A DNA stretch of 35,615 bases from an uncultured Chlorobiota bacterium (lineage in GTDB: Bacteria; Bacteroidota; Ignavibacteria; UBA10030; UBA6906), in NCBI GenBank assembly GCA_900696645.1, contig CAADGV010000029.1, forward strand, positions 1 through 35,615, written 5' to 3'. Within the stretch, counting starts at the first letter, position 1; the number at the start of each line of letters is the position of its first letter. The position numbers and the translations under genes were made by a program. The notes under the pieces were generated by a model. It was not told the DNA's origin. It saw only the letters and a list, made by a program, of their open reading frames with translations, and ran no database searches. Below, piece by piece: positions 1 to 35,615 of the stretch.

Positions 1-63
1 GGGAACCACGAGGGGCCAACGTCGCCGCTTTGCAGGCGACGGCGGCAGTCTGGAACTACAACG

Positions 64-1032
64 TCATGAACATCGTTCACAAATCACGCTACCCCAAAAG
101 TCCATTTTCCGTTGAAGCATTACAGGATTCGAGACATTAACAGCGTAAATGCCGGAGCCGTCGGTTGTAACATACGCAGTTGAACCGCTGACAGTGATAG
201 TGCTCAGAGTCCCTCTCACGTTAACACTTCCCAAAGGAACGGGATTCATGGGATCCGCAATGCTATACGGTTGCAAGCGAGTCGACCTCCCCACATACAG
301 CAGAGTGTCCGAAGCATGCAAGCTGACGACGATTCCGACGAAGAGGATGTTTCTCCCCCATAAGCTATCAGGGTTGGTGGCATTGACGACGGAGATGCGC
401 GGAAACTCCAAGTCTCCGATGTAGGCGTACCCGTTACGAACAGCAAGACTCCGCGGCACATCTCCACCGACCCCTCCTAGGAACCCGCGCCAGTATGGCG
501 CGTGAAGGTTGCTGATGTCAACAACCCGAAACGACCCGTTTCCCGTGAGGAGGTAGGCAAAGTCTCCTTCCACCATCACGCGCCTCACGCCTGCATTGTA
601 TTGTACTTCGGATATCAACCTCGGATTTGCTGGATCCGATACGTTGAGAATCACAAAACTGTTGCCCGCGATAAAGGCGACCGAGTCGCGAATGAAGATA
701 TCGTTAACCCACGTCTCGTACTCTCCCACGATTCTTGGCTCGACGGGATTTGAGACATCGAGCACTTGGAACATCGGACCGTTGCTGATGTACGCGTAGT
801 TGCCTTTCGCCGCGACCGCAACACATGGTCCCCACGGCCATCGGCCAAGGAATGTCAGGACGCTATCGGACGGTGGAGGGGTTGGGGCGCCGGACTCGAA
901 ACGCTTGTATATCTCCTTGTAGAGGGAAATGAGATCACCGGGAGGGGCCTCATTCTGCGCCAATATCGGTACGGCTTCAAGCGCGAGCATCAGAGAAACG
1001 AACGAGAGAAGAAAAGAGACTGACCGTATCAT
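64..1032 (-). CDS. Secreted LVIVD-repeat (beta-propeller-like) protein
   Basis: The product is 322 aa from the ATG at 1032. Residues 1-25 form a signal peptide (MIRSVSFLLSFVSLMLALEA then VPILAQ), so it is probably exported. The rest is built of repeats of about 40 residues with the pattern A-Y-(I/V)-x(5-8)-(F/I)-x-V-(L/V)-(D/N)-(V/I)-S-(N/D)-P, for example FQVLDVSNPVEP, FVILNVSDPANP and FRVVDISNLHAP. These are the hallmark of the LVIVD family, which is predicted to fold as a beta-propeller. Its ligand is unknown. The ATG at 1032 is preferred over longer starts because it begins the signal peptide. The last repeat is cut short (ends WGSVICERCS), and repeat-like coding continues in another frame below position 64, so the C-terminus may be frameshifted. 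Confidence 0.8.
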   Translation of the reverse strand: MIRSVSFLLSFVSLMLALEAVPILAQNEAPPGDLISLYKEIYKRFESGAPTPPPSDSVLTFLGRWPWGPCVAVAAKGNYAYISNGPMFQVLDVSNPVEPRIVGEYETWVNDIFIRDSVAFIAGNSFVILNVSDPANPRLISEVQYNAGVRRVMVEGDFAYLLTGNGSFRVVDISNLHAPYWRGFLGGVGGDVPRSLAVRNGYAYIGDLEFPRISVVNATNPDSLWGRNILFVGIVVSLHASDTLLYVGRSTRLQPYSIADPMNPVPLGSVNVRGTLSTITVSGSTAYVTTDGSGIYAVNVSNPVMLQRKMDFWGSVICERCS

Positions 1033-1233
1033 CTCACCAACTCCGATGAGATGTGAACGATTGCCGAATGTTAGTGGAGACCGGACCGGTGGGTTTGCGT
1101 TGCAACGGAATCGACTTAAACCCGCGACATAACAGGATTGCGGTGGTACGCATGAGGACACCTGTTTTCAGCTTCAGCATGCCCGCACCGTTGCTTGCGT
1201 ATAACGGGGCGGGCGGGTTCGGTAACTGGTGGA

Positions 1234-1261
1234 AATATATCAAAAAAAAAGCGAATGTCAA
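1234..1261 (-). promoter_or_regulatory. Sigma70-type promoter candidate for the LVIVD gene
   Basis: On the minus strand there is TTGACA, a 16-nt T-rich spacer and TATATT, a near-consensus -35/-10 pair. It lies about 200 bp upstream of the LVIVD start at 1032 and points toward it. The rest of the 1033-1348 gap shows no gene. No clear intrinsic terminator for the preceding hydrogenase protease gene was seen there. Confidence 0.5.
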
Positions 1262-1348
1262 GCGATAGTTGACGAGCATTCGATGTCCCATTCGATCCGT
1301 GTACGCGTGCCGGCGTTTATGCACATAAGGGATTATCTCGCCTCACTC

Positions 1349-1807
1349 TCAACAATACCTCACATTGTCGCGCAAGTCGGCTTGTGTCGCAGGAAACACC
1401 CTCACAAACCTTTCCACCATCTCGCTGGCAAGAGGCGAGAGTTCGTAACCGAAATCAAAATCGCACGCCGGCAGTTCCACCAGTTCAGCTTGTCGAGGGC
1501 ATTCGCCGTACAGCTCAATCGCAAGCTCCACAAGTCGTTGCGGGGAAAGGGAATGCGAATCCGGCAGCATCTGTTCGATGCGCGGCTGAATCAAGCTCCA
1601 ACGCAAATGGTTCGTCTCAACGCTTGCATCCACAAATAGCACACGATTGTAGTGGGCAATCACCTCGGCCATTTCGGGCGTCAACTGTTGGCTGCTGAGG
1701 CAGTCAACTTCGGGATACGTTGCGGCGATGCGCTCCGCTGCGAGCGGTCCGGCGCCGTCGTCGCGACGAAGCCTGTTACCGTAGCCTATGACAAGTGTTC
1801 TGTTCAT
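1349..1807 (-). CDS. hoxW: [NiFe] hydrogenase maturation protease (HoxW-like)
   Basis: A 152-aa protein of the HyaD/HybD/HoxW endopeptidase family, which clips the C-terminal peptide of the hydrogenase large subunit after nickel insertion. The N-terminal family motif reads GYGNRLRRDDGAG (residues 8-20). Asp17 aligns with the nickel-sensing Glu16 of E. coli HybD, Asp60 (LFVDAS) with Asp62 and His85 (SHSLSP) with His93, so all three ligand positions are occupied. The start has an AGGAATGAGAA ribosome-binding site. It is the last gene of the hox operon, and its expected substrate is HoxH, whose C-terminus carries the [10 protein letters not shown] processing site. About 300 bp of repeat DNA separate it from the membrane-protein gene upstream. 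Confidence 0.88.
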   Translation of the reverse strand: MNRTLVIGYGNRLRRDDGAGPLAAERIAATYPEVDCLSSQQLTPEMAEVIAHYNRVLFVDASVETNHLRWSLIQPRIEQMLPDSHSLSPQRLVELAIELYGECPRQAELVELPACDFDFGYELSPLASEMVERFVRVFPATQADLRDNVRYC

Positions 1808-1818
1808 TTCTCATTCCT

Positions 1819-1843
1819 GCCACTGAGACACTGAGACACGGAG
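1819..1843 (+). repeat. Intergenic repeat A, copy 1 (CACxGAG series)
   Basis: A quasi-periodic stretch, GCCACTGAGACACTGAGACA and onward, made of 7-8-nt units of the type (C)AC-x-GAG. It forms an inverted pair with copy 2 at 2075-2100. The two flank repeat B in the hoxW/membrane-protein gap. Related copies occur at 3951, 4020, 4609 and 4650. Confidence 0.85.
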
Positions 1844-1914
1844 TGATCATGAGAGTCTGTTGCAGAGAATTATTACTGATGTTACGCAAATTTTGAATTT
1901 CGTTTGTTTCCCGA

Positions 1915-2019
1915 ACGACCTCACCCTAAATCCCTCTCCTGAGAGGAGAGGGACTTATCGAAACCTCGTTCAAATCTCCCCTTCTCCTCTTAGGAGAAGG
2001 GGCCGGGGGATGAGGTCGG
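1915..2019 (+). repeat. Repeat B: branched inverted-repeat element
   Basis: An outer inverted repeat (CGACCTCA at the left, TGAGGTCG at the right, both next to C/G runs) encloses two strong hairpins. Hairpin 1 at 1931-1953 is TCCCTCTCCT, a 3-nt loop and AGGAGAGGGA. Hairpin 2 near 1979-2001 is CCCCTTCTCCT, a 3-nt loop and AGGAGAAGGGG. The whole can fold as a three-way junction in DNA or RNA. It lies inside the inverted pair of repeat A, so two repeat types are nested. It has no coding content. Confidence 0.8.
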
Positions 2020-2074
2020 TATCAAAAATAGAAGCGCCTTTGGGTTTTGCGTACCATCAGTTATTCTGGAATAT

Positions 2075-2100
2075 CTCTGTGTCTCAGTGCCTCTGTGGCG
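2075..2100 (-). repeat. Intergenic repeat A, copy 2 (inverted)
   Basis: The minus-strand reading begins CGCCACAGAGGCACTGAGAC, matching copy 1 at 1819-1843 in inverted orientation. It ends 3 bp from the stop codon of the membrane-protein gene at 2104. Confidence 0.85.
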
Positions 2101-2103
2101 TAA

Positions 2104-2493
2104 TCAACCCTTACCAAACCGATAGAAGATGTACGGCGCGACGGTTACCCACACGAGTATCAGCGGCCAGACGCGTCCTTCGAGAATGTTGTAGTCGTGC
2201 AACAATACATCCCACGATTTCCCGCCAACGTAATGGAAAAACAGAAACTCGAACGCCAGTGTCATTCCCAGCCAGATGAAACCGATGGTCCAAGCCTGCG
2301 AAGCGCTTTCGAGCGGCCAGATTCTGCTCAATCCCCAAATAATCAAGGCAAAAAGCAGAATGCCGGTGAACGTCGAAAGCTGATGCGCGTGCAGTTCCTC
2401 CATCCTGCCGATGAAGAAAGATTGACGGATGATCCCGTTTGTCACTGCCGCGACAAGCAAAAGAAACCACGCAAGCAAGTATTTGAGAATCAT
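2104..2493 (-). CDS. Small integral membrane protein in the hox operon, unknown function
   Basis: A 129-aa hydrophobic protein with about four predicted membrane segments (roughly residues 3-22, 42-60, 68-88 and 108-125). Conserved-looking polar stretches lie between them: [11 protein letters not shown], and [20 protein letters not shown] before the last helix. No known domain was recognised. The ATG overlaps the hoxH stop codon (ATGA), so it is probably translationally coupled to the large subunit and lies between HoxH and its protease gene. That position suggests a hydrogenase-associated role, such as a membrane attachment factor or a helper in metal or gas handling, but this is inference only. 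HoxEFUYH enzymes normally work without a membrane subunit. Confidence 0.75.
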
Positions 2494-3926
2494 CGTCTCC
2501 TCCGTTCAGCGACAACCTTGTTTCCCGCATCAACAAGCTGAACGAGCAGCGGCATTTGTCCGATTGCATGTGTTGAACATGAGAGGCAAGGATCATAGCA
2601 ACGGATTCCCGCTTCGATTCTATTGAGCAATCCTTCGGTGATCGTCGCCCCGTCGAGGTATTGCATCGCAAGCTGACGAATCGTCCTGTTCATCGCAAGA
2701 TTGTTCTGTGCCGTAGCAATGAGCATGTTCACTTTCTGAATCACGCCGTCATCATCAACATGATAATGATGGAAGAGAACGCCCCGCGGTGCTTCGCACA
2801 CGCCGACGCCTTCACGGCGGTTGATCATCGCTTTCGAGCGGATATCTTCGCTCAAAATAACAGGATCGTTCAGCAGCATTTCAATCTTCTCGACTGCAAA
2901 AAGAATTTCGATCAGCCGGGCGTAGTGGTAATAGAATGAGTTGTTCATCACGTCCAAGTTCCCGGTCAATCCGTTGAATACTTTCCGCTCGGCTTCAGCC
3001 AATGGCGTCTCGATGTAGTCGCAGACATTCAGCCGCGCCAGCGGCCCGACCCGGTACATCCCCTTCTTGTAACTCAGCGGTTTATAGTAAGGGAACTTAA
3101 GATACGACCAGGTTTCCGAATGCTCGCCGAAGTATTTCTGATACTCCCGCGGCTCAAGCTGATCGGCAATCGTGTTGCCGTTGCCGTCGCGCACACGCAG
3201 CTTGCCGCCGTAATACTCGAGTCTGCCGTCTTCACCCACAAGCCCGACGTACAGCGACCGGAAGTTGCCGTAGTTGGGAATATCCTGCGCGAATTTCTCG
3301 TGAATTTTCTTGAGGGTGTCGAGAGCGAGAAACGTCGTCTCTTTCGCTTCCGGAATCCATGTGAGCAGATGATCTCGCTCTTTTACGCCCAGCGGCTCGC
3401 GGACGCCGCCTGCAACCGCCCACGGTGTGTGAATGCGCCGGCCGCCTAATGTTTCGATGATTTCCTGTCCGAACTTGCGCAGTCGTATTCCCCGTCGGAT
3501 GAAGTCCTTGTGTCCATCCATCAAGCCGAAAATATTCCGCTTCGCCGGTTCCGAGTCAAATCCCAACAAGAAATCGGGAGAGGAAAGATGGAAGAAGCTG
3601 AGCGCATGCGACTGCGTCCATTGTCCCAGCGTGAGCATGCGCCGAAGTTTCTCTGCTGTCTCGGGAATGCCGATAGCGAGAATGTCGTCGCCTGCCTTTG
3701 CCGACGTGACGAGGTGGCTTGCGGGACAAATGCCGCAGATGCGCGACGTAATGCCGGGCATTTCCCACATCAAGCGTCCTTCACAGAATTTCTCGAATCC
3801 CCGAAACTCGTTCACATGAAAGCGGGCATCACTCACGCTTCCCTTGTCGTCGAGATGAATCGTGATTTTTGCGTGACCCTCGATGCGGGTGACGGGTTCG
3901 ATTGTAATTGTCTTGGTTAAGCTCAT
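2490..3926 (-). CDS. hoxH: NAD-linked [NiFe] hydrogenase large subunit HoxH
   Basis: A 478-aa catalytic subunit that holds the Ni-Fe(CN)2CO site and cleaves or forms H2. The N-terminal L1 motif is [10 protein letters not shown] (residues 62-71, C64 and C67). The C-terminal L2 motif is [10 protein letters not shown] (C447 and C450), with a tail of roughly 24 residues that the maturation protease would remove. The motif forms and the hoxEFUYH context place it in group 3d (bidirectional, NAD-dependent). The ATG at 3926 follows AGGAAGGAA and matches the usual N-terminus ([17 protein letters not shown]); the longer reading frame upstream is less likely. It partners with HoxY, whose gene is upstream across a gap of about 125 bp filled by repeat A. 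Confidence 0.96.
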
Positions 3927-3950
3927 TTCCTTCCTTTCTACTATCAATCA

Positions 3951-3976
3951 GCCACGGAGACACAGAGGCACAGAGG
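3951..3976 (+). repeat. Intergenic repeat A, copy 3
   Basis: The sequence begins GCCACGGAGACACAGAGGCA. It is one arm of an inverted pair (with 4020-4045) in the hoxH-hoxY gap. In the transcript the arms could pair around a loop of about 43 nt. Confidence 0.88.
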
Positions 3977-4019
3977 TTCTTGGGCAAATAGAATTCGTTT
4001 AGATGTTTATTTCAGATTG

Positions 4020-4045
4020 CTCAGTGTCTCCGTGTCTCTGTGGCT
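4020..4045 (-). repeat. Intergenic repeat A, copy 4 (inverted)
   Basis: The minus-strand reading begins AGCCACAGAGACACGGAGAC. It is the second arm of the pair in the hoxH-hoxY gap and ends 7 bp from the hoxY stop codon. Confidence 0.88.
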
Positions 4046-4052
4046 TTCCCGC

Positions 4053-4589
4053 TTAGCCATATCTCAAATACACATTCGGCAACTCAGGCGTTCTCCCCGC
4101 TAACAACTCGCTGATGGCAAACCAAATCTGGTCCGGTGTCGGAGGACAGCCGTGTAGAAATGCATCCACCTTGATAATTTCATGCAATGGCTTTGCCTGC
4201 GGCAACAGCTTTGCAATCGTAGTAAACTCCGACGGAATCGTCGGGTCGCCATCAGCAAGTTCGACGTAGGCGCGGTGCATGATTTCGTCGGGACTGAATT
4301 GATTGCGCATTGCGGTCACGTTGCCCGTCGTTGCGCAGTCGCCGAACGAAAGCACAAATTTCGAGCTGCGCCGGATAATGCGCGCCATTTCTTCGTTCTC
4401 AACATTTGAGACGGCACCTTCCACAAGCGCCACGTCAACATCCTTCGGGAAATGCTTGACATCCGCAATCGGCGAGTAGACAAGCTCGATTTTGTCGGCT
4501 AATTCGATGAGCCGCTCATCCATGTCGAGAAACGACATGTGACATCCCGAGCATCCTCCGAGCCAGACTGTTGCAACCTTTGGTTTCAT
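4053..4589 (-). CDS. hoxY: NAD-linked [NiFe] hydrogenase small subunit HoxY
   Basis: A 178-aa electron-transfer subunit carrying the proximal [4Fe-4S] cluster next to the NiFe site. Cluster-ligand motifs are visible: GGCSGCHMS near residue 11, [10 protein letters not shown] in the middle and [11 protein letters not shown] near the C-terminus. The length is typical of the short HoxY type, which lacks the extra clusters of uptake-hydrogenase small subunits and has no Tat signal, consistent with a soluble cytoplasmic enzyme. The ATG at 4589 is chosen because it follows CAGGGAAAAGA and starts the conserved region. A GTG at 4613 is possible but falls inside repeat A. Confidence 0.95.
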
Positions 4590-4608
4590 TCTTTTCCCTG
4601 ATTGTTTT

Positions 4609-4633
4609 GCCACGGAGTCACTGAGGCACAGAG
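4609..4633 (+). repeat. Intergenic repeat A, copy 5
   Basis: The sequence begins GCCACGGAGTCACTGAGGCA. It lies in the 77-bp hoxY-hoxU gap, opposite a shorter inverted copy at 4650-4668. Confidence 0.85.
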
Positions 4634-4649
4634 ATTTTCTCTAACTTCA

Positions 4650-4668
4650 TCTCAGTGGCTCAGTGGCT
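4650..4668 (-). repeat. Intergenic repeat A, copy 6 (short, overlaps hoxU stop)
   Basis: The minus-strand reading is AGCCACTGAGCCACTGAGA. It overlaps the hoxU stop codon at 4667, so the repeat reaches into the gene end. Confidence 0.75.
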
Positions 4669-5398
4669 ATTCTTCAGTTGCTTCCGCTACCCACTCGCGC
4701 TTCGTGCGGGCGGTGACAATGTACTTTAGAAAATCACGCTGCTTCTCCATCTCCGCTACCGTCTGCCCTTTCTCGAACAATGCGCCTGTCGGGCATACAC
4801 GCACACATTTGCCGCACGACGTACAGCTTGGCGATGTTCCCCACGGCTGGTTCATATCGGCAATAATGGTGCAGTCGATGCCGCGGCCCGCAATATCCCA
4901 CGTGTGCGCCCCTTCGACTTCGTGGCAGACGCGTACGCAGCGAGTACAGAGCACGCAGCGGTTTCTATCCAACACAAAACTCTTGTGCGTTGCGTCGAGT
5001 TCTTTTTTCGGGTAGAGATAAGGGAAGCGGACGTACTGCAAACCCACCTCGTATGCGAGATCCTGAAGCTCACAATGATTATTCACGACGCATACGGCGC
5101 ATTGATGATTTCCTTCCGACGCAAGCAACTCGACGATTGTACGGCGATGGCGCTTCAGACGTTCAGTGTCAGTATGAACAACCATCCCTTCCTGAGGCTT
5201 TGTTGTGCAGGCGGGAAAGAGTTTCGATTGTCCCTCAATCTCCACCAAACACAATCTGCACGCACCGACGTCGCTGAGGCCATCGAGGTGGCAGAGCGTG
5301 GGGATGTGAATATCATGCTGGCGCGCAATCTGCAACAGGGATTCGTCGTCCTTGCCGCTGACTTGTTCGCCGTTGATTGTTAGTGTCAGGATTGCCAT
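4667..5398 (-). CDS. hoxU: NAD-linked hydrogenase diaphorase small subunit HoxU
   Basis: A 243-aa iron-sulfur relay subunit homologous to the N-terminal part of NuoG. A plant-type [2Fe-2S] domain comes first ([15 protein letters not shown], with a further Cys in FPACTT). It is followed by the His-containing cluster region ([19 protein letters not shown]) and two 4Fe-4S motifs, [13 protein letters not shown] and [14 protein letters not shown]. It carries electrons between HoxY and HoxF. The ATG at 5398 follows AGGAAAACGAA and starts with [11 protein letters not shown], as expected for the ferredoxin fold; the longer frame upstream is not needed. It lies between hoxF and hoxY with repeat DNA on both sides. 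Confidence 0.95.
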
Positions 5399-5413
5399 TT
5401 CGTTTTCCTGTTT

Positions 5414-5520
5414 TGAAACCGTTGAAACGGTTCCCTTTTCAGTTTGTGTTTCGTAGCCCACGACTTAAGTCGTGGACTATGTTGTCAACCAATACCTCGA
5501 CAAACCGTTTCAGCGGTTTA
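5414..5520. repeat. Repeat C: inverted arms around an 18-bp palindrome, hoxF-hoxU gap
   Basis: The left arm is AAACCGTTGAAACGGTT (about 5416-5432). The right arm, AACCGTTTCAGCGGTTTA (about 5503-5520), is its inverse with one substitution. Between them is the perfect palindrome CCACGACTTAAGTCGTGG (5458-5475). The arms are themselves partly self-complementary, so the element can form a cruciform or a branched RNA. The right arm overlaps the hoxF stop codon at 5518. Confidence 0.85.
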
Positions 5521-7152
5521 CTCGTGAACGTCCGATGGTATGTACGTCTCCACCGGCTTCAACAACTCCTCGTACTCATGTCTGAAAAATCTGAGCGTTG
5601 ACAACACCGGATTCGGTGCCGACTGACCGAGTCCGCACAGACTGGTATCCTTCACCATCTCACACAATTCCTCAAGCAACGCGACGTCATCTGCGGTTGC
5701 ATTGCCTTTCGAGATTTTGTCGAGAAGAAGATAGATGTGCTTTGTGCCAACGCGGCACGGAACACATTTGCCGCACGACTCGTCGGCGCAGAATTCCATA
5801 AAGTACTTTGCCACATCCACCATCTTCGATTCCGAATCCATCACAATCATGCCGCCGCTACCCATGATGGAGCCGACGGTTGCAAGCGACTCGTAATCAA
5901 CGGGCAAATCGAGATGATCATTCGGAATGCAGCCCCCCGAAGGCCCGCCTGTTTGCGCTGCCTTGAACTCTGTTCCCTCCGGCGTTCCGCCGCCGATATC
6001 GAAAATGACAGTGCGGAGGGGAATGCCCATCGGCACTTCGATGAGTCCGGTGTTTTTGATTTTACCGGCAAGAGCGAAGACTTTCGTGCCCGTGCTTTTC
6101 GGAGTCCCGATTGCCGCAAACCATGCACTGCCGCGATTGATGATCGGCGCGACGTTGGCGTACGTTTCCACGTTGTTCAGCAGCGTCGGAGCACCGAACA
6201 AGCCCTTCTCCGACGGATACGGCGGGCGAGGCTTCGGACTCCCGCGGCGGCCTTCGATTGAGCGAATCAATGCCGTCTCTTCGCCGCACACAAACGCGCC
6301 GGCGCCGATGCGCAAGTCGATTCTAAAATTGAATTGCGATTCGAAAATGCGATTGCCTAACAATCCGAGCCGCTCGGCCTGCTTGATGGCAAGCCTCAGG
6401 CGTTCGATGGCGAGCGGATACTCAGCACGTATGTAAATGTATCCTTGATTCGCCCCGACAGCGTACGCTGCGATAGCCATTCCTTCAAGGATGCGATGCG
6501 GGTCCCCTTCAAGCACGCTCCGATCCATGAACGCGCCGGGGTCGCCTTCATCGGCGTTGCAGATGACGTACTTCTGGTCACTCGCCGCTTTGCGTACGAT
6601 GCCCCATTTCAATCCTGTCGGGTAGCCTGCGCCTCCCCTGCCGCGCAGGCCGCTCTTCCGAATCTCATCTATCACTTCGTCCGGTTTCATTTCCGTCAAC
6701 GCCTTTGCCAATGCCTCATAGCCGTCGACGGCAATGTATTCTTCAATGCGTTCGGCGTTGATTCTCCCGAAATTCTCCAACACAATTTTGAGTTGAGAGG
6801 AGAAGAATGGATTTGCGGGATCGAGGGCGTTGTTTTCGACTTTCTTTCCGTCAAGAAGATGTTGCCGGACAATCTTCTGTGCCGCATCTTCGTCCACGTT
6901 CTGATAGAGAGTATCATCCGAAGCAATTTTCACCAGCGGACCTTCACCGCAGAGTCCCATGCACCCTGATCCGATCACTTCGATTTCTTTCTCCAATCCC
7001 TTCTCTTTCAGCGACGCCTTGAAGGCATCACGCGTTGCCTCGCTTCCGCAGGAAACACATCCGGCCGCCGAGCAGTAGAGAACACGGTTCTTCAGCGCTT
7101 GCTGACGCGCAAGTTCTTTTTCCGCAACTTCGTTGAGATCTTCCAATGTCAT
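5518..7152 (-). CDS. hoxF: NAD-linked hydrogenase diaphorase large subunit HoxF
   Basis: A 544-aa flavoprotein subunit that exchanges electrons with NAD(H). An N-terminal thioredoxin-like [2Fe-2S] domain ([15 protein letters not shown] with [12 protein letters not shown]) is followed by the NuoF-like core. The core has the glycine-rich FMN/NAD site ([37 protein letters not shown]) and the C-terminal 4Fe-4S motif [13 protein letters not shown]. The length fits HoxF. The ATG at 7152 overlaps the hoxE stop (ATGA), indicating coupled translation, and begins [14 protein letters not shown]; a start further upstream would run into hoxE. Confidence 0.95.
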
Positions 7153-7670
7153 GCCGGTACCTCCTCGGTTTTCTCTTCCCATTGCCTCACACGCTGCACA
7201 GCATCATCGGGATTCAGCTTGCCGACAACGGCGTTGTCCAGGACTGCGACAGGCGCAAGTCCGCACGAACCGACGCAGCGTGCCGCTATCAGCGACACGT
7301 TTTTGTCGGGCGTAGTTTCGCCGAACTTCACGCCGCAGTGCTTCTCCACCTTCTCTTGAATTGCGCCCGCGCCTTTCACGTAGCATGCCGTTCCGGTGCA
7401 AAGCACGAACGTGTGCTTGCCGTTCGGCTTCATGCGGAAGAAGTGGTAGAACGTCGCCACGCCGTACACGCGGCTCAGCGGCAACCTCAGCGCGTGAGCG
7501 ATATAAATCAGCAGGTCGGTTTCGAGGTAGCCGAAAATTCCCTGCGCAGCGTGCAACACTTCGATCAGCGCGTAGCCGCTGGACTGATGCTTCGTGATTG
7601 CCCTGTCGAGCAGCTTGAAGCGGTTGTCGCCGCTGGGGTGAGCAGCGGATTTCTTTTCAGGAAGAGGCAT
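7149..7670 (-). CDS. hoxE: NAD-linked hydrogenase subunit HoxE (NuoE-like)
   Basis: A 173-aa thioredoxin-fold [2Fe-2S] protein homologous to NuoE. Its cluster ligands are in [12 protein letters not shown] and [12 protein letters not shown]. The upstream helix region [22 protein letters not shown] is typical of the family. With HoxF and HoxU it forms the diaphorase module of the pentameric hydrogenase. The start at 7670 has a purine-rich leader (AAGAAAAAG) rather than a strong Shine-Dalgarno sequence. It is coupled to hoxF by a 4-bp overlap and separated from hypB by a 73-bp gap containing repeat D. Confidence 0.94.
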
Positions 7671-7687
7671 AAATACTTTTTCTTTTT

Positions 7688-7766
7688 CTTCGTGAACCTT
7701 TGTGCCTGTACGCCGAAGTGCCTTGGTTCAGCACGCAGGCGTATTACTTCGTGCCTTTGTGTTGAA
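7688..7766 (+). repeat. Repeat D: CTTCGTG / CCTTTGTG direct repeats, hoxE-hypB gap
   Basis: Two related copies, CTTCGTGAACCTTTGTGCC (7688-7706) and CTTCGTGCCTTTGTGTTGAA (7747-7766), flank a short spacer. The second copy overlaps the end of hypB and encodes its last residues (QHKGTK). A merged version of the same element is in the psrB-psrC gap at 20592-20624. Confidence 0.8.
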
Positions 7767-8409
7767 AAACCTTGCCCGTTAGCCATGTACACCACTCAGC
7801 AACGCCATACCCCGTTGTGCAGGATGTTTCAAAGATGATAAGTGATGGATTGATGCTGAGCGCGTTGCGTTTCAATTCGTCAATCTTGCAGGGCAGATAC
7901 GGCAGCAGATCCGTTTTGTTGATAATCAAAACGGAGGCATTCCTGAACATCCCCGGATACTTCAGCGGCTTGTCGTCACCTTCGGTTGTGCTGGCAACAA
8001 CAACTTTCATCTCTTCTCCCAAATCATAATTCGCCGGACAGACGAGGTTGCCGACGTTTTCAATAACGAGGAGTTGAATGTTGGTAAGATCGAGATTCTG
8101 CAACGCGTCCTGCACAAGCTTTGCTTCGAGATGGCAGCCGCCGTTTGTTACAATCTGCACAACAGGAACACCGTACTTCGCAACACGTTGTGCATCGAAA
8201 TCCGTTTGGACGTCGCCTTCGACAACGGCAACATTCAGCTTTCCTTTCAGTTGCTCAAGCGTCTTCTCAACAAGACTCGTCTTTCCTGCGCCGGGCGAGC
8301 TGACGATGTTGATGCTGAAGATGTTGCGTGATGCAAACAGCGTTCTGTTTTGTCGCGCAAGTTCGTCGTTCTTCTCCAACACCTTTCGTTCAATGGTAAT
8401 GACGCTCAT
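7744..8409 (-). CDS. hypB: Hydrogenase nickel incorporation GTPase HypB
   Basis: A 221-aa SIMIBI-class GTPase that works with HypA to load nickel into the hydrogenase large subunit. The P-loop is SSPGAGKTS (about residues 37-45). The metal site region is NGGCHLEA, followed by IENVGNLVCPANYDLGE, and the base-recognition motif is NKTD. The N-terminal CxxCGC nickel site and His-rich tail of some HypBs are absent. The ATG overlaps the hypA stop (ATGA). The C-terminal KVFQHKGTK lies within repeat D, so the original C-terminus may have been replaced by repeat sequence. Confidence 0.95.
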   Translation of the reverse strand: MSVITIERKVLEKNDELARQNRTLFASRNIFSINIVSSPGAGKTSLVEKTLEQLKGKLNVAVVEGDVQTDFDAQRVAKYGVPVVQIVTNGGCHLEAKLVQDALQNLDLTNIQLLVIENVGNLVCPANYDLGEEMKVVVASTTEGDDKPLKYPGMFRNASVLIINKTDLLPYLPCKIDELKRNALSINPSLIIFETSCTTGYGVAEWCTWLTGKVFQHKGTK

Positions 8410-8765
8410 GGTGCCTCCTCGGGTTCGTTCACTTCAATTTCTGCCACCTGCAACTCCGTTCCTGAGAGTGTCTTGGTTGCCATGCCGCCGCAACGGGGAC
8501 AGATGGCAATGGGGCCGCCGGGTTCCGATGTTGCGCCGCATTCGTTGCATCGAATCACAAACGGCACCGGCACAATCCGCAGTCGCGCATTCTGCAACGG
8601 CGTATCGGCCGTGATTGCCGCGAAGTTGAATTCCAGCGAATCGGGCACAACGCCCGCAAGCGCGCCAACTTTTACCGACACATCATGCACAAGCGGCAGA
8701 TGCTTCTCCTCCACGTATTGGTGGATGATGTCAACGATGCTTTCGGCTATCGAAAGTTCGTGCAT
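8406..8765 (-). CDS. hypA: Hydrogenase nickel incorporation protein HypA
   Basis: A 119-aa nickel metallochaperone. It begins MHELSIAESIVDII, in which the Met-His N-terminus is the nickel ligand region. A C-terminal zinc ribbon is formed by CNECG and CPRCGG. The ATG at 8765 is required for the conserved MHE start; the longer upstream frame is spurious. It is the first gene of the hyp-hox operon. The other maturation genes (hypC, D, E, F) are not in the window and must lie elsewhere if the enzyme is active. Confidence 0.95.
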   Translation of the reverse strand: MHELSIAESIVDIIHQYVEEKHLPLVHDVSVKVGALAGVVPDSLEFNFAAITADTPLQNARLRIVPVPFVIRCNECGATSEPGGPIAICPRCGGMATKTLSGTELQVAEIEVNEPEEAP

Positions 8766-8853
8766 GATGAAACCTTCAACAGAAAGTAAATCTGTGCTTG
8801 CCCTTGGAATCGCAACATCTGTGCCCCGCAAAATGGCCGGAAAACGATGATTC

Positions 8854-8871
8854 TGGCAGATTTATTCCCAT
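8854..8871 (-). promoter_or_regulatory. Sigma54-type (-24/-12) promoter for hypA-hox operon
   Basis: The minus strand reads TGGGAATAAATCTGCC: GG, ten nucleotides, then GC, the spacing required by RpoN. The block AAATCTGC is identical in the promoters of merR (23927) and osmC (25870). The predicted start is near 8844, leaving a leader of about 80 nt before the hypA ATG. The -24 element here fits the consensus TGGCAC less well than the other two. A CCATAATTGG inverted repeat (8868-8877) overlaps it. Confidence 0.6.
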
Positions 8872-8971
8872 AATTGGGACAGCAAAAAGGTGCTTGTGTC
8901 AGATTTGGGAGATGGAAGAAGTGTGCTGAGGTGGGATGAGTTGGGCGGACGATCACCTCACTGAGTTTAGG

Positions 8972-9142
8972 TTATGGGAAAACATAGCTGAGACCTATAT
9001 CCAGATTGAGCGGATCTTCTGCACTCCCCGGCGGGTTGTTGGATAGCCGAAAGTTAAGTCCAGCGCGAAGGAACGGATGAACACCCGGCCGACTTAGTGG
9101 AAGCCAACCATAGTTTATCGCCAAGTAGTTGTCTTTTAGAAA
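8972..9142 (-). pseudogene. 3' stub of an outer-membrane beta-barrel gene
   Basis: The last 56 codons before the stop at 8972 read like the end of a porin or OmpA-type barrel. They contain alternating strands such as DNYLAINYGWLPL, HPFLRAGLNFRLS and LNLDIGLSYVFP, the last close to the aromatic C-terminus typical of barrel proteins. The same frame upstream of about 9142 looks non-coding and is opposite the permease-like reading frame, so only the 3' end survives. It is probably a remnant left by the rearrangement that also truncated the permease next to it. Confidence 0.5.
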
Positions 9143-9198
9143 AGTGTTCAGTCGTTTGTTGCTGTGGTGCGGCCGGGCGACCGAAACAAGAATAACGC

Positions 9199-9423
9199 TT
9201 AACGGTCCGGTAAGAACTGAATCAAACCTGAGACAATCACCGGGATCACCAGGAAATTGCCGATGACCGCTGATCTCACAAAACGGACTTCGGAGACCGC
9301 CTGACGCAAGTGGACCATCGGCACCTGCACAAAGGTTGTGTACAACAGCAGGGCAAGGATCGGCCAAAGCAGTACCTCGAATATGTCTGACCAGCGCGGA
9401 AACAGAACGCCGACAATCAAAAG
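9199..9423 (-). pseudogene. ACR3/bile-acid-symporter-type permease remnant fused to the endonuclease frame
   Basis: The last 74 codons of the endonuclease reading frame encode hydrophobic sequence unlike a restriction enzyme: VGVLFPRWSDIFE, LLWPILALLLYTTFVQVP, HLRQAVSEVRFVRSAVIGNF and LVIPVIVSGLIQFLP. The order and motifs resemble the first three helices of ACR3/bile acid:sodium symporter-family (arsenite-type) permeases. The frame then stops, so the other 7-8 helices are missing. The junction appears to be near SRKKWML. The family call rests on recalled similarity and should be checked. Confidence 0.5.
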
Positions 9424-9972
9424 CATCCATTTCTTACGAGAGTATTTTGGATTGACAATAATCTTGTCCGAGTTGGCGATCTGAATCTGACCCCAGCCAA
9501 GTGCACCGATTGTGAGACATTCCCACGAAAGGAATTCAATCGGAACAAAATGAACCTTCTCGACTTTGACTCTTGTGCCTTTGACCGAGTAAGCAACGGT
9601 TAGAACAACGAAATAATTCTTGTTATCTTCATAGAAACGTGTGAGCCGCTCAACCGAAGTCAGGTTGGGCATATCGAAATGTGTGTCGAGCCGATGTGTC
9701 TTGACGTCCACAAAGTTGTAAAAGCCATCTTTGTCGGTAAAGGCAATATCTGCCATAGCTCTGCGAGCAAATTCGGCGGAATATGTACCGCAGAGGTCGC
9801 CGAGAATACCATCGAAGTGGTCAGCGAGAATTCCTTGAATAGCATCGCCCGCGGCACGAGTACTCGATATTGTAGCCTTGGACATAAAGTCCTTTTGAGA
9901 GTTAACGAAGCGAACAATATCGTTTTCGATTTTCTGGTATGCAGCAGTATAGAAGATTCGACTTTTCTTCAC
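9199..9972 (-). CDS. HincII-like type II restriction endonuclease with aberrant C-terminus
   Basis: The reading frame is 257 codons; residues 1 to about 183 look like the enzyme. The core ADIAFTDKDGFYNFVDVKTH has an Asp, then about 13 residues, then D-x-K. This is a PD-(D/E)xK nuclease centre arranged like HincII/EcoRV. The N-terminal ISSTRAAGDAIQG and the later IGALGWGQIQIA also suit this class. The GTG start at 9972 overlaps the methyltransferase stop (GTGA), so the pair is translationally coupled. From about residue 184 the frame continues into permease-like sequence, so the enzyme has lost or exchanged its C-terminus and may be inactive. Recognition specificity cannot be told. Confidence 0.65.
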   Translation of the reverse strand: MKKSRIFYTAAYQKIENDIVRFVNSQKDFMSKATISSTRAAGDAIQGILADHFDGILGDLCGTYSAEFARRAMADIAFTDKDGFYNFVDVKTHRLDTHFDMPNLTSVERLTRFYEDNKNYFVVLTVAYSVKGTRVKVEKVHFVPIEFLSWECLTIGALGWGQIQIANSDKIIVNPKYSRKKWMLLIVGVLFPRWSDIFEVLLWPILALLLYTTFVQVPMVHLRQAVSEVRFVRSAVIGNFLVIPVIVSGLIQFLPDR

Positions 9973-10980
9973 TTGGATTGTTCGCTCTGATCGAAAAGAG
10001 ATATAGTGTCGTTAGTGAGTAGGGATTTTGATCTGGAGTCAGGTTGGTCTTGAAGCGAATTTCTTTCCCGGAAAACTCCGCCTGAATACCCCTGAATGGA
10101 ATTGTTGTTCTCGGCAAGTTCAAGACGCTTGAGAGCTAGACAGGCATAGCTTTCATCAAGTTCGATTCCCAAGAAATGCCGTCCGAGTTTCCTTGCCACA
10201 ACAGCGGATGTGCCGGACCCTAAGAACGGGTCAAAAACGAAATCACCGGGGCGCGTGCTCGCGAGAATTATCTTTGCCAGAAGTTTCTCGGGCTTCTGTG
10301 TCGGATGATCCGTGTTTTCAGACATTGACCAAAACGGAACTGTCAGATCAGTCCAAATATTTGATGGATGCGTAAGACAATATCCGCCATGCTCTGTACG
10401 TTCCCAATCCTTTGGGTCACCGTTTTCGTTGGTGTACGGTGCGATCACCTTTCGCATGAGTTTCACAGCTTCGACATCAAAATGGTATTGGTCGGAGAGT
10501 GTACAGAACCAGATGTCTTCAGAGTTGTTTTTCCAGTTTGTCTTTGCACCGCGCCCCTTTTCCCTTTCCCAGGTGATGCGGCTGCGGATTTTGAAATACT
10601 TTTCGGCTACTTGTTGAATTGCCCCAGAAGATCGCCAGTCTCCACAGATATACACAGACGCTGTACTCTTCAAGCTTGGAACAAGCTTGCCGAGCCAAGA
10701 ATCAACCCAATGAGCGTACTCGGCGCTGCTCATTTCTCGGAACACATTGGAATTGAATGTCTTGCTCAGGTTGTAGGGGGGGGTCAACAAACAATAGATC
10801 TACAAAGTGAGCAGGCAGAAAGTCGAGAGCGGTAAACACGTCCTGATTGAGAACCACATCAATAAGATCAGAAATGGATGCTTCAGCAGACAACCGGAGA
10901 AGATGGGGTCTATACTTCTCCCTTTCTGTCTCAGAAAGAGTAATTGTTCTGTTACGGGGTGCTCGTTGCTTGGTATCCAT
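9969..10980 (-). pseudogene. Beta-class DNA methyltransferase (N6-A or N4-C), frameshifted in its DPPY motif
   Basis: Two frames join into one enzyme of about 336 aa. Codons from the ATG at 10980 run to FVDLLFVDPP, then switch frame at the C8 tract (10776-10783) to continue as YNLSKTFNSNVF down to the stop at 9969. With one C fewer the catalytic motif IV would read DPPYNL. Downstream come the TQKPEKLL segment and motif I, FDPFLGSGTSAVVARKLG, which gives the beta-class order (motif IV before motif I). The partner endonuclease gene follows with a GTGA overlap. The frameshift may be phase variation, decay or a homopolymer sequencing error. A TTG just upstream of the tract could start the second frame on its own, but without the N-terminus. 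Confidence 0.8.
10776..10783 (-). repeat. C8 homopolymer at the methyltransferase catalytic motif
   Basis: There are eight G on the plus strand, so eight C in the coding strand. Seven C would give Asp-Pro-Pro-Tyr in frame; eight send the ribosome into a frame that stops at 10702. It is the only long G/C run seen in this gene. Confidence 0.9.
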
Positions 10981-11111
10981 ACAAAATGAAAATACGAAAC
11001 TCTGAGTTGATTATCACTTTTAAGTTGCAATGGAGTGCAAACCCCGTAACTACAACACACCAGTGTCGTCTATCTTGCTTTTGTGTGTTTCTTGGTTCAA
11101 CAAACACGCCG

Positions 11112-11127
11112 CGCCAATCGGTTGGCG
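11112..11127. other. Hairpin in the gap between the DUF6132 gene and the R-M locus
   Basis: CGCCAA, a TCGG loop and TTGGCG form a perfect 6-bp stem. No T-run follows, so terminator function is doubtful. The 10981-11212 gap otherwise shows no gene. It is the boundary between the sulfur cluster and the AT-richer restriction-modification locus. Confidence 0.4.
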
Positions 11128-11212
11128 TCCATCCCCCCTGCGGCGTAGTCGCAAGTTAGCTTGAAACGTTGGGAAAGTCAAATGAAGTGGCGGAAGGTAA
11201 TCGTGAGAAAAG

Positions 11213-11389
11213 CTAACTGGAAAGCAGCAAGCCGATCAGGACACCATAAAGTGTACTAATCCAAGGATTGGCGGTAATAGGGCAAACACCGGATCTGCAA
11301 CCAATAAACTTGTGGTAGGCATAGCCGCCGGCGCCGCCGAGGAGGATCGGCCACAGGTAGGCGCTTAGTTGAGACCAGAGAGATTCCAT
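11213..11389 (-). CDS. Small DUF6132-type membrane protein
   Basis: A 58-aa protein with two hydrophobic segments and the central sequence YHKFIGCRSGVCPITANPW. The two Cys in GCRSGVCPI and the following NPxxSxLYG are typical of small DUF6132 proteins seen beside rhodaneses. The ATG at 11389 lies within the end of the rhodanese gene (25-bp overlap). A longer frame upstream has no membrane-protein character and is rejected. It is the last gene of the sulfur cluster. The Cys pair could handle sulfane sulfur or metal, but function is unknown. Confidence 0.7.
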   Translation of the reverse strand: MESLWSQLSAYLWPILLGGAGGYAYHKFIGCRSGVCPITANPWISTLYGVLIGLLLSS

Positions 11390-11751
11390 TCCGCCATTCC
11401 TCCCTTCATGTTGGCCGCATTGTAACCGAGCTTCGTGAGTGTTGCCGCCGCCGATCCGCTGCGGCTTCCTGTTGCGCAGTAACAAACAATCTCACGGCTC
11501 TTGTACTTCTCCAGTTCTTTCTCCCTGCGGCGCAACTCATGCAGAGGAATATGAACAGACCCTTTGATGGAACTCCGGCTCCGCTCGTCCGTCGTGCGGA
11601 CGTCGAGCAGAACGATGGAGTTGCCTTTCAACTTCTCCGCAACTTCGGCGGGAGTGTATTTCTTCAGCGATCGCAGAAGCAGCATCCGCTTGATATACAG
11701 AAACAGCAGAAGCGCGGCAAGTCCGTAGAGAATAATTTGTGATGTTTCCAT
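11365..11751 (-). CDS. Membrane-anchored rhodanese-like protein
   Basis: A 128-aa protein. Residues 5-27 form one transmembrane helix (QIILYGLAALLLFLYIKRM), followed by a single rhodanese domain with LLDVRTTDE and the active-site loop CYCATGSRSG. Cys92 is the expected persulfide-carrying residue, so it should be catalytically competent. Rhodaneses move sulfane sulfur between thiosulfate, polysulfide and thiols. The ATG at 11751 is preferred over a GTG two codons upstream because GGGAG is correctly spaced from it. It lies between the FmdB gene (16-bp gap) and the DUF6132 gene (overlap), so the three are likely co-transcribed. Confidence 0.88.
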   Translation of the reverse strand: METSQIILYGLAALLLFLYIKRMLLLRSLKKYTPAEVAEKLKGNSIVLLDVRTTDERSRSSIKGSVHIPLHELRRREKELEKYKSREIVCYCATGSRSGSAAATLTKLGYNAANMKGGMAEWNLSGLN

Positions 11752-11767
11752 TGTCACTCCCGTCGAG

Positions 11768-12010
11768 TCAGTTTATGCCGCAGCTTCCGCCGCCGCAACA
11801 GCCGCCCGGTGCCTCGCACGAACCGACATCCGCGGAAGCGAAGTCGCCTGAACCGCCGCTTCCCGTCGCAACGTTCGGCGCGGAAAGTAGCCGGATGTGG
11901 CCGGTGGAGCCGCACGCAGGGCACACGATGTCTTCTTCAATCTCACGGACTTTGTGGAACACATCGTACGTGGTACTGCATTCTTTGCAGCGATAGTCAT
12001 AGATCGGCAT
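11768..12010 (-). CDS. FmdB-family zinc-ribbon protein
   Basis: An 80-aa protein starting MPIYDYRCKECSTTYDVF, the standard FmdB/putative regulatory zinc-ribbon start, with a second Cys pair in CPACGSTG. The C-terminus is Gly/Cys-rich (APGGCCGGGSCGIN), which adds possible metal or persulfide sites. The ATG at 12010 follows AAGGAGATGTTGTTT; the longer frame upstream is rejected. Family members are often annotated as transcriptional regulators from the fmd operon link, but their real role is not settled. Here it lies directly upstream of the rhodanese. Confidence 0.88.
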   Translation of the reverse strand: MPIYDYRCKECSTTYDVFHKVREIEEDIVCPACGSTGHIRLLSAPNVATGSGGSGDFASADVGSCEAPGGCCGGGSCGIN

Positions 12011-12079
12011 AAACAACATCTCCTTGGAAATGGACATAGTAAACCTTACCGAATTTGATGCAGGATTTCAAGGTAGGGG

Positions 12080-12694
12080 TCAGCGTTTCTGCCCGTCCAG
12101 CGGCATTTTCACGCTCACCGCGCCGCGGAGTTCGCCGGCCTTGTAGTCAACGGCCTTGTCGTTCGGGTAGCGTTGCTGTATTGAGCTGTAAATCAGGTCT
12201 TTCATCTTCTCACGGCTGCCGTGGCACGAGAGGCACATATCGCCGATGATAATCGGCCGCATATAGCGGAGCGCTCTGCCATCCTTCTCTGTCACAATCT
12301 GAAAGAATTCGGAAGTGTCGGAAAGCGCCTTGGCATTTTTCAGTTCGGCAAATCTTTTCAATTCTGCACTTTCAAACGCGTCAGGAATGTTCTTCGGGTT
12401 TCTCCACTTCATGCTCACACGCCGGATAGAAACTCCGAGTTGTTCCTGCAATCTCTCGCCGACAACCTGGGCACTGTCGGCGCAGACGTCGATTGCCCGG
12501 ACGGCACCGCCGGCCGCGAGTTGTTGAGAGAGGAGTGTGCGCATTGTTGTGAGCAGCTTCTTTGCCGCCTCGCGGCTGTGCTGAAGTGCAGATGCGGAAT
12601 CTATTGTACCAGGAATTGGTTGGGAGAATGATGATGAGGCAAGAAGCACGACGAGGCACACGCAAGTTTTCAGCAACGACCGCATGTTGCTCAT
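12080..12694 (-). CDS. Tll0287-like (DUF3365) exported haem protein
   Basis: A 204-aa protein with a signal peptide (residues 4-25, LLKTCVCLVVLLASSSFSQ), a helical N-terminal region and a single c-type haem motif, CLSCH (residues 154-158). The layout of IDVCADSAQ, VSMKWRNPKNIPDAFE, DGRALRYMRPI and CLSCHG matches the Tll0287/DUF3365 family, a PAS-like haem c domain thought to sense redox state or gas. It would be periplasmic. The start has a strong GGAGGGACAAC leader. It lies 40 bp downstream of the aminotransferase gene. Confidence 0.87.
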   Translation of the reverse strand: MSNMRSLLKTCVCLVVLLASSSFSQPIPGTIDSASALQHSREAAKKLLTTMRTLLSQQLAAGGAVRAIDVCADSAQVVGERLQEQLGVSIRRVSMKWRNPKNIPDAFESAELKRFAELKNAKALSDTSEFFQIVTEKDGRALRYMRPIIIGDMCLSCHGSREKMKDLIYSSIQQRYPNDKAVDYKAGELRGAVSVKMPLDGQKR

Positions 12695-12734
12695 GTTGTC
12701 CCTCCGTATGATTGGTTGTGGAATTTGGAATGCG

Positions 12735-14201
12735 CTATCGCGCAGATATATCGAGAAACGATTTCACAAATTGCAGGACGCGATACACATCGGCAAAGTT
12801 CGTGGCAAGCCCGAACGAGATCCTCACAGCCCCGGCTGTTTTTCCTTTCACTGCAACGATACATTGCTCAAAGGAATTCCGTTCTTCGTTGCTGAAACAC
12901 TCGCGCATATCATTTTGCGTCAAGCCGAAGGCTATCTCGCCCGCGCCCGGATTGCAGAAGCAGCCGGTTCGAAGCGAGATATTCAGATTGGCGGCCTGTT
13001 CTTCCACAGTATGGAAATTAAACACGTTGCCGTCCGGGTCGTGAAAATTCAGGGCGACTGTGCCGGCCCGCGCAGTTGTGTCGCGGGGCCCGTACACTTC
13101 AACCAACGGCGTTCCGTTGGAATGACGGAGCGAGAGAATTTTGTTCAGGAACCACCCCGTGAGCAAAACAACTCTGTCGTGAATCGTATCAATCCCGACT
13201 CCGGCAAGGAACTGAAGCCCGATCTCCACAGCGGGCAAGTTCAGATAGTTGATGGTCCCGTCCTCGAACGCCCTGTCGCCTTCGGCAAAATAATACTTAT
13301 CCGCCTGCACAGAAACAACCTCGATTGTGCCGCCTGAAAACCATGGGCGACGAAGTTTTTTCAGAGCGCCTTTTCGTGCAATCAGACAGCCCACACCGGT
13401 CGGGTAGCCGAACATCTTGTAAAACGAAAGGGGCACAAAATCCGGATGATACTTGCTCAAGTCCAATCTGTTGGTCGGTACAAACGCCGCGGCATCCAAC
13501 ACTACATCCCATCCCTTTGACTGCGCCCGTTCTATCCAGTCCAAAGAATGCTGAACGCCTGAAAAGTTGGATTGCGCCGGATACACAAACAAGTTGTTTC
13601 CCGCCCGGTTCGGTTTCTCCAACTGGTGCATGAGTGGTTCGCCATCAATGCGCAGATCGGGAGCAACGACGGGGATATATGTGACGGTTGCGCCTTTTGA
13701 GCGCGCAAACTCGCGTATGCCATTGACGGCATTGTGATTGTCGAACGTGAGCATGTACCGCGAATCGGGGCAGAAGGGGTACGCTTCCCCGACGAGTTTC
13801 AACGCACCGCTTGCATTCGGCGTGAAGATGGCAACATACTCGTCGGGCGATGCGTTGAAGTATTCGAGAACATACCTTCTCGCATGTTCATCCATTTCGG
13901 TCGAAGCAAGAGAGGAAGGATTGTGCGAGTGCGGATTTCCGTACACGTGATCTTTCAGCATCGCCAGATGTTGTGCGAGCTGGCAGTCGGCATACAATCC
14001 GCCGCCTGTATAATCCACGTAGACCTGACCCAGTTTGTCGAGTCGTGCAAACTCTGTTGCGCGTAACTCGTCAAGAATGCCCGTCTTGATGTAGGCGGGA
14101 TTCTCCGCAATGAACTCATCAAAGGCTTGATGCATGCCCTCAGAATCAGCCGGAGAACTCCCTCCCGCTTGTGTCAATCCATGAAGGTCGATGGTGTTCA
14201 T
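12735..14201 (-). CDS. Class V aminotransferase, molybdenum-cofactor-sulfurase-like
   Basis: A 488-aa PLP enzyme related to NifS cysteine desulfurases. The N-terminal region (VYVDYTGGGLY, HVYGNPHSHNPSS, AIFTPNASGALKLVGEA), Lys262 in SFYKMFGYPTG for PLP, and Cys414/Cys416 in SLRTGCFCNPGA closely follow the N-terminal domain of eukaryotic Moco sulfurases (ABA3/MOCOS). The C-terminal MOSC domain of those proteins is absent. It should release sulfur from cysteine as a persulfide, perhaps for the molybdenum cofactor of PsrA. This fits its cluster with MobA but is inferred. The ATG at 14201 follows GAGCAGGTG and lies 7 bp after the protease-like gene. Confidence 0.83.
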   Translation of the reverse strand: MNTIDLHGLTQAGGSSPADSEGMHQAFDEFIAENPAYIKTGILDELRATEFARLDKLGQVYVDYTGGGLYADCQLAQHLAMLKDHVYGNPHSHNPSSLASTEMDEHARRYVLEYFNASPDEYVAIFTPNASGALKLVGEAYPFCPDSRYMLTFDNHNAVNGIREFARSKGATVTYIPVVAPDLRIDGEPLMHQLEKPNRAGNNLFVYPAQSNFSGVQHSLDWIERAQSKGWDVVLDAAAFVPTNRLDLSKYHPDFVPLSFYKMFGYPTGVGCLIARKGALKKLRRPWFSGGTIEVVSVQADKYYFAEGDRAFEDGTINYLNLPAVEIGLQFLAGVGIDTIHDRVVLLTGWFLNKILSLRHSNGTPLVEVYGPRDTTARAGTVALNFHDPDGNVFNFHTVEEQAANLNISLRTGCFCNPGAGEIAFGLTQNDMRECFSNEERNSFEQCIVAVKGKTAGAVRISFGLATNFADVYRVLQFVKSFLDISAR

Positions 14202-14208
14202 CACCTGC

Positions 14209-14700
14209 TCAGGTGTGCAACGTTTCGTGCAGTGACGGCCAGGCACGCAGCACCACGTCGGCGCTTTGCAGGTAGGCGGGCATGGCAAGACACACTTCCT
14301 TGCTCAGAGAGAAACCGGGAGCGTAGTGATTCGGCTGCATACCGATGAAGTGCAGAAGCTCCGGCAGCATTCCCTTTTGAGACACTTCCTCAAACACTTC
14401 AAGGAGGTCATGCTGATGCGCGAGAAGCCGGAATCCGCCGAAGAGAGTTATGTCGTGTCCCGCCAGCTCGATAATCGTTCCCGGAGTCCGTCCCATATCG
14501 GCAGCGTCAAGAATCAGCACATGGCTGCTCTCTTCCAGAATGGTCCGGAAGTCGAAGTCTATACCCGCCCCGATGAACTCGATGTCGTCTCTCGTCGAAT
14601 AACGCTGCTTCAGCAAGCGAAGCGCGTGTTTTCCGAGACCGCGATCGCCTGCTATGATTTCTCCAATTCCGATAACAACTTTTCGATGCATGTGTTCCAT
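14209..14700 (-). CDS. Divergent hydrogenase-maturation-protease-like protein
   Basis: A 163-aa HybD/HyaD-fold protein: VVIGIGEIIAGDRGLGKHAL at the N-terminus, LILDAADMG (Asp65) and LAHQHDLLEVF (His95) align with the family. However, the nickel-binding Glu of HybD (Glu16) is replaced by Arg20, and the GxGN Asn by Glu14. No hydrogenase gene is adjacent; the neighbours are FadL and the Moco-sulfurase-like gene. It may process or chaperone another protein, or be a retired protease. The ATG at 14700 is preferred because GGAG lies about 7 nt upstream; a longer start at 14748 is possible. Confidence 0.78.
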   Translation of the reverse strand: MEHMHRKVVIGIGEIIAGDRGLGKHALRLLKQRYSTRDDIEFIGAGIDFDFRTILEESSHVLILDAADMGRTPGTIIELAGHDITLFGGFRLLAHQHDLLEVFEEVSQKGMLPELLHFIGMQPNHYAPGFSLSKEVCLAMPAYLQSADVVLRAWPSLHETLHT

Positions 14701-14872
14701 GTGAGATCTCCGTTCCGACATCGTGCTCGAGGGCGTTTCCGAGAACATATTCTAACCTCGGCAATAGCGTTCAACTCACATGCCAAAGGAAAAGGCTGAG
14801 AATAACTCAAATCCGCCCGTATTTGTACCCATTGCGGCATTGCAACAAGTCCGATTCTCAGAAATGAGATTC

Positions 14873-14916
14873 TACCAAAAAGCTCGCCCCGACCATGAAA
14901 AATGTGACGGGGCGAG
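14873..14916 (-). terminator. Intrinsic terminator after the FadL gene
   Basis: The minus strand has CTCGCCCCG, a 16-nt loop and CGGGGCGAG, followed by CTTTTTGG. It begins 17 nt after the FadL stop codon. It suggests that the genes downstream (protease-like, aminotransferase, haem protein and onward) form a separate transcription unit, with a promoter in the 14701-14872 gap. Confidence 0.75.
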
Positions 14917-14932
14917 AAAACGCGTCGCCAAG

Positions 14933-16435
14933 CTACGGCATCAACCACGAGAAGGAAAGGTGAAAGATACTCTCCTTCAACTGACTCGTGCTGCCGCTAT
15001 ACTCCGATGCGAGCAGACTTGGCGTAAGCGCAGTTTGAGCATAGTTGAACGCGTGTTCGTACGCTGCATTCATGGCAAACGACGACGACAGCTTGTAGGT
15101 TAACCCCACCATAACATGGTTCTCGACAATGGCCGGAAACACGGGAAACACCGTTGCGTTTGGTACAGGATTCGACCCGAATGCCGCGCCCGCGCGAAAT
15201 GTAATGATGTCTGTTGCGTCAACTTCAAGACCAAGTCGTGTGGAATATGAATCCTCCCAGTTCATAGGGAAGTCCAGCTCGAAATTGCCGTCGTTACCCA
15301 TCATACGATTGATATTTGCGTTGCTTCCGTTCTTCAGGATCAGCGTCATCTTATCGAATGCGTTTTTCCAATTAATCCACTCGAAATCAAACGCGAGACG
15401 GACGTTTTCGGATAATCTGAACATTCCACCAATACCAACAGATTGCGGGAACTTCAACTTTGTCTCAAGATCATACTCCGCGACAACACCCTTGGACATG
15501 TCGATGCCCAGTTGGGTGAACATTCCCATGACCGCCTGTTGTGCTTGCTCCGGCGTCATGCCGGGATTTTGTTGCATCACTCCCATCACTGCCCTTCCGA
15601 ACGCATCATTGAGCTGGTAGGTCATATCCATCGTCGCCCTTCCGCTCTTGTATGTCAGCGGTGACGGTGAGGTGTAGCTTGCACCCAGTGTGACGTTTTC
15701 ATTTGCGTTCCAGGCGATACCGATTTTGCCGGAAAACCCGAACGCACTCAACTTGTCCATAGTAGCAGCGGCCGTCACCTCCGTATAACCGAACCCTCCC
15801 ATTTGCGGTGGCGCGGCAAACATCTGTCCGAATGTCAATCCCGTCTGCGGATTTGCCACTCCCTGCATGACGGAAGGAGACAAGCTGTACGGCATCTTGA
15901 AATCGAGCATGCTGTACACAAGGTGAGCGCTGGCACCGATGGAAAAATCCGGTGTCAACTTATACGCCGCGCTGAGCCCACTCTGCATTACCGCAAGTTT
16001 TGAATGATATTCTTGTTGAACGAAGTTGCCGTTCTGATCCCTGAAGAGATTATGATTGAGAGTGAAGTCGGCACCCATCCCGCCCTGTGTAAAAGCCCCT
16101 GCTCCCCAAGTGAAGTCACTCTCATTTTTGTTGATGTATGAGATGTTGACGATCGGAAAGTAGTTCGTTTTTCCCTTGGCAGCATTAATACTGTTCGAGA
16201 AATCGAGGCCGGGGATCATAAGTGAGAAATTGCCATCCAGCAACGCGTTGCTGACGAAGGAAATGCCTGCGGGGTTGGTGTAGAGTAACGCGCCGTTATC
16301 AAACACGGCGATGCTTGCGCCTCCGCGCCCGGCGGTGCGCGCATCGAACCCGATCATCCGGGTTCCGTTTGTCGCAAACGCGACCGTTGCAGCCAGAAGA
16401 AGCAAAACGAGAGTACTGTATTGTCGAGTGTACAT
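14933..16435 (-). CDS. OmpP1/FadL-family outer membrane porin
   Basis: A 500-aa exported beta-barrel. A signal peptide (residues 5-22, LVLLLLAATVAFA) is followed by the family N-terminus NGTRMIGFDARTAGRGGAS, and then NPAGISFVSNALLDGN and many amphipathic strands. The last residues, ESIFHLSFSWLMP, form a typical barrel end. FadL-type channels pass hydrophobic molecules through the outer membrane. In a sulfur cluster the cargo might be a hydrophobic sulfur species or an organic donor, but nothing in the sequence decides. A Met-rich insert (GVMQQNPGMTPEQAQQAVMG) lies mid-protein. The ATG at 16435 follows AGGGAAACAT; the longer frame is rejected. A terminator follows. Confidence 0.87.
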   Translation of the reverse strand: MYTRQYSTLVLLLLAATVAFATNGTRMIGFDARTAGRGGASIAVFDNGALLYTNPAGISFVSNALLDGNFSLMIPGLDFSNSINAAKGKTNYFPIVNISYINKNESDFTWGAGAFTQGGMGADFTLNHNLFRDQNGNFVQQEYHSKLAVMQSGLSAAYKLTPDFSIGASAHLVYSMLDFKMPYSLSPSVMQGVANPQTGLTFGQMFAAPPQMGGFGYTEVTAAATMDKLSAFGFSGKIGIAWNANENVTLGASYTSPSPLTYKSGRATMDMTYQLNDAFGRAVMGVMQQNPGMTPEQAQQAVMGMFTQLGIDMSKGVVAEYDLETKLKFPQSVGIGGMFRLSENVRLAFDFEWINWKNAFDKMTLILKNGSNANINRMMGNDGNFELDFPMNWEDSYSTRLGLEVDATDIITFRAGAAFGSNPVPNATVFPVFPAIVENHVMVGLTYKLSSSFAMNAAYEHAFNYAQTALTPSLLASEYSGSTSQLKESIFHLSFSWLMP

Positions 16436-16542
16436 ATGTTTCCCTATGAGTGTTGTCTGATAATGCGCAGTGACTTGCAGAAAAACACTTCCTGCGCGTG
16501 AAGCTTCCAATCTGAAGTTCCTCGTCCCGCCATTCTCGCGAT

Positions 16543-17139
16543 TCACACTTCTCCGGAGCCCTGAGCACGTTCAACATCTTCGACGGTATTCAGGTTGTCG
16601 AGCAGGTACGACCTGTAGAAAGGAAGATCGGAGGTTATCGGAACGAACCCAGCCTTCAGTTCTCCCAACACATCCTGAAGCCTGTAGCTCGCGCGATCCA
16701 GTGCCCGCTCGATGGCGGGTAATCCGTTGCGTGAGTACAACCCGCACAATGGATGCACCCTTCCACCTGATGACGGAACAACAGCATCAGCATCCGGATG
16801 CGAGGAGATGAGATAGCGTATCAAGTCTGGCGAGACGAACGGCATATCACAGGCTAACACAAACAGGCGATCGGCGTTTGTGTGCATCAATGCCGCTTGA
16901 ATCCCGCCAAGTGGTCCGCAATCCTTTCTGATATCGGGAAGAACAGGTATGCCAAGGAACTCAAATGCAGCGCCACGGTCGGAGGAAATGACGACGGAGG
17001 GAAACATCCGCGTGAGAAGCGTTACCGCGCGTTCAATCAGCGTAACGCCTCCCAATTTCAGCAAGGCTTTGTCGCTGCCCATTCTTGTGCTTCTACCTCC
17101 CGCAAGAACGCAGCCGACAATGGCCGTTTCTCGAATCAT
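16543..17139 (-). CDS. mobA: Molybdenum cofactor guanylyltransferase MobA
   Basis: A 198-aa nucleotidyltransferase that joins GMP to molybdopterin to make the guanine dinucleotide cofactor used by DMSO-reductase-family enzymes. The N-terminal signature is VLAGGRSTRMGSDKALL. DKALLKLGG, DCGPLGGIQAAL and the metal-binding ACDMPFVSPDL follow. It overlaps the AhpD-like gene by ATGA. Its presence fits PsrA, the only molybdoenzyme of that family in the window, as the client. Confidence 0.93.
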   Translation of the reverse strand: MIRETAIVGCVLAGGRSTRMGSDKALLKLGGVTLIERAVTLLTRMFPSVVISSDRGAAFEFLGIPVLPDIRKDCGPLGGIQAALMHTNADRLFVLACDMPFVSPDLIRYLISSHPDADAVVPSSGGRVHPLCGLYSRNGLPAIERALDRASYRLQDVLGELKAGFVPITSDLPFYRSYLLDNLNTVEDVERAQGSGEV

Positions 17140-17468
17140 CTCTTCTTCTTTTTGCCTTTCACGACGTCGTCAACCCAGCTCATGGCAGCCATCGAAGATG
17201 GAAAACCGATTGTCTGCATTGCAAGAAGCGCAACGTGATACAACTCCGCCTTCGACACACCGGCTGCTAGAGCTTTGCGTGCATGGGAATGCGCTCCGCC
17301 TTCGAGTCGCGCTCCAACGGAAATGGCAAACTTCACGAGAGCGCGTTCTTTGTCGTTTAAAGGGCCGGCGGCGTGTACCTTGTTGCCCAGCATCTCGTAG
17401 GCTTCTGCAACTTCGGGATACTTGGCACTGAATTCAAGAAAGCGTTTGGGAATTGCCTGTTTCGCCAT
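17136..17468 (-). CDS. AhpD-like / carboxymuconolactone decarboxylase-family protein without cysteines
   Basis: A 110-aa all-helical protein. ALVKFAISVGARLEGGAHSHARKALAAGVSKAEL matches the CMD/AhpD core in layout, but the usual CxxC (or CxxxH) redox pair is missing: the region reads GGAHSHARK and the protein has no Cys at all. It is therefore not an AhpD-type peroxidase partner; the family also includes enzymes with other chemistry. The tail is Lys-rich (VKGKKKKR). The ATG at 17468 follows CAGGAG. A 14-bp-stem inverted repeat lies just upstream (17493-17530). It is translationally coupled to mobA. Confidence 0.82.
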   Translation of the reverse strand: MAKQAIPKRFLEFSAKYPEVAEAYEMLGNKVHAAGPLNDKERALVKFAISVGARLEGGAHSHARKALAAGVSKAELYHVALLAMQTIGFPSSMAAMSWVDDVVKGKKKKR

Positions 17469-17492
17469 ACCATGCTCCTGGATGTTAATGTA

Positions 17493-17530
17493 GTTGTGAG
17501 GGATTCTTATCAAGATGAATCTCTCACAAC
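17493..17530. promoter_or_regulatory. Large inverted repeat before the AhpD-like gene
   Basis: GTTGTGAG-G-GATTC, a 10-nt centre, and GAATC-T-CTCACAAC give a 14-position stem with one imperfect position. It lies 25 bp upstream of the AhpD-like ATG, in the 93-bp gap after the rhodanese gene. There is no T-run after it, so it may be an operator or an mRNA leader structure rather than a terminator. Confidence 0.6.
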
Positions 17531-17561
17531 TTACTGTTTCTTCGGGTAAATTTCATGAAGA

Positions 17562-18218
17562 TCAACATCCCTCTTTCTTTTTTTTCTTCGCTGCACCGGC
17601 AGGAGCCGCGGATGAGGCGGGCATGTCCAGTTTCGGCATTGCAAGCTGAGGCGTCGCCTTTGTGTCGCCCGTACCTGTTTGCGGCGAGCCGCCGAAGAAG
17701 ATGCTTATTGCCTTTCGTTTCTCAAACACAACCCGCTCTTCCGCTGATGCATTCTCTGCAAGAGAGGGAAAGAGAATTCGATCTTTCCATTCAGCCAGCC
17801 CATCCCGCACCATGTACACGGCCTTGTACTGGTTCGCTTTCAAGAGAAACCACGCCTGTGCCGAATGAATCCCCCCTTCAGAATAGAGAATGATCTTTTC
17901 ATTCCGCATCAGTCCCGCATCAGTCAGCGAGCCGACCGGGATGTTCTCTGCCGTAGGAATGTGATACTCGTTGAATTCCTTTTCGCTTCGCAAATCAATG
18001 AGTCGGTAATCAGCTTTCCCTTTGATAATCCAGTCAGCAAGCTCGTCAACAGAAACATGATCCGCTTCTCTCTCGACAAGAAGGGCAAGATCCTTTACGT
18101 TCATTGTTGCCGTGTTGCCTGTATACGGACTTCCGGCGAAGATAGCGAGAAATCCCAGGACACCCGCGACAATGGCAAGCTTCTGATTAAACGAGAGTTT
18201 TGAGAAGAGTGCTTTCAT
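17562..18218 (-). CDS. Membrane-anchored rhodanese-fold protein lacking the active-site cysteine
   Basis: A 218-aa protein: an N-terminal transmembrane helix (about residues 12-30), then a rhodanese fold with RLIDLRSEKEFNEYHIPTAENIP and the loop LYSEGGIHSAQAW. The catalytic Cys position is Ser113, so thiosulfate:cyanide sulfurtransfer by the usual persulfide route is not possible. The C-terminal 50 residues are low complexity (TPQLAMPKLDMPASSAAPAG) and end KKKKKEGC, leaving one Cys at the extreme end. It overlaps the YedE gene (ATGA). It may bind sulfur anions or signal rather than catalyse. Confidence 0.85.
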   Translation of the reverse strand: MKALFSKLSFNQKLAIVAGVLGFLAIFAGSPYTGNTATMNVKDLALLVEREADHVSVDELADWIIKGKADYRLIDLRSEKEFNEYHIPTAENIPVGSLTDAGLMRNEKIILYSEGGIHSAQAWFLLKANQYKAVYMVRDGLAEWKDRILFPSLAENASAEERVVFEKRKAISIFFGGSPQTGTGDTKATPQLAMPKLDMPASSAAPAGAAKKKKKEGC

Positions 18219-18811
18219 TGCGACGTTCCTTTGCTGAATTTCTTCTCAACCCATTCTGCTCCGGCAAATCCGCCTAAGGCCATCAACACAACAAGAAACA
18301 CAAGCAGGCCATACGACATACCGAACAACTCAGGCAGCGTCACACTTCCCATTGCTGTTGACGTGTAGAAATTTTCGAGAAGGGGGAACATCTCTCCGAA
18401 TATGAAAATTCCAACCACAATTCCGCCTAAGTATATCATCCCGTCGTACTTCCCGGTCGCTGCCGCGACGCAGGATGTTCCCGGACAATATCCGCCGATG
18501 ACGAACCCGACACCGAGAATAAGTCCGCCGACAATTTGGGGAACGAGATACGTCTGGCTCACGTACACAAGCGAGAGATCAACAATGCCGAACACCGAGA
18601 GCCAGAACAATCCGACCATTGCCGTGACGATGGCGGTGAACATGACTTTGAAGACCGTCATGTCTGTCAGATAGAACTGTGCGGCAAGTTTGCGGCCGCT
18701 GCCAAAGCCGGCACGTTCGAGGAAGAATCCGAACCCGATGCCGATGACGAATGCAACGATGAGGCTGATTTCATCGCCGAAGTATCCGAATTTGAAATAG
18801 GGAGCGTTCAT
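18215..18811 (-). CDS. YeeE/YedE-family sulfur transporter, second half-size protein
   Basis: A 198-aa polytopic membrane protein with about five segments. It has FFLERAGFGSGRKLAAQFYLTD near the start and the conserved Cys motif GGYCPGTSCVAAATGK in the middle. YeeE/YedE (TsuA-type) proteins bring thiosulfate or related sulfur compounds across the inner membrane by passing them along cysteines. Here the two halves are separate genes. The ATG at 18811 is favoured because AGGAGG lies 8 nt upstream and it overlaps the previous stop as ATGA; an ATG at 18817 is too close to the Shine-Dalgarno sequence. Confidence 0.88.
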   Translation of the reverse strand: MNAPYFKFGYFGDEISLIVAFVIGIGFGFFLERAGFGSGRKLAAQFYLTDMTVFKVMFTAIVTAMVGLFWLSVFGIVDLSLVYVSQTYLVPQIVGGLILGVGFVIGGYCPGTSCVAAATGKYDGMIYLGGIVVGIFIFGEMFPLLENFYTSTAMGSVTLPELFGMSYGLLVFLVVLMALGGFAGAEWVEKKFSKGTSQ

Positions 18812-19389
18812 GTCCATTGCCTCCTGAAGAAATATGCAACCGCGTACCCGCCTGCAAACACTGCAAGCATGAATGCCCAGCTTCCGACACCCAACAGCGC
18901 GCCGCCCGTGAGTGCTTGTCCGCTGGTGCAGCCGCGTGCAAGCTTTGCGCCGAAGCCCATGAGAATGCCGCCGACGAAGGCGAACATCATGCGACCGCGT
19001 ATTGAAATGCGCGGGCTTTTTTCCACTGTTCCTTTGATTCTGTGTGCAAGCGAGCCGGATATGAACCCGCCGACCAGCACGCCGATGACTTCAAACACCA
19101 ACCATTCCTTCAGTGGATGGTGTGTTCCGTCTCCGAGATACTCGGAAAAGAAAGCGTTGAACTTGGCATGCTCTGGTGCCACTGCATTCACGCCGACGGA
19201 AACCAACGACGTGAAGGCTCCGGATGCGCCGAGTCCGCGTCCCATGATGACGAACGCAGCCAGAAGCACGAGCCCCAATCCGACGCCGGCAAGATACGGG
19301 TTCCAGTAAGGCTGAACCTTCCGGTCAGCTTTCACAACCGGTTGGGCTGCTATATCTTCGGGTGATGCTGCTTTTGCTAATGTTGTCAT
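18808..19389 (-). CDS. YeeE/YedE-family sulfur transporter, first half-size protein
   Basis: A 193-aa protein with an N-terminal soluble stretch (about 30 residues) and four to five membrane segments. The conserved motif GFGAKLARGCTSGQALTGGALL holds the expected transport Cys. It pairs with the downstream YedE half by a 4-bp overlap, so the two probably form one transporter. The 189-bp gap before it (19390-19578) contains repeat E and could hold a promoter, but none was clear. Confidence 0.88.
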   Translation of the reverse strand: MTTLAKAASPEDIAAQPVVKADRKVQPYWNPYLAGVGLGLVLLAAFVIMGRGLGASGAFTSLVSVGVNAVAPEHAKFNAFFSEYLGDGTHHPLKEWLVFEVIGVLVGGFISGSLAHRIKGTVEKSPRISIRGRMMFAFVGGILMGFGAKLARGCTSGQALTGGALLGVGSWAFMLAVFAGGYAVAYFFRRQWT

Positions 19390-19461
19390 ACTGCTTGTTC
19401 TCCATTTGAAAGATACATTCCGTTAAAAGAATCGTTCGAAAAACACTACTGTGAAAAGAAA

Positions 19462-19560
19462 ACCACCAAGGCGCCAAGACATGAGGGTCCTGAGTGGCAC
19501 ATCCCCGCGAAATCACCTTCAACCTTTTCGTGTCTTCGCAACTTCGCGATGTTCTTTCAA
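19462..19560 (+). repeat. Repeat E: CCACCAAGG.. / TTCGTGTCTTCG.. pair
   Basis: ACCACCAAGGCGCCAAGAC (19462-19480) and TTTTCGTGTCTTCGCAACTT and onward (19525-19555) lie in the psrC-yedE gap. They are quasi-periodic like repeats A and D, with units near 8 nt, but the two arms are not complementary to each other over their length. Confidence 0.6.
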
Positions 19561-19578
19561 CCGGTTTCATCCGACTCC

Positions 19579-20523
19579 CTAAAACCCAGCAATCGTCCAG
19601 CGGCTGAACTGTCCCGCATCAACGATGACAAATCGCAAAATCAATCCCCCCACAATCACCATGATCGGCGCAACGGGAGTGTGCTGCACTTTATGGTTTA
19701 CCGCCAACAACTGGATGATAAGAGGAACGATAATTCCCATACCGATCACAAATACCCAGAATACCGCCGCGTACGGACCCGAGAGTATCAAATGCGCGGC
19801 ATTCTGATGCACTTGCGTTGAGCTGAGCAAGCCGATGATGAACTGGGCAAACAGAAAGAGTTCGAAGATCAGAAAGCCGTTGTCCGCTTTTGCAAGAAGC
19901 TCACGCTCATACTTGTCGTCGGTGATAAGATGGACGAATGCTGCCGCAGCAGAAAGTCCTGACGTGAGAAACAGAACCCAGAGTATCGAGCTGTTCCATA
20001 GTGGCCGTGCACCCAACGCGCTCAACAGCACGCCCGTGTACATGCCAAGTATCGCCCCCACGATCATGCTCAACACGCCGATGTTCTTGACAAGCTGAGG
20101 TCGCTGGTTTATGAACGCCGAGACCTTGTCGAATAACTTGATACGATTCTGAAACGCCGGGGGAACTCTTGTCAACGTACTCGCCAGCAGCGTGGGATAG
20201 ACAAGAATGAGAATCCACGAGCCCCACGACATCGGCGAGGCAACTTTGAACGTTGTGAAGAGCCGCCAGACGTACAGTTTGTGTTCGAGGTCGAGAAAGA
20301 GCGCGAACATACCTGCGCTGAGCAACACCAGACTGATATGCGGCAGCCAGAAGCAGGAGAAGTAACTGTGTTTGTATCTTCCCTTGAAAAGGAAGTAGCC
20401 GGAGATAATCATGATCCCGGCTACAAGTCCGCCAAGAAAGAGATAAACAGGAATCTCCCAGCCCCAAATATGCAGCGAGGGGTCAATTTGCGGGTTTGAA
20501 CGTGTAGTTGTCAGTTCGTGCAT
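19579..20523 (-). CDS. psrC: NrfD/PsrC-family membrane subunit of the polysulfide/thiosulfate reductase complex
   Basis: A 314-aa integral membrane protein with eight to nine segments. WGWEIPVYLFLGGLVAGIMI is the first NrfD/PsrC segment, and LDLEHKLYVWRLFTTFKVASPMSWGSW follows, with the conserved Trp-Gly-Ser loop. PsrC anchors the catalytic and iron-sulfur subunits and exchanges electrons with menaquinone. It carries no haem. It is third in the psrABC set, 108 bp after psrB, with repeat D in the gap. The exact substrate of the complex cannot be read from this subunit. Confidence 0.9.
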   Translation of the reverse strand: MHELTTTRSNPQIDPSLHIWGWEIPVYLFLGGLVAGIMIISGYFLFKGRYKHSYFSCFWLPHISLVLLSAGMFALFLDLEHKLYVWRLFTTFKVASPMSWGSWILILVYPTLLASTLTRVPPAFQNRIKLFDKVSAFINQRPQLVKNIGVLSMIVGAILGMYTGVLLSALGARPLWNSSILWVLFLTSGLSAAAAFVHLITDDKYERELLAKADNGFLIFELFLFAQFIIGLLSSTQVHQNAAHLILSGPYAAVFWVFVIGMGIIVPLIIQLLAVNHKVQHTPVAPIMVIVGGLILRFVIVDAGQFSRWTIAGF

Positions 20524-20591
20524 ACGTTACCTTTCTTATTCAACACAATGACGTAAAGCCCACAAAGAATCTCAAAGCGGCTTATCAAAAA

Positions 20592-20624
20592 GCCTTCGTG
20601 AACCTTTGTGCCTTCGTGTTGAAA
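20592..20624 (+). repeat. Repeat D, copy in the psrB-psrC gap
   Basis: The sequence CTTCGTGAACCTTTGTGCC followed by TTCGTGTTGAAA is the same as the two arms in the hoxE-hypB gap (7688-7766), but joined without a spacer. It ends 7 bp from the psrB stop. Confidence 0.82.
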
Positions 20625-20631
20625 TCTTTTC

Positions 20632-21171
20632 TCATCTCAAATAGAAAATTCTCGGCTGCGTCCCCACTTCAGGCATCAGCGAGTGATTTTTGCGCGATGC
20701 CAGCAGCCTGCTCACCTGACTGTTCGGATCATCGAGATCACCGAAATACATGCAGTGAGTGGGGCAGACGGAAACACATGCCGGGTCAAGTCCCTTTTCA
20801 ACGCGGTGAATACAGAACGTGCATTTGTCTGCATAGCCGTCGGGATGAATGAACCGTGCATCATACGGGCACGATGCAACGCACGCCTTGCAGCCTATGC
20901 ATTCGTTCTTCGTTACCAGCACAACCTTGCCTAACTCGTGAACATGACTTGCGCCGGTCGGGCAGCAGGAAACGCACGGCGGATTGTCACAATGATTGCA
21001 GCGCTCCGAGCGGATTTCAGTTGTCAATGTTGGGAACGCCCCTTTTGTTTCCTGCACAATCCAATCTTTGTTGTAGCCTTCGGGAACGTTGTTCTCCGTC
21101 TTGCACGCAACAACACAATCCATGCAGCCGACACATTTTTTTGTATCAATCACCATTCCTAATCGTGCCAC
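20632..21171 (-). CDS. psrB: Four-cluster ferredoxin subunit of the polysulfide/thiosulfate reductase complex
   Basis: A 179-aa protein with the DmsB/PsrB arrangement of four Cys groups: CVGCMDCVVACK, CNHCDNPPCVSCCP, CIGCKACVASCP and CTFC plus CVSVCPTHC. It should wire the molybdenum subunit to PsrC. The GTG at 21171 is taken as the start because it lies 2 bp after the psrA stop and follows GAGGTGG; an ATG five codons later (21156) is an alternative. The longer frame that overlaps psrA is rejected. Confidence 0.93.
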   Translation of the reverse strand: MARLGMVIDTKKCVGCMDCVVACKTENNVPEGYNKDWIVQETKGAFPTLTTEIRSERCNHCDNPPCVSCCPTGASHVHELGKVVLVTKNECIGCKACVASCPYDARFIHPDGYADKCTFCIHRVEKGLDPACVSVCPTHCMYFGDLDDPNSQVSRLLASRKNHSLMPEVGTQPRIFYLR

Positions 21172-21173
21172 GG

Positions 21174-23369
21174 CTATGCCACCTCGCTTTCCATGGTGGC
21201 AAAGTTCATGTTCGACGCCGTGCCGCCCATCAGCGGATCGGTGATGTAGCGTGTCAGAAGTTGCGCGTCGCTTGCACCTTTTCCGTAGGCAAACGTCAAG
21301 CCCTTTGCATTGTGTCCGAAGCCATGCACCATGTATGCGCAATCGGGGCGAATGCGTTCCGTTGCTTTGACTTTGATGCGGTTGCTCACAACACCGTCCT
21401 TATTCTTCAGCCGAACGTAATCACCGCTTTTCAGGCCGAAACGGGCTGCAATGTTCGTGTTGATCCAGACTTCATTTTCGTTCATCATGTCCATCAGTAC
21501 ACGATTCGACTGCGTGCGGCTGAACGAATGAACGGGAGCGCGGCCGTAGAGCAGACGAAGATAGCCCGGCGGGCCGGCAGCCGGACGATTGTATTTCGGT
21601 ACAGGATCGAATCCGGCCTGTTGAAGTTGGAGTGAATAGAATTCAATCTTGCCGGACGGCGTTGGAAATTCTGCCGGAACTCCTTCGTCAAAGTAGATCG
21701 GTTGTTTCGCTCCGCGGATGGTTCCCTTCTTCTTCAACTCACTATAACTTAATCCGGCAGCTTTCAGTCGATGCTCAAAGTACTCTTCAATGTCGTTCCA
21801 CGGATAGTAGTGCCCGAGATCCAGTTTCTCCGCCAACTTCTTTGCCATCCACCAATTCGGTTTCTGATCGTGCGGAGAGTCAACAACGGGCTGGCGCAGG
21901 GCTACAAACGGCTCGCGGAACCATTCGACATTCAAGTCGTCATGACGTTCGAGATACACTGATTCGGGCAGCACAACGTCGGCCCAACCGGCAATCTCAC
22001 TTGGAATCACATCAATTACGACAAGCAGGTCGAGATTCTGAATTGCTTTGATCGTCTCTTCCTCGTTCGGTAGAGCGTGCAAGAGATTCGTGGCATAGAC
22101 GAACCATCCCTTTACAGGATACGGCTTGCCGGTGATCGTCGCTTCGCGAATGCCGGTGGTGATCGTTTCGTGGGCAAACGGATACTTGTGGTCGGGGTTG
22201 TCAACTTTCCCTTTTGCAGATTTCGGATAGTCGGGATAGGGATAAGACGGAACATCCATGCTGACCGGCGTGTAGAATCCGCCTTTGCGTCCCCAACTTC
22301 CGAGCAACGCATTGAGCATAGCGACTGCACGACTCCTCTGTGCATCGTCGCCGTACCACGTTACGTGCCGCCCCGGATGAACAAGAGTGGCGGGCTTGAA
22401 TCGAGCCATCTCGCGGGCAGTCTCGCGAATCAATTCAGGCTCGATGCCTGTCTCGGGATATGCCCATTCAGGAGTGTATTGTTGGATTGATGCGGCGAAC
22501 TGTTCGAATCCGAAACCGTACTTTTGAACATATTCAAAATCGTACAGTTTTTCGTTGACGATGACATTCATCCATGCCAGCAGCAATGCGAGATCGGTTC
22601 CGGGTTTGATGGGGAGATAGTGTTTTGCTTTGCTTGCCGCGACTGAAAATCGCGGGTCAACCACGATAATACTCGCACCGTTCTCAATCGCTTCGGCAAA
22701 CTCCTGCACCTGCGTGTTGTGCATATTCTCACCCAAGTGACTGCCGATGAGCACTAGACACTTCGCATTCTTGATGTCCGTTCGCTCCGGCGAGCTGACA
22801 TCTTCGCCGAACGTCAGCCGGAATCCGACGTCACGCGGGCCGCGGCATTGCGCGAACGACGGAGCCGCAATGTTCGGCGTGCCGAATGCTTTCAGCGTGT
22901 GCTTGAAGAAATTCCCTCCGATGCCGTGACTGAATAGCGCAACCGCCTCAGGCCCGTAGTTTGCTTTGATCTTCTGCATCTTTTCGGCGATGTACGTGAA
23001 GGCTTCATCCCACGTCACCTCGACCCATTCTTCTTTCCCTCTAACGCTCTTGCGAATAAGAGGCGCTTTCAGCCGGTCGGGATCGTAATGCGCTCCAACT
23101 CCGCCTGTGCCTCGCGGACAGAGCCGTCCGTTGCTCAGCGGGTCATCCGGGTTTCCTTCAACCTTCCACAACTTGCCATCGTTTACATACGCAATCGCGC
23201 CGCATTTCCAGAAGCAGATGTCGCAGAATGTCGGTATTGTTTCAACGCCCGCAGACGGCTTCTTTCTGTTCAGAAGCTGAGTACCTTTCAGCACTGCGGA
23301 GCCTGCGGCGGCAACACCGATTGTTGCTCCGCTTATCTTCAAAAATCTTCGTCTTGATAGAGAGTTCAT
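21174..23369 (-). CDS. psrA: Molybdopterin oxidoreductase catalytic subunit, polysulfide/thiosulfate reductase type
   Basis: A 731-aa periplasmic enzyme of the DMSO-reductase superfamily. The Tat signal is SRRRFLKISGATIG (residues 5-18). The [4Fe-4S] ligands are C49, C52, C56 and C84 (CDICFWKCG then LCPRG), and Cys175 in SFAQCRGPRD is the likely Mo ligand, as in PsrA/PhsA. The C-terminal cofactor-binding part has the usual GRAPVHSFSRTQ and NRIKVKA segments. It probably reduces polysulfide, thiosulfate or a similar oxyanion, though arsenate or tetrathionate reductases cannot be ruled out. The ATG at 23369 begins the Tat signal. merR lies 28 bp upstream and psrB 2 bp downstream. Confidence 0.9.
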   Translation of the reverse strand: MNSLSRRRFLKISGATIGVAAAGSAVLKGTQLLNRKKPSAGVETIPTFCDICFWKCGAIAYVNDGKLWKVEGNPDDPLSNGRLCPRGTGGVGAHYDPDRLKAPLIRKSVRGKEEWVEVTWDEAFTYIAEKMQKIKANYGPEAVALFSHGIGGNFFKHTLKAFGTPNIAAPSFAQCRGPRDVGFRLTFGEDVSSPERTDIKNAKCLVLIGSHLGENMHNTQVQEFAEAIENGASIIVVDPRFSVAASKAKHYLPIKPGTDLALLLAWMNVIVNEKLYDFEYVQKYGFGFEQFAASIQQYTPEWAYPETGIEPELIRETAREMARFKPATLVHPGRHVTWYGDDAQRSRAVAMLNALLGSWGRKGGFYTPVSMDVPSYPYPDYPKSAKGKVDNPDHKYPFAHETITTGIREATITGKPYPVKGWFVYATNLLHALPNEEETIKAIQNLDLLVVIDVIPSEIAGWADVVLPESVYLERHDDLNVEWFREPFVALRQPVVDSPHDQKPNWWMAKKLAEKLDLGHYYPWNDIEEYFEHRLKAAGLSYSELKKKGTIRGAKQPIYFDEGVPAEFPTPSGKIEFYSLQLQQAGFDPVPKYNRPAAGPPGYLRLLYGRAPVHSFSRTQSNRVLMDMMNENEVWINTNIAARFGLKSGDYVRLKNKDGVVSNRIKVKATERIRPDCAYMVHGFGHNAKGLTFAYGKGASDAQLLTRYITDPLMGGTASNMNFATMESEVA

Positions 23370-23397
23370 TGTACTTGATGAGAGGTCGGTATTTCGT

Positions 23398-23889
23398 TCA
23401 CTCTGTTGTTGCAACCTCGCTGCCGAGTGTGTGCATTACAATTGCCTGCTTAATCGCTTGACAGCTCGCCACTTCGGTGTACACGGAACATTCCCTGCAA
23501 TCGGCACTCCTGCATTCCCATGATTTGCCTGAGACCATCCAACACGGCTTATCATGCTGATGAAATGCAGCGCACGACTCCCGCTCATCAGGGGAACAGT
23601 TGAGAATCTTCCAGCACGGAATCAGCGAAAGCAGCCGGCGAATTCCCGCAATACTCACCTTGTCATGATTGATCATTGTCCGGATGCAACGAATTCGTTC
23701 AACATCGTTTTGAGAAAAGCGGCGGTGCTTGGAATGCTTGCGGTGAGGAATAATCAATCCCTCCCGTTCATACATGCGGATTGTCGGAATGGAAACGCCG
23801 AGGATATCCGCTGCTTCACCGATTGTGTAGAGTGTTGACGTAACAAACGGCTTGGCCGGAGCCATATTGATTGCGAGATTGCCACTCAT
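23398..23889 (-). CDS. MerR-family regulator with C-terminal two-CW cysteine domain
   Basis: A 163-aa protein. Residues 20-90 form a MerR winged helix (LYTIGEAADILGVSIPTIRMYEREGLI). The C-terminal part has eight cysteines (C92, 98, 106, 116, 126, 131, 134, 143) in the pattern PCW-x5-C, C, PCW, C, C-x2-C-SVY. This matches the two-CW domain found in sensors and chemoreceptors of anaerobes. That domain probably binds a metal, an Fe-S cluster or sulfur species, so the protein is a likely redox or sulfide sensor. The ATG at 23889 follows GGGAGAATTTCA. It is the first gene of the psr operon and its promoter is sigma54-type. Confidence 0.86.
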   Translation of the reverse strand: MSGNLAINMAPAKPFVTSTLYTIGEAADILGVSIPTIRMYEREGLIIPHRKHSKHRRFSQNDVERIRCIRTMINHDKVSIAGIRRLLSLIPCWKILNCSPDERESCAAFHQHDKPCWMVSGKSWECRSADCRECSVYTEVASCQAIKQAIVMHTLGSEVATTE

Positions 23890-23926
23890 TGAAATTCTCC
23901 CTTCACAAATATCTGTCATCCATAAA

Positions 23927-23943
23927 TGCAGATTTTGTGCCAT
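23927..23943 (-). promoter_or_regulatory. Sigma54-type (-24/-12) promoter for merR-psrABC
   Basis: The minus strand reads TGGCACAAAATCTGCA: a full TGGCAC -24 element, then GG-N10-GC spacing. The predicted start is near 23916, about 27 nt before the merR ATG. It is nearly identical to the osmC promoter (25870). A CCAAAATTGG palindrome-like site (23944-23953) lies directly upstream. Confidence 0.75.
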
Positions 23944-24157
23944 CCAAAATTGGCGAAAGTATCAGATTTTGACACTATCGAACGGCGATGCTTCCCACGA
24001 AAAGGAAATCTGTGGTAGGGTTTCTCAATCTTGAACATGACCATGCTTGTCATATTTCATCATCGCAAAACAACGCCGGAACTGTGGAACCTTCGATATT
24101 GGAAGAACTATGCCTTTTCTGTACATTGACGCACATGAATTTGTCTCTATACAATAC

Positions 24158-25327
24158 ATGACCAGAAAAACAATCGCCGTCATTTTCGGCACCCGCCCCG
24201 ACACAATTAAGCTTGCCCCAGTAATGCATGCCCTGCAGCGGGAATCCGCCCGATTCCGGGTCGTGAAGATTGCCACGGCGCAGCACCGCGGAATGCTCGA
24301 TCAGGTACTCGACGTATTCAAGATCAAGCCCGACTACGATCTGAACATCATGCAGAGGAAGCAGGCACTTTCGGCGCTAACCGCGAAGACCCTACAAGCC
24401 CTCGGCAATGTATTGGATGAAGTGCAGCCGGACATGGTGCTTGTGCAAGGCGACACGACTACGACATTTGTTGGAAGTCTTGCCGCATTCTACAAGCAGA
24501 TTCCGATCGGGCATGTTGAAGCCGGACTTCGCACGAATGACAAGCTGCACCCGTTTCCCGAGGAGATGAACCGACGACTTACCTCTTCGCTGGCCGACTT
24601 GCACTTCGCTCCGACCGAAACAGCAAAGAAGGCTTTGATTCATGAAGGTATCAATCGCTCAAGCGTTTTCATTACAGGCAACACCGTGATTGATGCGCTG
24701 CGGCTATCAGTCCGCAAGAATTTCCGGTTCAGCCTGCCGGATTTGAACGATGTTGTGAAAGAATGGAAGAAGATTGTGCTGGTGACGATGCACAGGCGTG
24801 AAAACTGGGGTGCCCCGATGTTAGGAGCATGCAGGACAATCAGGAGGCTTGCGGAAGTTCACAACGATATCAGTTTCGTTTTCCCGGTTCACCTCAATCC
24901 CGCAGTACAGGAAGTCGTTGGGGCAACACTCAAAGGTCTGCAAAACGTCCATCTTGTCGAGCCGCTCAACTACCTCGATTTTGTGAATCTGATGGCGAAG
25001 TCGTATTTCATCATCACAGATTCAGGCGGCATTCAAGAGGAAGCCCCGGCACTCGGAAAACCTGTGCTTGTTTTGAGAACGGTAACTGAACGTCCCGAAG
25101 CCGTGACATTCGGGACAGTGAGGTTGGTTGGATTGGATGAAGAGAAGATCATTCGGGAAGGCACCCGCCTGCTCAACAACAAAGCCGCTTACCAAAAAAT
25201 GGCAACCGCTGTCAACCCGTACGGCGATGGAAAGGCCGCGCAGAGAACGATTGCCATTCTGAAGAATTATTTCGGATTCACGAAATCGGTTGTGCGAGAA
25301 TTCCGCCCGCCAACCGCACGCTCATAA
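24158..25327 (+). CDS. wecB: UDP-N-acetylglucosamine 2-epimerase (non-hydrolysing)
   Basis: A 389-aa cytoplasmic enzyme converting UDP-GlcNAc to UDP-ManNAc for surface polysaccharide. The N-terminus IAVIFGTRPDTIKLAPVMHAL carries the family start (usually GTRPE; here Asp). VQGDTTT, GHVEAGLRT, PEEMNRRLT, TMHRRENWG and SGGIQEEAP are all present. The start is uncertain. The ATG at 24158 matches the family N-terminus but has a weak Shine-Dalgarno sequence, while an upstream ATG at 24110 follows GGAAGAAC. No other polysaccharide genes are nearby, and the gene converges with osmC across 10 bp. Confidence 0.93.
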   Translation: MTRKTIAVIFGTRPDTIKLAPVMHALQRESARFRVVKIATAQHRGMLDQVLDVFKIKPDYDLNIMQRKQALSALTAKTLQALGNVLDEVQPDMVLVQGDTTTTFVGSLAAFYKQIPIGHVEAGLRTNDKLHPFPEEMNRRLTSSLADLHFAPTETAKKALIHEGINRSSVFITGNTVIDALRLSVRKNFRFSLPDLNDVVKEWKKIVLVTMHRRENWGAPMLGACRTIRRLAEVHNDISFVFPVHLNPAVQEVVGATLKGLQNVHLVEPLNYLDFVNLMAKSYFIITDSGGIQEEAPALGKPVLVLRTVTERPEAVTFGTVRLVGLDEEKIIREGTRLLNNKAAYQKMATAVNPYGDGKAAQRTIAILKNYFGFTKSVVREFRPPTARS

Positions 25328-25337
25328 CGTCATTGAG

Positions 25338-25799
25338 TCAGTTGGCTGCAACTTCAGCATGCAATGCAGTCGTCTTCGACGATTCGATCCTGTATGAATG
25401 TGTCAGTTTCACGGCCTGGCTGAGCATAGCCGAAACAGAGCAGTACTTTGTTGTCGAGAGTTCAATGGCACGCTCGACATCCGCCGGATTGATTCCGTGC
25501 CCGTAGAACACATACTCGAGGTGAATATCGGTAAACACCTGAGGATGTTCCTCCTGTGCATTACCCGTTACATGAACCTCAAATCCTTCTAACGGCACTC
25601 GCTTCTTCTTCAGAATAGGAATCACATCCATTGCCGTGCAGCCCCCGAGCGCGAACATCAGCAGTTCCTTCGGTGACGATGCTGCTTCGCTTCCGCCAAA
25701 TGTCGGGCCGCCATCCATCATCACCCAATGACCCGAATCCCCTTTTGCAGCAAGCGTTACTCCCTGAAGCTGTTTGACAACTGCTTTCTTTTTTGCCAT
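25338..25799 (-). CDS. OsmC-family peroxiredoxin-like protein
   Basis: A 153-aa OsmC/Ohr-fold thiol peroxidase candidate. The two conserved cysteines are Cys54 in LGGCTAMD and Cys120 in TTKYCSVSAML, spaced as in the OsmC branch. KELLMFALGGCTAMDVIPILKKKR is the family core. It would detoxify hydroperoxides in the cytoplasm, or handle persulfides, as proposed for some OsmC proteins. The leader contains AAAGGA about 11 nt before the ATG, and a strong sigma54-type promoter lies upstream. This places it in the same regulon as the hydrogenase and psr operons. Confidence 0.9.
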   Translation of the reverse strand: MAKKKAVVKQLQGVTLAAKGDSGHWVMMDGGPTFGGSEAASSPKELLMFALGGCTAMDVIPILKKKRVPLEGFEVHVTGNAQEEHPQVFTDIHLEYVFYGHGINPADVERAIELSTTKYCSVSAMLSQAVKLTHSYRIESSKTTALHAEVAAN

Positions 25800-25869
25800 T
25801 CAACTGCGTCCTTTCGTCAGTACCCTTGTTTCATGACCTTGATTGATTTTCGAATCTACCACCCAAAAA

Positions 25870-25885
25870 TGCAGATTTCGTGCCA
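25870..25885 (-). promoter_or_regulatory. Sigma54-type (-24/-12) promoter for osmC
   Basis: The minus strand reads TGGCACGAAATCTGCA, which differs from the RpoN consensus TGGCACG-N4-TTGCA at one core position. The predicted start is near 25859, giving a 60-nt leader. A related GCCGATTTTGGG site lies upstream (25906-25917). The rest of the 25800-26073 gap holds only the cydB terminator. Confidence 0.78.
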
Positions 25886-25964
25886 CGAGAGATTCAGGAA
25901 AATGTGCCGATTTTGGGCGATTTCCCTCTTTCTGTTCCAAGTTCTGAGAGGTCGATTTCGATTG

Positions 25965-25999
25965 TTGGGAAAACAAAAACCCCGCCGGGGAGCGGGGTT
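25965..25999 (-). terminator. Intrinsic terminator of the cydAB operon
   Basis: The minus strand has AACCCCGC, a 6-nt loop and GCGGGGTT, followed by TTTGTTTT. It lies about 75 bp after the cydB stop. The space between has no CydX-like small gene. Confidence 0.9.
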
Positions 26000-26073
26000 C
26001 GGCTTTCGCATATTTGATGCGGAAGCTTTTCAATCGGGTCACAGGATGATAGCGCTATACAATTTACATCATG

Positions 26074-27114
26074 TTAATATCCGTCGGAGTGAATTTTCAC
26101 TTTTCCTCTGAATGAGTAGAAGAGATACGTGAAGTAGCCGAGAGCAATCACGATTCCAATCGACCACCAAATAAGCCCGACGCCGAGTCCGTACTCGCCT
26201 GCGGCGGTGTTATAAACAGTGAGACTGTATTTCGAATCCGTCGACGCCGGAAGTACGTTGGGAAACAAACCGAACGCCGTACTTGCGAGCATGCCGCCGA
26301 TGAACGATGCTGATGAAAGAAATGCTTTTGCGTCCTGTTTCGTTCTGTTGAAATAGAACATGCCTCCCATCCCGAACAGAGCAACAAGGGGAAAGATGTA
26401 GCCCCAGAAATGCTCCGAGTAGTTCGTCCAAATTTCAGGATGAATGGAAGAAGATGCGATAAGCGTTGCAACGGAAAGAGCCAGCACGCCCCACACGGCA
26501 AACGATGCAACGCGGCGTGAGCGTTCCTGCACAACGCCGGTTGTTTTCATTGCAAGATAATTTGCGCCATGCACCTTCAGCGTCGCCAGTCCGACCAAGC
26601 CCATCATCACGGTGAACCAATCGAGAATGCCGGCCTCGGGCCGGACGGTGAATGTCGTCCAGAGGGGCGAGAAGAAGTAGCCTTCTTCGTTCAGCGGTAC
26701 GCCGCGTACAACATTGCCGAGCGCCGCTCCGAAAAAGATTGCCAACAAAATACTGCCGATGGCAAACACCGTGTCCCAGAATGTTTTCCACATTGGATGA
26801 TGCACATGATGACGCAACTCGATGCCGAGTCCGCGCAGCATCAGAAGCCACAACACGATCATGAGGGGAAGATAGAAGCCGCTGAAGCTTGAGGCATACA
26901 GAAGCGGAAAGGCAAAATAGAGTGTTCCTCCGGCGGCGAGAAGCCAGACTTCATTACCATCCCAGACCGGCCCGATTGCACCGAGAACCGTCCGGCGCTC
27001 TTCATCGTTGCGGGCAACGTAGAGGTGAAGAATGCCCGCTCCCAGATCGAAGCCGTCGAGAATCGTGTACATTGCGAGCATGAAGGCAATGGCACAGAAC
27101 CAGATAATTTCCAT
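26074..27114 (-). CDS. cydB: Cytochrome bd oxidase subunit II
   Basis: A 346-aa membrane protein with eight to nine helices, the partner of CydA in the high-affinity quinol oxidase. Family motifs are present: TILDGFDLGAGILHL at the start, GPVWDGNEVWLLAAGG and GAALGNVVRGVPL. The ATG follows AAAGGCTGTTACA. It lies 58 bp after cydA, the gap being filled by repeat F. The terminator at 25965-25999 closes the operon. Confidence 0.96.
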   Translation of the reverse strand: MEIIWFCAIAFMLAMYTILDGFDLGAGILHLYVARNDEERRTVLGAIGPVWDGNEVWLLAAGGTLYFAFPLLYASSFSGFYLPLMIVLWLLMLRGLGIELRHHVHHPMWKTFWDTVFAIGSILLAIFFGAALGNVVRGVPLNEEGYFFSPLWTTFTVRPEAGILDWFTVMMGLVGLATLKVHGANYLAMKTTGVVQERSRRVASFAVWGVLALSVATLIASSSIHPEIWTNYSEHFWGYIFPLVALFGMGGMFYFNRTKQDAKAFLSSASFIGGMLASTAFGLFPNVLPASTDSKYSLTVYNTAAGEYGLGVGLIWWSIGIVIALGYFTYLFYSFRGKVKIHSDGY

Positions 27115-27139
27115 TGTAACAGCCTTTCGAGAAGGGTCT

Positions 27140-27166
27140 CACCGCAGAGGCGCGGAGGACGCTGAG
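27140..27166 (+). repeat. Repeat F in the cydA-cydB gap
   Basis: The sequence begins CACCGCAGAGGCGCGGAGGA and continues to CGCTGAG. It is again a quasi-periodic purine-rich series, similar in style to repeat A but distinct in sequence, and here is a single copy. Confidence 0.65.
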
Positions 27167-27172
27167 TAAAAA

Positions 27173-28513
27173 TTAGTGATCATGACTCTTCAACGCCGCT
27201 TCCGGCCCCGCGGTTATTGTTTTCACAACAAGAAGAAGGAACAGCATTCCGATAACGAAGTACATTCCGGCAAAGCCGAGAAGCGTAAACAATGTATTGC
27301 CGGCAGAAACAGTCGTCGAAGTTCCATCGACTGTTCTCATCAGCCCGTACACGAGCCACGGCTGCCTGCCCAACTCGGCAGTCCACCAGCCGGCCGTGTT
27401 GGCAATGTACGGAAACGGAAACGCGAGCATCAATATCCACAGAAGTGGCCGCGCAGAATAGAGCTTCCCCCTGCGCATCAGATATACCGACGCCAACATG
27501 ATGCCGATGAACATTGTACCGAGCCCGACCATGACATGATAGCTGTAGTACAGGAGCGGAATATTGGTGGGCCAGTTTTCTTCGGGAAACGCATCGAGCC
27601 CCTTCACTTCCGCTCCCCAATGCAAGTACGTGAGGAAGCTGAGCATTCTCGGAACATGCAGCGGATTGTCGAGTCTGCGTTTTTCCATGTCCGGCTGGCC
27701 GATAAGCACAAGCGGAGCCCCCTCTTGCGTTTCAAACAATCCCTCCATCGCCGCGAATGTTACCGGCTGATGATTCAACACATTCTTCACTTGTCCGTCG
27801 CCGGTCGGAAACGCAACAAGAATCGTTGAGATGACGCCCGCAATCACGCCTGTACGGACGAAGATCTTTCCATATTCCTCGTTACGATGCGCCAGCAGAT
27901 AAAATGCGCCAACGGCAGCAACGGCAAATGAAGCGGTGACAACCGAGCCGATCATCGTATGAGTGTACTGCCAGAGAATCCACGGGTTGAGCAACAATCC
28001 CCAGAAACTTGTAAGCGCAACGCTGCCATCCGATGCAACCTCGTAGGCAACGGGATGCTGCATCCAGGCGTTTGTCGCAATAATGAAGTACCCTGAAAGC
28101 CATGAACCCGCAAACACCATGAATGCCGCAAAGAAATGAAGCCGCGGGCCGAGCTTCTTCTCACCGAAAAGAAACAATCCGAGAAAGCTCGACTCAAGGA
28201 AGAACGCAAACACGCCTTCCATTGCAAGCGTCTGGCCGATGACCCCGCCTGCGAATGTTGAGAAGCGTGCCCAGTTTGTTCCGAATTGGAATTCCATCGG
28301 AATTCCGGTAACGACGCCAATAGCAAAGTTGATGGCGAAGATTTTTGCCCAGAAGCGGGCGCTGTTGTTGTAGAATTCGCTTCCCGTCTTGAGAGCGATC
28401 CCTTTCATTATTACAATGAGAAGACCAAGCCCCATCGTAAGCTGCGGAAAGAGATAATGAAAGGTGATGGTGAATGCGAATTGAAGGCGATGAAGAAGAA
28501 GAGCATCTTCCAT
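27173..28513 (-). CDS. cydA: Cytochrome bd oxidase subunit I
   Basis: A 446-aa haem-bearing subunit that oxidises quinol and reduces oxygen to water. His19 (LQFAFTITFHYLFP) is the expected haem d/b595-side ligand. The GRQPW motif (AELGRQPWLVYGLMRT) near the C-terminus and the quinol-loop region are present. The Q loop is short, as in the Bacillus-type enzymes, matching the short total length. It supports microaerobic respiration or protects the oxygen-sensitive hydrogenase and molybdoenzyme. No clear promoter was found in the 125-bp gap upstream, which contains the lipoprotein terminator. Confidence 0.96.
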   Translation of the reverse strand: MEDALLLHRLQFAFTITFHYLFPQLTMGLGLLIVIMKGIALKTGSEFYNNSARFWAKIFAINFAIGVVTGIPMEFQFGTNWARFSTFAGGVIGQTLAMEGVFAFFLESSFLGLFLFGEKKLGPRLHFFAAFMVFAGSWLSGYFIIATNAWMQHPVAYEVASDGSVALTSFWGLLLNPWILWQYTHTMIGSVVTASFAVAAVGAFYLLAHRNEEYGKIFVRTGVIAGVISTILVAFPTGDGQVKNVLNHQPVTFAAMEGLFETQEGAPLVLIGQPDMEKRRLDNPLHVPRMLSFLTYLHWGAEVKGLDAFPEENWPTNIPLLYYSYHVMVGLGTMFIGIMLASVYLMRRGKLYSARPLLWILMLAFPFPYIANTAGWWTAELGRQPWLVYGLMRTVDGTSTTVSAGNTLFTLLGFAGMYFVIGMLFLLLVVKTITAGPEAALKSHDH

Positions 28514-28560
28514 TACTCTGTAAACCTTTCAACGAATAGAAGAAGTGATGTGGCATGCTG

Positions 28561-28595
28561 AAAAGAAAAAAAACCCTGCCGTTACGAGCAGGGTT
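28561..28595 (-). terminator. Intrinsic terminator after the lipoprotein gene
   Basis: The minus strand has AACCCTGC, an 8-nt loop and GCAGGGTT, followed by TTTTTTTCTTTT. It lies 43 bp after the lipoprotein stop and 48 bp before the cydA ATG. Confidence 0.9.
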
Positions 28596-28638
28596 GGAGT
28601 TGCGGCTGCGTGCGCGTAACGGCGTCAAGCCGTCGGCA

Positions 28639-29100
28639 TTAACTCTTTACAAACACAACTACAATGGCGCTGCTGCCGACGGTGGTCGAAAGTGTCAGCA
28701 GATTGCCGTTAATGGACCATGTGCCGCCAAGGAAGAGTGTCGGCGGATTTATCGGCGTGCCGTTTTCCGATGTTGCCGTCATGGTGATATTGTTCCCGGA
28801 AACCGCAAGTGTGCCTCCCTGCGAGTACACCACGGCGCTCGCTGCGTCCAGCTCGTCGTATGTGTAGGTTCCGTTTGCCGTCATCGTCACGCGTGCACTC
28901 GCCGTTGTCGGCTCCCACTGAAGCACAGTCGCAAGAGCTGTCGGCGTACCGTTCACCGTCGCCGACTGCGCTGTCCAAACACCAACAAGTTGAGCTGGAA
29001 CGCCTCCGGTTGTGGTACTTGCAGGCGAACTGTCCTTTTTGCATCCTCCGATGGCAAGCAAAATGGCAACACTCAAAGCAAGAACGCTGATCTTAGGCAT
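28639..29100 (-). CDS. Lipoprotein with lipocalin-like repeat character, unknown function
   Basis: A 153-aa exported lipoprotein: the signal peptide ends in the lipobox AIGGC (Cys20), followed by KKDSSPASTTTGG. The mature part is beta-rich with a lipocalin-like pattern: LVGVWTAQSATVNG, MTANGTYTYDELD, NNITMTATSENG and LFLGGTWSINGNLLTLS. This resembles the small extracellular lipocalin-domain proteins common in Bacteroidota, but no ligand can be named. The start follows GGAGGAATGAAGT. It stands alone with its own promoter and terminator. Confidence 0.82.
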   Translation of the reverse strand: MPKISVLALSVAILLAIGGCKKDSSPASTTTGGVPAQLVGVWTAQSATVNGTPTALATVLQWEPTTASARVTMTANGTYTYDELDAASAVVYSQGGTLAVSGNNITMTATSENGTPINPPTLFLGGTWSINGNLLTLSTTVGSSAIVVVFVKS

Positions 29101-29136
29101 ACTTCATTCCTCCATGTTGTTTTTTGTGAATACAAT

Positions 29137-29165
29137 AATATACAAAGAGGCGTTGTAGGATGCAA
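29137..29165 (-). promoter_or_regulatory. Sigma70-type promoter for the lipoprotein gene
   Basis: The minus strand has TTGCAT, a 17-nt spacer and TATATT, 37 bp upstream of the lipoprotein ATG. It lies between the tricorn terminator and the ribosome-binding site. Confidence 0.65.
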
Positions 29166-29175
29166 AAAAACCGTT

Positions 29176-29218
29176 TGCAAAAAAAACTGAAAACCCCGCC
29201 ACTCAGGTGACGGGGTTT
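29176..29218 (-). terminator. Intrinsic terminator of the tricorn protease gene
   Basis: The minus strand has AAACCCCGTCAC, a 4-nt loop and GTGGCGGGGTTT (one G-U pair), followed by TTCAGTTTTTTTT. It lies 28 bp after the stop codon at 29246. Confidence 0.9.
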
Positions 29219-29245
29219 ATCCCACCAATCCTCAATCTGTAATCC

Positions 29246-32200
29246 CTATTTGCTCTTATCCGGATACGGCGGAGGAGGGGGCAGTTTCACGGGCTTTCTT
29301 TGCAACTCTTCCTTGATGAGTTCAATGGCCTTGTTGAGCTGGTCATCAATGCCGGAAAACTCACGGGCCGGATCGTTGTCCACAAAGATGTCGGGCTCGA
29401 CTCCGGTTCCTTCCATCACCCACTCTTTTCCGTCAACGTCGTAGCGCGAAAATTCCGGCCTGTTCAGGTACCCCCCGTCAAGCAGCGGTAGAGACCCGCG
29501 GATTCCCACAACCCCGCCCCACGATCGCTTTCCGATGATCTTTCCCAAGCCGTATTTCCTGAACCTGTAGCCGACGATATCGCCGTCGCTGGCCGAGAAT
29601 TCGTCAATCATTAGTACTTTCGGACCCAGAATGGTTGTGGCAGGGTCGGGTATCGGCACCGAATTGCGCGCAATGCTGATCAACGCCAGCTCGCGCCGCA
29701 ATCTCTCGATAATCATCGGCGAAACGTTACCGCCGCCGTTGCCCCGCACATCTACCACCATTGCATCTTTGCGGACTTGCGGGTAGAAGTACTTCACAAA
29801 CTCGTTGAGTCCGTCAACACCCATGTTCGGGATGTGAACATATCCCGCCTTGCCGTCAGTTGCCTTCGCAACCTTCTCGATATTTCCCTCCACCCAATTC
29901 AGATAGTACAGCGGACGTTCATCGGCAGTGGGGATGACAACGGTTTCGCGTGCGCCGGCTTCCCGCGGGGCAGCATTGAGTTTGAGCGTTACTTGTTTTC
30001 CCGCCTTGCCGACAAGCGCTTCGTACATATCCTTCATTCCGTTCGTCGGCTTGCCGTCAATGGCAATGATGTAATCACCCTCTTTCGCATCTACACCGAT
30101 GTCGGTGAGAGGCGAACGGAGTGACTTGTCCCAGTTTTGTCCTTTGAGGATCTTTGTGATGCGATAGTATTTGGATGCTGCATCCCTTTCAATCTTGGCG
30201 CCGAGCAACCCAAGCTCGATGCGTTCCGGCTTCGGGAAGTCGCCGCCGCCGACATACGCATGCCCGACATTCAGTTCCCCGATCATCTCGCCGATGATGT
30301 ATGTGAGATCAGCGCGATGATTGACATACGGCAGAAGTTGCTTGTACGTATCGCGCATCTTCGCCCAGTTCACGCCATGAAGATTTGGGTCGAAAACAAA
30401 GTCACGCATCTGCCGCCAGCTTTCGTTGAAGATCTGATTCCACTCGGCGCGGCGATCAAGCTGTACCTTTATGTCGCCGAGAGTGAGCTTCTCTTTTGCA
30501 TCAATCTTGCTCGAAGGCAAATCAATGATTGAAAACGAACCGCCCCCTCCTACCAACATCTTCTTGCCGTCGGCGGAAACTTCAAACCCGTTGAACTCGC
30601 CAAGTTCGGTTTCCTTCTGCTTGTCGAGATCGTACATCATCAATGTCGCCTTGTCTTGCTTCGTACTGTTGCGGATGTAGTAGAGTTTATCCCCAACCGA
30701 TTGAAGATTGCGGTAGTTTCCAGCCGAAACGGGCAACGCCGCAATACGGGATTGCAATCCGTCCAGATCAACCTTGACCGTTACTTTCGGTGCGTCCTTC
30801 TTTTCGTCCTTCTTGGCGGCATCAGGTTTTGCAGCAGGGGCTTCCTCCTTTATTTTCACTTCGTCGCTCTTTGGAGCAAACGGCGACTTCGTCTCTTTCG
30901 CAAGAGTTACAAAGTAGATTGTCGCCATATCGTTGTACACGTGATTCCACTCTGTGTTGCCGTAACGCGGGTTGAATGTTCTATCCGAGACGAAAAAGAG
31001 ATACTTCCCGTCCGTGCTAAACGCCGGCTGGTACGAATCAAACCAACCATCCGTAACCGCATAGCTCTTGCCCGTCTCGACAGAATAGAGATACACGGTC
31101 GTCATTTGTTTTTCTTCAGGCTGCGCGTACGTAATCCATTTGCTATCCGGCGACCAGCCGTAATCCGAATACTCCCAAATTCTCGCCTGAGCAACTGTTG
31201 TGACATTCTTCGAAGAGATGTCAACGAGTTGCAGACGAAGTTTCTTATCGGCCCACAGAAGCTTCTTGCTGTCGGGCGACCAATAGATTTGGTACTTGTA
31301 TGTGTCGGCATTCTTTGTGAGTTGGGTCGGCGGAGCGTTGCCATCCTGGGGCGCTATGTAGATTTCGTCTTCGCCCGAAGCGTCGGAGACGTAGGCAATC
31401 CACTTGCCGTCCGGCGACCACTTGGAATTGCGCTCATGAACACCCGATGTACTTGTAATGTTGCGCGTGTTGCCGTTCTTTGCTGGTACGGTAAACACAT
31501 CACCGCGTGCGCCGAACAATGCACGGCTGCCATCGGGAGAAATTTCAAAGTTCGTGATTTCCTTGCTCACATCACGCCATCCGCCGCGCCCGATACTGAA
31601 ATCCTCTTGAAGAGAAATAGAGACTTTCTCCGCCCGTTCAGTCGCCAAATCCATTTTATAGATGTAGCCTCCGTTCTCAAACACGATTGCGTTATTGCCC
31701 AACGAGGGCCACTTCACATCAAACTCGGTGAAGTTGGTGAGCTTCTTTGTTTCCTTCGTGCCCAGGTCATGAACAAACACGTTCATCCGGCTGTCACGAT
31801 CAGAAATGAAGTATATCTTGTTCCCGCTCCACATCGGGATGATGTCTTGCGCGGGATTGTTGGTAATGTTCGTGATTTGCTTTGTGTCAAAGTCGTAGAT
31901 CCAAATATCGTCGGCCTGACCGCCGCGATAGCGTTTCCATGTTCTGAACTCGCGGAACACCCGGTTGTACGCCATCTTTTTCTTGTCGGGGGAGAATGAA
32001 CAGAACCCGCCGCGGGGAACGGGAAGTTGCTCAGGAATTCCGCCGTCAACCGAGGCATAGAACAACTGTCCGATGAAATCATTCCGCTCGATACGACGTG
32101 AACGGTAGACGATCGTTTTATCATCTTTCCACGTCATAACAATATTGTTCGGTCCCATACGATCGGAAACATCATCGCGACCGAGTGTTGCCGTGTAGGT

Positions 32201-32503
32201 GAGACGTTGCGGCACACCGCCTTCCGCAGGCATTGTGTAGACTTCGGTGTTGCCGTCATACTGTCCTGTGAATGCAAGCCGTTTGCCATCCGGCGAGAAG
32301 CGGGCGAACATTTCGTACCCGACATCGTTCGTCAGCTTGCGGGCAACGCCCCCTGTTGCCGCAACCGTGTACAGATCTCCGGCATACGTGAACACAATTT
32401 GATTGCCGTGAATAGCCGGGAATCGCAGAAGCCGCGTTTCCTGGGAAACTGCAAGACCGCACAACGTCATCAACACAACGAATATGTGAATAAAGCGATA
32501 CAT
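29246..32503 (-). CDS. Tricorn-type protease (TolB-like propellers, PDZ, S41 serine peptidase)
   Basis: A 1085-aa exported protease with a signal peptide in residues 1-20. Residues about 25-540 are TolB/WD-like repeats (FSPDGKRLAFTGQ, WSPDGKWIAYVSD, WSPDSKKLLWAD) forming two propellers. A charged linker near 545-585 (EEAPAAKPDAAKKDEKKDAP) follows, then the core helical region, a PDZ domain and the S41 catalytic part. Active-site residues match archaeal tricorn: His in ELNVGHAYVGG, Ser in EFSASDGDIVGYR (about 970) and Glu in EGTGVEPDI. It degrades peptides outside the cytoplasm. A terminator follows. The antisense strand is divergent from the secreted protein gene at 32674. Confidence 0.93.
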   Translation of the reverse strand: MYRFIHIFVVLMTLCGLAVSQETRLLRFPAIHGNQIVFTYAGDLYTVAATGGVARKLTNDVGYEMFARFSPDGKRLAFTGQYDGNTEVYTMPAEGGVPQRLTYTATLGRDDVSDRMGPNNIVMTWKDDKTIVYRSRRIERNDFIGQLFYASVDGGIPEQLPVPRGGFCSFSPDKKKMAYNRVFREFRTWKRYRGGQADDIWIYDFDTKQITNITNNPAQDIIPMWSGNKIYFISDRDSRMNVFVHDLGTKETKKLTNFTEFDVKWPSLGNNAIVFENGGYIYKMDLATERAEKVSISLQEDFSIGRGGWRDVSKEITNFEISPDGSRALFGARGDVFTVPAKNGNTRNITSTSGVHERNSKWSPDGKWIAYVSDASGEDEIYIAPQDGNAPPTQLTKNADTYKYQIYWSPDSKKLLWADKKLRLQLVDISSKNVTTVAQARIWEYSDYGWSPDSKWITYAQPEEKQMTTVYLYSVETGKSYAVTDGWFDSYQPAFSTDGKYLFFVSDRTFNPRYGNTEWNHVYNDMATIYFVTLAKETKSPFAPKSDEVKIKEEAPAAKPDAAKKDEKKDAPKVTVKVDLDGLQSRIAALPVSAGNYRNLQSVGDKLYYIRNSTKQDKATLMMYDLDKQKETELGEFNGFEVSADGKKMLVGGGGSFSIIDLPSSKIDAKEKLTLGDIKVQLDRRAEWNQIFNESWRQMRDFVFDPNLHGVNWAKMRDTYKQLLPYVNHRADLTYIIGEMIGELNVGHAYVGGGDFPKPERIELGLLGAKIERDAASKYYRITKILKGQNWDKSLRSPLTDIGVDAKEGDYIIAIDGKPTNGMKDMYEALVGKAGKQVTLKLNAAPREAGARETVVIPTADERPLYYLNWVEGNIEKVAKATDGKAGYVHIPNMGVDGLNEFVKYFYPQVRKDAMVVDVRGNGGGNVSPMIIERLRRELALISIARNSVPIPDPATTILGPKVLMIDEFSASDGDIVGYRFRKYGLGKIIGKRSWGGVVGIRGSLPLLDGGYLNRPEFSRYDVDGKEWVMEGTGVEPDIFVDNDPAREFSGIDDQLNKAIELIKEELQRKPVKLPPPPPYPDKSK

Positions 32504-32673
32504 GACATCCCTTTCTGATTGGTGCGTGATTGATGAAATAACTTACAGAGAAATGAGGAAAGTTCATAGACCGAGTGTACTCTACAACGCAATCGCCTGC
32601 AGAATGTTGCACAGCAGTTAAAAGTCTTTCAAACGATTGGTAACTTGAAGACAAGATCATTTGACGGCAAGCC

Positions 32674-33174
32674 ATGAAGCCTGTCATTCGGCTCATAACC
32701 GTTTTGCTCATCGTTCTCGGCCCTTCCACGCTCGGCATCGCAACGAGTCCGATAGTTCCGTGGCAACAATATGTTGTCCACGGTGTCGTGCAACGTGCCC
32801 AAGGACTCTCAAGAGAGAATTTCACGTGTACGCTTGCGGGCAAGGTCGGTACAGCAGCCTATCAACGTTTGCGCGGCGGAATCCGGCCGGTGTCGATACC
32901 GGTGGCCATCACGGATACGAGCGGAAGATTCTCCATCAGCGTTTCGGACGGAACAAAGTACGATTCGCTCGTTGTGATGATCGTTCTGCCGGACCGCGAC
33001 CCTGTATTCGGTGAGCCGTTCTCCGTCGCCACCGCATCGATCATAACAGAGTACATCACGACAGATTACACCGACCTCTCCGGCTGCTCAGCGTGCAGAA
33101 CAACAGGCAAGACGTCTGTGATTGATGGATATGTGTACAATCTCCCTGACCAGACCGTCGCCCTGCCTTTTTAG
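32674..33174 (+). CDS. Secreted protein of unknown function with carboxypeptidase-regulatory-like pattern
   Basis: A 166-aa exported protein: a signal peptide (residues 4-24, VIRLITVLLIVLGPSTLGIA), then a domain with VVHGVVQRAQG, VPIPVAITDTSGRFSISVSDGTKYDSLVV-type strands and DRDPVFGEPFSV. The TDTSGRFSISV segment resembles the beta-sandwich of carboxypeptidase-regulatory (CarboxypepD_reg) domains. The pair SGCSACRTTGKT near the end could form a disulfide or metal site. No named family was recognised. It is divergent from the tricorn gene and precedes the M14 peptidase. Confidence 0.62.
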   Translation: MKPVIRLITVLLIVLGPSTLGIATSPIVPWQQYVVHGVVQRAQGLSRENFTCTLAGKVGTAAYQRLRGGIRPVSIPVAITDTSGRFSISVSDGTKYDSLVVMIVLPDRDPVFGEPFSVATASIITEYITTDYTDLSGCSACRTTGKTSVIDGYVYNLPDQTVALPF

Positions 33175-33269
33175 TTCGCCTTCCTTCTCCGAATCAAGAT
33201 GCTTGTATGTTTCAGAGCGGATCGGTATGTTAATCGGCAAAGGAATGTTCTACCAATCACTTCGAGAAG

Positions 33270-34976
33270 ATGAACTTCCCGCCCGGGTATCTCACGCTTT
33301 TTGAACGCAGCAACTTCTTCGAATCGCCCTGTTACGACGATACGATGAAGTACTTTTCTCAATTTGAACAAACCGGGAAAGCGGAGATGTTCACGTTTGG
33401 CATCTCGCCGCAAGGTCGCGAACTGAAGTTCATTGTTGTCGGAAAGGATGGAGACTTCACCCCACAATCGGCGCGCGCCAATGGCAAAGCTGTTGTGCTG
33501 ATTCAAAACGGCATTCACGCCGGAGAAATCGAGGGGAAAGATGCCTGCATGTTGATGCTTCGTGAGATGTTGATTACGAAGGAACTCTCATACCTTCTCG
33601 ACCACCTCGTGCTCGTTATCATTCCAATCCTCAATGTTGATGGTCATGAACGAACAAGTCCATTCAACCGCCCGAATCAGAACGGCCCCGCAACAATGGG
33701 CTGGCGAACTACAAGCTGGAACCTGAATCTCAATCGCGATTACATGAAGGCCGACGCGCCCGAAATGAAAGCGTTGCTACAATTGTACCGGGATTGGCTG
33801 CCCGATTTCTGCATCGACAATCATTCGACTGACGGCGCCAATTTCCGCTACCACATTACGTACGGCATCGAGCAGCATGTGAACATCGACAGAGAACTTG
33901 CCCGCTGGGCGATAGAACTACTGATGCCATTTGTCGTTGAGCGAACGGAGACAGCGGGTTTCGTTACCGGACCGTATTTTGAGTTGTACGGAGAAGAATT
34001 GCATGAGGGCTTCACCGACTGGCCCGCATTACCGCGTTATTCAACAGGATACGCTGCCGCACAGAACAGATTGTGCTTGCTTGTTGAAACGCATTCGCTG
34101 AAGCCGTTCAAGAACCGCGTTTTCTCGACTAAGACAATGAACACCGCCGTCCTGGAGTTCATCAACTCGCAGCACAAAGAGGTGCGAGACTTGAATTACT
34201 TTGCAGATGCGAATACAGTGCACGAGTATCGCCACGAGCGCAAGTTGTTCCCCCTCGTTTTCAAAGGGACGGACGAGTTCGAGATGTTTTCCTTCAAAGG
34301 AGTTGAGTCGACACAGGAGGAAACCGATATCACCGGCTCGAACGTCACGCGTTACTCTGATGTTCCGGCAGACTTCGAGATTCCCTTCTACCGCAAGGCG
34401 GAAACCACAATCGAAGTCGAGGTCCCCTTTGCATACGCTATACCACCTGAGTTTGCCCATCTTGTTGACATCTTGAAGCTGCATGGAATCGAAACAAAGC
34501 AAATCCATGACGGGGAGAAACTCAGCGTTGAGAGATACAGGTTTATTGACATAGAGTTTGCGCCGAAACCGTACGAAGGAAGGCAGCGCGTATCATGCAA
34601 CGTGGAATTGTTTCGGGAAAACACGTTCCTGCCTGCCGGAACGTTTATCGTGTACACACAACAGCGAACTCTTCGCGTGATCATGCATTTATTGGAACCG
34701 CAATCCGCCGACTCTTTTGTAAGCTGGGGATGCTTCAACGCTTTCTTTGAGAGAAAAGAATACGCCGAGCCGTACGTTATGGAGCCGATTGCGAGGAAAA
34801 TGTTGGAGGATGATCCGAAGCTGCGGGAAGAATTCGAAGCGAAGCTTGCAGACGACGACGAATTCAAGAATGATCCCGGGGTGCGGCTGAACTTCTTTTA
34901 TGAGCACTCGCCGTACTTTGACAAATGTGAACGAGTGTATCCCATCATGCGAATTCCACACAAGAATTCTCAATAG
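33270..34976 (+). CDS. M14-family zinc carboxypeptidase-like protein
   Basis: A 568-aa protein. The N-terminal third is an M14 catalytic domain: the zinc motif HAGEIEG (His83, Glu86), NLNLNRDYMKADAPE with the substrate-binding Arg156, and the second zinc His185 in CIDNHSTDGAN. A general-base Glu region (CLLVETHSLKPF) follows. The C-terminal about 270 residues are an uncharacterised extension. No signal peptide is seen, although related proteins in Bacteroidota are often exported. It follows the secreted unknown protein by 95 bp. The start could lie at a nearby alternative Met, since the Shine-Dalgarno sequence is weak. Confidence 0.85.
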   Translation: MNFPPGYLTLFERSNFFESPCYDDTMKYFSQFEQTGKAEMFTFGISPQGRELKFIVVGKDGDFTPQSARANGKAVVLIQNGIHAGEIEGKDACMLMLREMLITKELSYLLDHLVLVIIPILNVDGHERTSPFNRPNQNGPATMGWRTTSWNLNLNRDYMKADAPEMKALLQLYRDWLPDFCIDNHSTDGANFRYHITYGIEQHVNIDRELARWAIELLMPFVVERTETAGFVTGPYFELYGEELHEGFTDWPALPRYSTGYAAAQNRLCLLVETHSLKPFKNRVFSTKTMNTAVLEFINSQHKEVRDLNYFADANTVHEYRHERKLFPLVFKGTDEFEMFSFKGVESTQEETDITGSNVTRYSDVPADFEIPFYRKAETTIEVEVPFAYAIPPEFAHLVDILKLHGIETKQIHDGEKLSVERYRFIDIEFAPKPYEGRQRVSCNVELFRENTFLPAGTFIVYTQQRTLRVIMHLLEPQSADSFVSWGCFNAFFERKEYAEPYVMEPIARKMLEDDPKLREEFEAKLADDDEFKNDPGVRLNFFYEHSPYFDKCERVYPIMRIPHKNSQ

Positions 34977-35014
34977 AGAAGACGGTTGTCATACAATATT
35001 CCAAGGACACAATC

Positions 35015-35515
35015 ATGTCGTGGCTGGGCTTGAAGTACACCGGATCATTTCAATCAAGAAAGTTCTTGCTTTATTCTGAAGATCCGTTACGAGAAGTGTG
35101 GGCATCAATAGCTCTTTATGGTACAAAAGACTTTCTCCGGGCTAATTTCAAACCAACGGATCCCGAAGTTACTGAATGGGAATCCATTTTGACTTATGCG
35201 AGCGTCCGAATTCGACAATCAGTTGAATTTCAGCGAGCCTCAAATAGTGCCTCTCCGCTAACGTCACCACTTTCACTCTATTACTCTCTTTTGAATCTAC
35301 TAAGAGCCTGTACTGCACTTATTTTCGACAAGCTTCCAGAAGCTGGGCACGGTCTGAAGTTTCAAAGGGGGGAGGGATTGTTTGATTCCAGGGCACTCCT
35401 CTTGAACAGGGGTACTTTCCCGAATTACCTGAGAGAGATGAACATTTTCATTCCCGTTGATACTCCAATCAGCTTCGGGGATGCAGTGTCTAGCAGGTTG
35501 CTGAAAAACTCATAA
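35015..35515 (+). pseudogene. YaaC-like protein gene truncated by an insertion sequence
   Basis: The 166-codon frame starts after AAGGACACAATC. ASPLTSPLSLYYSLLNLLRACTALIF and the surrounding sequence resemble YaaC-like proteins, whose function is unknown and which are usually about 300 residues or more. The coding sequence is cut at about codon 160. The last residues (RLLKNS and stop) are encoded by the terminal inverted repeat of the adjacent insertion sequence, GGTTGCTGAAAAACTC. The remaining 3' part, if present, lies beyond the element and outside the window. Confidence 0.68.
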
Positions 35516-35615
35516 AAAGTTCGCGATTGATCAATCGAGTGTTTATCTTGGTGGCGCATACTCCACCATCAAGGAAAAGAGCACCATGCGAGGCAACGAC
35601 CCCAAGCAAGCGCCA
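35494..35615 (+). mobile_element. Left end of an insertion sequence (partial)
   Basis: An IS-end-like sequence, GGTTGCTGAAAAACTC, starts within the YaaC-like gene after a CTAG. It is followed by the palindrome CGATTGATCAATCG (35524-35537) and then by a transposase start. The right end is outside the window, so the family cannot be confirmed. IS5- or IS1182-type elements with this kind of terminal repeat are the best guess. Confidence 0.65.
35586..35615 (+). CDS. Transposase, N-terminal fragment cut by the window edge
   Basis: The ATG at 35586 follows AAGGAAAAGAGCACC and reads MRGNDPKQAP before the window ends. Many IS5/IS1182-type DDE transposases begin MRG(N/D)D..Q. Only ten residues are visible, so the assignment leans on the adjacent IS end. 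Confidence 0.55.
   Translation, partial: MRGNDPKQAP

Follow-up and report, generated by a model that had tools for sequence, protein, structure and literature searches.

The window examined here, the whole 35,615 nt stretch of DNA from an uncultured Chlorobiota bacterium, carries hydrogenase, sulfur reductase and osmC genes, which raises the question of whether they are controlled from a common type of promoter. The initial annotation proposed three near-identical sigma54-type sites, before hypA, merR-psr and osmC, as the basis of an RpoN regulon covering H2 oxidation, sulfur reduction and thiol-peroxide defence. All three sequences are indeed present before these genes on the minus strand (Table 1). 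The reading put forward here, at a probability of roughly 0.6, is that the merR-psr and osmC sites are RpoN -24/-12 promoters, that a further site before hycI is probably another, and that merR-psr is autorepressed by MerR.

Table 1. Positions and supporting evidence for the sites and genes discussed
Feature	Position	Strand	Evidence
-24/-12 (RpoN-type) promoter element TGGCACAAAATCTGCA before merR-psr (candidate)	23927..23942	-	exact match; order-wide conservation before merR
-24/-12 promoter element TGGCACGAAATCTGCA before osmC (candidate)	25870..25885	-	exact match; conserved in G001 and G002
-24/-12-like site TGGCATGTGAGTTGAA before hycI, missed in the initial annotation	14770..14785	-	counterpart in sister species
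TGGGAATAAATCTGCC upstream of hypA, ruled out as an RpoN-type promoter	8855..8870	-	score, sister species, relatives
Weak inverted repeat ATCTG-N13-CAGAT over the -12 and predicted start region; proposed MerR operator	23911..23933	-	strong dyad of 18-20 bp in relatives, arms covarying
merR-type regulator, MerR HTH and C-terminal domain with conserved Cys and CW motifs	23398..23889	-	Pfam MerR_1 E=7e-19
Molybdopterin sulfur reductase catalytic subunit (PhsA/PsrA-like)	21174..23414	-	Pfam; best NCBIfam PhsA 525 bits, under the cut-off of 694
Ferredoxin-type iron-sulfur subunit (PsrB-like)	20632..21342	-	family searches
NrfD/PsrC-like membrane subunit	19579..20523	-	family search
Two YeeE/YedE-type sulfur transport proteins and rhodanese	17562..19389	-	family searches
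hycI-type hydrogenase maturation protease, likely start near 14700	14209..14748	-	Pfam HycI E=3e-17
osmC-family gene	25338..25799	-	Pfam OsmC E=2e-20
Terminator-like hairpin between cydB and osmC	25977..26000	-	10-pair stem and T-rich tail

Promoter-like sites in the window

The sites before merR-psr and osmC, at 23927-23942 and 25870-25885, both match TGGCACNAAATCTGCA exactly and have GG at -25/-24 separated by ten bases from GC at -13/-12. They far exceed chance: allowing three mismatches or fewer, the window has 6 matches against 1.15 expected. A pattern search of the whole 4.2 Mb genome to which the window belongs (G000) identified exact matches to TGGCACNNNNTCTGCA at these two places only, the hypA site not being among them. 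The likely start codon is 53 nt from the TGG at merR (ATG at 23889) and 86 nt at osmC. The osmC gene is downstream of cydAB, and a terminator-like hairpin lies between it and cydB, which speaks for a separate osmC promoter. An Rfam search of the window found no family.

The likeness of the two sites reaches beyond the promoter-like part, with 23 of 26 bases the same over TGGCACrAAATCTGCATTTwTGGrTG. So many identical bases in one short block, before genes 2 kb apart, could reflect a stretch of upstream DNA that was recently duplicated, without the two genes being controlled together. However, the likeness stops outside the block, each copy is conserved in its own right in the sister species (G001), and TGGCAY-N5-CTG is kept in a further genome, G002, so that such a duplication is very improbable.

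The hypA sequence departs from TGGCACNAAATCTGCA at three positions, and chance alone would give about one such match per window. It scores 10.2 of 18.2, within the range of shuffled DNA (95th percentile 11.5), and two of its -24 positions deviate, carrying G and A. The orthologous site in the sister species, TGGGAATAAATCTGTC, ends in TGTC, so the GC is not kept, and since the stretch around it is long and conserved throughout, nothing singles it out. No comparable site is present in the hypA upstream regions of most relatives. The TGG is about 105 nt from the hypA start codon, the true start being near 8765. On its score, the sister species and the other relatives, hypA was ruled out as a member of the promoter class, and its site is best explained as chance. 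The NiFe hydrogenase cluster that includes hypA and hypB spans 2490-8831.

The near identity described for three sites is thus a property of two of them. In the window's own genome all three can be read as GG-N10-GC, but the GC doublet is not conserved in relatives. The AAATCTGC block that they share is not significant as an 8-mer on its own (4 in the window against 1.9 expected), and a broad regulon defined by it was rejected, the long block being specific to merR and osmC. A single RpoN regulon that includes hypA has been largely refuted by conservation and has very little chance of being correct.

The window has only three TGGCAY-N5-YTG sites, each of them on the minus strand and 5' of a gene (osmC, merR or hycI). 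The hycI site reads TTGA at -12 and so lacks the GC doublet. Before hycI the sister species has TGGCACATGAGTTGAA, though the rest of the intergenic region no longer aligns. It is probably this site (14785-14770), the third of its class, that drives hycI. The RpoN-type -24/-12 reading is well supported for merR-psr and osmC and unsupported for hypA; the putative hydrogenase link survives through hycI instead.

Conservation of the merR and osmC sites

Relatives were gathered through the psrA protein and are mostly Ignavibacteria. In nearly all of those examined, TGGCAY-N5-YTG is retained upstream of merR. The osmC site is retained in the genus only, being identical in the sister species and TGGCACGCAATCTGCG in G002; some 30 nt around it are identical between G000 and the sister species, while the flanks have diverged. 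Across 21 genomes of the family there are 13 matches to TGGCACRANATCTGYW and none to the reversed control. Of these, 12 precede merR or osmC; the other one, in G022:C15, has no gene assigned to it.

Among 46 non-redundant merR/psr sites from the Ignavibacteria, G2, G3, A5, T13 and G14 are invariant, with T1 in 98% and C4 in 93%. The pattern, TGGCA-N7-TG, is as a sequence the GG-N10-G geometry of -24/-12 promoters. The published sigma54 consensus is TGGCACN5-7TTGCT (PMC12316311), and the sites share with it TGGCAC at -24, YTG at -12 and the GG-to-G spacing of 10. The '-12 C' of the GC doublet, by contrast, is found in 20% of the 46, and within the window's family the spacer AAAAT is conserved as well.

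RpoN and the TGGCAY-N5-TTG class

As in known sigma54 systems, rpoN is accompanied by many AAA+ activators. The gene was found in 19 of the 21 genomes examined, including all 16 of the well-finished ones. In the window's own genome there is one rpoN, with a canonical STISRV helix and the RpoN box ARRTVAKYR, and there are 23 PF00158 matches, about 18 of them strong, to enhancer-binding proteins. The rpoN and activator genes that the initial annotation suggested looking for are therefore present, although the family search placed no activator on the window contig and the sister contig yielded none in a motif search.

Matches to TGGCAY-N5-TTG were listed in G000 and G014, those with fetched surroundings being classified by gene context from mechanical gene calls. 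In G000, 26 of the 57 examined (46%) precede a gene in the same orientation, where random positions in the same stretches do so in 8.6% of cases (5 expected); in G014 it is 24 of 46 against 9.3% (p about 1e-13 to 2e-13 in each genome). This class is wider than the motif first described, and the counts argue against its being equally common inside genes. It is the placement that is biased and not the number, with a total count of 62 against 67 for the reversed control. The sites have no evident common -10 box downstream.

The base following TTG at the upstream sites in G000 is A in 11, C in 10, G in 5 and T in none; in G014 it is A in 7, T in 7, C in 7 and G in 3. Because A follows TTG as often as C, the -12 C seems to be optional in this lineage, unlike in the sigma54 consensus. 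The non-C sites on their own are equally enriched upstream of genes (p about 2e-8 in both genomes), so a missing -12 C does not exclude RpoN, and the argument that its loss speaks against RpoN was withdrawn on these grounds. G000 and G014 thus seem to use a -24/-12 class with an optional C. If this is the case, predictions of RpoN promoters that demand GC would miss many in the lineage.

The relaxed -12 position could also be taken to mean that another alternative sigma factor of the lineage reads TGGCA-N7-TG. This is improbable, given that the geometry is exactly -24/-12, that an RpoN with intact DNA-contact motifs is present and that canonical TTGCA versions exist in the same genomes. For example, in G000 TGGCAT-N5-TTGCA precedes hemN, and TTGCA sites also precede genes for a cytochrome-type protein and an Fe-S membrane protein, as we read these proteins. 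Comparable sites precede hemN in G001, G002, G014, G017 and others. In one relative TGGCACGAAGCTTGT is present before dnaK; a survey has described chaperone genes under sigma54 in the Bacteroidota (PMC12316311).

For RpoN promoters at merR-psr and osmC, the mechanism would be that RpoN-RNA polymerase binds TGGCAY and, 11 bases on, YTG, with transcription starting about 12 nt downstream of YTG once an enhancer-binding protein acts. Both merR-psr, with its sulfur reduction and sulfur handling genes, and osmC would be driven by such elements. RpoN control is little described for the Ignavibacteria, and a literature search found no paper naming both. These candidate promoters would tie together sulfur reduction, OsmC and hydrogenase maturation.

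A palindrome over the probable merR promoter

Outside the window's family, the YTG opens a palindrome of 20-22 bp centred on TTATAA in many relatives, for example TTGACATTTATAAATGTCAA, TTGGTATTTATAAATACCAA and GTTGATATTTATAAATATCAAC. Dyad pairs 11-32, 15-28 and 17-26 are above all 500 shuffles, which ignore the kinship of the sequences, and neighbouring centres are unpaired. The arms covary, as TTGACA/TGTCAA, TTGGTA/TACCAA and TTGATA/TATCAA, and such a concerted change of both arms is hard to explain other than by a palindrome that has been kept. The dyad is specific to the merR sites, with a paired fraction of 0.54 against 0.32 elsewhere, and other TGGCAY-N5-TTG promoters are without it. Within the window's family it is shorter, shifted or weak, though 18 bp in L068. 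The merR site in the window keeps only ATCTG-N13-CAGAT, with 6 of 11 pairs, and the osmC site has a remnant only. The palindrome was overlooked when the conserved merR block was first annotated.

A housekeeping promoter with TTATAA as its -10 was considered and rejected, as in the window's family TGGCAC-N5-CTG persists but the TTATAA core has decayed.

The palindrome is probably the operator of the adjacent cysteine-rich MerR regulator. In an HTH comparison this regulator is closest to HspR and GlnR. Six cysteines in its C-terminal part are invariant in 24 of 24 homologues, and the domain has no Pfam match. The known operators of repressor-type MerR proteins are CTTGAGT-N7-ACTCAAG (HAIR) for HspR and TGTNA-N7-TNACA for GlnR/TnrA. 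As with these, the promoter of the operon that encodes the regulator has a short symmetric palindrome; here, however, the half-sites are YTGAT..ATCAR and are set on an RpoN-type element, and the regulator has the Cys-rich C-terminal domain. The dyad over -16 to +6 likewise sets the merR promoter apart from the sigma54 consensus.

It has to be considered whether the whole TGGCAY and YTG block, instead of being an RpoN promoter, is a protein-binding site, namely a MerR operator extended upstream by one more half-site. Such an operator would fit a block that is nearly exclusive to merR and osmC, a spacer AAAAT that is conserved in the family and a '-12 C' that is free. It would not account for the TGGCAY-N5-TTG sites of two genomes that stand, with no palindrome, before many unrelated genes. 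The psr sites of L164 and L165 keep TGGCAY-N5-CTG with poor dyads, and no merR was found in those loci; L159 has a partial dyad, again without a linked merR. In addition, the merR start codon is only 40-55 nt past the site in many relatives, which leaves little room for another promoter. An operator alone is therefore rather unlikely.

With an RpoN promoter at merR-psr, the cysteine-rich MerR would probably bind the palindrome covering about -16 to +6 and repress its own operon until its cysteines sense a sulfur or redox signal. From the pattern of pairing we infer that autoregulation of this kind is likely throughout the order, with less certainty in the window's genus. To have a MerR operator placed over an RpoN promoter would combine two control modes in an unusual way. 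More tentatively, the -12 of Ignavibacteria RpoN promoters may be TTG followed by A, C or G (T in some species), and the position so freed at merR-psr may have joined the covarying palindrome, placing a Cys-rich MerR over an RpoN start in control of sulfur respiration.

The operon itself resembles Psr/Phs sulfur reductase operons in its Mo, ferredoxin and NrfD-type subunits, and differs from them in being led by merR and in having genes for YeeE/YedE-type transport and rhodanese after psr. A literature search found no description of the control of merR-psr. Past the psr genes in the window are genes for a FadL-like protein, the HycI-type protease and a cysteine-desulfurase-like protein. In the psr cluster of G002, the FadL-like gene is itself preceded by a site, TGGCACCAAAGTTGACATTTATTAGCTACAG, that has a partial palindrome.

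The C-terminal part of the MerR regulator

Six cysteines in the C-terminal part of the MerR regulator are invariant in 24 of 24 homologues and are accompanied by CW motifs. This part, for which Pfam gave no match, is a candidate domain for sensing sulfur or redox state.

Promoter-like sites in relatives

The -24/-12-like element is retained at three psr operons (L164, L165 and L159) where merR was not found within the locus, and the palindrome is poor at two of these three. Other sites in relatives are listed in the table. The one preceding dnaK agrees with the sigma54 control that has been reported for chaperones in Bacteroidota (PMC12316311). A partial palindrome is also present at the response-regulator site. 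The match of TGGCACRANATCTGYW in G022 is the only one in the family without a tie to merR or osmC, and no gene start was identified downstream of it.

Coordinates of the features (window positions unless a genome is named)
Feature	Position	Locus	Context
hypA leader	8740-8900		
MerR regulator, C-terminal part	23401-23600		
TGGCACCAAAGTTGACATTTATTAGCTACAG	G002:C228:16577-16607	L207, L366	upstream of FadL-like gene, psr cluster of G002 (same genus)
TGGCACGAAGCTTGTAAATTATTAATC	G029:C8:456595	L210	before dnaK
TGGCACAGACTTTGTCATTTATTAAAGTCTG	G014:C8:37996-38026	L219	33 nt upstream of response-regulator gene
TGGCACRANATCTGYW	G022:C15:9971-9986	L228, L362	

The hypA leader

Rfam returned no match in the hypA leader, of which about 140 nt are conserved between the window's genome and its sister species (G001), a stretch longer than a promoter requires.

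Follow-up and report, generated by a model that had tools for sequence, protein, structure and literature searches.

The window, that is the whole stretch of 35,615 nucleotides that was analysed, carries a coupled restriction-modification (R-M) pair in which both genes are damaged as assembled. We consider it probable (about 0.7) that this is an acquired Type II pair with a SwaI/HincII-fold endonuclease in a state of recent decay. A run of eight C in the methyltransferase gene throws the reading frame off inside the catalytic motif. Because the endonuclease has also lost its conserved end, we most likely see the unremarkable remnant of a defunct defence system here, not an on/off switch.

Positions 10776-10783 were read directly as GGGGGGGG on the plus strand and CCCCCCCC on the minus strand, which is the coding strand of the methyltransferase. 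At motif IV (DPPY), this C8 run disrupts the reading frame of a beta-class N6/N4 methyltransferase of 336 codons, just as the original prediction had it. The upstream frame starts with the ATG at 10980, reads ...DLLFVDPPLQPEQ... (FVDPPLQPEQ) and stops at 10702 after 92 amino acids; this 5' part (10702-10980, minus strand) has N-terminal homology to intact relatives and keeps the frame as far as FVDPP, beyond which it runs out of frame to the stop. The rest of the protein is encoded in another frame, which reads ...LLTPPYNLSKTF... and stops at 9969. This 3' part (9969-10790, minus strand) extends from the PPY of the motif to the C-terminus and matches the Pfam profile N6_N4_Mtase (PF01555) with E=1.4e-36. 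When the two parts are joined, the match covers the whole domain, from position 1 to 219 of the 221 in the profile, and passes the curated cutoff (E=1.2e-38). Both parts are one protein in one frame in the relatives, nearly all of which are read without interruption. The motif codings of 81 relatives were read at the DPPY position, and 79 of them encode DPPY, whereas the assembled gene does not contain the motif intact in any single frame, in line with the claim that the frame break abolishes motif IV. As assembled, the extra C leaves a product that ends at 92 amino acids with an incomplete catalytic motif. As the C8 run is the sole homopolymer longer than 5 in the methyltransferase gene, it is also the likeliest site for an indel.

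The endonuclease gene starts with a GTG at 9972 and overlaps the stop codon of the methyltransferase by four bases (GTGA, 9969-9972, minus strand), which bears out the coupled arrangement that had been proposed; similar short overlaps or gaps are found in the relatives. Residues 1-184 (9421-9972, minus strand) are homologous to intact SwaI/HincII-fold endonucleases. After residue 184, encoded up to position 9421, the frame runs on into a hydrophobic stretch in place of the tail of the family (GRAVY 1.2 versus -1.0 for the tail of one relative). Intact relatives carry a conserved tail after RKKWML, with the pattern LELCD..LEFYPKEI.KI..RI..F..V...W, and all 84 relatives that were read to the stop have 29-58 amino acids (median 37) beyond residue 184. 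C187, P195, K200, R204 and F208 of this tail are invariant in 78 aligned sequences, and the structure prediction gives, with high confidence, one long helix from residue 179 to 216. The copy in the window is therefore not a complete protein with the conserved C-terminal tail.

The in-frame continuation of the endonuclease reading frame (9199-9420, minus strand) corresponds to part of an ACR3-type arsenic-resistance transporter, close to its N-terminus. Its product is about 50% identical over 72 amino acids to annotated arsenic resistance proteins, and, judged from where the match lies, the fragment begins at about residue 22 in an annotated homologue; the match to the SBF profile (E=0.013) is weak by itself. 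From the absent tail together with the in-frame transporter match, we conclude that the endonuclease is a truncated fusion as assembled. A transporter tail as the normal C-terminus of the family was ruled out, since it is absent from all relatives. The complete reading frame did not match any family in Pfam or NCBIfam, and a second copy of the transporter fragment was not found elsewhere in the same genome. The junction at 9420/9421 could be an assembly join. We also noticed a perfect 14-nt inverted repeat with one arm in the endonuclease gene (9421-9434) and the other in the methyltransferase gene (10870-10883). The end of the first arm coincides exactly with the junction; this may be chance, and no mechanism was found for it. 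Past the transporter fragment, an open reading frame in another frame (8972-9200) ends like an outer-membrane barrel protein when inspected by eye; Pfam returned nothing for it, and it is probably another gene relic.

Intact members of this family are present elsewhere. A scan of one genome collection yielded 215 endonuclease relatives, and the same R-M pair was found at 80 genome loci (L037-L116) in many phyla. At these loci the beta-class methyltransferase always adjoins the endonuclease and lies directly upstream of it; a few are partial, some of these at contig ends. The endonucleases are about 56-70% identical, and this degree of identity across distant phyla suggests frequent transfer. 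The predicted model of one intact endonuclease (L039, pLDDT 91) matched R.SwaI with a Z score of 17.9 (208 residues, rmsd 3.5) and R.HincII with a Z score of 13.9, both over nearly the whole length. This intact member thus has the SwaI/HincII fold according to its model, and we assign the pair to Type II, its endonuclease having the SwaI/HincII fold and its methyltransferase belonging to the beta class. L039, the sole member tested against the Pfam HincII profile, remained under its cutoff, and the intact homologue had no family in PADLOC or PHROGs. A search of plasmids with the endonuclease gave no match, and the endonuclease alignment found two relatives in viral contigs. The family is, in our view, a better subject for study than the broken copy in the window.

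Within the phylum, the endonuclease search of 296 sampled genomes returned scattered relatives; apart from the genome of the window itself, none of these belonged to its genus, family or order. A second copy of the R-M pair in that genome was also considered and rejected: the endonuclease was found once, and the other methyltransferase matches are distant paralogues. In four of the phylum relatives (L013, L014, L015 and L017) the endonuclease is interrupted by internal stops or aligns only in pieces; two of these, L015 and L017, have an intact methyltransferase frame beside the broken endonuclease. Such broken endonucleases elsewhere in the phylum speak for decay.

The pair lies in a variable segment (8919-11133), which was delimited by comparison with a sister species. 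On both sides of it the two genomes can be aligned at 86-87% (window positions 6815-8918 and 11365-13090). The counterpart of the segment in the sister species consists of about 4.9 kb of other genes and does not contain the R-M pair, which was either acquired here or has been lost from the sister species. At the same site, the sister species has an AbiU/MzaE-related gene that is split over two overlapping frames (L034, 5127-6819, G247 contig 11) and adjoins a cytochrome-c-like gene.

Decay of an acquired pair would have proceeded as follows. A deletion or rearrangement may have replaced the 3' end of the endonuclease gene and joined the gene in frame to the fragment of an arsenic transporter. 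With a dead endonuclease, the methyltransferase would no longer have been needed for the protection of the chromosome, and its loss would have been tolerated. The gain of one C in the DPPY tract would then have shortened the methyltransferase to 92 amino acids. The two lesions in the assembly, the intact family elsewhere and the absence of the pair from the sister species are observed; this order, the loss of both activities and the presence of the C8 run in the cells are inferred. Among positions conserved in at least 95% of the relatives, the endonuclease part retains all 69 and the methyltransferase 96 of 99, and most relatives depart at 0 to 2 such positions. As both proteins retain nearly all conserved residues, the damage, if it is decay, looks recent. 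It speaks against decay that one recent indel looks much the same whether it stems from decay, an error or a switch.

An error is conceivable, as homopolymers are common sites of sequencing and assembly mistakes. The C8 run would then stand for C7, and an intact orphan methyltransferase would lie beside the truncated endonuclease. The well-preserved conserved positions of the methyltransferase are in keeping with such an error, as is the intact methyltransferase frame beside a broken endonuclease in L015 and L017. However, other C8 to C9 tracts of the genome sit in long open frames, and we saw no series of homopolymer indels relative to the sister species in the compared flanks. On balance, we regard an error as unlikely. 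Even if it were one, the lesion in the endonuclease would stand, and the methyltransferase would therefore be an orphan, as those of L015 and L017 seem to be.

A C8 or G8 run as such is not unusual here: dinucleotide shuffles gave an expectation of 0.51 for the window, and there are about 30 distinct C/G tracts of at least 8 in the 4.2 Mb genome. The tract survey was based on stretches of the genome and an open-frame heuristic, not on a full gene set. By this measure, at least 8 of the 29 other tracts lie inside frames that are open for at least 100 codons on both sides, so that frame breaks at such tracts are not a general feature of the assembly, which speaks, if indirectly, for a real C8 run and hence for decay. 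With lengths of 9 to 11, the longest C/G tracts of the genome are those of L124 and L125 (contig 22), L003 (contig 6) and L120 (contig 14), and two of the longest are 2.4 kb apart in similar surroundings. If the genome has slippage switches at all, these tracts are better candidates.

The original prediction had raised the possibility of an ON/OFF switch for the whole coupled R-M pair, and this part of it is poorly supported. In the family tract test, C8 was found in none of the 81 relatives and C7 in three (once as SPPY), versus 1.6 expected from codon usage alone. Because C8 is absent and C7 is as rare as codon frequencies predict, we conclude that the family does not keep a tract. With seven C, the methyltransferase frame would be intact, but the endonuclease lacks its end at either length and is fused to the transporter fragment, so no tract length would turn the coupled pair ON. 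Slippage that alters the length of the C run and toggles the methyltransferase on and off is thus very unlikely to be at work. Eight is also short for an active contingency tract. In favour of phase variation, the run is the longest homopolymer in the gene, and homopolymer-switched methyltransferases do exist, e.g. the CpG methyltransferase of Mycoplasma agalactiae (PMC9465063). A search of viral contigs for the region of the tract, allowing different numbers of bases, gave no match, and no independent copy of this sequence was found. Phase variation, decay and sequencing error had all been left open; with the lesion in the endonuclease and the lack of a family tract, the evidence now favours decay.

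A more daring idea is that GAC-CCC-CCC-TAC constitutes a contingency locus: the endonuclease having been lost beforehand, the methyltransferase alone would alternate between two tract lengths within the population. We consider this very unlikely; if true, the orphan methyltransferase would be phase-variable, and the switch would lie within the catalytic motif. The least probable reading is that the ribosome or RNA polymerase slips on the C run and restores the frame, so that some full-length methyltransferase is made from the C8 gene. GAC CCC CCC CCT does contain successive proline codons, CCC-C is a known site of +1 slippage, and the conserved residues are mostly retained. Yet no relative has such a site, nearly all being single-frame, and no stimulator (e.g. 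a ribosome-binding-like sequence) is evident by eye just 5' of the run. Moreover, there is no evident need for restoration, as the partner endonuclease is broken. Recent decay remains our preferred reading. Asp-Pro-Pro-Tyr can be encoded with up to seven C, and codon composition together with relaxed selection can produce a frameshift in a catalytic motif that looks striking. An R-M switch should therefore not be read from one homopolymer unless the partner gene has been checked.

Among known systems, the SwaI/HincII-fold Type II R-M systems (R.SwaI, PDB 5tgx/5tgq; R.HincII, PDB 1kc6) resemble the pair in the fold of the intact homologue and in the adjacent methyltransferase gene, but sequence identity is only 13-19%, and the copy in the window is without the C-terminal tail. 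With the beta-class N6/N4 methyltransferases (PF01555), the joined methyltransferase shares the match over the whole domain and the order of motifs, motif IV (DPPY) preceding an FxGxG-type motif (DPFLGSGT), whereas in the window the frame breaks inside motif IV as assembled. In all strains of M. agalactiae, the CpG methyltransferase gene contains a poly(G) tract (6 to 11), variation of the tract length has been shown, and one strain has an intact and active gene (PMC9465063). In both cases, an indel in a homopolymer truncates the product of a Type II methyltransferase gene; in contrast to M. agalactiae (PMC9465063), the tract in the window comes from one assembly, the relatives do not maintain it, and the partner endonuclease is broken. 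Degenerate R-M loci and orphan methyltransferases are similar in that a truncated endonuclease lies next to a methyltransferase, the distribution is patchy and gene relics surround the locus. They differ in that the methyltransferase of the window is apparently broken as well, and it is therefore, as assembled, not even an orphan methyltransferase.
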